Shown in pieces: positions 1 through 64,000 of a DNA stretch of 64,000 bases. Source of the DNA: Entophlyctis helioformis (taxonomy: Eukaryota > Chytridiomycota > Chytridiomycetes > Chytridiales > Chytriomycetaceae); assembly GCA_025526915.1 (NCBI GenBank), contig JAHLKH010000126.1, forward strand, positions 1 to 64,000. Direction: 5' to 3'. How positions within the stretch are numbered: the first letter of the stretch is position 1; every line of letters begins with the position of its first letter. Under the pieces are notes generated by a model. The model worked only from the letters and a program-made list of their open reading frames with translations. It ran no database searches and had not been told where the DNA came from. The position numbers and the translations under genes were made by a program.

Positions 1-335
1 GTGGTGGTGGCCTTTTGTGAGTACTGCGTGAATATGCCATCGTCGCCCGATCCATGTCTTCTCAAATACAGCACTGGCAATGAACTCATGTAAACTAAGA
101 CCACCAGACCCTTAAACTGCCGTCCAAGTTGATACTGACGACTTCTGTCCACACTGCTTTGAATGTAGTCTTGTCAAGATTGCCCTTGTTGCCCAGCAGG
201 CCATATTCAAGCAGAGTGTGATGTCCAGCAGCCTTTTGGATCATGGAATACACCTAAGCCGGCTGCAGTCCCAGTGTCTGCTGCAGAACGCGACGTTGGT
301 TGTTGACAGAGTGAGGCCTCTGTTGCTGGATTTGC

Positions 336-1943
336 TCAACTTGCTGATCTGTTGTGCAGCTTGCACGAATGGAAGGGTTCAACACACTCTCTTAATTCGC
401 GTCTCCCGACATGCTTCCGACAATCCATTGAGGCCAACCCTGAGTCACAGTGTCATTTGCTTCTGTCTGCGTCTCCACAGCAGCACCGTCCAAGTCATTG
501 CAAACACCGACATGACAAGAATGATTGACAGCAGGATAGGTGAAAGACTGCTGACAGTGTGCCCATAGATGGTACTCAGAGACCGTCTTTTGCCAGCAAG
601 TCTGCATCTGTGGTATCGGATCCCACGATCTTGAAAGCAGGATGAATGTTGGCTATTTTGCTTGAAGCAGCGTCTTTGGTTGTGGGAGGGCCTGTGTGCA
701 GCTTCCAGTGTCAGCAGCATCGCTTACATCCAAATGCGAAACAGCAGCCACGTGTACATACATGGCCTCTGTATACCACAACGATATCCAACACCCCAAG
801 GAAGACACATGCCTGTGCCAGTTCCAACACATTGCAAGGAAGCTTCTGCAAAAAAACTGATATAGTGGCCCACTCATTCCCATGTTGTTACTAAAATTGC
901 TGCACAACAGCCAGATGTACGTCAGCATGAAACCACCAACATGTACACATCAATAGCAATGCTTACAAGTATCTTAAGGTACGAAGGCCGTATATTCCAG
1001 TGGGGATTGAGCCAGTCAACTGGTTGTTATCGATGTAGCTGCGTTGCAATTGGTAAGTGTCAAGTGGAGCAATTCTCAGCAAGGCTTCACTCACAGGTTC
1101 TGGAGGAGAGTTGCATTGCCTAAACGCTCTGGGATCATGCCGGAAAGCTGGTTGTAACTAAGACGGCTGCATTGAATGTGTTTAGCATCAGGCTCTTCTG
1201 CAGCAATAGCATGGCCGCATTGGTACTCACAGTGTCTGCAGGTAAACAAGGCTGGCAATACTATCTGGGATTGGCCCAGTCAGCTGGTTGTTGGCCAGGC
1301 TCCTTGTACATGACGGTTGTGAGTATCCGGTGATGAATCAGATGTATACAAACATCAGTGCATGACTTACAGAAATGCAAGGTCAGTCAAGTTGCCGAGA
1401 TTCGATGGGATTGGACCAGACAACTGGTTGTTGGCCAAGTTGCTGTCAGCAACATGATATTAGCATGGTTGACTTGAGCGCATCATGAATCAAGTAGAGC
1501 CAACACCTACATGTAGACCAGGTTCTCCATACTTCCCAGCCACAATGGGATAGGTCCCTTAATTGCGCAGTTTTGCAGATTGCTGCACATTAAAGAAGCA
1601 TCCATTGCAGGTCAGGCTTGTGTCTGAAAACCAAAAGTGCATCACAGAAGTGGGCCATACTTACAGGGACGTGAGTGCAGTCAATCTGCTCAAATTTGGA
1701 AATGGACCAGAATTGTGTCGGTTTACCGTGATACTAGAGTGTGCAAGATGGGTGTGCTGTGAGTTTCACTCATCCTATCAACTATAGATGAGAGTCATTG
1801 ATGGCTTACAGCTGCGTGACACGGTTGTTGGTGCAGTATACTGTATGCTCCAGAGACTCATCACAGCAAGTGCCAAAGATCGCGCCTGAGAAGAGTCCTG
1901 GAAAGGCAGCTGCGAGATTGATGCAGTCGGATATGAGACTCAT
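336..1943 (-). CDS. LRR receptor-like membrane protein, multi-exon
   Basis: Plant-type extracellular leucine-rich-repeat protein. The cap exon (1943..1810) carries a DC...CC...NRVTQL cap motif. One 69-nt exon (1733..1665) and five exactly 72-nt exons (1582..1511, 1442..1371, 1302..1231, 1165..1094, 1038..967) follow, each encoding one repeat such as NNQLTGPIPDSIASL and ending in the same codon phase. The next exon starts at 899 with another NxxGPL unit and Cys/Trp-rich residues. Further on, about 540-450, the same strand encodes a hydrophobic segment (SPILLSIILVMSVFAM) followed by WRRRQK, a membrane anchor with a positive inside flank. No kinase domain is seen, so it resembles receptor-like proteins rather than kinases. 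The signal peptide is probably in an unresolved upstream exon. The 3' end is uncertain: stops at 336 or 254 are both possible. The family is clear; ligand and role are unknown. Confidence 0.7.
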
Positions 1944-2484
1944 GCTGGCGGTTCAGTGAGCTTGATGAGTAGTCTTGGTCGGTTTGTCAGGAACCAGCAG
2001 TCGCGCGATTTCATAAGGACAATGCAAGACGTCAGCAGGTGCAGCAGAGCAGATAATGAATCAAGTGAGGCAGTGCTGTCCAAACGGCGAGACAGACGTT
2101 GCGTTTTGCATACTGCTGGCATGCCATTATGTCGAGTGGATGCTCTGCAGCAGCTGACTGGCACAGACGCTGCTGATACACGCGGTTTCCATGCCATGCC
2201 ATGTGGTTGAGAAGCGAACATGGCTCACGCGAAACAGAACCATGGCCCACACAGCATGGCATGGAATGCGTCGCATTGGCAGAGAGCGCAGTGACCCCAA
2301 CAGCTTCAAACAGGCAGACCAGTCTACAGTTGGAGCATGCGGCAGCCGCCTCACACAGCACCAGCCAAACGCGACACACCTGGAGCCACTCACCTGTTTG
2401 CAGGACAACGGCACTTTGCTATTGTCAATGATTCCAGCTCGGATGGTCTCTGCTTTCAATGCAAAACGCACACAAGAGCCACAA
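1944..2484. other. Spacer without a convincing gene
   Basis: Lies between the LRR gene start and the AlkB relic. Several open frames exist on both strands but none shows a recognisable domain or consistent splice sites. It may hold the signal-peptide exon and promoter of the LRR gene; I could not identify either. Confidence 0.4.
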
Positions 2485-3130
2485 CGCGAAGCCACAGATC
2501 TCAGTCGCGCGAGCTGGGCCACTGAACACAATGAGAAGCGTTGACAGGGTGCCATCCACCACAAGCAGCACGCCGTGGAATGTCCGTCATGCAGACCCAG
2601 CCATCATCAGTACATTGCCGCTCTGCAGCAGCAGTCCCACAGGCATCTCGTCGCAAGTCTCGCATCCAAACAGCAGGTCGGCATCCAGCCCCACAGAGAC
2701 ACTGACGAGCGGGCAGTCCATGCTGATCTCGCTGCGGCCCTGGTGCGCCATGAGAGTTCGCCAGGATGGCACAGGCTGGCAATGCCTGCTTCTGGTCGCC
2801 ATGGGTCGGCTGTGCATCCAGTGAGCAGTGTGAGAATAGCCACCACGGCATGTGCCATGGATGCAGTGAGGGACGGAAAGGGCGGTCGGCGGTCCAAGGA
2901 CGCACGACTTGGTCGTCCAGAGGCACTGGCATCCAAGTGCGATCCATCGCAGACGCAGCATGGCAGCTGTTGCCGCCACTGGCTCAGTTGATCTCATGGC
3001 GACTGTTGGCGGATCTGTGAGCAGAGCTGTGTTGCTGCTGTCGCTCTTGTCGTGCTTGCCATGAGCGTCATCGTTGCTGTATGGCTGTGTATCTGTGCTG
3101 GCGGGCTGTGCGACACTGCAGCATGCATGG
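2485..3130 (-). pseudogene. Decayed AlkB/ALKBH1-like dioxygenase
   Basis: Remnant of a 2-oxoglutarate/Fe(II) dioxygenase of the AlkB (ALKBH1/Ofd2-like) family, which demethylates nucleic acids. Recognisable pieces in order on the minus strand are LRWIALGCQCLWTTK, PPFPSLTASMA, PEAGIASLCHPGE, TLMAHQGRSEISMDCPLVSV, GLDADLLFGCETCDEMPVGL, QSGNVLMMAGSA and FHGVLLVVDGTL. Defects seen: a 1-bp loss between HPGE and TLMAHQ changes frame, an in-frame TGA sits between GSA and RTFHGV, and the iron-ligand motif HxD reads HQG (Asp to Gly). Part of the gap between PPFPSL and PEAGI may be a short intron. The family is recognised with good confidence; with frame breaks plus loss of an iron ligand it cannot be a normal enzyme. 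Its 5' side abuts the divergent ankyrin gene at 3253. Confidence 0.72.
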
Positions 3131-3252
3131 CAGTGTGCGACCTGTGAAGGCAGCAGGTGCACTGGCTGCAGCATCACCACCAGACACGCTGCACGACGCT
3201 CGCTTGTCGCACATCTCGGCATCGCATCGCATCGCATCGCAGATCAGCCGCA

Positions 3253-4611
3253 ATGAGCCAAGTGATGCCAGCGAGCGGCAATGCAAGCAACAAGCGACTG
3301 GGCAGCAGCAGCAGCAGCGACACTATGGACAGCCAGACTCTGCACGACACGGTGGCTGCTGTGAACGACGCTCTTGTGGCTGCTGGCCGCACAGACCTCG
3401 TGCCTCGCCTCGCTGCTCTTGTGCGTCTCCTGCCACTGCACCTGCACCAACAGCCGCCTGTCGAGCAGCCGCTGCAACTGCCTCAGCCGTGCCCTGTGGA
3501 TGCCGCTGTCACTGCCAGCCCGCCAGGCAGCCGCTACACCGAGGCTGCCCGGCTGCAGGCTGGCCGTGCCGTCAAGGCAACCGACTGGTGGACGCTGTAT
3601 CCGCACGAGCTGCAAGCCAAGATCCTGGTGCACGCCGGCCCGCTCACTCAGCTGCTGTGCGGCCATCTCGATGTCGCCAAGATGGACGACACTGCCAAGC
3701 GAGCGCTGTGGGTCGATGCCTTCAAGCAGGACTGGCAGGGAGATCTGAGCCTGCTCCCGGACGCCGATCTGAATCTCAAGGACTTTGCGCACGTCAGCAG
3801 CCGCAGCATGTATCATCGGCTGTGGGCACGCTTTCCCTATGACGACTTGTATGACAACTCCTCTGACGACAAACGCAATGGGCTGTGCACGATCCCGATG
3901 CGGCACATGTGGCTCGACAGCCTTCCGCTCTTGCCACACGAACTCCTCGCCAACGTTGCCGTCAAAGGCGATCACGCGTTCCTCGAGTTCATGCTGGACA
4001 ACAACCTCATCCCACTGGAGCTTGCTGGCTCAGTATGCCGTATTGACTATGCTGCATGCTCTGGATCTCTCGGTGTCATCAAGATGCTGTTGGCCAGAGG
4101 CGCGAGTGCGACATCAGAGGCCATGGACAATGGAGCGGAGTTTGGCCATTTGGACACGGTCAAGTGGCTGCATGCCAACCGGACGGAGGGTTGCACCGTA
4201 CAAGCCATGGACAATGCTGTAGCGAATGGACATCTGCATGTCGTGCAATGGCTGCATGAGCACCGCACAGAGGGATGCACGACTTAGGCGATGAACTGGG
4301 CAGCACAGAACGGCCATCTCAATCTTGTCAAGTGGCTGCATGAGCAGCGGGCGGAAGGATGCACGACTTTGGCGATAGATCTAGCTGCCGAGAATGGTCA
4401 TTTGGAGATTGTGCAGTGGCTGCACGAGCACCGCACAGAGGGATTTACGTTCCTGGCCATTACTGATGCTGCAAATGACGACATTGCACGGCTTCTCGCC
4501 CAATCGCTGACAGCGCAACAGCGCACTGCTTTGGTTCGTGATGCTGTTAGAGAAGGCGTGCTGAACTTTGAGCGTCGTCTTGCCAGTCTGTTGAACGAGT
4601 CTGATGAATGA
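3253..4611 (+). pseudogene. F-box-like/ankyrin paralogue 1, one nonsense codon
   Basis: Member of the local ankyrin family. Start ATG at 3253 (MSQVMPASGNASNKRLG). Order: Ser/Leu-rich N-terminus, conserved domain (YPHELQAKILVHAGPLTQLL, LWVDAFKQDWQGDLSLLP, SSRSMYHRL, IPMRHMWLDSL), then 27-residue ankyrin-like units (GHLHVVQWLHEHRTEGCTT) and a helical tail ending LNESDE. A TAG at 4285-4287 interrupts the frame exactly where paralogues read CAG (CTTQAMN). The same frame then continues intact for 108 codons to 4611. So it is either a very young nonsense allele, a readthrough product, or a sequence error; the upstream part alone would still encode the N-terminal domain and the first repeats. The divergent neighbour is the AlkB relic. 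Target and function are unknown; F-box-like is inferred from the LP-E-IL pattern. Confidence 0.75.
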
Positions 4612-5071
4612 ACGGTTTGACTTGTGTTTGATCACCGATGTCCATACTTGGGAGGCTGTCTGTACGATCGTCAGTGTGGAGCAAGCGAGAAACGCGACCA
4701 GCAACACGATCCTTGCCACAGCCATCATCCACGTCATGCATGTCAAGCGATGCATTCAGCACATTCATCCCACAACCAGCCGTTGCTGTGACAACAGATC
4801 TTTGAAAACCATCTCTGGCAGACTCTGCATATCGAGGGCCGAAGAGACAGGGTTATCAATGCGACATTCACTCGAATTCAAACCCCCTGTCTCGACATTC
4901 GCCTTCTCTTTTGGTCGTTTCTGTTTTGCTTGTCTCGTGTCCGTCTGCCAGCCACCATGCTCTCTCCTCATGAGCAGCTCGCATGCAATGCCCTGACAGT
5001 CTGTCCCTCTCAAGGCTTCATCTGTCCTGCGACTGCCTGGCGACGCCTTGCATTTGAACAAGATCACTTTA
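4612..5071. other. Intergenic spacer between convergent ankyrin genes
   Basis: Convergent spacer between the 3' ends of ankyrin paralogues 1 and 2. I see no domain-bearing frame, no tRNA and no transposon end in it. Confidence 0.5.
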
Positions 5072-6934
5072 TTAGGCAGTAGCTGTCGCTCTCTTCTTGG
5101 AAACAACATGCTTAAGACGTTCAGCAAGAATGGGATATCCACCTTTACGTCTGGCCTTTCGAAGCAACTCCATTGCACGCGCAAGAGACAGGCTGTCCAA
5201 CAAAAACTCGATAATGGCGTCATCCTTGGCTCCACGGAGTGTCTTGAACGTCAAGGGGCAACCGACGCGGCCAGGAAGCGCACCACATCCATATGCCCAT
5301 AAAAGGCTGCCTCCTTGATGGCGTTTGGAGAGCATCCTTCAGTGCGGTTGGCATGCAGAAACTGCACGATTTCCAGATGGCCATATGCTGCTGCGCTATC
5401 CATCGCACCTTTTGTGCATCCTTCGGTGCGGTTGGCATGCAGAAACTGCACGATTTCTAGATGCCCTTCACCAGCTGCCAAATCCATCGCATCTGTCGTG
5501 CATCCTTCGGTGCGGTTGGCATGCAGGAACTGCACAATGTCGAGGTAGCCGTGCATGGCTGCGCTATCCATCGCCAATGCCGTGCATCCTTCGGTGCGGT
5601 TGGCATGCAGGAACCGCACAATGTCGAGGTGGCCGTTCAAGGCTGCACGATCCATCGCCTTTGGCGTGCATCCTTCCGTCCGGTTGGCATGAAGCCACTG
5701 GATGATATGCAGAAAGCCTTGACCTGCCGCAAAAAACATGGCATTTTCCGAGCACGACGTGTTGCCTGAATCGTGCAGCATCTGCAGAATGTCGAGGTGG
5801 CCAAACCAAGCAGCTGTATCCATCGCCATGGATCCATCATAACTCTTGAACTTCTGAGATCACGCCGTGGTGCGCAACAAGATGCTTGAGGAGTCCCGCG
5901 AAACCAAACCTGATCGCCTTCCAGCCAAGAGCGATCGGGTGCGAGAAGTCGATGAGATCGAACCAGCAGTTGCGCATGGGGATGTGGTAGAGACGAGGCA
6001 ATATGAAGAGATCGGACTCGCCAGGCATGTCGGTCTCGTAGTGATTGCGAAGAGCAGCATTGTCGTCGTCGTCGTCGTCGTCGTCTTCGTCGTCGTCTTC
6101 GTCTTCGTCTTCGTCTTCGTCGTCTTCGTAGTCGTCGTAGTCATCGTCGTCTTCGTCGTCTTCGTCGTCGTCTGCGCTGGCTTGGCATGGAAAGCGAATG
6201 CACAGACGGTCGTACATGGACCGAGAGACAGACAGTGACCGCATGCTGACAGAAGGGCTACTCTCGTCGTCATCAACCTCGCCAGGATAGAGATTGACAT
6301 CGGGCAGCAGATCGAGGTCGCCTTGCCAGTCTTGGGCGATGACATCGGTCCACAGCGCCTCGACGGTCGCATCGTCCAGGCTGATGTTGTCGCCGAGCAG
6401 GTCGTTGACGAAGAGCGTGAGCGGGCCGGCTGCCTTGAGAATCATGAGCTGGATCTCGTATGGGAGCGTGTCCCATCGGCTCGCGTCTGGATCGATGCCG
6501 ACGAGAACGAGCAGGCGGCGACGGACAGTGGCCGGCATCCAGTCCCACCAGCTCTGGCCAGGCAGCAGCTCACGAGGTGGAGGAGGAGCGACGACGACGG
6601 CCGCAGATGGCTGAGGAGGAGCAGCGAGTGGTGTTGGGACTGTCGAGACAGCCAGCGAGTCGTACAGAGCAGCGAGGGCAGCAGCGACGGTCTGGTATGC
6701 GGCAATGGCAGAGTGGACAGCGGCGGCTGCATCAGACACGGCGCTGGCTGTCGGTGACGCAGCAGCAGTCGCAGTCTTGACGGCCGAGTCGGCAGCGGCA
6801 GCGGCAGCCTGTGCAGCGAGTGCAGCCTGCGTGACGGCAGCAGCAGCCGAGGCGAGCAGACTTGCGGCTGTTGGTGGTGGTGGTGGTGCCGTGGCAGCAG
6901 GCGGCTGCTTGATGTTGCGTCGCTTGCTGGGCAT
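5072..6934 (-). pseudogene. F-box-like/ankyrin paralogue 2, two frameshifts
   Basis: Start ATG at 6934 (MPSKRRNIKQPPAA). Layout: basic start, long Ala/Pro-rich stretch, conserved domain (LPYEIQLMILKAAGPLTLFV, LWTDVIAQDWQGDLDLLP, SRSMYDRLCIRFP), an Asp/Glu-rich tract encoded by a GTC/TTC repeat, IPMRNCWFDLIDFSHPIAL, then a run of units such as GHLEIVQFLHANRTEGCT and a helical tail ending KKRATATA. The frame is lost twice by one base: near 5840-5870 (frame ends VQEL, repeats resume at SMAMDTAAWFGHLD) and near 5250-5290 (ends FLAASVAP, tail resumes LTFKTLRGAKDD). Alignment with the paralogue at 59.4-60.8 kb supports a single ancestral gene. Either a pseudogene or two 1-bp assembly errors. Confidence 0.72.
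6061..6172. repeat. GTC/TTC trinucleotide repeat coding for Asp/Glu
   Basis: Imperfect (GTC)n/(TTC)n tract that reads as an acidic Asp/Glu run in ankyrin paralogue 2 on the minus strand. The other family members have no comparable acidic tract at this point, so it is a copy-specific expansion. Confidence 0.85.
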
Positions 6935-7359
6935 GTCGCTGTGCTGCTCAGTTGGTCGGTCGGTCGGTCGGTTGGTCTGTTGGCGGCAAAGCGCGATGCT
7001 CGACGCGTGTCGCGACGACGCGATGAGATGGCGAGCCACTCGAGCATCTGCCAACAGAGCAGCGACCGTGACGACAGATGTGCAGTGTAAGCCGAGTATC
7101 GAGTCTGCTGCAGGGCCGTGATCACATGGAAACTGCTGCCGTTGAATGCTCCTGCACAGGCCGCTGTTGAGGGTCTTGCAGTGAGTGTCTGGCGGCTGGC
7201 TGGCGGCGATGGTCGTCATCTGATGTTGGATGTGATGCGCTGGATGCACATGCAGATGTGCTCTGTGCGACGCCTGTGAGGCCAGTGGCGATGCTTGTTC
7301 TGGCTGTGCACCAACTGGCACAGGCTGACAGCCAGATGCAGCAAGTGGCCGAGTGCTGT

Positions 7360-7480
7360 CGCTGCTTATCGCTCATCTCAGCATCGCATCAAAGATCTGT
7401 CGCAATGAGCCAAGTGATGCCAGCGAGTGACGACTGGGCAACAGCAGCGACAGCGACGGCAGCAGCGACAGCAGAGAACA
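7360..7480 (+). pseudogene. Orphan 5' end of an ankyrin-family gene
   Basis: About 110 nt closely matching the 5' end of the gene at 3253: the CATCGCATC-type leader, then CGCAATGAGCCAAGTGATGC with the same start codon and residues MSQVMPAS, then a related GACTGGGCAACAGCAGC stretch. After about 10 codons the similarity ends and no conserved domain or repeats follow. It sits between the divergent start of paralogue 2 and the gene at 7577. Best read as a relic left by deletion or a partial duplication of a promoter/start region. Whether it still drives transcription cannot be judged. Confidence 0.65.
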
Positions 7481-7576
7481 TTAATGAAAGGTGTCTCCAC
7501 ACGCACATCGTGGATCTGACCCAGCACGCCAATCTCGTCCAAACATCCGCAAACAAACAACACATCACCACACACG

Positions 7577-7643
7577 ATGGTCAAGACAAGTACGGCGAGG
7601 CTCGTTGCCATGTGCAAGTGTCGGCCGCAATGACTGACACAGA

Positions 7644-7696
<53 letters not shown>

Positions 7697-10600
7697 GCTC
7701 TGTCGACGACGGTATGCCCAGCACAAGCGTCGAGCACCAGTGCACCGCCAATGCCATTCGATCCGACCGTCTACGATCCGATGGAAGCCGACCGGTTCCG
7801 CAAGCTCAAATGGCAAGCCGCCGGTGTCGCACCAGCCCCACAGCTGATAGCTAACGAACCAAAGAATGCACCAATACTGACATGACGGTGGTGGTGCAGG
7901 TTGCCGCCGCTGGCGGATACGGCACGGGTGGCACGGTTGGTGGTGCCCAAGCGCAGGGATCCGTACATTTACACCCGCGAGCCGGCCCACAAGAACAGCA
8001 AGGCGGGGTCAGACGCCAAAGCATTCAAAGCCAAAGGTGTGTATGTGTATGTGTGTGTGTGTGCATGGCATAGCATGGGGATCGGATGACAGTCTGGCTT
8101 ATCGCCGTGGGTGTGCGGTAGGCGGCGACCGGTTTCCGCTGGACGATATCCTGGAATCAACGGCATGGAAGAAACGGCTCATGGTACGCCAGTTGCATAG
8201 TGTGCGGGCTGGCTGGCTGGCACGAGCAGTAGCAACTGACCGCAGAATGTGGGATAGGTGAACCCGCGCACGAGGTTCATGCTGCAGCTGAGCGATGTGG
8301 CCAAGACACGCCGGCGGTTTGAAGACTTTATACAGGGCAACTCGGAGATGAATGCGTCGGCGGTGGACTGGGGACTGGTCAAGACGCTGAGCAAGGAAGC
8401 CAAGTTTTGCCGGTACATTGGACAGCTGGAGCGGCGTGGCTTGTAAGTGGCTGTGCATCTGTGCCCTCCGGAGGGCTGGACGTGGCGTGGCGTGGCGTGG
8501 CTGACGCGGTTTGCAGGGAACGCAAGTCGTCGAGCGAGGAGATGGACCAAGACGGATCGGCAGACAGTGCTGAACGCAAGACAGGCGGCAATGGTCAGGA
8601 TGGAAGCGATGGTGACGACGACGCGGGAGCCGGCGACGGTGGCGGTGATGGCGGCGAGCCGAGACGGTCGGGCCGCGGCGCAGGATCGCCAAGCAAAGGG
8701 GCGGGCACCAGCAACTGGCAATCCAAGCCAGGCAGCCAGCGCGGCCGTGGCGCGGGCGGTGCACCATCGCCGCCGACCAGCATGATGGCGGGAGGCATGA
8801 CATCAAGCAAGCCCCCCTTGTCCATGTCGCGGTCTGGCCGATACACAACTAGCCAGCAGGCATCATCTCGCGGCACACCCTCACACGCAGGAAACGGTGG
8901 CGGTGGCGGCGGCAAGAAGAAACACAAGGACGGATCAAGAGGCCACGGAGCATCATCAATGGCACATGGCGACCACGGCGCAGGAGCCGGTGGGGGCGTG
9001 ACTGGCGCTAATGGAGCGACGCTTCGCAAACGCAACGACTCGCTACACAACATGCGCGAGTATATAGACGGCAGCGTGTTTCGTCCCAAGCGCAAGGGCG
9101 AGCTGGCGATCCGACGGTACACTGAGGAGATTGAGACGGATCACTCGTACGGCCGGCCGGCTGAGCTCAAAGACGTGAGGAGCTGCCTTGGTTGCCGTTG
9201 CCGATGGATCGTGCTGGCAGTCTAACGACCGACTCTCTGACTGACTGGCTGGCTGACTGACTGACTGATCGGCATGCGCAGAACGAGGGCGACGAGTTCA
9301 ACAGAACGTTCAAGGAAATGTACGGGCTGGGCGAGACGGTCAAGGAGAAGGTGGTGCAGATGAAGATTGACAAGGAGAACTTTAACATTCCGCGAACGAT
9401 TGTAAGTGGCTGGGTTGCAGATCACCAGCAGCAGCAGCAGCGCGACAGCCAGACAGACAAAGAGCTGATCCATGCACGCATGGTTGCTGGCGACAGGCGG
9501 CCGCGATCGAAGCCGTGCAACACGAGGCAGTGCAGCAGCGACTGAGTCGACGCGCCGCATCAAAGTCTGGTGCAGCCGGGCAGTCCGGTGCACGCCAAGA
9601 GGTACAGCCGCCTTGCTCCTCATCTCATCCTCCATCAACGCCACTGGCTGACCCTCGCACACGGCGCAGAGCCCGACGACTGTTGCGCACACCGAGTTTC
9701 TCCAGAGCCGCAAGATGCTGCACAAGGCACTCACGGACACGCTCGAAGAACGCAAGCAGGACAGACTGCTCGCGACAGAGAGCGTCGACACGGCGCTGCC
9801 CATCATTGACATGGTCGTCAGCGACGCGCGCAAGCATGCCCGCGCGTCAAAGTCGCAAAGCGGCCCGGCATGGGAGAGTGTTGTTCCGTATCTCTGGTAC
9901 ACACACCGCATGGCATAGCATCGCATTTCAACACATGCAGCAGTCGCAGTCTGTCTCACATGCATGCCTTGCCAGGTTCAAGGACGCCGCCGATCTCGTC
10001 AAGGCCGACAAAGTGGCGCGCGAGACGGAGGCGCGGTTTGCCATGCCGCCCATAGCGCACGGCCTGCAGGCGGGACCCGGCACGTCGGGACTGCCTCCGC
10101 CACCGTCGTCGTCGTCAGCCGCCGCCGCCGCAGCAGCAGCAGCAGCAGGTGGAGTGGGAGGATCAAGCGGAGCAGGGGTACCCACACAGTTTGCACCGTT
10201 GCCGTCGGGCTTTGCCAACACGCGCGGCCACCGGCTCTCGTGCTTTGCGAAATCCGGGCTGGATCCGTCGAATATGGCGGCTGGAGCCTTGTCTGGTGCA
10301 CGACGCGACAAAGGCATGCACGGGCAAGGGAGTGGGCTGGGGTCTTCGGGGACGCCGGCTGGTCTGATAGGCGGCCCAGCCTCTGCGGCATCAGCGTTGA
10401 TCGCCACGCCGTCAGGTCCATCGGCGGGTATTGGTGCTTCAGTAGGAGCATCAGCGACGGCAGGCGGCCAAGGCATGAGCGGGAGCACCAGTATCTCTGG
10501 CGGCGTCAATGCTGGCGGTGGTGGTGGTGGTGGTGGTGGTGGTGGACTGGCAGACCGGCCAGACGACATTGCGGTTGTTCGCGACATGTTTGCTGCTGCG

Positions 10601-10795
10601 TGGCGGGAACGCAAGATTGGCGAGGTGTCGGAGCTGGCGTCCATGGTCGGGATGCCTGGCTTCAATCCGCTGCAAATGCCCGTGCTGGGCGGCCATGGCA
10701 GCACGGGGCACGGACACGTGTCTGCACTCGCGTTCCCGCCAATTGATCCCTCTGGACGCCGTGGCACGATCCGGCAGTCTGTTCGTTTCTACTAA
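7577..10795 (+). CDS. Uncharacterised low-complexity protein, about nine exons
   Basis: I do not recognise a family. Likely exon 1 is 7577..7589 (MVKT) and exon 2 starts at 7722, in matching phase. Later exons read KRRDPYIYTREPAHKNSKAG, GDRFPLDDILESTAWKKRLM, NPRTRFMLQLSDVAKTRRRF, a Gly/Ser/Asp-rich block, FRPKRKGELAIRRYTEEIET, EGDEFNRTFKEMYGLGETVK, EFLQSRKMLHKALTDTLEER, then poly-Ala and poly-Gly stretches and the end TIRQSVRFY. Donors and acceptors (for example GTAAGTG at about 9400) support the joins from 7.9 kb on; the exon 2 to 3 join is not settled. Ordered charged segments separated by disordered Gly/Ala/Ser-rich linkers suggest a scaffold or nuclear protein, but that is a guess. It is convergent with the citrate synthase gene, 98 bp apart; an AATAAG follows the stop. 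Confidence 0.65.
7641..7694. repeat. (AC)n microsatellite in intron 1
   Basis: Nearly pure AC dinucleotide tract of about 50 bp lying in the proposed first intron of the gene starting at 7577. Confidence 0.95.
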
Positions 10796-10893
10796 ACGCG
10801 GCAATAAGAGTGCAAGATATTCAATGGATGCAATGGATGCAAAGTGCCGCGAATGATGGCAACGGTGCTTGGTGAGGGCGACGGTGGCCAGAA

Positions 10894-13548
10894 TCAAAGT
10901 TTGGCAGCCACTTTGCTGCGCTTGCCGAACGGGTGCTGCGAGTTGCATGGCACGTAAGAATACAGATCTGGAGGTACACGCAAAGAGATGGCTTGGCTTG
11001 ATAGGCAGCAAAACTTACAGAGTCGGTCGAGGTCAGGATGCTGGCGTCTTCGGGGCGAGACTCGAGCGGCACATAGCTGCGCTTGCCCTCGCCCGTGTAC
11101 ACCTGGCGCGGACGCCAGATCTTGGCGTCGGCATCGTCAAGGGACTCGCACCAGTGGCTGGCCACGGCATGCCGCACGAGCGTTAGATGAGAATGCGATG
11201 GCTGCATCATGGGAGTAACGACTTACGCGAGCCAGCCAGCCACGCGGGGGATGGCAAAGAGGACAGGGAAGAAGTCGGTCGGGAAACCCATGGCTCTGTA
11301 GATCAGGCCCGAATAGACTGGCATGGTCTGTCAGCACAACCGTGGACGCCAATCGGCATGGCATGCATGACATGCTCGGCACACTCACAGTCGACGTTGG
11401 GGTAGAGACGCTTGGACACAAAGTAGTTGTCCTGCAGAGCGAGCTTCTCCAGCTCAATGGCAACGTCGATGAGCGGCTCGCGACCGCACACCTCAAACAC
11501 CTCGTAGGCAATGCGGCGGATGATCTTGGCACGCGGGTCGTAGTTCTTGTAGACGCGGTGTCCAAAGCCCTGCCAACGGTAGACACGCGGAGAGTGGTCA
11601 GCTTGGATGGGATGGATCACGGGGAAGCAAAGGACGCGAGGGGCAGACAGCAATTTACCATGAGCTTGCGCTTGCGCTGCTTGACCTCTTCCAGGAACGA
11701 TGCCACCTTGTCCACGGTGCCAATATCCTCGAGCATGCGCAGAACAGCCTGGATGACCAGAGTCAGTTGTCAACCGCAAGCAAGATGCTGGATGCGATCC
11801 CCTCAAGCCGCACCTCGTTTGCGCCACCGTGGAGAGGGCCGTAGAGAGCAGAGGCGGCACCGGCAACAGCGCTGTATGGATCAACCAGCGACGATCCAAT
11901 GTGGCGCATGGCCGCGGTTGAGCAGTTGAGCTCGTGGTCGGCGTGCAGGATGAACAGCACGTCGAGCGCCTTGGCCAGCTTTGGATGCGGGCGGTAGTCA
12001 GGCTCCGACAGACGATCCATCATGTACAGAAAGTTTTCAGTGTACGACAGGTTCTTGGCCGGCTGGTTGTAAGGACGGCCAATGCGATGCCTGCCAGCCG
12101 TGCAAGGATGGGTGAGACTCGGCAGACGATGGATGGAGACACGGAAACCAAGCATGGCCGCAGATTCGGCGTTGCCTGATGGTGCACTGACCTGTAGCAA
12201 GCGCAGCGACGGTGGGAACCTTGCCCATGAGACGCAGGATCTGCTTGTTGCGCACGCGCTGGTTCTTGACGAACAGGTCGGGGCCTTGCAGGGCGGGGTT
12301 TGCTTCAGGGTGGAAGGTGGACATGGCCGAGACGGAGCTGCCAGGCACGCGCAACACATACATGTAGGGATCAGATGGGTGCTTGATCTCCATCTCGAGT
12401 GGGACTGGCGACACTACGCGGACAGCATGCGATCAAAGGAGATGCGCCACAACAGAAAGCAACGGGACGTCATACCTGATGAACATGCCCATGGGGTGTG
12501 CGTCTGGGTTGAACGAGCGCATGAGTTCCTGCACGCGGGTGTGGATGAACGTGTGGGTCATGACCTGCGACGACCACGCAGCGTACTGAGCCTTTGAGGG
12601 CAGCTCGCCTGGATCGAGGATCAAGGATCAGCCACGATGCGGTGAGATTGAATGCGGTGAGATGCGGCGCGGAGCAATGCGATGCGATGCGATCAAGAGA
12701 CGGCACACACACCACATGGTGCACACACGCACACACAAGACATGCCCAAGGCACGCACCGTAGATGAGCAGGTACGAGACCTCGAGAAAGTTGGACTTTT
12801 CGGCGAGCTCCTCGATGGGATAGCCGCGGTAGCGCAGGATGCCTGCATCACCGTCAATGTCGCATATCTTTGAGCGGCACACGGCGGTGTTGACGTAGGC
12901 GGGATCGAACAGACGCAGGCCGTCGGGGCCGGCGCCGTCGACCTTCATGGCCTGGAAGGCGGTGGCGCGGATGGTGCCGTCGTGGATGGGCACCTCGTAG
13001 CGCCTGCCGGTGCGGTTGTCGAGGACCGTGAGCGACTGCGTGTTGGCGCTGGGCGGGGCAAGGCACGGCGCGAGTGTGAGTGCACGGCGGGTAGTTGGGC
13101 CACAGAGCCAGCGGGACAGGCAGAGCCAGCGGGACAGAGCCAGGGGGACAGAGCCAGCGGGACAGAGCCAGGGAACACACCTCTTGGGCATGACCACAAA
13201 GGCCGACGGCAGGTCAGCCGGGGCAGCCTTGGACGCGCCAGAGCCAGAGCCAGAGAGGGAGGCAGAGGCAGAGCCAGAGCCAGAGCCAATGGGAGGCACG
13301 ATGGGGACGGTCTGCGTGTGGCCGGTCGAGCGGTCGCGCAGCAGCAGCTCGTGGGTCGGGGCGCCGTGCGCGGGTGCCGGTGCGGGTGCCGGTGCGGGTC
13401 TGGGCAGGGAGACAGTCAGCGTGTGAGTGAGTGCATTAGTGGTGTGCATAAGCCAGGCGAGTGCTTACTTTGCCATGCTGACGGTGCTCTCGTTGGCGGC
13501 TGCGAGGGCAGGAATGCATTCGAGGCATCGCCCGGTATCGCTCTCCAT
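10894..13548 (-). CDS. Citrate synthase, gltA-like, with PTS1-like end
   Basis: Condenses acetyl-CoA and oxaloacetate to citrate. About ten exons on the minus strand. The N-terminus is MESDTGRC... (an alternative start is the ATG at 13476), followed by an Ala/Pro/Ser-rich segment. The core has the bacterial/peroxisomal-type beginning [15 protein letters not shown] and DGTIRATAF, then [40 protein letters not shown], the catalytic His regions [20 protein letters not shown] and [15 protein letters not shown], and the Asp-containing [20 protein letters not shown]. The last intron, spliced to the acceptor at GCAACTCGCAG, gives the ending [16 protein letters not shown] is a type 1 peroxisomal signal. 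No obvious mitochondrial presequence is seen. By type and tail it resembles plant glyoxysomal enzymes, so a glyoxylate-cycle role is likely (inference). Family very sure; localisation moderately so. Confidence 0.92.
13110..13180. repeat. Minisatellite in a citrate synthase intron
   Basis: Tandem units of the type AGCGGGACAGAGCCAG, several copies, inside the intron between the Ser/Gly-rich exon and the exon encoding TVLDNRTG. Confidence 0.8.
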
Positions 13549-13724
13549 CGCTCGCCGTATTGAGATGCACGTGGCGATGGGGAGATTCCATTTGTGCTTA
13601 TGCGTGTCTGTGTGTCTCTGTAAGTGCCTGTAAGCGCCTGCTGGCCTTGAACAACCACATACACTCTTACCACAAACACGCTGCAAACACACCACAAACA
13701 CGCTGCTTTCCACCCAACACGCCA

Positions 13725-14243
13725 ATGGAGCGAAAGTCGGTGCGCGACCAGATCATTCAGACCGTGGGCTTCTGCCCAAAGGGTGCGTCTATTTGAGCGT
13801 GTATCTGTCTGAGCGTGTGTCTGCCTGAGCGTGTGTCTGTCTGAGTGTCTGCCTGTCTGAGCGTGTGTCTGCCTGCCTGTCGAAGCGTGTGTCTGCCTGC
13901 CTGCATGTATCTCGTACGCCACGAGACTACACAGTCACACTCACCAACACTCACGCACACACACTCACACGCTCGGACAGATGCCATCGGATGGCTGTAT
14001 GCCGCGCGCGGCTTCTACAAGATGAAGCAGTACCACGCCGTCATCGAGAGCGTCGCACCAGCCCTGCGCAACGAGCGCACAAAGCGCGAGGCCCAGCACC
14101 TGCTGGCCTTTTCGCTGCTCAACACGGGCCAGCCCGAGGCAGCGGCCGGTGCCTACTTCAAGTCCATCAACTACGGCAACGACACGGACTGGCAGCCGCT
14201 GGTCGAGCTGTTTATGGACAACCCCAAGCTCAAGCTGACTTGA
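13725..14243 (+). CDS. Small helical (TPR-like) protein, two exons
   Basis: Exon 1 13725..13782 (MERKSVRDQIIQTVGFCPK) and exon 2 13981..14243 join in phase through a Gly/Asp codon, giving about 106 residues ending MDNPKLKLT. The body is entirely helical, with two helix pairs typical of TPR motifs: AIGWLYAARGFYKMKQYHAV and REAQHLLAFSLLNTGQPEAA. No targeting or membrane segment is visible. The exact family was not recognised. The start lies 176 bp from the divergent citrate synthase start, so the two may share a promoter region. An AATAAAAC polyadenylation-like signal follows at about 14313. Confidence 0.72.
13797..13910. repeat. TGTCTGAGCG/TGTCTGCCTG minisatellite in an intron
   Basis: Imperfect 8-12 bp units (TCTGAGCGTGTG, TCTGCCTG) fill most of the single intron of the small helical protein gene. 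Confidence 0.8.
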
Positions 14244-14688
14244 CAGCGCCGCACCACTTCACGGCGTATCCCTCCTCGTCTCTCCACGTCGCATGCTGCC
14301 ACACTTGTACGCAATAAAACAACATCTCGCCACCAGCACGGGCACGATATAGACACGGACACGGGCACCAGTATCAGCACCAGTGTCAGCACCAGTGCCA
14401 GTATCAGTAGCAGCAACACGCTGGCACCCCCCGTGTCCAAACCGCAGCGGCGTGTGCCCGCCAACAATCGCGATGGTCGCACACGTTGAATCACGCATCT
14501 GATCATCGGCCAAACTCCGCCGAGATGCTCACTGCCCACGAGCCCATCTGCCCACGAGCCCATCTGCCCACGAGCCCACGAGCCCACGAGCATCTGCCCT
14601 GCCTCTTTCCCGGCCTTCCCTCAAACCCGCCTTCGCTTCACTGCCAATAACAACAACAACAACAACAACAACAACCAACAACAACAAC

Positions 14689-17130
14689 ATGCGTCTGTGG
14701 CGTCGACGAAAGACGGGCCTCTCGAAGCGCCTGCTCAAGCAGCGTGCTGCCGCGCTTGCTGCCACAAAGGCCGGCCTGGCGATGCAAAAGGCGTTTCCCG
14801 TGCCACTGCCCGCCGTGCTCGAGCTCGCGCTGGCCGGCCGCATCGCCGCACACCGCGCTGCCCTTGACCAGCCTGGTGGTCCCTCATCGCAGCAGCAGCA
14901 CGACAACACGCACACGCACACGCCTACGCCAGTTGCCCTCACGCTGCCCTTTGAGCTCGTGCGCGCCATTGCACACGCTCCGGTGCTCTCGCAGCGTGAC
15001 CGTCTGTCGCTGTCGCTCGTCTGCTTAGCCTGGCACGTGCCCGCCACAGAGGCGCTCTTTGACGGCGTGGGTGCCCGCCACTGCAGCCCTGACGTCTTCT
15101 GCCGCATTCTCCTGCGGCTGCGCAACCGCTGGATCGCTAGATCTGGCATGTTCACTGTACCGCATCCGTCCACGCTGGCCTGCATTGGCCGTGACTCGGA
15201 CGACGCTCACTACGTGGGCTCGCACGTGGAGTTGAGCAAGACGGCCACCAGGGCGTCGGCGGCCGGCTCTGGCTCCACGAGCGCCATGTCGTACACGTCG
15301 CTGCTCGCTCGTCTGCCATCGCGTCTCGCCTCGCTGGTCATCAGAAAGAACAAGCCGCTGCCGACCACAGCGTCCACTGCCAAGCCACCTTTGGCCGGCC
15401 AGCCCGCGAATCCGTTCGACTACACCTACCACGTCAGTCCGCGCATGCTCGCCTGCCCTGCAGTCTACCCGCTCAAGGTCAAGATCGCGTCGCTAAGCCA
15501 TCCACACTACGGCTCCGGCGTCAACCTGCACTTTTCTGCCGCCTCGCTGTCCTACTCGAACCTGTACCAAGTCACCAATGCCTTTTGCTCGGGGCCCGTC
15601 ATTCTCGACTTGGGCTTTGTGTTCAAGGCGTTTGGCGGCCAGGTGCGCGCGATCCACCACTCGAGCACGCGCATGGCCGAGCTCGAGATGATTGCTGAAA
15701 AGTGTCCGCGGCTGACGACCATCGATGCCGTCATCTGCGAGTCGTTCAACACCGGCACGAATCTCCAGCTGCTGTTTGGTGGCGATGGTGGCGGCGGTAA
15801 TGCTGGTGGCGATGGTGCCGTCGATCAGCAGACGACCAGCGATGCCGACGGTAGTGACGACAGCGACAGCAGCAGCATTGCCAGCATTGCGAGTATCGCC
15901 GTTGGCAATCTACCCGACAGCGAGATGGCTGACGACGAGGCGACGCCAAAGACAGCCGCTGCGTTACCTTTGCCTGGCGCTGATCAAGAAGAGTTGCAGG
16001 CTGGCCCTTCAACAGCCGTTCAAGACCCTACACCGGCACTGGCACTGGCAACGGCACATGTCGCCGAGACCAAGCCTACCGAATCCGCCCGGTCCACGCG
16101 ACCGAATGCCATCGTGTTCAGAAACGTCCAGTCGATCTGCCTGCGCATGCCGTACGGGCTCAGCGCCATGGGCCTCCCCACCGACATGCTTTCACCGCGT
16201 CTGCGGTCGCTCAAGCTCGACCGTATCTGCGGGACACCCGCACAGATGCGCACGCTTCTCGCTTCGGCAGGCACGAATCTACTGACGCTGCGCATTGACG
16301 AGTTCTCGGTCAAGGACCATGCCTGGTTCTCCCATCTGGGATCCCTTTGCCCGAACATTGAGGATATCAGTCTGACGGCCACGCCGCTGCCCGTGTTTGG
16401 TGCGGACGCGGAGACGGGGTGGGTGCCGCCGCACCTGCAGACCGCCAAGCGCGACCGGCACACTACGTTGCCGCTGATGTTGGCGAGCTGCGGCCGGCTG
16501 CGGAGGCTGTCGCTCACGCGCTTCGAGGACCCGCTGTTTCTGGACTTGATGGCGGGCGGGTGCCCGCGGCTGCGCTCGCTCACGCTGGAACGTGTGGTGG
16601 TGCCGGCGGCGCGGCTGCTGAAGCTGCTCGACACGATCCCGCTGACGGCGGTCAAGTGCGTGGACATGCCGGCCATTGACGCCGTGTTCCTGGCATGCAT
16701 GAGCGATACGCGGTCCGGCACGACGCTCACGACACTGACGCTCACCGTGCACGACGATCTGAGTCTGGGCGATGTGGTGCACCACGTAACCAACGGCCTC
16801 AAGAACGCGACGCTCGTCACCGTGTCGACGCACCATTGCAGCAGCTACGACGAGCTCGTTCGGCGCGACCGGCTCTTTTGGGCTAAATGGGAGTCGGACC
16901 GCCGTGCCGAATCGCTCTCGTCGATGCTCTCACGCTCGACCACGTCCGCACAGCCGCGGCCCGCACCAGCAACGCTGTCGACGCTGTTGCGCACACTGTT
17001 CTCTCGCCGACGCCGACGTCCACGCATGAGCGATTTGTACATGCTGGACGACCCCGTGCCGCCCGGCATCAAACGCGTTCTGTGGACGGGCCACGGCGTG
17101 CTCGATATCACCACATCGAGCGCTTCGTAA
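14689..17130 (+). CDS. F-box protein, large, single exon
   Basis: 813-residue open frame without introns. After a basic start (MRLWRRRKTGLSKRLLKQ) an F-box covers about residues 85-125 (LPFELVRAIAH..., SLVCLAWHVPATEALF), the SKP1-binding module of SCF ubiquitin ligases. The remainder is a long C-terminal region with irregular leucine-rich strands (for example LRSLKLDRICG, LLTLRIDEFSV, RLRRLSLTRF, LRSLTLERVVV), as in F-box/LRR substrate receptors, interrupted by an acidic Asp/Ser-rich insertion at about residues 360-430. The 5' leader has an AAC-rich stretch just before the ATG. The second F-box protein at 20256 has the same plan in opposite orientation. Substrate unknown. Confidence 0.78.
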   Translation: MRLWRRRKTGLSKRLLKQRAAALAATKAGLAMQKAFPVPLPAVLELALAGRIAAHRAALDQPGGPSSQQQHDNTHTHTPTPVALTLPFELVRAIAHAPVLSQRDRLSLSLVCLAWHVPATEALFDGVGARHCSPDVFCRILLRLRNRWIARSGMFTVPHPSTLACIGRDSDDAHYVGSHVELSKTATRASAAGSGSTSAMSYTSLLARLPSRLASLVIRKNKPLPTTASTAKPPLAGQPANPFDYTYHVSPRMLACPAVYPLKVKIASLSHPHYGSGVNLHFSAASLSYSNLYQVTNAFCSGPVILDLGFVFKAFGGQVRAIHHSSTRMAELEMIAEKCPRLTTIDAVICESFNTGTNLQLLFGGDGGGGNAGGDGAVDQQTTSDADGSDDSDSSSIASIASIAVGNLPDSEMADDEATPKTAAALPLPGADQEELQAGPSTAVQDPTPALALATAHVAETKPTESARSTRPNAIVFRNVQSICLRMPYGLSAMGLPTDMLSPRLRSLKLDRICGTPAQMRTLLASAGTNLLTLRIDEFSVKDHAWFSHLGSLCPNIEDISLTATPLPVFGADAETGWVPPHLQTAKRDRHTTLPLMLASCGRLRRLSLTRFEDPLFLDLMAGGCPRLRSLTLERVVVPAARLLKLLDTIPLTAVKCVDMPAIDAVFLACMSDTRSGTTLTTLTLTVHDDLSLGDVVHHVTNGLKNATLVTVSTHHCSSYDELVRRDRLFWAKWESDRRAESLSSMLSRSTTSAQPRPAPATLSTLLRTLFSRRRRRPRMSDLYMLDDPVPPGIKRVLWTGHGVLDITTSSAS

Positions 17131-17157
17131 TGCGTGAGAGACGCACCCTCCAATGCA

Positions 17158-17158
17158 A

Positions 17159-17193
<35 letters not shown>

Positions 17194-17213
17194 ACACACA
17201 CACACACACACAT
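17158..17213. repeat. (CA)n microsatellite downstream of the F-box gene
   Basis: Two CA runs broken by one CC, immediately 3' of the F-box stop codon, in the convergent spacer with the G-alpha gene. Confidence 0.95.
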
Positions 17214-17512
17214 AATATGCTTATTGAACATCTTTCCAGCCTGGAAACAACCGTGTATTTTCGGGTCCAGCAACCAGTATAAGTGTATATCGGAGATCGG
17301 AAGGGGACGGTGGCAGAGTGAGAGGGTGAGGGACAGGGAGAGAGATGAGGGGAGGGCACGTGGCCGAGCATCGCCTCTGCCGGCCAGCTGCAAGCCAACC
17401 ACAAGGAGGTGGGAGCTGGACACGCGGTGGTTAGTAGAGACGGGATGTAAAAGTGTCGGAAGGATGAAGATGAGGCGTAGGATGATGGTTTAGAATGGGT
17501 GGGGGAGGGGGG

Positions 17513-19735
17513 CTAGAGCCAGCCGCTCATGGCTTGGTGCATGAGCGAGTCCGTTACGGACGCGATAATCTTTTTCATGGCCTTGGAGTCGGTGCAGCAC
17601 GTGATGTGCACGTAGACGCCCTTTTCGGGGTTCTTGTTCTGTGCGAGGAACTGGTTGCCAAAGAACTTGACGGCTCCTTTGAGGTCTTGCACGCCTCCAT
17701 TAGCAGCTGTGTGTGCAGGTGTGTGCAGGTGTGTCGTCGGATTTAGGGGACAGCAGGTGTGAATCAGCGTGCCAGGTGTCAAGAACAGGGTGGATAGGAT
17801 AGACAGGCCACTCACGCTGGTAGCCCGGGAAATACGTCTTGATATTAGACGTCTTGATCTTCTTCTCAAAGAGGTCCTTTTTGTTGAGGAACAGGATGAC
17901 GGGGATGCTGGCGAGAAGCTGGTTGTTGACGACCTCGCCAAAGAGCACCAGCGCGTCTTGCATACGGTTGACGCTCGGGTCCTCGACCAGCGTTTGGTCG
18001 TACGAGGCAAGCGATGTGATGAAGAGGATGTTGTGGACGTTGTCAAAGAAGGGTATCCATTGCTTGCGGTGCTGTGTGGTTGGTGCGCGGCTCGAGTCAG
18101 TACGCGGCTGGGTCCAGCTGCGCGCGCTGGTGGTGCGCTGCTTACCTTGATCTGCCCGCCAACGTCAAAGACGTGAAACTGCAACAATGGGAATGGTCAG
18201 TATCACGCTGCACGGTCGCAAGCCAAGGAACGAATGCGAGCCCCTCACCCGCATCTGCTTGACATTGATGATGGTTTCAGTGACTTGTGTGGTCATGACG
18301 CGTGTGTTGAGGATATCTGTTGCATCCACGTGTCAGTCGCACGCCGTGCACGATCCATGTGCTGGCAGTCGTCAGAAGCCCACCTTCATCGGTCGGCATG
18401 TAGTTGGCCTGTGTAAACTCTTCAACCTTTTCCAGAAAGCTGTTTGACGCATGTGAGTCCTCCAGCATCACACCGCACAGCACATCCAGCCAAAAACTAT
18501 ACACTCCCGCACGATCACGCAAGCATCTCACTATGGCGCAGTGTCTTGCAGCATCTTTCCTCGCTCGCTGTACACCTTCTGGAACGTCGGGTCATGCCAC
18601 ACCGTCTTGATGGCCTTGGCAATCTCGGGCGTCAGCGTCATCGAGTCCGGCGCCATGAAGTTGACCGACGGCGACGCATTGAGCCCTCCGGTCAGCCCGG
18701 AAATGCTAGCCTCGGTCGCCGAGCTTGGTATCCCCGCACCGCCAGCCGTCGAGTTCCCCAGCCCGCTGCTGATGGACGGCTCGACACCGAACCGAAAATG
18801 CTCAATGATGGACGTGATGTACCCCTGTGTCGCGCACCATCACCGCCACCGCCACGATCGCCATCACGAGCACCAGCAGCATCATGAGCATCGGCACCGG
18901 CATCAATGGATGAGTAGACGCATCCAGCGCGTCGCAACGCACACAGACGGCAGTCGCCACTCACCTTGGTCTCGTCGTCGAAATTCGATACGCCCATCGA
19001 GGCGGCAGCATCAAACAGCATGAGCACAGCATCAGCGACATTCACGAGGATGCTTTTCTTGTACGCCGCTCGCTCGACATCGTCAAACGGCTGGCCATGG
19101 ACGAGACGCAGCTGCTTGAGGAAGGTGGTTTTGCCCGAGTCGCCTGAGCCGAGCAACAGGATGCGCGGCTCGTTCTTTGACTTTTCGAGCGACTCCTTGT
19201 CCGAGGCGATCTTGGCATCAATCTCTTTGGAGATTCGTTGCCTGGCGCGTGGACGAACATCGTAGTAGTGGTGATTGTAGTAGTGGTCGTGGCGGTCGTG
19301 ATCGTGATGGAAGCCGTAAAGGTGGTCGTGGTCGCCATGGTCGTCGTGGCGGCAAGAGAGATAGGGAGGGAGAGAGAGGGTGAGAGAGAGGAGATAGCAA
19401 AGGTTAAAAGGCCCGCGACAGTCCCGGAGCCAGACGTGAGTAGCCATCGCACAGGCGTGCCGGGATGTCGGATTCGTATTCACGGACAGCAGGACCAGAC
19501 GGGTAACAGCCATATTGGCAGATGATGACGAGGTCGTGGATGCCAATAATACCAACGGTCGGGCCGTCGCGCAGTGTATTTTCAGACACCCGCCGTCACG
19601 AGATGCGAGAGGAATGTGTGTCGCATTGGGGTTGTCGTTGACGTGCATGAGTGGCAGATACAGGGTGTGAGCGGCGTGTGGCCCAGGCGGCGCAACATAC
19701 CTGTCCTTGTCGGTCAGGGCTGTAGATTCTGCCAT
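17513..19735 (-). CDS. Heterotrimeric G protein alpha subunit, divergent
   Basis: Eight exons join cleanly: 19735..19701, 19241..18965, 18824..18532, 18439..18384, 18316..18249, 18178..18146, 18071..17816, 17706..17513, giving 403 residues. Motifs: P-loop GSGDSGKTT (usual GxGESGKST), switch I NTRVMTTQVTE (the switch I Arg kept, usual TG is TQ), switch II DVGGQIKHRKQW, FLNKKD, and TCCTDS in place of TCAT. The helical domain carries a Ser/Gly-rich insertion of about 55 residues before LTPEIAKAI. The protein ends SGWL, not the usual CGL-type tail, and the N-terminus MAESTALTDK lacks a MGxxxS/C myristoylation start. It should bind GTP and signal from a GPCR, but coupling and lipid anchoring may be unusual. 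The first intron, about 460 bp, is long for this window. Confidence 0.93.
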
Positions 19736-20255
19736 GTCGAGTATTGGCGAGAGCGAGAGTGCGAGTGAGAAGTGAGCGCACGGGTTTGTTTGTGTTTGTC
19801 GACGGGCGAGCTAGCGGGCAAGCTGGCTGGCGGGCGGGCTGGCGGGCTGGCTGGCGGGCTGGTTTCGCGAGGACGTGAATGCGAATCGAATCTGTGGCGC
19901 TTGGGGGGCGGGTGTCGAGAGCCCGTGAAATCGGCGGGTCCTGAAGGTGCGACAAGACGGTGCCGCCTGGCTCTGGATGCTGCTGCACACGCTTCTGCTG
20001 CTGTCGATGCTGCGCGGGCTGCCGGCACGGTGCTGGTGCTGCCCCTCGTTGTTGGCTGGCGAGTTGGAAAAGTCGGCGAGCCGAGTGCGACGTTGGCGAT
20101 TTCCACGACAAGTTGGATAATCAGGCGTTGGCGTTTGGGTCATTCTCTCGGCATTGGCCTTCCATCGCGCGAAGGCACCCTCTCCAAGGCACGCTCGCGC
20201 ACAAGATCCCCTGCCGCGCACCACGCCTCAACGGCAATGCTTGGATAGGCCACGT
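19736..20255. other. Upstream region of the G-alpha gene
   Basis: Spacer between the G-alpha start and the 3' end of the second F-box gene. Contains GCTGGCGGGC-type imperfect repeats at about 19805-19865. No convincing gene, tRNA or TATA element seen. Confidence 0.4.
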
Positions 20256-22331
20256 TCATTTCAGAAACGTCACTGTTCCATTCCATACCAATCGCACATG
20301 GCGGCCTGTGCTGGGCATGGCGCTCGTCGGGCCGCCATGCCCAGCACAGGAGGCATCACCGACCCTGCTCTTGGCAAGATGCTTGCCCAACAGACCCGAC
20401 AGCCGCGGACAAAGCCGCGAGCTGATGCCGGCAACCCACTGCTTGACGCGGCTCGTGGCGCGTCTGAGCCTGCTGGGCCGGCTGCCGACAGCGTCCACGT
20501 CAACCCGTGCCGTCTGCAGTCTGACCAAGGCATCGCTGCTCAAAAACTGCCGCGCGGTCGTCGCGTCCATGCCGCTGCAGTGCGACAGCCGGATGTACGA
20601 GAGCGACGACAGCGACTGTGGAAGGGACAGCAGGTGCAAGAGGCCGGCTGTTGTGGACGCTGACGTGCGCGACAGACTCACAGACGTCAGGCGGCACGAT
20701 GTGAAGAGAAAGATGAGATCACCGCCTGGGACTGCCGTGTCGTGCAGTGCGAGAGATACCAGCGACGGACAGAAGCAGCCCAGAGATCGCAGGGCGGCGG
20801 TCGAGTCGCATCGAGAGACGCTGGTGCTGGCGTTGTGCGGCGGTGATGGAACCCACACGTCCATGCCGGTGGCCGTTTGGGCCGCAGAAAGAGCCGACGG
20901 TGGGCTCGGTGTTGGAGTTGGTGTTGGGATGGGCTTGACGACAGACATGCTCGATATGGAGATGGACGACAAGTAGAACAGCGGATACACCAGAGCAGCA
21001 AACGATGCATCTGTCATGGTGACCGACGACAGCGTCAAGGTTGTGACGGTTGGTGGCAAGATCGCGCAAGGCGACGTGAGCACAAGCGACGAGATGGCGA
21101 CTGTGTGCAGGGCAGGGCACAGCCGAGGCAGCATTTTCAGACTGTGCAGCTGCAGCTCGTCTGCCAGTCTCAAGACCAGAGACTTCAATCGCGACTCGGT
21201 GCACCCCAGCATGGCCAGCCACTGCTGATCCGACACGCGCACGCCATCCAGCACCAGACGCGACAGCATCGGTGCCAGAATGGTGGGCGACCGCGACCGG
21301 TCGCTCGAGGTCAGAGCCAAACGGCGCAGGTTTGGGAACGTCCACGTGACCGTGTGTGCATGTGCAGCGCCGAATCCGAACACGTCAATGTCGATCGACT
21401 GGCTGTCTGGATCATCCAGCAGAGCGTCCATGGCTTGCGCAACGCCAGGCAGGCTCGGCAGATCGCGGATGCTGTGGGGCAGGTCGCCGGTGAGATCGCT
21501 GACATGGGACCATCTCGCCTGCGACACTGTGGCTTGGAGCGACGCCAGATGCGGGCACTGGACCAGCAGATCCAGGATAGATGGCGTCAGGCATCCCAGC
21601 GTGACGTGCTTGAGCGTGCTCGTGTACATGGACTGTGTGGTGACAGCCGGTGCGATCTTGGAGTCGCGGGCACCTGGTGCAGGCGGCCCGTGGCGAGATG
21701 GGCCGGCTGAGGCGTTGAGGAGCGAGGCGAGCACCGTGTGGTGGACGTCGTCTGGATGGAGCTCAATGGCCGTGATCGGAAAGCGGCAGTGGCCGGCGAC
21801 GCCGCAATGGAGACTGCGGCCGATGCCGAGCTGCCGCACGAGCTGCGGAAAGAGCGACTGGCGGAGCCGCCGGTCGGAGCCCTGGATGGACGGCGACGTC
21901 GCAAGGCGCACGGCCGACACGAGCGCGCCGGGAAACACGGAGCGGACCTGCGATGGCGGGCACTGGGCGTGCAGCGCCAGCTGCAGGGCGTGGCGCTCCT
22001 TGAGGAAGACGAACAGCTGGAGCACGATGCCGTGCAGGGACCGCGCGCGCTGGCGGCCGCGGCCAGCGACCGATGCGTCGTGCGCGCACTCGGACGACGC
22101 CCACGCAGGCAGCTGCGATGGCGGCGACGATGGCGGCGATGACGGCGACGACGACGATGGCGACGGTGCAGCCTCGCGCAGAGCTGAGAACAGCACGGAC
22201 GTGGCGTGCGGGTGCCAGGCGGAGCACACGAGCGAGCACGCCACGAGGTCTTGCGGCGACAGGCGCGGGTCGTCGATGACCTGCAGGCACAGCTCCAGCG
22301 GCAGCCTGCGACCGCGGCCCGTGTGCGCCAT
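20256..22331 (-). CDS. F-box protein, large, single exon
   Basis: Start chosen at the ATG at 22331 (MAHTGRGRR) because the F-box begins at once (LPLELCLQVIDD, LVACSLVCSAWHPHATSVLF, residues about 10-50); the frame is open further upstream to 22493 but without domain content. About 691 residues. The C-terminal part has leucine-rich strands typical of F-box/LRR receptors (LRRLALTSSDR, LKSLVLRLADEL, LVSLALHDTAV, LTSVSLSRTSAS). The last about 35 codons include a perfect 18-bp inverted repeat (20305-20350), so the natural C-terminus may have been altered. It is a distant paralogue in plan of the gene at 14689, pointing the other way, with G-alpha between them. Confidence 0.72.
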   Translation of the reverse strand: MAHTGRGRRLPLELCLQVIDDPRLSPQDLVACSLVCSAWHPHATSVLFSALREAAPSPSSSSPSSPPSSPPSQLPAWASSECAHDASVAGRGRQRARSLHGIVLQLFVFLKERHALQLALHAQCPPSQVRSVFPGALVSAVRLATSPSIQGSDRRLRQSLFPQLVRQLGIGRSLHCGVAGHCRFPITAIELHPDDVHHTVLASLLNASAGPSRHGPPAPGARDSKIAPAVTTQSMYTSTLKHVTLGCLTPSILDLLVQCPHLASLQATVSQARWSHVSDLTGDLPHSIRDLPSLPGVAQAMDALLDDPDSQSIDIDVFGFGAAHAHTVTWTFPNLRRLALTSSDRSRSPTILAPMLSRLVLDGVRVSDQQWLAMLGCTESRLKSLVLRLADELQLHSLKMLPRLCPALHTVAISSLVLTSPCAILPPTVTTLTLSSVTMTDASFAALVYPLFYLSSISISSMSVVKPIPTPTPTPSPPSALSAAQTATGMDVWVPSPPHNASTSVSRCDSTAALRSLGCFCPSLVSLALHDTAVPGGDLIFLFTSCRLTSVSLSRTSASTTAGLLHLLSLPQSLSSLSYIRLSHCSGMDATTARQFLSSDALVRLQTARVDVDAVGSRPSRLRRATSRVKQWVAGISSRLCPRLSGLLGKHLAKSRVGDASCAGHGGPTSAMPSTGRHVRLVWNGTVTFLK
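20305..20350. repeat. Perfect 18-bp inverted repeat (hairpin)
   Basis: Arms CCTGTGCTGGGCATGGCG (20305-20322) and its exact reverse complement (20333-20350) enclose a 10-nt loop. It lies inside the last part of the F-box reading frame. A perfect GC-rich arm of this length is unlikely by chance in coding DNA. Confidence 0.95.
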
Positions 22332-22606
22332 TCGGGCGTGAATTCGTGCTTGTCGGAGTTGCGGCAATCGCACAAGCTCAGGCGTCCAAGCCTTGCGCGG
22401 CGTCTGGCGAGCCGTTTCGGATAATCTGATCACAAGAGCGAGACCGGGCGAGGGCGGCGTGTTGCGCATGTGCACGAGTGGAACGTGCAGCACGGGCAGT
22501 ACGAGTGGAATGGCTCAGGCTGATGCTGATGCTGAATGCTTTGCTGGTTTGCACTTGAGCAGTGTGCAATGTACATATTGTCACTGGGCGAAAAATGAAA
22601 CAAGAA

Positions 22607-22679
22607 GGGGGTCTAGCTCAAATGGTAGAGCGCTCGCTTAGCATGCGAGAGGCACTGGGATCAATGCCCAGGTCCTCCA
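22607..22679 (+). tRNA. tRNA-Ala (AGC)
   Basis: Cloverleaf: D arm GCTC..GAGC, anticodon stem CTCGC/GCGAG around TTAGCAT (anticodon AGC), T arm CTGGG/CCCAG, acceptor GGGGGTC/GTCCTCC with one weak pair. No intron. The T loop ATCAATG is non-standard, lacking the usual TTC start. A pyrimidine-rich tract with TTTT follows. Confidence 0.85.
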
Positions 22680-22862
22680 CTCTTTTGCTCCTTGGCTGTC
22701 CCACCAGACAGCCACTCTCTTTTGGCTCGTCTGGACACCCAGAAAAGCTTCTTTTTGCCTCTTCTTCTGCAACCCACTCAATCTGCCCTCTTTCCGGACA
22801 TCCCAGCTGCTCGTCCAATCCGACATCTGCGACAATCTGCTCCTCAACAAAGCCAGTCCGCA

Positions 22863-25049
22863 ATGACACGACCGCGGCGCCGTGTGTCTGCCCCAAACGC
22901 ATCCAGTGCCGCACAGCAGTCGCACACAGCCATCGCACAGCCAGTCTCGCTGCCCACACAGTCTGCTTCTGCCACACCGACAACGCTCTTTGGGACCATG
23001 CAAGGTGTGTTGGAGCATGCCTGCCGTGACGCGCTCTGTCCAGACCAGTCGCGTCGCTGTCTGGTCTGCCGGCTGTCGTGCCTGGCGCGCATCCGGCTCT
23101 GACCTGCCCTCTGGTCTGCCACTAAAACCCAACGGCCCCGTAGCATCCACAGCACAACAGCCGCCAACTCTCGCTCATGCAAAGGCTGCCCGACGCTCCA
23201 AGCACAACAAGCACCGAATGCAGCCGCTTCCTCTCAACAACAGCAACGCGGAGAGCACCAAACCCGACACGTCTGTATCTGCAACCGCGGACAATCTCGG
23301 ACAGGAGAGCCTTGCGCTGACCGGCCTGGCACTTCCGCACGTTCCGCAGTCTGCCGATGGCCACCACAATCAGCTGCCCGCTGCAGCACAGCAACCACAC
23401 TCTCGGTCTCCATCGACAACTGCTGCCATCTCAAAGAAGACTTCTGCTGCTGCCCATATCCCACAACTTGCAGGCACGGCCGCGACCATCCCGTCAAGAG
23501 CGCCGGCGTCCCGTGTCTGTGTGGATGTGCCAGACATTGATGCCGATGAAGCTGTGAGTCCAGGCATGGCGGATGCGTCTACAGCATGATCACATCCCGC
23601 AGAGTGCTGCGATCCATGCAGCAGACTGACTGACTGACTGGCACCGCTGCATCCAACTGCAGGACGCGACAGATGACTGCCAGCCCGTGTTCCGCAATGA
23701 CGAGTCGTGGCGTCGCTCGTCTGCGCAGTCCTTTGCTGGCACATCCAGGCAGCTTCTCTCGCCATTGCCTTCACGCTCAGCCTCAACCTCACATCCAGCT
23801 CTCAGCCATCCTCAAAACCCCAAGCCACAACAGCAGCCACTTGGATCGTTTGACGAGGAGCTGCGGCTGGCTGCCCAACGGCTGGAGGACGAGCTGGCAC
23901 TGAGCAGCAAGGCGTCGTTGCAGTCGATCCAGCACCAAGCGTACTTTGAGGCATCAACATCGTCATCGTCGGTTGCTGCCTCGCTGCCTGCTGGCCCATC
24001 CAGGTACCGCGACTTTATCCCGACGGCTGTGCCAACGCTCAACGTGGACGATGCCACGATCTGTCTGCTGGACACTCTGATCAAGCAGCTGTCGCAGCCC
24101 GAGACAGACACGGATGCCGGTCAGACACCCTCGCCTGCATCAGCATCCATGACAGCAGCAAGCACATCGACAGCCACAGCCACACCAACAGAGCCAAAGG
24201 CAGCAGATCAGAATGGCTGCAAGAAACGCAAGAAGAACAAGAAGCGTCCAAAGAAGAAGTCGTCCAAAGTCGATGCTGCACAGCCGCAGCAACAACAACA
24301 GCAGCAGCAGGAGGAGACTGCCATTCCAGACCTGCTGCCGCCGGTTTCGGCTGGCGTTCCAGACTTCACCGACTGGGCAACCGTTTGGTGGCAGACACGC
24401 AACTCGGTGCCGCCAACCGCCGCTGACAACCACACGCACATTGCCATCGTGGATGCCTCGGTCGGCGGGTCCATCTTGCAGCATCTCCAGCGTCGCAGCA
24501 ATGCAGATGCACCTGGCAGCCTTGATCCAGGGGACACGCATCGATCGCACTGGACGCTTGTGGACAGCACACGCATCGACCAGATGAGCCAGCCACTGGC
24601 CGAGTATGTGTGTGCATACGACATTGGCACGGCAGAGTGGGACAGCGAGCGGAAACGTCTGGCAAACAAACGCGACTGGCTTGTGCTCAAAATCCGCATG
24701 GACCCGCAACTGGTCTCGCACGACCTTGTGACGCTGCTCAGTAAGCTGCCGCCTTTCTCTCTATCTCTTGAGTGCCTTTGTTGAGGGGCTGCACCTGACG
24801 CTGTCTGCCTGCCTGCCATCTGCTGCAGACACTATTGTGCACGCATCGCACCCACACGACCGCAAGCATCCGTACGATGTGCTCGTGTCCCACGATGCAC
24901 GCTCGTCGCTCGTCTGGGAGGCCGCCTTCTTTGCGTCCAGCACCACGGATGCCCAGACGCTGCGCCAACACGATCCGCTGCCATCGCACATCACAGCGGA
25001 GTCAACCCTCTTTCGTGATGCAGGCATCCACACTCCTCGCACGCAGTGA
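22863..25049 (+). CDS. Uncharacterised protein, multi-exon
   Basis: Family not recognised. The first exon starts at 22863 (MTRPRRRVSAPNASSAAQ) and may continue into a Cys-containing stretch (HACRDALCPDQSRRCLVC). A later exon covers about 23140-23552 (…VDVPDIDADEA, donor GTGAGT), the next starts at 23663 (DATDDCQPVFRNDESW), and a last one covers about 24830-25049 (…AGIHTPRTQ). Features: a long Ser/Ala/Gln-rich disordered half, helical FDEELRLAAQRLEDELALS, a Lys-rich block KKRKKNKKRPKKKSSK that could be a nuclear signal, a poly-Gln tract, then an ordered C-terminal part (DWATVWWQTRNSVPP, THIAIVDASVGG, RDWLVLKIRMDPQLVSHDL). The join between the first exon and the second is not resolved. Confidence 0.55.
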
Positions 25050-25341
25050 TGCACCCTCTCTTCCCCGCTTTCTTTGTACCCCCTCTTGCCATCCTCATCT
25101 GTGACGTTAGTGTTGTTCTTGTGTTCAATGTTGAGAGTAAATGCCATCAATTGGCTCTGTTGCGTCTTGGCCCATGCACATGTGCTGCACACTGGACAAC
25201 CATGATCGATCGTTCACATGGCATGCATGGTGTTGATCCGCTTCACTCTCACATGAGCTGCTTGGTATCCCTGAGCCCTGCCATTCACATGCCATTCCAA
25301 CGGGGGCTTTGAATCGCAATTTCGCATCTCGTTCAATCCGT

Positions 25342-25389
25342 GCTTTGAGTGTTGGCAACGCAGTCTGGCGCAGAGCATGTAGTATAAAA
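25342..25389 (+). promoter_or_regulatory. TATA-type promoter with shared upstream motif
   Basis: TATAAAA at 25383-25389, 72 bp before the ATG at 25461. Upstream is GCTTTGAGTGTTGGC (25342-25356), followed 7 nt later by TCTGGCGC. The same 15-mer and octamer recur upstream of the gene at 27008. Confidence 0.6.
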
Positions 25390-25460
25390 CAGCGGCATTC
25401 TCTCTGCGCCATCCAGCCACATATCCCACCACCCACCTGTACAGCACTCAACCACCCGCC

Positions 25461-26522
25461 ATGCACAATACAGATAGACCCACTCTCCATGCACCAATGC
25501 GCACCAGCAGCCATCAATCCGCCGCTTCAGTCGCTCCAGCTTCGCCCGTGTCGCCCACATCACCGACCGTCATCGCCATCTCAAAGAACCTGCTGAATCC
25601 GCATCTGGAGCCTGTCATTCCCATGAACCGCATCGTGTACAGCACTGCCGATCCCGAAACTGGCAGCCACGCCAACGTGCAAACCGACAACGATCCGCTG
25701 GCATGCAACTCGCACTCGCTGTTTGTGTCACCACAGACGCTGCTCCGTGTGCGGCTCTGTCTGCTCGTCTACACAGCAGCGTTTGTTCTGTGGCGCTTTG
25801 GGCAGAACAAGCTGGCGTATCTGCACTTTCTGACCAACTGGAGCTGGATCCTGCTGCTCGCGTATCTGCTGGTGAGTCCTCATTGAGACGAGTCAAGAGT
25901 GCGGCGACCTGCTGACCCAGCCTGTTTGCTCAATTCACCGACGCTCGTGTGACGGATCGGTCCTGCACAGGCTGCCACGCTTGCCAGCCACCATGCCATG
26001 CAGTCCAAGGCGGCACAGCAAACCGACAGCCAGCGCGCATCTCGGCTTGGACGGCTGCTGCCGTGGCTGTTTGCCGCAAGCCAGACGCTCGTGTGGCTCG
26101 TAGCGGTCGTGTTTTGGCTGCTGCTGACGGCAACGCTGCGGTCGGCGCCATCGGCCATCGAGCGTCTGTCGCTCATCAACGGCCACGCAGGCAACCTGGT
26201 CGTCGCAACGGTCGATCTCGTGCTGTGCAAGACAGCTCTCCTGCCTCGCCACTCACTTGCCCCTGCTACGGTCGTCGCAGCGTTTCTGTGCATGGTGTGG
26301 ACAGTGCGAGCGCTATTTCCCGACGTGGCGTACCCGTACGCATTCATTGGCAAGTGGATGGATCCCGTTGGCGGCATTCAGCGAGACGGCGTTACTGGGT
26401 TCCTGACAGGTGTCGGCGTGGGCTCCATCGGCCTGCTCATCGCCTGGCTGTTCTTCTGGGTCCCCCTCGGTCTGATCCGTCTGCGTGTCTACATCGCAAC
26501 TCGCGCAGCCCGCAAGCAGTAG
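25461..26522 (+). CDS. FAR-17a/AIG1-like integral membrane protein
   Basis: Two exons, 25461..25871 and 25971..26522, joined in phase 0, about 320 residues. A Ser/Pro-rich cytosolic start is followed by about six membrane segments: RLCLLVYTAAFVLWRF, WSWILLLAYLL, LVWLVAVVFWLLLTATL, LVVATVDLVL, VVAAFLCMVWTVRALF and GLLIAWLFFWVPLGLI. The pattern FLTNWSW in an early segment and INGHAGN before the fourth matches the AIG1/FAR-17a family, where a Thr and a His form the active site of a lipid (FAHFA) hydrolase; YPYAFI near the end also fits. Family call is moderate, activity inferred. The promoter has a clear TATA box. Confidence 0.62.
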
Positions 26523-26712
26523 ATGTGCACAGACACACTCGCCAAGCCCACACATGAGCTTGAATGGCGACTGAATGAAGCAGCTTGACCCTTGAGATCC
26601 TCGATCGTTGTCTGCTCGCACCTGCATCCCATCCTGAAAGTAGCAAAGCACCCCAGCCACCCCAGCTGGACACTGCCCAGCTGACCACTGTCAAGCGACC
26701 TCCATCAGTGCC

Positions 26713-26927
26713 GCTTTGAGTGTTGGCTGCTGTTCAATCTGGCGCGTTATTGGCGGCATATTCCAGACTCGGGACTCCAGTCAGGATCTTGGGTCGTAGT
26801 GGCACCGCATGCAACAGCACCATTCAGTCGAGATGCCTGAGCGCCATGCCGCTCTGGATCTGTTCAGTGTGCGCCACATCTGCAGCCCGCCATCTGCATT
26901 CACTCTGACATCCTAGCGGCTATAAAG
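26713..26927 (+). promoter_or_regulatory. TATA-type promoter with the same upstream motif
   Basis: GCTTTGAGTGTTGGC at 26713-26727, TCTGGCGC at 26738-26745 and TATAAAG at 26921-26927, 81 bp before the ATG at 27008. The rest of the 485-bp spacer shows no gene. Confidence 0.6.
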
Positions 26928-27007
26928 AGCGCAGCCAGAGCCGCTCACAACCAGCCATCATCATACAGACATACAACCAAGCAGTACAGCAACAGCAAGC
27001 AGCCATC

Positions 27008-29234
27008 ATGCACTCGTCGCTCATTCTCGCTCTCGCCGCTTCTGCTCTCTCCCTCGTTGGTGCCGTTCCACAAGCCAGATCCTCGGCCAACACCGAGATC
27101 GCGCCATGGATCGACCTGCAGCCCGCCGTCCTCTCCCTCAACGACCTGTCCGATAACAACAAGTTTGGCTGCAAGCTCACATCCATGCCCAAGGGTCCTG
27201 TCACCGTCTACTTTGAGCATCCGTCCATCTCATTCTCGGACTGCTTTGTGCGCTTCGACCAGACCAACTGGAACATCACCAAGGAGATCGGCGTCACGCC
27301 TATTCCCGTGTTTGGCCAGTACGTTGGTGCCAACACCACGATCCCGCTCAGCATCCGTGTGCATGCGGCCGCCGATGCCGATGGCTACCACAATGCCGAG
27401 GTCGAGCTCCCCTGCAACCGCAAGCCTGCCGTTGGCGGCGTGTGCACCAGCCTAGGCGATCCCCACTTCAAGGTATTCAATGTTGCCGATGCTCTGCGGC
27501 ATCTCTTGCTGTGTGTGTGCCAAGTCGACATCTTGCTGATCGATGCATGCCGACCCCCAGTCGTTTGACGGGCTGTCGTTCTCGTCGCAGCCGCTGGGCA
27601 ACCACCACCTGGTTAAGTCGGCCGATCTCAACATCCAAGTGATCCAGGACATTTGTGGCGACCATGTCACCTGCAACACCGCCGTTGCGATCCGGTACGG
27701 CTCGTCCATCATGATCTACGACATCCGCAACAAGCAGAGCAGGCCACAGATGGCACAGGTCACGCCAAACAAGGACGGTCTCACCTACACGGCTCCCAAG
27801 GCATCCGGCGGCGTTGGCACACACACCGTCACAACTCCATGTGGATCGACCATCACCATCACGCACTTTACCGATGGCTTCCCTCTGCTGGACGTCACGG
27901 TCCATCTCGCTGGCGGCTATACCAAGGTCGGCGGCATGTGTAACCGTCTGCCAGGCGAGTCCAACACGAAGCTCAACGACGCGAACGGCAACACGTGCAG
28001 CCACAAGAAGCAGCAGGACGTGAACAGGTTCATCAGCACGTGGAAGGTTGCCGAGAACGAGGATCTGTTCAAGGGACGCTACAGCCAGACGACCAACGCT
28101 CCGTCCAAGGGCACCGCTGCCATCCGCCGCTGCACCATTCCTGAGATCCCCAAGGTGGTGCAGCCCGAGATCAAGCCCAAGCCGCCTGTTCTGCCTCTGT
28201 ACATTCCGCCTGTTACGACTGCACAGATCACGACCGAGGCTGCGACGACCACAACCACGTCGATCATTGCGACTTCCACGACGACTGTTGTGGAGTCGAC
28301 GACGATCGTGCTGTCCACAGCCACGGTCCTGGTGCCAGCCACCACAAGAACGGTTACAGCATCAGCATCATCCGCCACGGAGCTTGCCACGAGCACGCTC
28401 GTCGTTCCTGCCTTGTTCACCACAACCGTCGTCCCTGTCACGTCCACCGTGTCTGTGACTCTGACTGTTCCTGTTGTTGCCACCACCACGACCGTTGTCA
28501 CCATCCCCGTCCTGCAGGCATCCACCACCACCACCACAACAGCAACAGACGCCACATACACTCGTCCATCGCCGCCGCCCGAGTTCACCCACCAGTGCGA
28601 GTCTCACTGCAAGAGTCTGTTCACCGTCCCCGGCTGTGACAAGATCGTTGACCCGTCCTTTTACATCGGTGCCTGCATCCTCGATGCCAAGTCGACGGGC
28701 TCATACGCCTTCACCGAGAGCGCCAAGACCGCATACCTCGCCCTGTGCCGCACACAGACAACGTACATGGAGCGCGATGTCAAGCCCGAGATCATCAAGC
28801 AAGCCACAACGATCCAGACGCAGTGCGGCTTTGGCAACAACACGTGCATCAACAAGTGCTCGGGCAACGGTGTCTGTGCCGACTATGGCTGCGCGTGCCA
28901 GCCGGGATGGGGTGGCGTGGACTGCTCGACGAACCTCACTCAGCGCGTGCAGTACAACGTGGAGTCGGGCAAGTACGAGACCGGTGTGAGTCCCGACGTG
29001 TCCAACAAGGGCGTGCTCGTCAGCAACGGCGTGCCCCAAAAGCCAGCAACCAGCGTCGTCGAGACTCCTGCTGCCGAGACTGCTGTCGAGACTCCTGCGG
29101 CTGCCCCGTCTGAAACGCACGGCAGCAGCGACTATGACCGTGTGGACGTGGTCAACTCTGCAGCCATTTCCCTTGCGCTCGGATGGCAGTTTGCTGCAGC
29201 ACTCGCTGTGGCGTCTCTCTCCCTGCTTGTGTGA
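27008..29234 (+). CDS. Secreted vWD/EGF surface protein, probably GPI-anchored
   Basis: Exons 27008..27472 and 27561..29234, 712 residues. An N-terminal signal peptide (MHSSLILALAASALSLVGAV) is followed by a Cys-containing region and a von Willebrand factor D domain whose signature GDPHFK-SFDG is rebuilt exactly at the exon junction (residues about 150 on; later GGYTKVGGMCNRL). A long Thr/Ser/Val-rich stalk (about 220-340), probably O-glycosylated, leads to a Cys-rich part with an EGF-like motif (CINKCSGNGVCADYGCACQ, about 583-601) and a final hydrophobic segment (LALGWQFAAALAVASLSLLV) without charged tail, as in GPI-anchored proteins. Likely role: cell-surface adhesion or wall protein (inference). 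AATAAA at 29278 is the probable polyadenylation signal. Confidence 0.82.
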
Positions 29235-29277
29235 TCCGCCTGTGTATGCGTCTGTCTGTCTGTGTGTACATCCTCGC

Positions 29278-29283
29278 AATAAA
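29278..29283 (+). terminator. AATAAA polyadenylation signal
   Basis: Canonical hexamer 44 bp after the stop codon of the vWD/EGF gene. The rest of the spacer to 29723 holds a short (GTCC)n tract at about 29654-29680 and the leader of the next gene, nothing else recognised. Confidence 0.6.
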
Positions 29284-29723
29284 CGCTCGCTCCAGCAAGA
29301 ATGAACCCGAGTGATTTGTGCGAGTGGCCGCGAGGCGTAAATGCCGCAAGGAGAAGCGTCGCAGCAGAGAAGCCTGGCAGAGTGTGCGCAAGGACGCAGG
29401 CTGGTGCCAATGGTGCACTCGTCATGCTCAACCCAGCCAGAAGCAGCCTGAACTAGACATGCCAACGCTGCGCATGTGTGGCAAGCCGCTGTCGTTGTTG
29501 GGATGTCGGCTGAACTGCGCGAGTTTTGCTTGGCAGAAGGCACAAGCACCTCCTTTTCTTGCACATCAACTCCACAGCCGAGCCGTCGCAGCGCCGTCGT
29601 CCGACGAGAAGAGCAGAGGGTCTGCACGGCAGGGGCTGCCACTCTCGTATCCGTCCGTCCGTCCGTCCCTCCGTCCATCTCCTGCCTCTGCCGGTGGCTG
29701 CTCTTGTCTTGGCGACACCTGCA

Positions 29724-31124
29724 ATGCCCAACAGCCAGCTCAAGCGCCGTCGCTCAGTGTCGCCCGCCGTCGCTCATGGTGTGGGGTCCCGAGCTGTTGC
29801 TGCTGTTTCTGATGCTGCTGCTCGTGCTGCTCATCGTTCTGGGCTGCCAAGACACCTGGAGCTGGCCCGACTGCAGACTCTGCGTGCGGTCAAGGCAGCA
29901 AGCCTGTGGGATCTCATCCCCGCCGAGCTGCAGAACAAGATCGTCGACCACGCAGGGCCACTCACGCAGCTTCTCCACAGACGTCTGCGGCTGCCACTGT
30001 CTGGCAGTCTGGCGGATGCCGCCAAGGCACGCAGTCTGTGGGTCGATGCGTTCAAGATGGACTGGCGCGGGGATCTGCAGCTGCTGCCCTCGGACGTGCT
30101 GCTCAGCAGGACGGATGCCAGCCACATCACCAGCCGCAGCATGCACGCTCGCTCGCTTGACCGGCTTGCCCAGTCCGATATCGGCAATCGCAACCGTGCA
30201 GTCTTGGTCCACGTCCCGCTGCGCCGTCTGTGGCTGGATGCCTTGCCTGCTGCCACATCGCCACTCGATCTCGGGCTGATGGCTGTCATGGGCGGACACC
30301 TGGCGTTCCTCCATCACCTTCTCGACACCAGCCAAGTGACGGTTGACGAGCTCAGCACACACGAGCGGTGCACAGCGGTGCACAACCACCAGGTCTGCAA
30401 CCTGGCTGCCGAATGCGGGCATCTGGACATGGTCGAGTATCTCATGGAGCGGATGCCGAGCGGCGTGCGTCGGACACCGCATACCATGGACTGCGCTTGC
30501 TCGAGCGGCAACCTGGATCTCGTCATCTGGCTGCACGAGACAGGTGCCGAGTGCACCGTGGCTGCAATGGACGATGCCGCCGACCGAGGACACTTGCACA
30601 TTGTCCAGTGGCTGCACGCCAGCCGTACGGAGGGATGCACGACATCTGCAATGGATGGTGCGGCACACTGCGGCCACTTGAATGTCGTGCAGTGGCTGCA
30701 CGATCATCGGACAGAGGGATGCACGACACATGCGATGGACTGGTCAGCACAGAACGGCCATCTCGACACGGTCCTCTGGCTGCATGACCATCGCAGTGAA
30801 GGATGCACGACCCAGGCGATGAACTGGGCAGCAAGCAACGGGCATTTGCATGTCGTGCAGTGGCTGCATGCGCACCGAACCGAGGGATGCACGACCGATG
30901 CCATTGACTTTGCAGCTGCCGGTGGGCATACCAAGGTTTTGGTGTGGCTGCATGAGAACCGTGCAGAGGGATACACGGTCGATGCCGTGCAGGATGCTCC
31001 CACAGACGACCTGGCGCGCATCCTTGTTGGCTGGCTGACACCGCGGCAACGACGGGACTTTGTGAGCGACGCCGTCTGCATGGATCTGGGCGATGCGGTC
31101 CGACGTTTACAGCCAGTGGAATAG
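29724..31124 (+). CDS. F-box-like/ankyrin paralogue 3, intact
   Basis: Start at 29724 (MPNSQLKRRRSVSP), 466 residues, uninterrupted. The conserved domain has LIPAELQNKIVDHAGPLTQL, LWVDAFKMDWRGDLQLLPSD, TSRSMHARSL and VPLRRLWLDAL. It is followed by about eight 27-residue units (for example GHLHIVQWLHASRTEGCTTS, GHLDTVLWLHDHRSEGCTTQ) and a helical tail (DLARILVGWLTPRQRRDFVS). The units keep ankyrin helices (GHLxxVxWLH) but the usual hairpin of a 33-residue ankyrin repeat is replaced by a short RTEGCTT loop. This is the cleanest template for the family. The domain may bind SKP1 like an F-box and the repeats a target; both points are inference. Downstream at 31166-31190 is a GGGAT pentamer run. 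Confidence 0.78.
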   Translation: MPNSQLKRRRSVSPAVAHGVGSRAVAAVSDAAARAAHRSGLPRHLELARLQTLRAVKAASLWDLIPAELQNKIVDHAGPLTQLLHRRLRLPLSGSLADAAKARSLWVDAFKMDWRGDLQLLPSDVLLSRTDASHITSRSMHARSLDRLAQSDIGNRNRAVLVHVPLRRLWLDALPAATSPLDLGLMAVMGGHLAFLHHLLDTSQVTVDELSTHERCTAVHNHQVCNLAAECGHLDMVEYLMERMPSGVRRTPHTMDCACSSGNLDLVIWLHETGAECTVAAMDDAADRGHLHIVQWLHASRTEGCTTSAMDGAAHCGHLNVVQWLHDHRTEGCTTHAMDWSAQNGHLDTVLWLHDHRSEGCTTQAMNWAASNGHLHVVQWLHAHRTEGCTTDAIDFAAAGGHTKVLVWLHENRAEGYTVDAVQDAPTDDLARILVGWLTPRQRRDFVSDAVCMDLGDAVRRLQPVE

Positions 31125-31212
31125 AGCCGGTTGTCTGCAGAGTGCTTGCTCGCTTTACATTCATTGGATGGGATGGGATGGGATGGGATAGCTAGATGCA
31201 GACGGTTGCGAC

Positions 31213-34200
31213 TCAAGCGTGTTGTGCAATGACTGCAGACACAGAGTGCACAACAGGAACACCAACAGCGCGTGCCTTGAGCCGCATGTTCACATCGCGT
31301 GTGACAAGCACAACAGGTGCTGCTGCTGCTGCTGCCGTGTGACCGCCTTGCTGCTGTGGGCCACGACCGGCCATTGCAGACGGAGCAGCAGTCGGTGGCA
31401 TGCGTCGCAGACAACACTGCATCACCACATCATCCACGCCACGGATTGCATACTCTGCCACATCTGCTTCGCCGTCTTGGCCGCTGTCATCGTCTTGGCC
31501 GCCACAACCAGCCGTGTCTCCACGAGAGCCCAGAGAGCCGAGAGAGCCGAGAGAGTCAGGCAGACACTCCTCATTGCGGAACCTGGCCGTGGCAAGCAGC
31601 GTGCCTCGCCGTGTCTCGATGGTCACAAAGCGGCCCTTGAGATCAGCCAGCGGACTGTCCGGCGTGTCAAAGATGCTCGTCACATACTCGAGCGCCAGTG
31701 CAGCCTGCTCGCTTGCCCGCCCTCCGCCGTGTTGCAGACCGTCCAGCTCAGAGAGCACTGTCGCATGGCATTGTATTGCATGCGCGTCAGTTGAATGCGC
31801 ATCAGATGCCATGGCTGGCAGGCAGGCAAACAGGCAGGCAGACCAATGGACGAACAAGCGCGGCGTGTCTCACCTGCGAGTGGAATGATAACCTTCCACT
31901 GGCGCATCTCAAGCAGCTGCCTGACACTCGGCAGCGTGTGGCAGAAGCAGTTGGTGTCCAGCACCAGCCACGTTGTCGCGGGGTCCAGTCTGGGCAAGGC
32001 AGATGGCTGCATGGCCGATGGCTGCGACTGTGACTGCGACTTGCGTGATGTGTCGCGGCCTCGTGCAGAGCCAGACTTGCGACTGCCAATCTGTCCTGCC
32101 AGTCCGTCGCGCATGGTCTGTGGTGGCAGGAAGCCGAGCGTGTCAGCAAGCGGGCTATGTGCACAGGTCGTTGCGTGTCTGTGGTGCTGTGCATGTGCAT
32201 GTGCATGTGGGATCACCTTGAGTGCCTGCAGTTCGGAATCGTGGCCATCGGCATCTGGATCGTCCAGATCGTTTGCGAGCATTGCCAGAGTGTCGAGACC
32301 ACCAACAGCCACGACTGGCTTTGCCACACCTGCAGCATACGCCGTGTCTGTGTATGGAGCGTCCAGTGGCTGCATGCCCTGCCCGTCAAGCCCATCGCTG
32401 CTGCCGTCAAGCTCTTCAAACGTCACGATGCGGATCTCATCAGAGTCTGCCATGGCACAATGTGGAAAGCACAATGTCAGTTGGCCAATGGGTAGATGGC
32501 AGCACACGGCGCATGCCCCTCACAGACGCTGCACACTCACCAGCCATTCCAACGCTGCCGTCCAGGCTGGCTGCATTGTCCCTCGCTGCTGCTGCTGTTG
32601 TCGGCCGCGTTGATGCAAGCGCGTCTTGCAGAACCCACACACGCTGGCGATGGCAACACAGCATCGCATCCTCAGACACAGCCGATGTTTCGATGGCAGG
32701 AATCTCGCTTGCAGTTGACTGTGTGGCGGTGGCTTGCTTGCTGTAGAAGTCGCCCAGCGGGATGAATCCTTGGAGAAGCGCATCATCAGCCATTGGAGTC
32801 AAGGATATCACATCGCCAATGGCGCACTGGAGTGGCTGTGGATGCAGGCCGCGCAGAGTGATCAGAGTGTCGAGGGTCTGGCTCAGTCGATGCCAAGCAC
32901 CGGTGCAGGTCTATCATGGATGGCATTTGGATGCACGCAAGTCTGTGTCAGTCCATCACCCGTGGATTGCACCGTCACGGACAGGTAAAGACAGGCACAG
33001 ACAGTCACAGGCACGGCGGCTCACCTGCCAGTCCAGATGCGCGGTCAGTGTGCTGCCGGCACCGCACGCCATCCATGCCATTGTCATCTCGGCCATCACC
33101 AGTTGTCCATGCAGGCTGCTCAGACTGCCATCACTCTCCATATTGCTGCCTGCTGCCATTGTTGTTGCTGCTGCTGTTGTTGCTGCTGCTGCTGTTGTGC
33201 CAAAAGGCACTCCTGTGGCATGCGTGCATTCATCAAGCGTGGCAGCAACAAGCGAGCACGACAGCCGCAGCAGCTCATCCATCAGCAGAGCATCCACTTT
33301 GGACTGCATGATGCAATGTGCTGCTCCAATGGCCAAGATGCCAAACCACACAGCGCGCATGTTGGTGTCTGGCATGCTGCTTGGTGTGGCGTGTGCATCT
33401 GCGTTCTCTGCTGTTGGACGATCAGCGGTGCTGCTGCTACTGCTGTTGATCTCTGACTGTGACTGTGGCTGTGACTGTGGCTGGCTGCGATTGTGGCGCT
33501 TGTCTCTGCATGCACGCTTGAACTGCGCCAGATCCTCTGGGAACCGCTCGACGCTGACAGGCACGGCAAGAGGGCTGTGAGAACGGGCAGAAGAGGCGGC
33601 ATCGCATCGCACCGCACTGGCAGATGGCATCAGCACACACAACACCGCACCTGATGCGAGTCACAAGGATCTCAATCAGTCCCATGAACTGCCGATCGAT
33701 GGCATTGTCGTCTGTCTGGCTGCTTCGCGGCTTGCTGCCCTTGCTCCTCAGGCTGCCCTTGCTGCCTTTGGACTGCACCAGCTCGGTCCTGCTCGCGTCG
33801 GATGCCACAGCAGATGCAGATGCAGACTGAGTCGCATGCTCCGATCGTGCACGGCCCAGCAGGCTCTTGAGAGCGTCTCTTGCCGACATAAACGGCACCT
33901 TGACACACAGCGATCGCATGTAGTGGGCGGCTGCCTCGAGGGGATGGCCAAGCAGCGCCTCGACTCCTGCCAGCTGGCTCGTGAAGAATCCTGTGAAGCA
34001 GCCATGATGCCAAGCCGTCAGATCCACACGCTCCAGTCCAGTCCAGTCAGTCCGGTCGAGAGGAGCAGGCAGGCAGGCAGACATGCTCACCGTTGGTGGG
34101 CGAGGCCAGCGAGGCCCGAGAGTAGAACGACGATGCCTGCAACAGGGCCGCACGGCGCTCACGGCCAGACGGAAGCAGCAGCTGGGCACGATACCGCTTG

Positions 34201-34349
34201 AGATCGCCCAGCCAGTTGAGGGCAGCGGCCACTGCGGATGCCGACGCTGAGGCAGCAGCGGCGGCATGCACATCGAGCAGCACGCTGTCGATGGACGACA
34301 TCCAGGAAGACCAGGCAGGCAGCGGCGGTGTGGATGTGGATGTGGATGG

Positions 34350-34387
<38 letters not shown>

Positions 34388-34830
34388 GCACCGAGCCACG
34401 CAGCAGCTCCACAAAGGGATAGACGGCACGCTTCCACAGGCGGCTGGGCAGGTCGTACTTGCGGGACAGGGCGGCGTCGAAGCAGATGAGGTCTCTGTAC
34501 TTGGCAGCCACACTGATGGCCAAGGCACGGCCGTCGCAGGCAGCAGTGGGTCAGCCGAGCCAGCCAGACAGACAGACAGACAGCCAGACAGACAGACAGA
34601 CAGACAGCCAGCCAGCCAGACAGATGGGCCGGCACTTGCCTTGCAGACTCGTTCAAGCAGGCCACAGTCGCCTGCTGCTGCTGCTGCTGCTGCTCATAGG
34701 CACACACATGGGCATACAGAGTGCGCAGATGCTCCTTCTGGCTGCTGTCCAACTGCCGGCTGCTGCTGCTTCTGTTGCCTCTGTTGTCGTCTGCATCGTG
34801 CTGCTGTTGCTGGCGCTGGCTGCTGTTCAT
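31213..34830 (-). CDS. SMG5/6/7 (EST1)-family protein with PIN nuclease domain
   Basis: Multi-exon. Start at 34830 (MNSSQRQQQQHDADD). The EST1/14-3-3-like region reads YRDLICFDAALSRKYDLPSR, LNWLGDLKRYRAQL, SFYSRASLASPTNG, SQLAGVEALLGHPLEAAAHY and MRSLCVKVPFMSARDAL. A linker region contains LLQGFIPLGDFY. The C-terminal PIN domain has LVLDTNCFCHTLPSVRQLLE, LSELDGLQHGG and VTRDVNMRLKARAVGVPVV, keeping the acidic residues of the SMG6 active site. That makes an SMG6-like endonuclease of nonsense-mediated decay, with possible telomerase-associated (Est1) function, the best assignment. Exon 1 ends at 34640 in AG followed by GCAAGT, so the first intron is probably GC-AG; exon 2 starts at 34512 in matching phase. 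Stop at 31213. The family is sure; some internal exon ends are approximate. Confidence 0.85.
34559..34622. repeat. CAGA/CCAG tandem repeat in an intron
   Basis: Runs of GACA and CCAG tetramers in the proposed first (GC-AG) intron of the SMG6-like gene. Confidence 0.85.
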
Positions 34831-35088
34831 CAATGGTGAACATGGCGGCAAGCCGACACACTCGGTCCACGCCAACTGGGCCGGCAGGAGAGGCAGAGGG
34901 CGTGGGATGTCCAAGGTGGCAGCCAGACAAGCGAGGGGCACTGGCGCCGAGGCCGCAGGACGGGCCGATCGTCTGGGCCAGGGAAGGCAGCCGGCAGCCA
35001 GCCGGCAGCCAGCCAGTTCGCCAGATCAGCCAGTTTGTGTGGATCACATAGCTGGTGCACATGCGCGGAAACGACGACAAGAGGGAAT

Positions 35089-35162
35089 GGTTTCATGGTG
35101 TAGTCGGTTATCACACCTGTTTAACACACAGGAGGTCTCCGGTTCGATCCCGGATGAAACCA
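35089..35162 (+). tRNA. tRNA-Val (AAC)
   Basis: 74 nt, acceptor GGTTTCA/TGAAACC, anticodon stem CCTGT/ACAGG around TTAACAC (anticodon AAC), T arm TCCGG-TTCGATC-CCGGA. No intron. Nearly identical in its arms to the tRNA-Val at 49420 except in the anticodon region. Confidence 0.93.
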
Positions 35163-35218
35163 ATGTAGAGGCATGGGGCGAGTGGGCGGACGGAAGCGAG
35201 ATGTGGCTTGTTGGATGT

Positions 35219-35300
35219 GGGCGGATGGCCGAGTGGTCTAAGGCGCCGTGTTCAGGTCGCGGTCTCGCAAGAGACGTGGGTTCGAATCCCACTTCGCTCA
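35219..35300 (+). tRNA. tRNA-Leu (CAG)
   Basis: 82 nt with a long variable arm (TCTCGCAAGAGA), anticodon stem CCGTG/CGCGG around TTCAGGT (anticodon CAG), T arm GTGGG-TTCGAAT-CCCAC, acceptor pairs GGGCGGA with TTCGCTC using G-U pairs. It lies 95 bp upstream of the LINE cluster. Confidence 0.9.
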
Positions 35301-35394
35301 ACACAGCAGGCGGGTCTGGTGGAAGGACGCACAAGCGAACCAACCTCTCCCTCCTCTTTTGTCTTTTTGCCGCAGCCAGGCGGTGTGCCACGTC

Positions 35395-38300
35395 ATCTTC
35401 AGGCTGCCCATGGTGTGTTCCAGCGAACTTTTTTGCTTCGGCTACGACCTGGCCGCGCTCGGCTATGACGACGATCTTCTGGCTACGTTTAGGACCATCC
35501 AGGGGGATGACATAACTGAGGGATCTACGCACGGCCTAAAGCTCGAAAGGGTATGGCATCTAGTGTCTTGGGGACTGGGAATCTTCTTGGAATGAACTTT
35601 GGCATCACCTAAAAAAAAGTTTAGGACCATCCGAGTATCTACAAGAATCGACCAAGTGTACATAACGCTCCTGCCTTCTTTGCCCGCCAGTTCACAGACA
35701 TCAGCTTCGCCAACTCCCCTTGCTTCGGCTACGACCTTGCCGATGGCGTCCGCACTCTGCTGCTTGCCCGGATCGACGGCCTGTGGACGCTCAAGTTCGC
35801 CCTCCGCCTCAACCTCCTCGCCGCCAACCACCCCTTCACCGACGGCTGCTGCATCCTCTGCAACCAGAGCCTGAACGGCACCCACGAGTGGGCTCACTTT
35901 GTCGTCAGCTGCACCGGCCTCGCCATCCAACGCGACGACGCCAATCTCGCCCCATTCATTGCCCAGATCTCGGAAGCCATCGAACACAAGCTCGTCGCCG
36001 TGCAGTGGGCCTGCCCACCTATGCTGCCTTTGTTGACCTGCGCAAGGCGTTTGACACTGTGCCCTTCGAGGCCCTGCTCTGGAAGCTGGAACGGCTGCAG
36101 ATCCCTCCGCGCATGCTTGCTTACCTGCGTGCTCTCTACACCAACCCCACAGCCCGTGCTCGCGCGGGCGCGTCGCTCTCAGAGTCCTTCCCGGTCGAGC
36201 GCGGCGTCCGCCAAGGCTGCCCTCTCAGCCCGATCCTGTTCAACCTCTTCATCAACGACATCCTCGACGGCGTCCCCGAGATCCACATCCCAGGCGTCGA
36301 CCAAGCTGGCAACGGCCGAAACAAGATGATCCGCGGCTTGCTCTTTGCAGACGACCTTGTCCTGCTGTGCGAGTCGCCCGCTGCTCTCACCGCTGCCCTC
36401 ACCTTGGTCGTCGACTGGGCCAAGAGATGGGAGATGTCCTTTGGCGTGTCCAAGTGCGCCATCCTCCGCTTTGCCTTTGATGATGATCGCCCTGATGACC
36501 CTCTTGACCCCGATGACCCTCCCGACCCCGATGCCCCTCGCCCTCGCCCTCCCCGTGCCCGTGGCCGTGGCCGTCCCCTCCCTGCCCATCCTGCCCCTCC
36601 AGCTCCGCTCTTCACCATTGACGGCATCCAGGTGCCGATCAAGCACGAGTACGTCTACCTCGGCGTCACCATCGACGACAAGCTCACGTTCAAGCCGTGG
36701 ATCAACGCCAAGGCCAAGTCGCTCCGCAACGCGGTCGCCTCGCTGCACCCGGTCATCACCAACACCAAGCTGCCCATCCACGTCCGGCTGCGTGTCTTCA
36801 AGGCATCGGCCCTCGGCGTCGCCGGCTACGGCCTCGAGGCTGTCGGCTCCAAGCGCACGCTCCTCAACCCGCTGCAAACCATCATCAACAACGGCGTCCG
36901 TCTGATCTGCAAGGCTCCTCGCTCGGTTCCCGTCGCCCCGCTGCTCATCGAAACAAGCGTCTTCAGTGTCGATGCCCGCGCCGTCGATGCTCGTCTCCGT
37001 CTGTCCCGCAAGGCCCGCTCGCTCCGCACCCCGCTCGCCCTCCTCTCCCAGCACCACAACACCGAATTCACCGCCCGTCGCCATTACTGGACTCGTGTTT
37101 CTCGCCTCCTGTTCAACCGTCTCCACCTCTCCGACTTTGCTCCTCCTGTTGCCCGTAACGACCCCCTCCCCACCTTCTCCATCCTCGACCGCACCAACCT
37201 CCGTATTGCCCGTACCAGTCTGCTCTCCCCCAAGTCCGATCTTGCCACCGCCTTCTTTGCCCGCCAGTTCACAGACATCAGCTTCGCCAACTCCCCTTGC
37301 TTCGGCTACGACCTTGCCGATGGCGTCCGCACTCTGCTGCTCGCCCGGATCGACGGCCTGTGGATGCTCAAGTTCGCCCTCCGCCTCAACCTCCTCGCCG
37401 CCAACCACCCCTTCACCGACGGCTGCTGCATCCTCTGCAACCAGAGCCTGAACGGCACGCACGAGTGGGCTCACTTTGTCGTCAGCTGCACCGGCCTCGC
37501 CATCCAACGCGACGACGCCAATCTCGCTCCATTCATTGCCCAGATCTCGGAAGCCATCGAACACAAACTCCCCGAATCCAACGATCCCGCCGCTCTCGCC
37601 GCTCTCGGCTATGACGACGATCTTCTGGCTACGTTTAGGACCATCCGAGTATCTACAAGAATCGACCAAGTGTACATAACGCTCCTCGGCGGAGGAGTTC
37701 TATCCGGTGTTGCGGACATCACAGAGTCTTGGCTCTGTGGTGACCGGCAACAAGTCAATGCACCTGGAGACGTGCGTCCACTCGCCTCGCGAATGTGCGC
37801 ATTTCTTCAGGCGGCCCATGGTGTGTTCCAGCGTACTTTATGGATACATCACCGTGGACGTGTCGGACCAGGGGGATGACATAACTGAGGGATCTACGCA
37901 CGGCCTAAAGCTCGAAAGGGTATGGCATCTAGTGTCTTGGGGACTGGGAATCTTCTTGGAATGAACTTTGGCATCACCTAAAAAAATCGAACACAAGCTC
38001 CCCGAATCCAACGATCCCGCCGCTCTCGCCGCTCTCGACTACGACGACGATCTTCTGGCTACGTTTAGGACCATCCGAGTATCTACAAGAATCGACCAAG
38101 TGTACATAACGCTCCTCGGCGGAGGAGTTCTATCCGGTGTTGCGGACATCACAGAGTCTTGGCTCTGTGGTGACCAGCAGCAAGTCAATGCACCTGGAGA
38201 CGTGCGTCCACTCGCCTCGCGAATGTGCGCATTTCTTCAGGCGGCCCATGGTGTGTTCCAGCGTACTTTATGGATACATCACCATGGACGTGTCGGACCA

Positions 38301-38464
38301 GGGGGATGACATAACTGAGGGATCTACGCACGGCCTAAAGCTCGAAAGGGTATGGCATCTAGTGTCTTGGGGACTGGGAATCTTCTTGGAATGAACTTTG
38401 GCATCACCTAAAAAAGTGTCTTGGGGACTGGGAATCTTCTTGGAATGAACTTTGGCATCACCTA
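35395..38464 (+). mobile_element. Head-to-tail cluster of truncated LINE copies
   Basis: Four or so copies of one non-LTR retrotransposon in the same orientation, each ending in the same 3' terminus (TTGGAATGAACTTTGGCATC then ACCTA) plus a short A run: ends near 35618 (8 A), 37986, 38415 and 38464 (no tail). Copy 1 (35395-35618) is a mosaic with internal deletions. Copy 2 (35619-37986) carries the reverse transcriptase but starts with a rearranged segment, and its 35650-35993 part repeats 37250-37570. Copy 3 (37987-38415) matches about the last 430 bp of copy 2. Copy 4 is only the last 50 bp. All copies are 5'-truncated or rearranged, as expected from repeated target-primed insertion into earlier A tails. 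Confidence 0.85.
35994..37879 (+). pseudogene. LINE reverse transcriptase, 5'-truncated
   Basis: Open frame with non-LTR reverse transcriptase motifs: GLPTYAAFVDLRKAFDTV (first catalytic Asp), GVRQGCPLSPILFNLFINDI, GLLFADDLVLL (FADD catalytic pair), YLGVTIDDKLTF thumb motif, and a C-terminal Cys/His knuckle CCILCNQSLNGTHEWAHFVV ending in SC. The endonuclease domain and the RT fingers before RRRAVGLPTY are missing, so it cannot mobilise itself. The frame also opens artificially upstream of 35994 through the rearranged junction. The missing fingers region is represented, in decayed form, by the relic at 46.2 kb. Confidence 0.85.
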
Positions 38465-38517
38465 TAACGCAATCACTGACATGACAATCACGTCTTCATT
38501 CCAACTGCTGGTCGCGG

Positions 38518-40287
38518 CTATCCATCGGCAGGCTGCCAAGCATCAAAATAGTCACTTGCGCAGCTTTGCAGTTTCTGGATCGTCACTTGCAGTTGCTTGA
38601 TGGTGACAGCTTTCGCATTTTCTTGCTTTGCTTGAGCAAGCAGTGCCTGTGCCTGGTCGAGTGTGAGGCTGCCCAACAGCAAATTGACAACTTGGTTATT
38701 TTCATCAAAGTCAAGAGAGTCGAGCACAACTGAGTATCCGCAATCCAGCAAGTACTGCAGCATCTCGGCGCTGCCCGAAAAGGCTGCCATCTGAACGACA
38801 TTGTTTGATGCACGAATGCCGTTCGAGTGCATGTACTTGACAACATCCAAGTGTCCCCAGCGCGCTGCGCTTTCCATCGCATCGGCCGTGCAGTCTTCGC
38901 CGCGTGTCTCGTGAAGCCACTTGACGACATGCAGATGGCCGTAGGCAGCCGCGTCGCTCATCGCATACTCCGAACACCCTTTCGTTCGATTCTTGTGGAG
39001 CCACTTGACGACGTGCAAGTGACCTTTGCCTGCCGCGCCGTCCATGGCTTCGGTCGTGCATCCTTCGGTTCTGTTGGCATGCAGCCACTTGACAACATGC
39101 AGTTGCCCACCACGAGCCGCCCAGTCCATGGCAAACTCCGTGCATCCTTCCGTCCTATTGGCATGCAGCCATTTGACGACATGCAGGTGGCCGTTGCCAG
39201 CTGCCCGGTTCATCGCATCTGTCGTGCATCCCGTCACACCGAGATCAAACAGGTACTGCACAACATCGAGATGTCCATGGCTTGCCGCATGATCAACTGC
39301 ACGGTGCCAGTACGTGCTTGTCGGATCTTGATTGGCCATCCATTCTTGGAGTGTGCTGTACTTGTCGTCGAGATGCTTGAGCAGATCGAGGCATCCACAG
39401 CAGATGGCTAGGCGAGCGAGTGCGATTGGGTACGTAAAGTCGAGCAGATCGAACCAGCCGTGCCGCATGGGAATGAGAATCAAGCGGCTGCCGTTCCAGT
39501 GAGTGAAGAGGGGCGATCCGTCATAGTTGTTGTTGCGTGCGTCGTGTCCTGCACAATAGGGCTCGGTGTAACGAGGAAAGCGCTTGCAGAGACGGTCGTA
39601 CATGGGGCGAGAGTGTGCGAGAAGCAGTCCGTTGTCGGCCGTCAGCTCAATGTTAGGCAGCAGAGCCAGATTGCCTTGCCAGTCCATCTTGAACGCATCG
39701 GTCCACAGCTCAAGCGTCGACCTGTAGCCGATGTGGCGCTTGTCGCTGAGCAGTCCGTTGACGAAGAGCGTGAGCGGGCCAGCTGCCTTGAGGATCAAGG
39801 CGTGGATCTCGGCGGGCTTGCCGTCCCAGTGGCTGCGTCCAAACGCAAGGTCGTCGGTGGCTGGCGGCACGACATAGCGAGGCACAACTGGCTGTGGTGT
39901 CGCTGCTGCTGCTGTTGCTGTCTTGAGTCGCTTGGCTGGCGGCTGCTCTTGCGGCTGTCCTGGCTGTCCTGACTCGACGGCTTGGCTGCCACTCGCTCCA
40001 ACGACCTGCTCGACCACAGCCCGAACAATGTCGGTGCGGCCAAGGGCAACCAGCTGCTCGACTGTGCTCTGCAGCTGGCTCTGCAGACGGCGCACATGCT
40101 CGTCGCTGGCCGCTGCTGCTACTGCTACGTCTGCGTTGCCTGTCGTCTGTCGCTCCGTCTGCATCGACAGCCGCTTGCTCGCTTTGTTGTTGTCCGGGCA
40201 AGATCCACTCGACGCGATCGTCCAACAAGTGCCATTGCAACGAACGAGAGTGTGGGACAACCACCGACACGGCATGCCATGTTGCAC
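38518..40287 (-). CDS. F-box-like/ankyrin paralogue 4, intact
   Basis: Uninterrupted frame, up to 589 residues. The first ATG is at 40287; the ATG at 40164 (MQTERQTTGN) is an alternative, but the stretch NNKASKRL before it resembles NASNKRL near the start of paralogue 1, favouring the longer form. Domain: KPAEIHALILKAAGPLTLFV, LWTDAFKMDWQGNLALLPNI, SRPMYDRLCKRFP, IPMRHGWFDLLDFTYPIAL. Seven or more units follow, such as [20 protein letters not shown], then a tail (VVNLLLGSLTLDQAQALLAQ). Its stop lies only about 50 bp from the LINE cluster's 3' end, and it is in tandem with paralogue 5 (184 bp between them). No defects seen. Confidence 0.78.
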   Translation of the reverse strand: MQHGMPCRWLSHTLVRCNGTCWTIASSGSCPDNNKASKRLSMQTERQTTGNADVAVAAAASDEHVRRLQSQLQSTVEQLVALGRTDIVRAVVEQVVGASGSQAVESGQPGQPQEQPPAKRLKTATAAAATPQPVVPRYVVPPATDDLAFGRSHWDGKPAEIHALILKAAGPLTLFVNGLLSDKRHIGYRSTLELWTDAFKMDWQGNLALLPNIELTADNGLLLAHSRPMYDRLCKRFPRYTEPYCAGHDARNNNYDGSPLFTHWNGSRLILIPMRHGWFDLLDFTYPIALARLAICCGCLDLLKHLDDKYSTLQEWMANQDPTSTYWHRAVDHAASHGHLDVVQYLFDLGVTGCTTDAMNRAAGNGHLHVVKWLHANRTEGCTEFAMDWAARGGQLHVVKWLHANRTEGCTTEAMDGAAGKGHLHVVKWLHKNRTKGCSEYAMSDAAAYGHLHVVKWLHETRGEDCTADAMESAARWGHLDVVKYMHSNGIRASNNVVQMAAFSGSAEMLQYLLDCGYSVVLDSLDFDENNQVVNLLLGSLTLDQAQALLAQAKQENAKAVTIKQLQVTIQKLQSCASDYFDAWQPADG

Positions 40288-40470
40288 AGTGTGGTTGGCG
40301 TGGTGAGGTTGGTGTGGGGGCTGGTGGGGCGTGCCATACGATCACTTGGAACAGCACAGCCTGATCCACATACAAGGGCGGCTGGCTCGTTGGCAGTCAA
40401 GCTCACACCAATAACCCTTTGCATCACGTTCAAGCAGGATACTGGACCACAAGGTGCCCACTGCATCCTT

Positions 40471-42744
40471 TCATTGCCCTGACCACCAATGCACTCTGCC
40501 GAGATCGGGGATCTTTGCGGCTGACTCGTCAAGGGGCGGCGCAGACAGGTCGGCGATGGATGCATAGGCGTCCGTCATTGCCTCCACACACCTCATCTGG
40601 ATCTTGGCCCGCTGAGTGACAGGCAGACACATCAATGTGTGGTGAAACGAGTAGTTCAAGCGCGCAAGGTCGCGCACCGTGAACTGGTCGAGGCAGTTCT
40701 TGAGAAGGAACCGCATGGACTTGCCACGTCTCGCCTTGAATGCATTGTCGATTGCCTCGTGCGAGCAACCCTCTTTGCGATGCACAAGCAGCCACTCGGC
40801 GACCGCCAAACAACGAGTGTCATACAGACGACCCAGCGCATAATCCATCGCGTCGGTTGTGCATCCATACCCGTGCTCGTGCAACCACTTGACTCGAGGC
40901 AGATCGCCAAGACGCGCAGCACGGTCCATCGCCAGTGTCGTGCATCCCTCGCTCCGATTGTTGTGGAGCCACTCCAGCATCTCCAGCCCGTCTTTGCTGT
41001 CTTGCGGAAGAAATGGGTCCAGTGCAAGCCGATCCCACTTTTTGTAGCCAAGCTTGTCCCATCCCCTGCTTGTGCATCCCTCTTGCCGATTGGCATGGAG
41101 CCACTTGGCCATGTCGTAATGCCCATACTGCAAAGCCCAGTCCATCGCCCATGGCGTGCACCCATATCCATGCTCGTGCAGCCACTGTACCACTGCCATT
41201 CGTCCACAACCAGCAGCGCGATCCATTGCTTCATCAGTACCGCGGCGTCTCCTGTCGTGCAGCCAGATGACAACGTCCAGGAATCCGCCCTCTGCCGCCC
41301 ATGCCATCGCCCACTTGGTGCAGTCCGCCCGGATATTGTCCCATAGCCACTCCAGCATGTCCAGCCGCCCGCCCATGGCCGCCCAGTTCATCGCATCGTC
41401 CGAATATGCATCACTGCCCGCCTCGTGCAGCAGCTTGAGAATATCGAAATGGCCGCAGTACACCGCATAGTCCATCACAAACACATTGCGATCATGGTCG
41501 CTGTACTGATCGTCAATATAGCCGTGAATGAGCTGCAGACGCTGCACATCGACCGACTTGCGCTCGAAGATGAGATGCCTGAGGAGATCCGTGTAGCCGT
41601 ACTCGATGGCTGCGCGTGCCATGTTGATGGAGAGGTCAAAGTCCAGCAGATCGAGCCAGCAGTGTCGCATTGGGATGTGGATCAAGTAATGATTTTCTAT
41701 CGTATGCTTGAAAGGCGTCTCCTCTTGCTGCTCGTCTTGCTCCTGCTCGTTGTTTTCGACTGACATTGTATCATCCTCGGGATTGATCTGGGGTTCCTCG
41801 ACGCCCTGCTGCTGCTGCTGCTGTTGATCGCCGAGACCGACGACTGCCACGTTGAGTGCGGGCTGGTTTCCATCGCCAGCGGCTGCATCGCCGTTGACAT
41901 CTGCCTCGTCGCCGTACACGTTCGCCAGGCGGTCTCGATCCTTGTTTGAAGAGGACTGATAGCGATCAGATGCCACTGAGCAGAGCCGCTGGTACATGGA
42001 CCGAGTCTGCACGTAGTCCATGCAGTTTTCGCGGAAGAAGAGAGGATGTTGTTGATGTGGGCGAGGAGTGCGGCAACGAGGTATGCAGTCTTCGGAGTAT
42101 TCAGGCAGCCGCGCCAGATCGCCCTGCCACTCGAGCTTGAATGCGTCGCACCACACAAGAGTGTGAAAGAATCCATTGGCGGATTTCCTCTCGGCAAGTG
42201 TTGGATAGTCGCCGCACAGGAACTGAGTGAGCGGGCCAGCGAATCGCAAGATGTGCAGCTGCAGCTCCCTGGGCAGCCTGTCCCAGCGACTGGACAGCGG
42301 CTGGCTGACTTGCTCAGCAGCCAACGTCGGTGTGTCGACTGTTTGTCGGGATGGCTTCTGTGGCTCGTCAAAGTCACTGGCGAACGGGCCGCGCATCTCG
42401 ACAACCTCCTCGACGTATGACATGGTGCCGAGCAATGAGATGCCGCTGTCGCCGAGGATGAGCAAGGGTCCTTCGACACCAAACAGCGCAAACGACTCTC
42501 TGCCAGGGAGCGGATTCAGCGTCTCATAGTACCACGCCAGTGCGTTTATCATCTGGCATGCTCGCTCCGGCTTGTGCTGCTGCAACACGGCTGCAACCAG
42601 CCTGGCAGTCCATGACGGTGCCGCTGTCAGCAGTTTCGCGACTGCCGCTGCCTGACGCTCGCTTGCTTGATGCTCGCCCGCTTGGCGCTCGCCTTCTTGC
42701 ATTTCGTGGCAAACTGAACGCGTTGCGTGCTGTTTTGAATCCAT
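40471..42744 (-). CDS. F-box-like/ankyrin paralogue 5, longest, intact
   Basis: Start chosen at 42744 (MDSKQHATRSVCHEM), 757 residues; the frame is open upstream to 43146, but that part looks non-coding (hydrophobic, Trp/Cys-rich, no match to paralogues). Domain: LPRELQLHILRFAGPLTQFL, LVWCDAFKLEWQGDLARLP, QTRSMYQRLC and IPMRHCWLDLLDFDLSINMA, with a Gln/Asp/Glu-rich insertion between them. Units are more diverged than in the other copies (GRMAVVQWLHEHGYGCTPWA, LEMLEWLHNNRSEGCTT), suggesting an older lineage under constraint. A helical C-terminal region follows. Confidence 0.75.
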   Translation of the reverse strand: MDSKQHATRSVCHEMQEGERQAGEHQASERQAAAVAKLLTAAPSWTARLVAAVLQQHKPERACQMINALAWYYETLNPLPGRESFALFGVEGPLLILGDSGISLLGTMSYVEEVVEMRGPFASDFDEPQKPSRQTVDTPTLAAEQVSQPLSSRWDRLPRELQLHILRFAGPLTQFLCGDYPTLAERKSANGFFHTLVWCDAFKLEWQGDLARLPEYSEDCIPRCRTPRPHQQHPLFFRENCMDYVQTRSMYQRLCSVASDRYQSSSNKDRDRLANVYGDEADVNGDAAAGDGNQPALNVAVVGLGDQQQQQQQGVEEPQINPEDDTMSVENNEQEQDEQQEETPFKHTIENHYLIHIPMRHCWLDLLDFDLSINMARAAIEYGYTDLLRHLIFERKSVDVQRLQLIHGYIDDQYSDHDRNVFVMDYAVYCGHFDILKLLHEAGSDAYSDDAMNWAAMGGRLDMLEWLWDNIRADCTKWAMAWAAEGGFLDVVIWLHDRRRRGTDEAMDRAAGCGRMAVVQWLHEHGYGCTPWAMDWALQYGHYDMAKWLHANRQEGCTSRGWDKLGYKKWDRLALDPFLPQDSKDGLEMLEWLHNNRSEGCTTLAMDRAARLGDLPRVKWLHEHGYGCTTDAMDYALGRLYDTRCLAVAEWLLVHRKEGCSHEAIDNAFKARRGKSMRFLLKNCLDQFTVRDLARLNYSFHHTLMCLPVTQRAKIQMRCVEAMTDAYASIADLSAPPLDESAAKIPDLGRVHWWSGQ

Positions 42745-43205
42745 GCCAGATTGTTTCCGTGGGCTACTCGAGACAGACGGTTCGGTGGCTATCGGCGTTT
42801 GATCGGGCAGGCTGCCCAATGTCAGCCAGCATGCGATGGGAGGAGGCGGCTGCCCTGCCCTCTGGTTCGTCAAAGAGGACAGCACAGTCCCACATGGCAC
42901 TGAAGCCATGAACGCCAATGCAGGCAGTGCATATCCTGCCAGCAGGAGAAGCAGACGCAATGACTGTCCAGCAATGACGGCTCGCAGGCTGTCCAAGACA
43001 GTTGCTGTTCGGACGCATTGGCGTGGGCGTCCGTCGCGAGCTGAGCGGTTCGTCAAGTACACGAGCGACGGCAACCACGTGCATGTAGCCAGAGAGCGAC
43101 CAACTGCTGCATCTATAAGTGCGCGTGCGATTGTCAATGAATGCACTTGTACATCGCTCTTTTATTGCTGTGGGCATTCGTTCACTTGGACAACGTTGCT
43201 GCGAT
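42745..43205. other. Spacer upstream of paralogue 5
   Basis: Lies between the start of paralogue 5 and the 3' end of the coiled-coil gene. The open frame running through most of it on the minus strand has no family support. No RNA gene or transposon end recognised. Confidence 0.4.
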
Positions 43206-45144
43206 CTACAACCGTTCGGCGCATGTGGGGTTGCTGCCGTTGGTGTTGCGGCTGAGCGGCCCGTTCTGACTCGGGTTCTGGCACAGGCGACTGCTTTGCA
43301 TCGGCATCACACACTGGTGGCGCATCCTGCGGATCGTCTGTAGATGAACCCAAAGTGTCTTGACGGGCACTGTCTCTGCATCCTGCAGTACAGGCGGTGG
43401 TGGTTGATCCAATGCGATTGGCTGCTGGTCATCCGTCGCCAGTTGCTCTTGCACGGGAATCTGCTCCTCATTCGGTGCCTCTGGTGGGACGATCCGATCC
43501 AGCTGGCAAACGCACGACAGATTGTTGGTTTGCACAGAAGCAGCACAAACAACCGGCACTTGTGGCGCTGTTTGGGTGACGCCGCCAAGCCGCAGCTCTT
43601 CCATCTCAAACTGCAAGTTGGCGAACATGGCGCGGATCTGTTCAAGCTCTGCAGACCGTTCGCCCAGCTCGACTCGCAACTTGGTTGACTGGTCTCGGTC
43701 GTTGCCCCTGAGAAGCTGGAGCGTCTGCATTTCGCGTCGGAGACTCTTGTTTTCGTTGTCGGCCTGCTCGATGCGCAGCCGCAACGCCTGGATGTACTCA
43801 TTGAGTCCGGCCACCTGGGCCGCCAAGGAGACCGACGCGCCAGCCTTGTCGGTGTTGCTGTCGCTGTATCCGTCGATGCCGTTCAAAAGAAAGTTGGGCC
43901 CGTCCTGCTGCTCCAGCATGCGTGCCTCGTCAAGTTGGCGCTCGAGCAGGATGACGCGCTGCTCCAGCTCTGCACATCTGCTATTGGATACTTCGAGAGC
44001 ATCGACAAGCAGCTTGGAGCGCTCCTCGGACGACTGCTTGTGGGCCATCTGCCGGAGACTGCTCATTTGGCCCTTCATGTGCCGCTCGCGCTTCAGCGAC
44101 CGGATCCGCAGCTGCACCAGGTTCTCCGATAAGTCGGTGTTTTGGCTCTCGAGCGCCTGCCGCTGGTCCTCGACTTCAGAGAGCAGGGTCTTGCTGCCCA
44201 TGTCGACATGGCCCGACTGCGACTCGGGCTCGAGAACAGCAAGACGAGCCTGCACGGCACCGAGCCGCTCGCGCATGACTTCGAGCTCGAGCTCCAGCTG
44301 GTCGGCGCGGTGCTGCTGGTCCTCGGCCTCGTCGCGATACGCGCGCGACTCTTCCAGCAGCTCTTGCAGCTCTGTGCAGCGCAGCGACAGGTGGTCAATC
44401 TGCTCCGCCTGGCTCTCGCATCGGGACTCCATGTCCTGCCAGCTGGCGCCGATGACTTCCAGCTGCGCCTCGGCACGCTCGGCACGCTCAAGGACCTTGT
44501 GGACGAGGCTGCTGCCGTCGTCGTGCTCGGCCTGGATGGCCTGGGCCGCAGCGAGCGCATTCGAGCGGTCCTTGAGAGCACGGCGCCGGTCTGCTTCGGC
44601 CTCTTGCACCTTGGCTTCCAGGTCCTGGACCGTGAGCTGCAGCTGGTCGTTGGCCCGGTCGAGCCGCTGGATGGAGGCTCTCGCCTGGCGCTCCGACTCG
44701 GACAGCCGCTTGTGGTCCAGCAGCAGCGCCTCGTGCCTGGATTGCAGATCGATGTGGGCGACTTCGAGGTCCTTGAGGCGGTCGGCCGACGAAGACGACG
44801 ACGCAGTCTGCGCCAGCACCCGCTCGTACTCTTGCTTGAGCAGCTCGTTGCTTTCGAGCAGCGACTGGCCAATCTCGGCAGCCAGCGCAATGTCTGCGGC
44901 GGCAGCGGCATCGGCAGCGTTGTTGTTGGCATGCGTCGGGGCTGGTCAGCCATGCACAGCGCAGTTGGGCAGGCAAAGACAGCCAGGCAGACAGACACGC
45001 CCTCGCACCTCGGTCACGGTCGTCGAGCGCCTGGTGTGCGTCTCGCAGCTGCCGCCGCAGCTCGGCCACCAGCGAGTTGGCTGAGCGCAGCGGTGTCTGT
45101 TGCAGCAGCGCAGACGCGGCGGGTTTGGACGGCGTTGACAGCAT
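43206..45144 (-). CDS. Long coiled-coil protein with CC1-box-like motif
   Basis: Exon 1 45144..45009 (MLSTPSKPAASALLQQTPLR) and exon 2 44941..43206 join in phase, giving 623 residues. Except for the ends, the protein is coiled coil with heptads (for example LEVAHIDLQSRHEALLLDHK, LERAERAEAQLEV). Residues 61-76, DIALAAEIGQSLLESN, resemble the CC1 box (AAxxG) of dynein-activating adaptors such as BICD, TRAK/HAP1 and Spindly, placed as in those proteins near the start of the first coiled coil. The last about 80 residues are low-complexity. Adaptor function is inference from one short motif; a generic structural coiled coil is the alternative. Exon 1 and the intron (67 nt, GTGCGA...CCAG) are well supported by phase. 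Confidence 0.7.
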
Positions 45145-45258
45145 CTGTCTGCTCGCGTCCGTGTTTGATGGTGCAAGGTGGCCAGAGATGCAAGTGGGTA
45201 TATTATAGAAAACTATGCAAGAAGGTGGCAAGGTGGGCAAGGTGGGGTGTGGGCGGGA

Positions 45259-46062
45259 TCAGTCGATCAAGGTGGATATGGACAGACGCCGTGCTTGGGC
45301 TGCTGACGCAGGGTACGCTGCGCAGAGGGCGAGCGTCAGCAGGCTGTCGATGGGCTCGGACGGCGCGCTGCCTGCGTATGGATCGTTGCTCCACACCAGA
45401 TGCGTTGGCTGGATGGCCGATGCAGAGACTAGCGACGGCGGCAGCGACATGGGCGACATGGGCGACATGGACGATGCCTCGGACGATGCCTCGGACGACG
45501 ACGACGACGGCGACGACGGCGAGCAGACCAACAGATCGGGCATCTCGTGGATCTTGGCATGGCGCTGCAAGGCATCGGCACGGGCAAAGCTCTTTTGGCA
45601 CCTCGCACAGCTGAACGGCTTGGTGCCCGTGTGTGTGAGGATGTGGCGTGCCAGGTGCTCGGATCGCTGGAAGGAGGATGGGCAGAGCGTGCAGATGTGC
45701 TTGCGCGGCTTCTTGACGACGGCTTTGCGCACGGCAGACTTTGCGGCTGCAACCGAGGCGAGAGTTGCAGATGCAGATGCAGATGCAGCGGCAGCGGCAG
45801 CGGACGATGCAGATGTGGGGAGGGTGGCGAGGACGGCAGCAGCGAGCGTTGTGGAGGCAGACGAAGAGCAGCGCATGCTGGGCGGGGCAGGGTGTGGATC
45901 GGTGGTCTGGCTGCTGGTCGTGAGCGAGCCGACGCTGCTCTTATAGGGCGAGCCAGACGCCAGCCGGGATGGTTCCGACAGCCGCCCCCGCGAGCCTGCG
46001 TCAGCGGAACGCCCACGGAAGGTTTCCGAAGACTCATCGAGTGTGGGGTCGCTGCGGAGCAC
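45259..46062 (-). CDS. C2H2 zinc-finger transcription factor
   Basis: 267 residues. Two adjacent classical fingers: CTLCPSSFQRSEHLARHILTH, linker TGTKPF, then CARCQKSFARADALQRHAKIH. This close pair with R-S-E-H-L-R and R-A-D-A-L-R contact residues is typical of fungal Mig1/Msn2-type regulators that bind short GC-rich or stress-type sites. It is preceded by an Ala/Ser-rich region and followed by a Ser-rich tail. Start at 46062 is the first ATG; an internal ATG (MRCSSSAS) about 60 codons in would leave the fingers intact. A basic stretch KKPRKH before finger 1 may act as a nuclear signal. DNA binding is confident, targets unknown. Confidence 0.8.
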   Translation of the reverse strand: MLRSDPTLDESSETFRGRSADAGSRGRLSEPSRLASGSPYKSSVGSLTTSSQTTDPHPAPPSMRCSSSASTTLAAAVLATLPTSASSAAAAAASASASATLASVAAAKSAVRKAVVKKPRKHICTLCPSSFQRSEHLARHILTHTGTKPFSCARCQKSFARADALQRHAKIHEMPDLLVCSPSSPSSSSSEASSEASSMSPMSPMSLPPSLVSASAIQPTHLVWSNDPYAGSAPSEPIDSLLTLALCAAYPASAAQARRLSISTLID

Positions 46063-46194
46063 AGCGAGTGTGGGGCAGCGTCGGGCGTCGGAACGTCATG
46101 CTTTCGGAGAGTTGATGTGGCGGTTCCGAGGCGTGGCGTTGCGGTTCCGATGATCGCCCGCGTGCCGATCTCGCTGCTTGCCGAGACGCTGCCC

Positions 46195-46570
46195 AAAGTT
46201 GTGCGTGTGCAAAACCACCTCGGAGGACGCGGCCATCCCAAAGGCATGGCAGTCGGCGTCCGTCGTCTCGCTGCCAAAGAAGGGCGACCTGAGCGACCCG
46301 TCCCAACCACCGTGGTATCTCGCTGGCCCATGTCGGCATGAAAGTGCTATGTAGGGCAGTGCACATGCGACTCAGCGCATTCGTTGAAGGTAACAACTCC
46401 ATGCCGCACGAGCAAGCTGGCTTCTGTCGCGGTGAGGAGGCGGTTGCGCAGGTCTGCGCTCTCGTCGACATCATCCAACGGCGGCGTGCACACAAGCTGT
46501 CCACGCATGCAGACTTGATTGACATCAAGAAGGCCGATTGGCACGCCGCTGTGGAAGCTGTGGCCAACGG
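46195..46570 (+). mobile_element. Decayed LINE reverse transcriptase relic
   Basis: Broken frames spell the RT fingers region: AIPKAWQSASVVSLPKKGDL then SDPS, and after a frame change KVLCRAVHMRLSAFVEGNN, HEQAGFCRGEEAVAQVCALV and DIIQRRRAHKLSTHADLIDI. These correspond to motifs just upstream of GLPTYAAFVDLRKAF in the LINE at 36 kb, so it belongs to the same or a sister family. Frame changes and lost residues show age. It sits between the zinc-finger and ABC transporter genes; no A tail or target duplication was identified. Confidence 0.7.
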
Positions 46571-46769
46571 TCATGGCATCCATCGATTGGCGTGCTGCCA
46601 GAGTCAATGTGGACAGGGCCATAGACAGGCTGCTCCGGCAGACACTGCATGCAAGTCGTGGTGGCATGGGCGGAGATCGTGTTGTTCATTGCCATGGCAA
46701 GGCCTGCCTGCTTTAAATAGCAGAAGTTTTCCTTTGTGGTTGCCAACAACAACAACAGCAACTATCGCC

Positions 46770-49137
46770 ATGGACAGCACCCCCAAGAACAGCGTGCTCA
46801 CGACGCACTCCTCCGCCATCACTGTGGCTGTTGCCGACAAGACTGCCGGCAGCGGCTACACCCTCTCGTGGCGTGACATCAACTACGCCATCAAGGGCAG
46901 GCCGATTCTCAACGGCATGAGCGGCCATGTGGCTCCTGGTATGTTCCAACGCTCCCTCTCTGCCTGCCTGGCCGACGCAGCCCTTTCCGCCAACGTTGCC
47001 GCCCGCCCTGAAAGGCGCTCGCTCGAAGGCGCTCGCTCGAAGGCGCTGGGTGCCACTGCCACACTCCAAAAAAAGTTTTGCATGTCACCTGAGCAACCAG
47101 CAGGGCGGCAACTGTCCACACATCCATGCTGACGCCCCATCCATGCCGGCGCCATTCCACCACCGCAAGGCTCCGTGGTTGCCATCCTCGGTGCCTCCGG
47201 CGCCGGCAAGTCGACGCTGCTGGACATTCTTTCCGGCCGCAGGCGTCCCGATGCTGGCGAGGTGCTCGTCAACGGCCGCAACGACATCCGCATGAAGCAC
47301 GTGTCGCGCTACTGCGCTCAGGACGACGCTCTGCTGGGCTCGCTCACCGTGTACGAGACGCTCTACTATGCATCGTGCTTCAACCTGCCCAAGGACACGA
47401 CCGCCGCTGATCGCAAGCAGCGGATCGATGCGCTTCTGCGCGAGTTTGGCATTGACGAGGTCCGCGACACCATTGTCGGCACGCCGCTGATCAAGGGCTG
47501 CTCCGGCGGCCAGCAGCGCCGTGTGTCGGTTGCCTCGCAGATCATTGGAAACGAAGGCGGCATTCTGTTCCTTGGTGAGGCCGCTTGGCTGTGGCGCACT
47601 GGCTGTGGTGCAGCGCAGCATGGACGCTGACGCATGCCCGACATTGCAACTCGCCAGACGAGCCAACATCCGGCCTCGACTCGGTCTCGGCGACTCGCGT
47701 CGTTGAGAGTCTGTGCAACATTGCCCAGCACCAGCGTGCAACCGTCCTGGCCACCATCCACCAGCCGTCCACCGAGACGTTCAACAAGTTCTCGCACGTT
47801 CTCATTCTCGGACAGGGCTCGACCGTCTTCTTTGGCCCCCGCGAAGAAGCCATCGCCTTCTTCGAGTCGATCGGCAAGCCTGTCCCGGTCCATGCCAATC
47901 CGTCGGACGTGTACCTCGAGTGGGTCAATGTCGACTTTGCAGCCGACCGCGAGGCGAGCAAGGCCGAAGTCAGAGACATTGCGCACCAGTTTACTCGCTC
48001 CGAGTACAACGCCGATCTCATGGCGTCGATTGAGGCTGCAGTCAGCAACAGCAAGTCGTCGACCCTGTTTGCAGAGTCGTTTGCAGGATACACCAACGAC
48101 ATCATGTACCAGAGCGCTACGCTCACCAGCCGCTCGTTCTTGAACGCCCGCAAGAACCTCTTGTCGTACTGGGTCCGTGTTGCCATGTACATCGGCCTTG
48201 CCATCCTGATGGGCACCACCTGGCTTCGTCTCGGCACACACCAGAGCTCGATCCAGAGCCGTCTCGGAGCCATTTTCTTTTCGGTTGCGTTCCTGTCTTT
48301 CAGTGAGTTCCGTGTTGGCCAGTGGAGCCACGATGCATACAGTGCTGACCAATGCGCGCGTCCTTGCCGTCTGAACAGTGTCGGTTGCCGGCATCCCCGC
48401 CATTCTCGAGGAGCGTCTCGTTTTCATCCGTGAGCGCGACAACGGACTGTACACCACCGGCGCGTACCTCCTCTCCAACTTTATCGTGTCGCTCCCCTTT
48501 ATTGCGATCATCACCGTCTCGTTCTCGCTGATTGCGTACTGGCTCATGGGCTTCCAGGCCGCGGCTGCCAACTTCCTCCTGTTCAACCTGATCCTCTTCC
48601 TCGCGCTGCTGGCCGCCGAGGCACAGACGGTGTTTGTGTCTGCCGCCATCCCCATTTTTGTCGCGGCACTCGCCGTCGGCGCGTTCGCCAACGGTCTCTG
48701 GATGGTCGTGCTTGGCTTCTTTGTGCCGCGCCTGCAGATGCCCGCGTTCTACCGCTACACGTTCCACTACATCGACTACCAAAAGTACGCCTTTGATGCG
48801 CTCATGAAGAACGAGTTTGGCAAGGACATTCGCTTCGACTGCGACCGTATCCCCAACTCCGACTCGTGCTTCTGCAACTTCCCGACCAGCAACACCACGG
48901 TCTGCTCGTTTGACGGCGCAGAGGTTCTCAAGGTGGGTTGTTGTTGTCGTTGTTGTTGTTGTCTTTGTCTCTGGTGCAGGCGAGAGCAGCACGCTAACCT
49001 CTGTCCAATGATCTGCATGCACCGCGCAGACCTACAACCAGGAGGACGTCAACTTTTACATTTGCGCAGGCGCTCTTCTTGCCATCACGCTTGCCTTTAA
49101 GCTGTGCACGTACCTTGTGATGCGCCCGCGTGCGTAG
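46770..49137 (+). CDS. ABCG-family half-transporter
   Basis: Five exons, 46770..46938, 47170..47574, 47658..48302, 48379..48932 and 49030..49137, all in phase, 626 residues. Nucleotide-binding domain first: Walker A GASGAGKST, signature CSGGQQRR, Walker B GGILFL|DEPTSGLDS (split by an intron), and H-loop TIHQPS. Then six membrane segments (for example YWVRVAMYIGLAILMGTTWL, FLLFNLILFLALLAAEAQTV) with a Cys-containing extracellular loop (CDRIPNSDSCFCNF) before the last one. Domain order and length are those of White/ABCG2-type half-transporters, which work as dimers exporting sterols, lipids or drugs. No N-terminal signal. Substrate not inferable. A TTTAAATAG TATA-like box precedes the start. 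Confidence 0.93.
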
Positions 49138-49419
49138 ATGCCGCCTATCCTTCATATTCAGCCATTTGTGGATGCATGCGTCTCTGTTTGGATGCTAAAG
49201 AGTAAACACACATTCAGTCTTTTATCTACTCGGTCTCTGATGCAACGCCGTCGAGGCATCTGCAGCGAGTCTATGCCCTTGATAGTCAGCCTTGCACCAT
49301 GACAGCACTTGTTTGTTCAGTTGCTCCACTGCCCCAGACAGAGAAACGAGGATTCCCAACCGAATCGGCATGCGTATAGGTAGTGAATATAATGTATACT
49401 GACTTTCCGATCGTTGCAG

Positions 49420-49493
49420 GGTTTCATGGTGTAGTCGGTTATCACATCTGCTTTACACGCAGAAGGCCTCCGGTTCGATCCCGGATGAAACCA
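49420..49493 (+). tRNA. tRNA-Val (TAC)
   Basis: 74 nt, same arms as the tRNA-Val at 35089 (GGTTTCA/TGAAACC, CCGGTTCGATCCCGG) but anticodon stem TCTGC/GCAGA around TTTACAC (anticodon TAC). A TTTTTGTTTTTG terminator tract follows directly. Confidence 0.93.
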
Positions 49494-49696
49494 TTTTTGT
49501 TTTTGCTCGGCTGTACTGTGACTGACTGGCTGTGGTGTGGCTGCAGTGGCACTTTTTGTCTTTTTCTGCGGTTGGCTGGGCTGCGGATGGAGCTGCCGAG
49601 CTGCCAGGCGTGCGTGCATGCTGGTGAGAGCGCACATGGCCGCATCGCACATGGTGTGCTTTCCGCGTCTCCTGACATTTGATTGCATCTGTGCAG

Positions 49697-52290
49697 ATGA
49701 ATCCGTACGAGCGCGGACGTGGACGAGGTGTGGGGCTGGGGCGAGGCAGCCGCGGTGCTGGGCCACGCGGACGCGGCGGGCCCGGGCGAGGCGGCTTGGA
49801 CGCGGGGCCGTTTGGGCGTGGCAGCAGCAGGGGCCGGGGCAGCGGTAGCGGCAGCGGCAGAGGTGCCGACGCGGGCACAGGCTGGCGCGGCGGTGCGGCA
49901 CGCGGCGGCTACCAGACGCACCACACACACCAGACGCACCAGGGGCACGAGCCGCGAAGCATTCAATGCGGAGCAGATGCGGAACTTCGAGGGTGATGGG
50001 TTGGCTATGGTGGGTTTAGCGGACTTCCTGCAAGCGTCTATTTGGGTGTACCGGTCTGAGCTCTGGGCACACAAACGGCGCGCTGTAGGGTAAGGGTACC
50101 TGTGGGATTTGCCAACGAGCCTATGCCATCACTGGTGGGGCATGCTATGCGAGCATTTGGAATGAAGCTTTCTTATCCATCAAAAAAAAAAAAACCAGGG
50201 GCACGAGCCGTACGAGCCGTACGAGCCGCCGCTTGCCTCTGGCAGCAACCAGACGCAGGTCGGCGCCGCGGTGAGTCGCTGCTGTGCATGGCTAGTGTCC
50301 CACGCCCTGCCTGCATTGACTGGCTGATTGACTGGCTGATTGACTGGATGACACCCTGCGTGCATTCTCCTATCGATCGCTGGCGGCCATCCGCTGTGCA
50401 TCGCGGTGCGTCATTGTCTCACGCGTGTCTGCCCTCGCAACGCCACGCCTGCAGCACCCGCAGCCGTCCTTTGGCGGCCACCGCGACGTGGGCAGGCCGC
50501 GCTCGCCAGAGCCTGCGCTCAACTACCGCACGTCGCCGTCGCCGTCTCGTCCCTCGGCACGCCAGCCGCCGCACGACCCCCGCAGCTTCCCAGACCGGCC
50601 TCTGGACAAGCATGACGCCAGATCGTATGGCGACAGCAATGCAAAGCCGCCTGCCTGGCCGCGAGCGCATGCTCCCATGCCCCACATGCGCACGCCGCCG
50701 TCCAAGCCGCCAATGCGGCCACTCAGCCCGATGACCGTCCGCCCCATGCCCATGCTGGAGACGCAGACGCCTACGCCGGCCTCCACGCCGCCTGGGTCAT
50801 CCAGACGTGTTTCGTCTCGCGCGTCCGACGTGTCGTTCACCATTGACACGGACAAGCTGTTCAGCCAGCAGCAGACCAAGAGCCACCACGCCATCGTGGA
50901 CGAGCATCTGCAGCCCGTCCTTGCACGGCTCGTCGCGACGGGCCATCTCAAGACCGTTCGGATCTTGCTTGATGCCTTTCAGAGCATGCTCGACGGCCCG
51001 CCTGACACGTCCTTTGGCCAGCTGCCGCCTGCAGCCCTGCCGGCCCCTGCCGCCAAAGCGCCAAAGCTCTTTTCTGCAGACGCGCTCATCCGCCAGCACG
51101 CCGGCATAAGCCAGGCGTCTGAGCCGCAGCCTCCTAAAAAGGTCGCTCGCATCTCGCAGTCGCCGCCCTCGTCATTGACTGCATTCCGCTCAACAACGCA
51201 CAGTGCAGTCGGCCACGATTCGCTGGCTTCGAGCAACTGGGATCGCTTGTCGGCAGACATCCAGATGCGCATTCTCAAGTTTGCCGGCGTCCTGACGCTG
51301 TTCCTGCACGGCAAGGTGTCGGCCGCAAACTTTGACAGGGAGACCATGGTGCGCATTTGGCGCGATGCCTTTGCCATCGACTGGCAGGGACACTTTGATC
51401 GGCTGCCCGAAGTCCGCCTGCTGCCTGCCGATCTGGCCCTTGTCCACACGCAGGGCATGTACCACCGTCTTCGCGAGCGTGTCCAGCGCAACTTCAATCC
51501 AGACGCGCAGCTGCTAGCCGATCTCCAGACCGTGCCGCTCCGCAACGGCTGGCGCGATGTCATTGACCTGTTCCCGCCTCTCGACATGGCGGCCACGGCC
51601 TTTGTGCACGGGCTGCAGGACTCGTTTGTGTACGTGTTTGAAAAGCACCATCTGCGTCTGATGGATGTCGAGCGTGCTGTGCACCGCGCGCGTCCAGACA
51701 AGGCGGATCCAGGCATATGCATGATGGACGAAGCGGCGCAGCGCGGCATGCTGCAGGTTCTGCGCACACTGCACTACACGGGCGATGCGCTCTGCACGGC
51801 GCGCGCCATGGATCTGGCAGCCGCCCACGGCCACCACGAGGTGGTCAGCTTCCTCCACTTTAACCGCACCGAGGGATGCACCAAGGCGGCCATGGACAAG
51901 GCCAGCGAGAACGGCCACATGCAGATCGTCACGTTTCTGCAGTTCAACCGCCGCGAGGGATGCACGACGGCCGCCATGGACGGCGCCGCATCGGCCGGCC
52001 ACCTCGAGATTGTCAAGTACCTGCACAAGTTTGGCAAGGTCGGATGCACGACAGCTGCGATTGACAAGGCGGCTTCAAACGGACACGACAGCGTGGTCGC
52101 GTGGCTGCTCAAGAACCGCACCGAGGGATTCACAATCGCTGCGGTCGAGGACGGGCAGACGGGCGACATTGTGCGCTCCATTCTCACGAGCCTCGGCACG
52201 GCTGACCTGGAGCGGCTCAAGCGCCACGCTCGTGCGACCAAGATGGACCGAGCCGTCAGCCGCATCGAGCGTTTGCTGTCGTGCCCATGA
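49697..52290 (+). pseudogene. RGG/ankyrin paralogue 6, split by a retro-insertion
   Basis: Exon 1 starts at 49697 (MNPYERGRGRGVGLGRGSRG) and encodes about 80 residues rich in RG/RGG. If the 256-bp segment 49955-50210 (insertion plus one repeat copy) is ignored, it continues YEPYEPPLASGSNQTQVGAA to a donor at 50271 (GTGAGT), and exon 2 begins at 50455 (HPQPSFGGHRDVG) in the same phase. Exon 2 carries a Pro/Ser-rich linker, the conserved domain (LSADIQMRILKFAGVLTLFL, IWRDAFAIDWQGHFDRLPEV, TQGMYHRLRERV, VPLRNGWRDVIDLF), six units such as GHMQIVTFLQFNRREGCTTA and a helical tail. The insertion adds 256 bp, shifting frame and adding stops, so this allele cannot make the full protein; exon 2 itself is intact and could be used from an internal start. 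That RGG and ankyrin exons form one gene is inference from phase and position. Confidence 0.68.
49955..50194 (+). mobile_element. 240-bp poly(A) retro-insertion with 16-bp TSD
   Basis: The sequence CCAGGGGCACGAGCCG occurs at 49939-49954 and again at 50195-50210. Between the copies lie 240 bp ending in 13 A. Perfect direct repeats plus an A tail are the signature of LINE-type target-primed insertion. The insert has a 40-codon open stretch (LAMVGLADFLQASIWVYRSE) ending in TAG and then a tail TTGGAATGAAGCTTTC, similar to the 3' end TTGGAATGAACTTTGG of the 35-38 kb LINE. It is either a heavily 5'-truncated relative of that LINE or a truncated processed mRNA. Confidence 0.88.
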
Positions 52291-52418
52291 GCCGCATGTC
52301 ATGTCATGTCATATCACGGCATTGAATGGCATTGCATGACAGATGATGCTGATGCATACGCTGCTGTAAATGCAAAGATGCACGATGCGTGGCGAGCTCA
52401 TGATCAATGAAACCGGGT

Positions 52419-55400
52419 TCATTCCATGATGATCGACCACGCGCTCATGGGCTTGGGCTTGGGCACCGACTTGAGCGACTGTGCCTCGATGGTGCCCTCG
52501 ATCATGGCCGTCTGCCACGCATCCGCATCAGAAGGGACTGTCAGTGCCAACCAAGAGGGACACGCAGCATGCAACACGCGCAGCATGCAACACGCCACGC
52601 ACCTTGATGCTCTGCTTGTTGAGGATCTTGTCTTCGACCGAGTCGGCAATCACGAGCCGCACAATCGTGACTGGCCGTGTCTGGCCCAGCCGGTGCACAC
52701 GTCCAATCGCCTGGTCTGCTCACACACATACGCTGTTCAGTCAACACACATCACACCACAGGACACACATACACACACAGCACACATAAGCAACAGTGCC
52801 GACCCTACCTTCAATCGTTGGGTTCCATGACGGCTCGACAATCACCACTCGGCTGGCCACCGTCAGGTTGAGACCCGCCGCACCGCATTGCAGAGATACA
52901 AGCATGACGCCAATGTCGTCGTCCGTCTTGAACTTTCTGAGCGTCTTGTACCGCGCGTCTGCATCCATCGTGCCGTCGTCTGTCGCATCCCCCGTCAGTT
53001 AGTCGGTCAGTCAGTTGGTCAGCCAGTGCCACGTCAAGAGGAGCAAGGCGCAGACACGCACATCGACAGAACGCGATGCGCGACTTCGTGAATGCGCGTT
53101 GGATGAGATCAAGCATGGACGTGAACTGGGAAAACACAATCGTTTTGGGGACGGCTGGTCTCGCGAGAGTGCTGCTGTTGGCGTTGCTAGACACTGATGT
53201 TGACGCAGATGCAGTTGTGGTTGTGGATGTCGATTCGGTTGCAGATGTGGATGCCTCGTGCCCATGGCCATCGGGACTGGTCACAATCCGGACAATCTGG
53301 CGTGCACGTGTCAGAGACTGCTGGATACACGGCATGGCTCAGTGGCAGGCTGGTTCCCACTTGCCTCGTCGATCTTGGTGGAAGACTGCCACAGCGGAGA
53401 GGATGGCGGAGAGGATGGCGGAGATGAAGACGAAGACGATGATGAGGGCGGTGAGCCAGACAGCGGCTTGTCGATGGAGATGGAGACACGCGCCATGATG
53501 TCGCTGAGGGCGTCCATGCTGCCAGCCAAGTCGGCAGCCGAGTCGCCAGTGCCAGTGCCAGCACCAGCACCAGTGGCGGGCGGCTGGCTGGCGTCTGGGT
53601 CTTCCGTGTGGCCCGTGAGACAGCGGTGGTTGCACGCTGTGCGGGCGGCACGCGAGACACGGGAGTGTGAGACACGACACGTGCAATGGATGAGCAGTGG
53701 ATGAGCAGTGGATGAGCAGTGCATAAGCAGTGCATATGCCAATGCCATTGATCCACAGGCGGTGGCTGTGCAAGTGTCTCACGCACCTTGCCGCAGCCGC
53801 AGCAGCAGCAGCAGATGCATGCGGCCCTCGCTCTTGTTGCGGCGCGCCTGCGTGACACGCCCACGGCCAGTCAGTCAGCCAGCAGACAACGCAGTAGACA
53901 TAGCAGCACAGCACAACAACCGCACCAGATCGCGTGCTGCTGCCAGCAGCCGGTCGTAAAACAGCCGCTCGTCGGCAGACAGACGCAGCGACCGCGTCAC
54001 CGTCGTGCGCGCAGGGATCTGCAGCAGCGGCTTGCCGTCCACGAGCGTCGCCTTGGTGCGTCGCAGCATGACCGCCTGCAGCAGCACCCGCACCTTGGCG
54101 ACCGTCTGCTGCACGTACCCGCCGCCACGCATGCCCGCTGCGCTGCGCGCGCTGCTCTTGCGGAGGTCGCTGGCGATCTGGCGGATCATGTCGTCGTCCG
54201 TGTACGGCGCGATGCGCATGAACTTGAACAGGCTGAACAGGTCTTCGAGCGAGTTCTGCAGCGGCGTGCCCGTGAGACACACGCGCGTGCGGGCCGTGAG
54301 GCTGCAGATGGCCCGTGCCACGGCCGTCTTGGGGTTCTTGATCGTGTGCGCCTCGTCTGTCCGCGGCACAACGTGAGCAAACAGCAGGCGACATGCAGCA
54401 CACGACACACAACACACGCCAGTCGCACCCACCAAGCACGATGCGCTGCCAGTGGCGGCCGTACACGCACGACGAGCCTGCCGCCTTGGCACCCGCTGCG
54501 GCCTCGCTGTCCAGGCCCGCCTTCTTGTGCTCCTGCAGCAGCGCTGGCGCGGTTTGGATGCGTGCGCGTCAGTGCCGCGTCTGCAACAGCGAGCCCATGC
54601 AAGTCAGACACTGCCGCCCACGGCTTACTCTGGTAGCTGGTGATCACAACCGCGGCTGTCCTGACCTGCGATGCAACTGCCATGCATCCCAACACGGCGG
54701 TTAGCAACCAAGCCAACCAATCCATTCGACAGACAGACAGACAGACAGACAGACAGCCAATCCTACGCACGATCGTTGCGCTTCGGTCCGTGGAAAATGA
54801 CCGTCGGCAGCCTGCCAGGCTCCGTCTTGTCCGCAATCTCGTCGCGCCACTGGCTGGCGACTGCAACAGGCACGACAATGAGTGTGCCGCTCGGTGCCTT
54901 GTCAGCCTTGTCAGCTTTGTCAGCCTTGTCAGCCTTGTCTGTCTTGTCTGTCTGCTTGGACGGTCTGTGAGCAAGCATCAGTGCAATCGTCTGCACAGTC
55001 TGCAGATGCACACACGCGTCAGTCCACAAGCCAACACGTGTATCCCAGCCATCCCAGACATCCGAGCCACTCACCTTGCCCAGTCCCATGTCGTCTGCGA
55101 GAATGCAGCCAGAATACGGCCCCTTTTCGCGGTGTATCATCCATGCAAGTCCTGCAACCACACGTCACAGCCAGCCAGCCAGCAAGTCTGTCTGTCAGCC
55201 ATCGCACTCCATCCCAACCAACCACACACTGCCACACAGTCACACACACACCTTGCAGCTGGTACGGTAACAGCGTCCCAACAAACCCATCCGGCGTGTC
55301 TGCAACACCAACATCGCTGTCCATCATCTCAGGGATCGAGTGCAGTAACACATCAACAACACCCTCCTTGCCACTCCCATCGGTGTGCACTATGTCGATC

Positions 55401-56260
55401 GCTTGAGCATCCGCATCGGGCACACCAGGCACTGGCCGGTCGCGTGCAACCGAGAACGGCGGCCCGATCCCGTGCAGCGCAGCCGCTTCATCGCCGCGCT
55501 CAGCTGCAGGTGCCGCGCTCCATTTCGGTCGTGCACTCGACACCAACACGGACGACGATGAGGATGATGACGATGACGACTGTGCAGGAGCAGGTGCAGG
55601 GATGTGGCCGGCCGGCATGACAACAGACGAGACGGGGATGTCCTTGTTGCGCCACGCCAGACCGCCCCCCTTTTGTTTCCAGAAGTCGGCGTTGGGTGCG
55701 TGCAGCTGCAGATCTGGCGGCATGGACGGCGCTGCAGTCGATGCAAGCGGTGGGCCGGACTGGAAGGCCGACGGCGGTGGGTGGTGGCGAGCAGACGACG
55801 ACGATGACGACGACGACGATGATGATGACGAGACGACCCGCGGAGGCAGGGATGTGCTGGATGCAGTTACCGACGGCGGCCGAGCATCAAAGTGCCAGCC
55901 ACCCGCCCGGCTCTTGCTGAACGGCATTCGGTTCTGCGGACGCTGCTGATGGTGCTGGTGCTGGTGCTGGTGCTGGCTGCCGTTGGCCGTCTGTCGCAGC
56001 GGGACGGCGCTGTTGGATGCCACTGGAGCAGCGAGTGGCCGCCCAGCGGACTGGCCAGAGCCGCTTGAGACTGGTGCCGTCGGACGGTCTCGGATGCCCA
56101 GCGCCTTGACGTGGCTGGCAAGGTCGTCGACGGCGGAAGCGTGCGACGGTGCACTCGACGGCCGTTGGTGCTTGCTGTGGCTGGATGGCCGCATGGCATC
56201 GTGGCTGTCGTTGCTGCGACGGCTGCTGCTGCTGCTGCTGCCGTTCCTGTTCTCGGCCAT
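52419..56260 (-). CDS. SNF2-family ATPase/helicase
   Basis: Multi-exon. Start at 56260 (MAENRNGSSSSSSRR); about 280 residues of Ser/Pro/His-rich disorder precede the helicase core. Motifs: LLPYQLQG (Q-like), ILADDMGLGK|TVQTIAL (I, across an intron), LIVVPVAVASQWRDEI (Ia), DEAHTIKNPKTAVA (II), LTGTPLQNSLEDLFSLFKFM (III), VMLRRTK, LLLRLRQACNHRCL, KTIVFSQFTSMLDLIQRAF (IV), VMLVSLQCGAAGLNLTVASR (V), SWNPTIE and QAIGRVHRLGQTRP (VI). It ends MSAWSIIME. The order and the LRQACNH block fit the Rad5/Rad16/TTF2 branch, but no RING finger is visible, so a TTF2- or Uls1-like remodeller is likelier. Motif VI has Gly where Asp is common (QAxDRxHRxGQ). Nuclear DNA translocase, exact role unknown. Confidence 0.88.
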
Positions 56261-56590
56261 GCTGTGCTGGCTCTGTCGGTCACGTCTGGTTTCAGAAGCG
56301 GGATGCCGGACAACGCAGCATTTATTGGCAACACAGCGGGCTCGCAGCGGCCACGAAGCCGATATGTACAATGATGCAGGCCGATGCTGCAAGCCGATGC
56401 TGCATGCGATGCTGCATGCCAGGCGGAGCAGATGTGATTGCTCCAACAGCGAGTCTGGCCATGGCGAGCTGAAGTACAAGTCTCAGCAGACACGCAAGGC
56501 GAGATGCTCAACCGCACAGCCAGCCATAGAGAGACAGCCATCAAGGCAATGCATCTGACAAGCAAGCAATCGCACATGTGCATTGCTGCA

Positions 56591-56917
56591 TCAACGGCGA
56601 CAGCATGCAAAGGGGTTCAAGAGGCTGAACAGCCGGCTGAAGAAGCTCGCCATCCGCTTCTTGTGCTTCTTTGGTTGTGCCGCCACCATTGGTTCAAACG
56701 TGGCGACGCTGACACACACGCCAATGAACTCGTTATTGCTGTGGATTACATCAGCGACGGCAGGCTGATCCAGCGCGTCCATCGTTGTAACCTGCTCTTG
56801 CTGGAGTTCATCAGCGATGCGATCCATTGGCATCTCGATCGCTCCACTTGTGTCCGCAGTGGTTTCAGCGATGTTGGCGTTCTTGATCGCTCCAGTCGTA
56901 TCCGCAGTGTTCTGGGC
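56591..56917 (-). CDS. Hypothetical protein, probable 3' exon
   Basis: Likely last exon, starting after an acceptor at CGCCCAG: NTADTTGAIKNANIAETTAD then TSGAIEMPMDRIADELQQEQ, ending in basic KKHKKRMASFFSRLF and NPFACCRR. A 16-18-residue Thr/Ala/Asp motif occurs twice (NTADTTGAIKNANIA, ETTADTSGAIEMPM). The basic, aromatic, Cys-ending tail could be a membrane-association or palmitoylation site. A first exon was not found, so start and size are open. No family recognised. Confidence 0.4.
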   Translation of the reverse strand, partial: AQNTADTTGAIKNANIAETTADTSGAIEMPMDRIADELQQEQVTTMDALDQPAVADVIHSNNEFIGVCVSVATFEPMVAAQPKKHKKRMASFFSRLFSLLNPFACCRR

Positions 56918-57172
56918 GATGTGGAGGCAGCCAGCATGTCACACCGGCGTTGGCATGAATGTTTTGCTCCAGCGCCTCGCGGCTGGCCGCAGCCTATCAA
57001 TGCTGAGCTGCGATATCGCAGCATAGAACGTGCGCATGTCGCATCCTGGCAAGCTCTGTGGTGGTCAGCTCGCTTGCACACGGCTTGCCAGGCATGCCGC
57101 CCTGCTTGGAGGATTGCCAGTCATGGAATGAATAATCACTTGCACACGGCTTGCCAGTGGCTTGCATTGCAG

Positions 57173-58356
57173 TCAAGCACCAAAGCGGTTGGACTTGGTG
57201 CCTGGACGTGCGAGTTGCATGTGCGTGAGGCCAGTTGGTGCCCTGGCGGTCTTGGCACGGATCGCTTCAAGACGAGCAGCCTCGACATCGGCCTCGTAAC
57301 TGGCAGCAAGCCGGGCAGCCTCAGCCTTGATGGCAAGGTGGGCCGCTTCAGCTTCAGCGGCATTGGCAGCAGTAAGGCTGGCAACGCGCTGAAGGCGATC
57401 CAGACACGCTGGTTGATGGCGTGCCTGGCAGCTGTGTGCATCCACCCGCACTGTATGCATCCAAGAGTGGCTGTGACCGGTGGGTCGTGGCGATTGGCGG
57501 GAATGGCAGCGTGCCAGCAGCGCGGCGGACAGCGACCTGGCGATCCGTCAGAGCCACCCCGTTGTCAACGAGCGGCTCGTCCATGAACTGCTTGCATGCA
57601 CAATGTGAGCCATGCGCGCCATCCACAGACACAGCCATCTGCATGCAATGCACTCACGTGGAAGCCGTGTGTCTGGCGGATGTACTCGTCAAACGCCTTG
57701 ATCATGGTTGTGACGATCCCGCGGATCTCCTCGGCGTTCATCGCCTCTGGATCCTTCACAAGCTGCGTGTACTCGGCGCTGTGGATGGGACCAGCACGAG
57801 CGACATGAGCCTTGTGCGCAGCGTAGACGGCCGCGTTTGTTTTGAAGGCAGCCATGACACCGAACATGGCGTCGCTGACCTTGTGGTTGGGCGACGCCAG
57901 GCTGGAGACTCTTGATGGGGCAGCCGCCGCATTGGATGCGGTTGTGACGGATGGGGCGTGTGCGACTGCTGCTGTTTGGGCAATACGCGACGCGATGGCA
58001 GCCACGGGCGGTGCTGCGTTGTGGGTCACCGTGGGAGGACAGACAGAGGCGACCGGTCGGACGGTGCCACGAGACGGCGCTCCGACAGCCGCGGGTTCGG
58101 CAGGGGAGACGGCGGCGCCACGGAGCGAGACACGCGTCTGCTCGGGCAGAGTGCCAGTCGGCGACGCGTCGGTGATGCTGCGGCGCTTGAGGTTCCGGCC
58201 GACGATTGACTTGAGCGAGCTGATGCCGCTTGCCCACGACGGCTGTTTGCGCGAGTTTGTGGTTTGCTTGGCTGGCAGCCGTGCCGACGGCCTGTGTGAT
58301 GATTGTGCGGCCGCGCCATTGGGCTGAGGGGCGATGCTGCTTTGCGGCTGCTTCAT
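57173..58356 (-). CDS. Uncharacterised protein, three exons
   Basis: Start chosen at 58356 (MKQPQSSIAPQPNGAAAQ). The first half is basic and disordered (LKSIVGRNLKRRSITDAS). The ordered middle reads KVSDAMFGVMAAFKTNAAVY, GPIHSAEYTQLVKDPEAMNA and IRGIVTTMIKAFDEYIRQTH to a donor at about 57655. The next exon begins QFMDEPLVDNGVALTDRQVA, and after a short intron the last exon is an Ala-rich coiled coil (NAAEAEAAHLAIKAEAARLA) ending GTKSNRFGA at 57173. Exon phases are consistent. No domain recognised; soluble, possibly scaffold-like. Confidence 0.5.
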
Positions 58357-58608
58357 TGCGTGCTGATTTTGCGAGTGGATTGGGTCTTGGTGCGTCTGTG
58401 GAGCGAGAGTGGCTGGAGCTGCGATGCTTGTCGAGATCAGATGTGCGAAAGTCGGGAAAGGCACTCACAATGGATGACGTGATGTGACTGGCTTTGGCGA
58501 ATGGCGGCTGCAGTCAGCTGCGACTGCTCCAGAACGATAGACACTGGTTGTCCCTGTGAATGCACGCTGGCACTCGGACAGCCGCCGACTGGCGTGACTG
58601 CTGCTGCA

Positions 58609-58773
58609 ATGACGGATTGCTTCTCGTGCAGATCGCTCCTCGTTGCTCAGCTGCGCAACGGCCGCAAGTGGGCCGTGGACATCACACAGCAGACGGCCAT
58701 GGACACGATCTACAACCGCCTGCTCAACACCGAGTGTACAGTGAACAGCATTTCATTGGGCGATGTAGCAAAG
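58609..58773 (+). CDS. Possible short exon of unknown gene
   Basis: Frame MTDCFSCRSLLVAQLRNGRK, WAVDITQQTAMDTIYNRLLN then TECTVNSISLGDVAK, ending at a good donor (GTGAGTG). Composition is protein-like, but no downstream exon is found before the sulfhydrylase relic on the other strand. It may be the 5' end of a truncated gene. Low confidence. Confidence 0.25.
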
Positions 58774-58839
58774 GTGAGTGGGGTATCAACCGTGTATGCA
58801 GAGCAGTGGCGGCAGCAGCATCGGCGGCCATGGCGTGAG

Positions 58840-59256
58840 CCTGAGTAAAGTCGTCCTTGATGTCCTCAATGTGCTCAAGACCGACAGAGACGCGGATCAG
58901 ATCAGACGTGACACCAGCCGAGATGTGCTCCGCGGCCGACAGCTGCTGGTGCGTGGTTGACGAGGAGTGGATCACGAGCGTGCGCGAGTCGCCGATATTG
59001 GCAAGATGCGATTCAAGCTGCACAGAGTTGTTGAATGCCTCGTCGGCTTCCAGACCGCCCTTGACACCAAACGTGAGCAGCGTGCCATGGTCGTTGCGCA
59101 GGTACATCCTCGCGAGTTTGTGCGACGGGTGCGATGGAAGGCTGGGATGCGACACGCATGCAACCTCGAGCGGGTCGGGAGCCACTTGGCAAGAGCGAGC
59201 GTGTTTGCCATGCCAGACTGCGATGCCAGTGCAGCAACACAACGACAAGGCTGCAA
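58840..59256 (-). pseudogene. O-acetylhomoserine sulfhydrylase C-terminal fragment
   Basis: The last about 120 residues of a Cys/Met-metabolism PLP enzyme (MET17 type): NTLALAKWLPT, then after a frame change VSHPSLPSHPSHKLARMYLR, GTLLTFGVKGGLEADEAFNN, LESHLANIGDSRTLVIHSSS, TTHQQLSAAEHISAGVTSDL and SVGLEHIEDI. The PLP-binding Lys and the whole N-terminal three quarters are absent from the window. With one frameshift and no 5' part, it is a dead fragment, probably a partial duplication. Confidence 0.82.
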
Positions 59257-59371
59257 CTGCGTGGACTGATGGCGATCCCTTGCTGTGGATCAGCAGCCGT
59301 GTTGTCTGAGCAAGAACGACACGCAGCATCGCATCTGCATTCAAGAGTGGCACGCTTTATTGGCAGGCTGG

Positions 59372-60820
59372 TCACGCCTGCTTCTCTGCAACTGCGCGCT
59401 CGAGACGCTCAATCACTTCGGGACGTCCACCTTGCGCCGTGGCCTCCTCCAGCATCTCCGTTGCACGCGCAAGGGTCATGCTGTCCACCAAAACCTCAAC
59501 GATCGCTTCATCCTGCACATCATCAAGTGCATCAAAAGTGAACTCGTATCCGCATGTGAGCAGAACTGAACGATCTCGAGATGGCCGTCCTCTGCTGCAC
59601 CCTTGATGGCGTCTGTCGTGCATCCTTCAGTCCTGTTGGCATGCAGCCACTTGACGACATGCAAGTGCCCTTGAGAAGCCGCCCAATCCATCGCCTGCGT
59701 CGTGCATCCCTCCGTCCTGTTGGCATGCAGCCACTGCACAACGTCGAGATGGCCGTTCATGGCTGCACTACCCATCGCCCATGTCGTGCATCCCTCCGTC
59801 CGGTTCTCGAGGAGCCAGATAAAGACATCGAGATGGCCCCCCTCGGCCGCCCAATCCATCGCCGAAGTAGTGCATCCCTCCGTCCTGTTGGCATGCAGCC
59901 ACTTGACGACATGCAAGTGCCCTTGAGAAGCCGCCAAATCTATCGCCCTTGTCGTACATCCTTCAGTGCGGTTCTCGTGAAGCCACTTGACACATCGAGA
60001 CGGCCCTCCTCGGCCGCACCATCCATCGCCCATGTTGTACATCCTTGGGTCCGGTTGGCGTGGAGCCACTTGACCACATGCAGATGGCCATTACAAGCCG
60101 CCTGATCCATGGCACCATTCGAGCACGTCCTGCTGCCTGCATCGTGCAGCATCTGCAGAACATCGAGATGGCCGTTCAGTGCAGCAAGATCCATCGCCAA
60201 GCGTCTGTTTAAACGCTGGAACCTCTTGAGCACAACGTCATGATGCGCAACAAGGTGCTTGAGGAGACTGGCGTGGCCGTAGTAGATCGCCTGCCAACCG
60301 AGACCGATCGGATGCGAAAAGTCGACGAGATCGAACCAGCCGTTGCGCATGGGAATGTGTCGGAGGCGATTATCAACGAAGTGATCGAAGTCAGGATCGA
60401 AGTTGGTTGCATAGTGGTTGAGCTGTGGGTCGAAGTGTCACAAGCCGCTTGGTCTGGAAAGCGAGTGCACAAGCGGCTGTACATGGACCGAGAGACTGGC
60501 AGCGAGAGCATGTCGAGAGCAGGACGCTCGTGCAGGCTGAGCTTGTCAGCATAGAGGTTGATGTCTGGCAGCAGACCGAGGTCGCCTTGCCAGTCGATGC
60601 TGATGGCATCCGTCCACAGCGCTTCGACTGTCGCTTCGTTGAGGCTGTCCGTGTCGCCGAGCAGACCGTTGATGAAGAGCGTGAGGGGGCCAGCTGCCCT
60701 GAGTATCATGGCGTGCAGCTCGGCTGGCTTGCGGTCCCAGTGGCTGCGTCCGTACGGCAGAGACCCGCTGTCGTCCAGCTCAAGCGAAGCGACTGCATCA
60801 GCCAGGGTGTTCATTGCCAC
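59372..60820 (-). pseudogene. F-box-like/ankyrin paralogue 7, three frameshifts
   Basis: Start at 60820 (MAMNTLADAVASLELDD). Domain: KPAELHAMILRAAGPLTLFI, LWTDAISIDWQGDLGLLPDI, SRSMYSRLCTRFPDQ; after a frame change near 60435, [20 protein letters not shown] and first repeats; a second break near 59995 (GRLDV then [14 protein letters not shown]); five more units; a third near 59560 (EIVQF then LLTCGYEFTFDALDD), ending AVAEKQA. Each break is corrected by a single base; two are a lost base of a GG or CC pair. Closest in layout to paralogue 2, also minus strand. Pseudogene or assembly errors; the contrast with intact copies of similar composition argues for real decay. Confidence 0.72.
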
Positions 60821-61042
60821 CGAGCAGTGTTTTGTGGTTGGCTGGCAAGCGTGTCACAGCCACAACGCTGCTTTGGACACGCAGCGCAGCATGGCTGGCA
60901 CAGACGGCTCAGATGTCGAGGCAGGCAGAGTGGCCGTCAATGGCTTTCATTGCAGTCGCACAGCGAGCACAGATCCAACCAGGCAGGCCACGCAGCGACC
61001 ACAGCCATCACCACGACAGGACAATGTCTCGGATGGTTTCCG

Positions 61043-61894
61043 TCAGATCGGCCGACAGCGCAGATGCGTCTGGCGTCCACTGGCCGCGCCGTTGCTGCTC
61101 CCACTCGGCGCGCCTGCCGTGTTGTCCTTGCAGCTGACCGCAACAAACACCACGTCGTTGGGAATGTGCTCGAACCGGAACGCCTCGCCCTCGAACCCAA
61201 GGAACGCGCGGCCGCTGTCGTCGCCATCGTCGTCGTTGGCAAGCGCGCCAGACGATGTGACGCCGCCCTGTCCCGCAATGCTCGCGCCGCGTGTCTTGCG
61301 CAGCTCGTCGCTGTTGGTGCCATGCGTCCATGTGCGTGTCCGCCAACCGTCAGTCAGTGCACTGCGCGGTCTCTGATCGTCCACTCTGCCAGTCCAGCGT
61401 GCACTGCACTCCACTCCACTCCACTCCACTCACATCTCGTGCTCGAGCAGCTCCTGGATGCGCTTGGGCGACGCCGCAAGCTCATCGTCGCTCTTGTTGC
61501 ACAGCACAGCAACCGGCACGTCGACCGCCATTGCATCGCGATGTGCCAGCAGATCGTACAGATACTCGGCCGCCGCACGCAGCGGTGTGTCGCCGCTTGC
61601 CACGCCACTCCCGATGCCACTGGCTGATGCCGATGCCGATGCCGACGGCCCGCCATGCTGCGCCGGTCTGCGCAGTGCTGCGGCCGACAGCGACGGCTGG
61701 CATGCGGTGGCATCGACGACAAACAGAATGCCTTTGGCCGATGCCATGGCCGCGTCGTGCTTGAACCGCAGCTTCTCGTGGCCGGGCAGATCCATCACCC
61801 TGACCGTCGATCGCTTGGCATCTGTCTGTTGTCCAGCGAGCGGCTGGCTGCGTCAGCGTGTGTGTGTGTGGGTTGTGGCTGCATGCAACCAAGC

Positions 61895-61925
<31 letters not shown>

Positions 61926-62055
61926 CACACCTCGTCCAGCACGGCTTGGCCCACGTTCTCCTGCATGGATGTGCACGTTGCCAGAAACTGTCTGCGAGTG
62001 AGCTGCAGCACACAACCAGCCAGCCAGTCGGTCAGTCATCAAGTCAGCCTGCTAG

Positions 62056-62090
<35 letters not shown>

Positions 62091-62330
62091 CTGCATGCAC
62101 AGCCGCCCACAGCCCACGCACTCGGAAGAACAGCGCCGTCTTGCCAGATCCACACAGACCCGCCAGCAGCAGCGAGTCTCGCTTGCCGCCACCTCGCCGT
62201 CTTGCTGTGGCTGCACTGCTCCCACTGCCACTGCTGCTGCTGCTGCTGTTGGAGATGATCCAGTAGGCAATGGCCACAGCGACAAGCAAGAGAGCGGCTG
62301 CTAGTGCTGCAGAGTGCAGAGCAGCCACAC
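61043..62330 (-). CDS. SRP receptor beta subunit (ER GTPase)
   Basis: Small GTPase that anchors the SRP receptor in the ER membrane for co-translational targeting. The N-terminal membrane segment AALAAALLLVAVAIAYWI is followed by G1 LLLAGLCGSGKTALFFR, then across an intron FLATCTSMQENVGQAVLDE, G3 STVRVMDLPGHEKLR, G4 VAVLCNKSDDELAAS, and ELRKTRGAS, FRFEHIPNDVVFVAVSCKDN (G5). These match SRPRB closely. The start is unresolved (the frame enters the membrane segment from upstream without a clear ATG; 62330 is approximate). The end is ambiguous: this frame stops at 61043, but one base shift gives SALSADLTETIRDIVLSW ending at 61008, a more natural helix. Introns hold CAG and CCAG repeats. Confidence 0.85.
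61890..62092. repeat. (CAG)n and (CCAG)n repeats in SRPRB introns
   Basis: (CAG)11-like run at about 61890-61923 and (CCAG)n run at about 62060-62092, each inside a proposed intron of the SRP receptor beta gene. Confidence 0.85.
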
Positions 62331-63039
62331 ATGTGTGTGTGTCAGTCGCTGTGATGCGCTCAGCGGGCCAGCCGAGCGAGCGAGCGAGTGCCGCAACGAA
62401 CCAGCAAGCGTCGTTGTGTCTGCCATGCTCGTGTGTCTGGTGGTGTGTGTCTGGTGGTGCCAGTGCCAGTGTCAGCAGTCGTCTGTATGTGTGTCTGCGT
62501 CTGCGTCTGCGTCGCCACTAGACAGCCACTTGGCAGCCACTCGCTGACCTTGCCGTCGACGGTCGTTGCAAAGCGCCGCTCGCTTCGTGTGGCCGCGACG
62601 AGGGAAACAAGCGACGGCGGCGCGACGTGCACAAAGCCTCACTTGGACGGCGTGGTGTCTGCTAAGCCTGCTAAACCTGCTAAGCCTGCGATCCAGGCAG
62701 GCAGACGGACAAGCAGGCACAGTCTGCATCGCAACTCGCGCAGCCCACAGCCAGTCAGGCACACAGCGATGAACGTGTGCAACCACCTTGGCCTGAAGCA
62801 AGCCCAGACACGGTGCACAGCGGGAGAATGGAGTGACAGGTTAGCACGACTTCATTATCGAACAAACTCGTGCGCATATCCTCAGCAACTCGATCCAGCT
62901 AATGTTGAGTGACTGGGCTGCTGGGCGTCCCACGATCAGCAAGTCTTCATTCACGGTGCTCGCTGTTTCAGTCACGGCTTGCAGGCGGCTTCATCGCATT
63001 TCATTCACAAGATGGATGTCGGGTTTCTTGAGAAGCATC
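62331..63039. other. Spacer between SRPRB and P450
   Basis: Contains a TGTCTGG/GTCTGCG-type repetitive stretch (about 62430-62515) and a CCTGCTAA repeat (about 62660-62690). It may include the SRPRB promoter or 5' exon. No other gene seen. Confidence 0.4.
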
Positions 63040-64000
63040 ACATCTTGCGCTCAGTCACCTTGACTTTGAAGCCGTTCTTGAGGCCGTGCGTGAGCGTGGT
63101 GATAAACTCGAGTTTCTGGTCAGGCACCATCTCGAACGTGAAGCGACGGAGGAGGTTGATCATGACGACGCGCATCTCAATGTTGGCGATCTTCTGTCCG
63201 ATGCACACCATCGGGCCATCGCCAAACGGAAGGTAGGATCCAGGGAACGGGCTGCTGAGCCCAGCGGTCGGGGTTGAAGGTGTCGGGGTCGGCCCAGTAC
63301 TTGGGGTTGCGGTGCAGGTTCATGATGTTGGGGAGCAGGATAGTTTTGGCCGGGAAGGCGTGACCCATGAGTGTCACCGGCTTGGCAGTCTCGCGTCCAA
63401 TAAAAGTAGCAACTGGATGCAGACGCATTGTCTCCTTGATCACCCAGTCGAGGTACCTGGCCCAGCAGCATCGATGTGAGGATCAGTCAATGACGACTAT
63501 TCGTGAATCAGTGGGATGGGTCAACTTACTTGAACTCAAAGAGGTTCTCGGTCGTGAGGTTGCCGCCGATCTGAGTGTAGATGCGGTCAATGTCATCAAC
63601 AACCTTTGCCATGACGTCCGGGTTCTGACAGAGGACATGATGATAAAGGCCATCGAGTTGGCGGTTGTTCTGTGGACAACACGAGTCAGCTTGTGTGAAC
63701 ATACACGGCATCGCGACCACAGCTCCATGCTTACTCGTGGCCAGCCACGAGCATGGCGAGAGTTTCGCCAACGATCTCGTCCTCGCTCAGTCCCTCGCCG
63801 TCGGGGTTCAGCTCGGCACTGTTTTGCAGGAAACGGTCGAGCACGTCCATATCCCACTTGCCCTTTGCCTGGTGCTCGCCAAGGCTCGTGGCAGCACGAC
63901 GCTCGGCAATCACATCCATGATAAACGCCTGCGATGAGTCGCGGACCGAAGTCACACGGGGCGAGCTGCTGGAAATGCCCATCCACGACCACATCACAGG
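63040..64000 (-). pseudogene. Cytochrome P450, C-terminal half, two frameshifts, runs off window
   Basis: Haem monooxygenase; the 5' part lies beyond 64000. I-helix GETLAMLVAGHE|TTANSMAF (intron at the bar), K-helix VIKETMRLHP (ExxR), NPDRW, haem loop FGDGPMVCIGQKIA with the Cys ligand, and the end KVKVTERKM (stop at 63040). Two 1-bp frame changes: near 63640, where MAFI should continue HVLCQNPDVMAKVV, and near 63258, where NPDRW should continue LSSPFPGSYLPFGDG. Every signature residue remains, so it is either newly dead or suffers from 1-bp sequence errors. The CYP family was not assigned. Confidence 0.8.

Follow-up and report, generated by a model that had tools for sequence, protein, structure and literature searches.

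Within the 64-kb stretch of the genome of the aquatic chytrid Entophlyctis helioformis (Chytridiomycota) that was analyzed in full, here called the window, exactly seven family-like segments were found by tblastn (E ≤ 1e-6), in agreement with the seven genes originally predicted (Table 1). The copies have in common an N-terminal domain of ~150 residues followed by arrays of repeated units, as had been described, and 22 columns of the domain are invariant in an alignment of five copies. A decayed fragment of the N-terminal domain of an eighth copy lies at the contig start. Where the original prediction counted three intact copies, four are open (C, D, E, and also F, which is stop-free up to a C-terminus that aligns with those of the other copies). 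The single TAG noted in one copy was found in copy A, and family sequence goes on beyond it. Two copies, B and G, are frameshifted as proposed; the frames of their tblastn matches indicate about two frame changes in B and about three in G. A retro-insertion had been assigned to one of the genes; the reverse-transcriptase element of the window, the sole retroelement looked for, instead lies between copies, its 3' repeats stopping within ~100 bp of the D terminus, and interrupts none of the seven segments.

Table 1. Family copies and the reverse-transcriptase element in the 64-kb window
Feature	Extent	Strand	tblastn segment	Organization
Copy A	3253..4608	+	3301-4608	N-terminal domain ~3586-4002; units 4144 to 4479; in-frame TAG at 4285-4287; C-tail to 4608
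Copy B	5081..6934	-	5081-6520	ATG 6934; N-terminal domain ~6484-5852, Asp-rich insertion 6172-6061; seven unit starts 5802-5215 in another frame; C-tail similarity 5266-5081 back in first frame
Copy C	29724..31124	+	29598-31121	Open, 466 aa; N-terminal domain 29898-30335; units 30417-31007; family C-tail
Copy D	38518..40164	-	38491-40281	Open, 548 aa; N-terminal domain 39834-39340; units 39276-38773; family C-tail
Copy E	40471..42744	-	40591-42465	Open, 757 aa from ATG 42744; N-terminal domain 42294-41527 with long low-complexity insertion; divergent units ~41448-40741
Copy F	50425..52290	+	51082-52281	Open, 621 aa from GTG 50425 (first ATG 50677); N-terminal domain 51229-51681; units to 52164
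Copy G	59375..60820	-	59375-60769	N-terminal domain in two frames (~60754-60449, 60404-59991); units 60173-59503 in two frames; C-tail similarity 59563-59375
Eighth copy (fragment)	113..265	-		Decayed N-terminal-domain fragment
Reverse-transcriptase element	~34.9-38.4 kb			3' repeats end 38415

The repeated unit is 28 residues (84 bp) long: unit starts lie mostly 84 bp apart, and the A-M-D anchor recurs after 28 residues in 17 of 22 intervals, after 56 in four, and after 55 in one. The unit, first given as 27 residues, is therefore 5, not 6, residues shorter than the 33-residue ankyrin repeat. A relaxed unit pattern matched 54 times in the window, against 4 to 9 times in five codon-block shuffles, and the curated models Ank_2, Ank_4, and Ank_5 scored above cutoff in all four open copies. 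In AF2 models, each unit is predicted to form two antiparallel helices, stacked as a solenoid with no strand, which supports the proposal of ankyrin helices without a hairpin. DARPins and canonical ankyrin repeats, in contrast, have 33 residues and a β-hairpin; this standard geometry was not seen in the family, whose 28-residue period and strandless models point to a short variant.

Unit positions 20, 24, and 27 reach an entropy of 3.6 to 3.8 bits among 208 units. The unit pattern itself restricts positions 1 to 3, 5, 6, 8, 9, 21, 22, and 25, so low entropy at those positions is partly imposed by the search, and dN/dS (omega) between paralogues was compared again with units located by the anchor at positions 16 to 18 only. 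In the 17 pairs so obtained, omega reached 0.93 at positions 19, 20, 24, and 27, compared with 0.11 in the unit core and 0.10 elsewhere in the unit; the pairs share sequences, the variable face was picked from the same loci, and its pooled omega does not exceed 1. The N-terminal domain had a median omega of 0.57, with values above 1 in 0 of 300 pairs. In the model of copy D, positions 19 to 27 form one helix with positions 20, 24, and 27 (spacing 4 and 3) on one side. The contrast in omega among unit core, inner-helix face, and front domain suggests that a binding surface has diversified while the scaffold carrying it was conserved.

A search of the whole 29.6-Mb genome found 300 merged places with the family N-terminal domain on 154 contigs, a lower bound that includes some near-identical duplicates and some broken copies. 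Together with the protein-level constraint, this count gives good support to the view that the set is expanding; at ~1.5 kb per locus, we estimate that the 300 loci occupy ~1.5% of the genome. At least one unit stands in the open frame of the N-terminal domain at 55 of 60 loci (L009 to L068). The amplification could be mostly nonfunctional, the copies spreading by duplication, perhaps aided by retroelements, and decaying with little function. Three of the seven window copies are indeed broken, manual reading found no frame open throughout from N-terminal domain to family tail in 17 of 55 distinct loci that the locus ends do not truncate (an automatic count of 35 open among 58 loci misses C-type tails), the omega of the N-terminal domain is relaxed, and blastn matches the retroelement of the window to 14 of 58 loci, although several of these matches are weak and one (L009) is the window itself. 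We nevertheless consider this explanation quite unlikely. Stop-free sequence was found in 138 of 150 D-type N-terminal-domain matches, compared with 22 to 44% in a neutral simulation at 0.1 to 0.05 substitutions per site, and the unit scaffold evolves at an omega of ~0.1. Furthermore, homology among 30 D-type loci stops near the gene, at ~-450 to +1400 bp from the start of the N-terminal domain, with 3% of pairs still collinear by 600 bp upstream and 1700 bp downstream; no larger mobile unit was found, nor did homology in these loci run past the gene to defined element ends, as in transposable-element cargo.

The N-terminal domain matches no family already named in Pfam or NCBIfam: none of five domains had a Pfam match at E ≤ 10, and none had an F-box match in NCBIfam. 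Much of its conservation lies outside helix 1, in the motifs AGPLT, LWxDAFxxDWxGDL, SRSMY, and IPMRxxW. AF2 predicts a well-modeled, all-helical domain of about ten helices, far more than an F-box has; an 11-row model, in which the domain was mostly below a pLDDT of 50, was left unused for this region. The domain profile returned two matches among solved structures, both at E 2 and taken as chance, and of the 14 and 45 pattern matches in viral and prokaryotic contigs, respectively, none was confirmed. Because the ankyrin part dominated the fold-search listings, residues 1 to 129 were hardly probed; under those conditions, no F-box appeared among the best 50 PDB rows, and an "F-box incomplete domain containing protein" of Pandoravirus quercus ranked 49th in the viral fold library (E 2.8e-3; TM 0.38). 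Against a protein collection, the domain of copy D found one member (P0001) and that of copy C none, with 4763 candidates and no match at E ≤ 1; the copy C result is no evidence of absence, because relatives surfaced only via their units and a local HMM.

Through the unit, 1529 database proteins were matched at E ≤ 0.001, and among the 120 listed, 6 match the N-terminal domain at E ≤ 1e-12; 28 is the commonest spacing in the matched proteins examined (880 intervals). In Batrachochytrium, Polyrhizophydium, and one oomycete (Thraustotheca), the N-terminal domain is likewise followed by 28-residue units, an association that is built in, since these relatives were retrieved by their units. Ankyrin-type proteins of oomycetes, chytrids, dictyostelids, and giant viruses (e.g., those of Phytophthora, Globisporangium, Batrachochytrium, and Pandoravirus celtis) have the same unit (GHLxVVxWLHxNRTEGCTxxAMDxAA) of the same length, but most of the 120 listed are without the N-terminal domain, unlike the E. 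helioformis family. Expansion to ~300 loci was seen in E. helioformis only, the one eukaryote genome searched. In other proteins, units of this type occur joined to an F-box, above the Pfam cutoff in P0011 and below it in P0033 (Pandoravirus celtis) and P0021, at the same end as the E. helioformis N-terminal domain. Our search of the open literature found no report of this family, and none of the papers on E. helioformis concerns it by title.

The start of the N-terminal domain had been likened to an F-box, and helix 1 does resemble one. Residues 21 to 30 of the model (LPxELxxxIL) contain the LPxELxxxI of a first F-box helix, and their local HHalign score against the F-box profile is 21.8, a value reached by 0 of 200 column-shuffled profiles (mean, 9.9; maximum, 21.0); the lead over the best shuffle is narrow, and column shuffling destroys any helix pattern too. 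The most divergent F-boxes used score slightly higher, at 24.7 and 25.6 in leave-one-out comparison. By our count, LP and LW are 38 to 39 residues apart, the spacing of the Skp2 F-box. No evidence of a whole F-box was found: HHalign probabilities were 1.4% (15 F-boxes) and 20% (18 F-boxes) over 16 to 17 columns, whereas F-boxes reached 80 to 98% in leave-one-out comparison, and no F-box family model was matched over 40 to 50 residues, the best hit of an HMM built from the genome's own F-boxes being copy E, matched over 13 residues at E 0.0092. Six-frame translation of the genome gave 69 PF12937 matches, none of which coincided by eye with a family place. As judged from sequence, the F-box identity of the domain is only partly supported.

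The same receptor-like repertoire might carry an unrelated adaptor, or its own capping or dimerizing domain, with LPxELxxxIL as a chance helix. That reading, a serious if doubtful contender, draws on the missing Pfam family in all five domains, on an HHalign match that ends after helix 1, and on a domain roughly three times as large as an F-box, with much of its conservation elsewhere. It must, however, account for a helix 1 that beats every shuffled profile, for the LP-to-LW spacing shared with Skp2, and for the F-boxes borne at the same end by other proteins with these units.

The PRANC proteins of poxviruses have a C-terminal F-box and repeats of the usual ankyrin type. In E. helioformis, by contrast, the domain is N-terminal, larger, unnamed, and in a fungus, and PRANC appeared in the Pfam search solely as a nonsignificant match of copy B (E 0.15). 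Lineage-expanded F-box families of nematodes and plants are likewise very large, diversified, and receptor-like, but their F-box is canonical and their substrate domains are of other kinds (LRR, MATH, FBA). The poxviral ANK/F-box proteins share with the E. helioformis family an ankyrin solenoid and, possibly, a short F-box. In the poxviral proteins, a truncated two-helix F-box is reported to be enough for SKP1/CUL1 binding (PMC9414399), so that a short F-box may be present here too.

The N-terminal tails are of low complexity and often NLS-like, with no leader evident by eye (start codons are predicted). An NLS pattern occurs in 20 of 48 tails, whereas shuffles gave 1.1 and the remainder of the proteins gave 3, counts that take in near-identical copies (e.g., L042 to L044); the copy D tail carries PPAKRLK. 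These motifs suggest that the family proteins are intracellular. Alternatively, they could be delivered effectors with a host or prey alga as their target, a role proposed for plasmodiophorid ankyrin families. An arms race would fit the large copy number and surface diversity, and a report on gall-forming plasmodiophorids describes expanded ankyrin families in their secretomes (PMC12503489). The leaderless, often NLS-like tails speak against delivery, however, as does the largest family of Pythium ultimum, 77 mostly ankyrin proteins with only 3 predicted signal peptides (PMC2926784), and we regard an effector role as very unlikely.

Beyond its demonstrated architecture, copy number, constraint pattern, and predicted fold, the family most likely represents intracellular receptors with a constant F-box-like adaptor. 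Our tentative reading, to which we give a little under an even chance, is of a lineage-specific, massively amplified receptor-like family inside the cell whose F-box-like adaptor would most likely lead to an SCF-type ligase. Each gene encodes a low-complexity tail, often NLS-bearing; a conserved helical adaptor domain of ~150 residues; and a solenoid of 28-residue, hairpin-less ankyrin-type units in which positions 19, 20, 24, and 27 vary by gene while the scaffold is kept. The variable face may bind different partner proteins, which the constant adaptor would couple to one shared machinery, most likely an SCF-type ubiquitin ligase contacted via a degenerate truncated F-box (helix 1, LPxELxxxILxxAGPLT, plus a short helix 2). 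Proteins bound by the receptor would become ubiquitinated, as with the poxviral ANK/F-box adaptors but with the order of parts reversed. A more specific and unlikely version is an antibody-like repertoire of intracellular, partly nuclear receptors encoded by ~300 loci, in which a constant F-box-like adaptor of an unnamed domain family, joined to short DARPin-like ankyrin arrays with a diversified binding face, would send proteins that are foreign or incompatible (of viral, transposon, or non-self origin) to ubiquitination. Under the preferred receptor reading, a single receptor-like family, all but missing from the protein collection searched, would make up ~1.5% of the genome and offer a natural case of ankyrin diversification with scaffold conserved and face variable. 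The copies would also be testable, putative SCF receptors of the ANK/F-box type, which a review calls extremely rare in eukaryotes (PMC9414399).

At least 300 places in the E. helioformis genome, on 154 contigs, carry merged matches to the constant N-terminal domain of about 150 residues (N-domain) of this ankyrin-type family. The N-domains of copies D, C, F, and E were used as queries against the assembly (29.57 Mb, 482 contigs), with the best 148 to 150 of 439 to 723 candidates scored per query; 310 rows were taken, omitting those judged to be repeats in the C, F, and E searches, and places within 700 bp were merged. The count includes broken and near-identical copies and is a lower bound, because the window's own copy B went undetected. 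The 60 fetched N-domains (loci L009 to L068) formed 52 clusters at 97% DNA identity, from which about 260 distinct loci can be extrapolated. For comparison, the F-box-like domain PF12937 has 69 matches genome-wide, none of which, compared by eye, lies at a family place. In 30 loci resembling copy D, collinear flank homology extends from about -450 to +1400 bp relative to the start of the N-domain and weakens beyond these limits; the shared unit is therefore approximately the gene itself. The sole database protein found with the N-domain of copy D was P0001 (BC831DRAFT_551818, partial, Entophlyctis helioformis), which by eye joins the end of an E-type gene to a D-type gene, matching the order of the neighboring E and D copies in the window. 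We infer that the E. helioformis copies are largely absent from public annotation, perhaps through repeat masking. Contigs C83 and C175 hold 8 and 7 merged places, with runs of three to four at about 2-kb spacing, which suggests tandem duplication in addition to dispersal, and on contig C108 an N-domain ends at base 12.

Seven family-like segments were found in the window (tblastn, E ≤ 1e-6). Four of them (C, D, E, and F) have open frames, one more than the three intact copies of the original prediction, and the unit is 28 rather than 27 residues long; the predicted copy with a single TAG is copy A, and the two with frameshifts are copies B and G. No copy was found to carry the retro-insertion claimed for one of them: the reverse-transcriptase element sits between copies, at about 34.9 to 38.4 kb. 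Its 3' end has a tandem 430-bp repeat, separated by about 100 bp from where copy D ends. Pieces of this 3' end (98 to 100% identity) also occur near family genes in L012, L025, and L033, and might mark a preferred insertion site. In copy E, an insertion rich in Gln and Glu occupies a place similar to that of the copy B microsatellite. A further PF12937 match is on contig C345, where the region of copy C also recurs as a 98% copy.

Features of the window outside or within the family copies
Feature	Position	Strand	Remarks
N-domain fragment	113-265	minus	eighth, decayed
TAG in copy A	4285		single
Asp/Glu codon microsatellite	6172-6061	minus	within N-domain of copy B
813-aa ORF	14689-17130	plus	begins like an F-box by eye (LPFELVRAIA); unmatched in Pfam at E ≤ 0.01
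F-box-like gene	20256-22493	minus	PF12937, 30.6 bits, above cut-off; amid family copies
Retroelement ORF (RVT_1)	34900-38450		between family copies

After the N-domain, each fetched locus carries 0 to 18 units by the pattern used, spaced mostly 28 residues apart, and 5 of the 60 have no unit in the open frame. A common tail type closes many open copies: by manual reading of the outputs, among 55 distinct loci left untruncated by locus ends, 38 keep an open frame from the N-domain through the family tail and 17 do not, and an automatic count gave 35 of 58. D-type N-domain matches lack a stop in 138 of 150 cases, versus 22% and 44% in neutral simulations at assumed branch lengths of 0.1 and 0.05 substitutions per site. 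Among 25 distinct D-type N-domains of equal length (five of 30, identical or of other length, were dropped), median omega was 0.57, and none of 300 pairs exceeded 1.

Unit positions 20, 24, and 27 are hypervariable (208 units, 50 loci). Across 17 pairs that are not independent of one another, the unit core had an omega of 0.10, the face (positions 19, 20, 24, and 27) 0.87, and other unit positions 0.15, with 0.57 for the N-domain and 0.48 for the tail and rest. Because the first unit pattern itself constrains core residues, the run was repeated with the anchor at positions 16 to 18 only, giving 0.11, 0.10, and 0.93 for the core, other positions, and face. Single positions reached 0.80 (19), 1.07 (20), 1.00 (24), and 0.90 (27), and values were also high at positions 6 (1.08, few changes), 11 (0.63), and 7 (0.56). 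Diversifying selection on the face is no more than suggested, as its four positions were selected from the same loci as tested and its pooled omega does not exceed 1. In a predicted structure of copy D (residues 95 to 548, 11-row alignment), the units form helix pairs without strands at a 28-residue period (pLDDT blocks of 76 to 96, model residues 191 to 390). Residue 325 of D, unit position 1, is model residue 231, so the helix at 249 to 257 covers unit positions 19 to 27; in the model, positions 20, 24, and 27 are on one side of it.

The evidence leans toward a possible F-box-like identity for the N-domain. Its alignment shows the motif W-D-x-L-P-x-E-L-x-x-x-I-L-x-x-A-G-P-L-T, and in HHalign the N-domain scored 21.8 against 18 F-boxes, a value that none of 200 column-shuffled profiles reached (mean, 9.9; maximum, 21.0). 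In leave-one-out comparisons, P0033 and P0021, proteins with 28-residue-type units and an F-box below the Pfam cut-off, scored slightly higher (24.7 and 25.6); P0011 fuses such units to an F-box at 21.4 bits (cut-off, 20.5). The N-domain match covers only 17 columns, with a probability of 20% (18 F-boxes) or 1.4% (15 F-boxes), versus 80 to 98% for F-boxes themselves, and Pfam matched none of five N-domains. Poxviral ankyrin proteins are described as using a truncated two-helix F-box (PMC9414399), so a short F-box could work here. The N-domain has pLDDT mostly below 50 in the copy D model. An open piece of copy A, modeled from 14 rows including chytrid and oomycete relatives, reached a mean pLDDT of 83.8 (blocks of 89 to 96 at residues 21 to 90), with longer helices at 21-30, 33-38, 49-61, 87-96, 109-121, 132-142, and 144-152. 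Residues from about 130 onward already align with ankyrins, and those before were hardly covered in Foldseek searches, which gave no PDB match at E ≤ 0.001 (best, DARPins, E = 6.3e-3) and 31 matches to viral models at that threshold (top, Pandoravirus ankyrin proteins, E = 7.5e-5, TM 0.49).

The 28-residue units match 1,529 proteins at E ≤ 0.001, the best 120 listed including oomycetes, chytrids, dictyostelids, and Pandoravirus celtis. Six of these 120 match the N-domain HMM at E ≤ 1e-12: P0042 (B. dendrobatidis), P0002 and P0096 (B. salamandrivorans), P0102 (Polyrhizophydium), P0116 (the oomycete Thraustotheca clavata), and P0043; three weaker matches (E, 5e-4 to 2.4e-3) were left out. The domain-unit pairing is partly built in, because the relatives were retrieved by their units. 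By these matches, the N-domain is probably older than the E. helioformis expansion. P0116 has both N-terminal domain and 28-residue units in common with chytrids, which could reflect horizontal transfer, shared ancestry, or contamination. Ankyrin expansions are reported in Pythium ultimum (largest family, 77 mostly ankyrin proteins, three with signal peptides; PMC2926784), plasmodiophorids (17 proteins with a SKP1/BTB/POZ domain; PMC12503489), Neocallimastigomycota (PMC8778642), and Rhizophydium megarrhizum (one cluster, with 116 genes from 11 genomes; PMC13391722); we found no description of the N-terminal domain in the passages of these reports that concern the expansions.

Of 48 N-terminal tails, counted from putative start codons with related, some near-identical, sequences included, 20 contain the motif K[KR]x[KR], which resembles a nuclear localization signal, versus a mean of 1.1 and a maximum of 5 in 200 shuffles; among the remaining parts of the proteins, 3 contain it. 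Its versions differ across several subfamilies (PPAKRLK, PAKRRR, TKRRR, and LKRRR).
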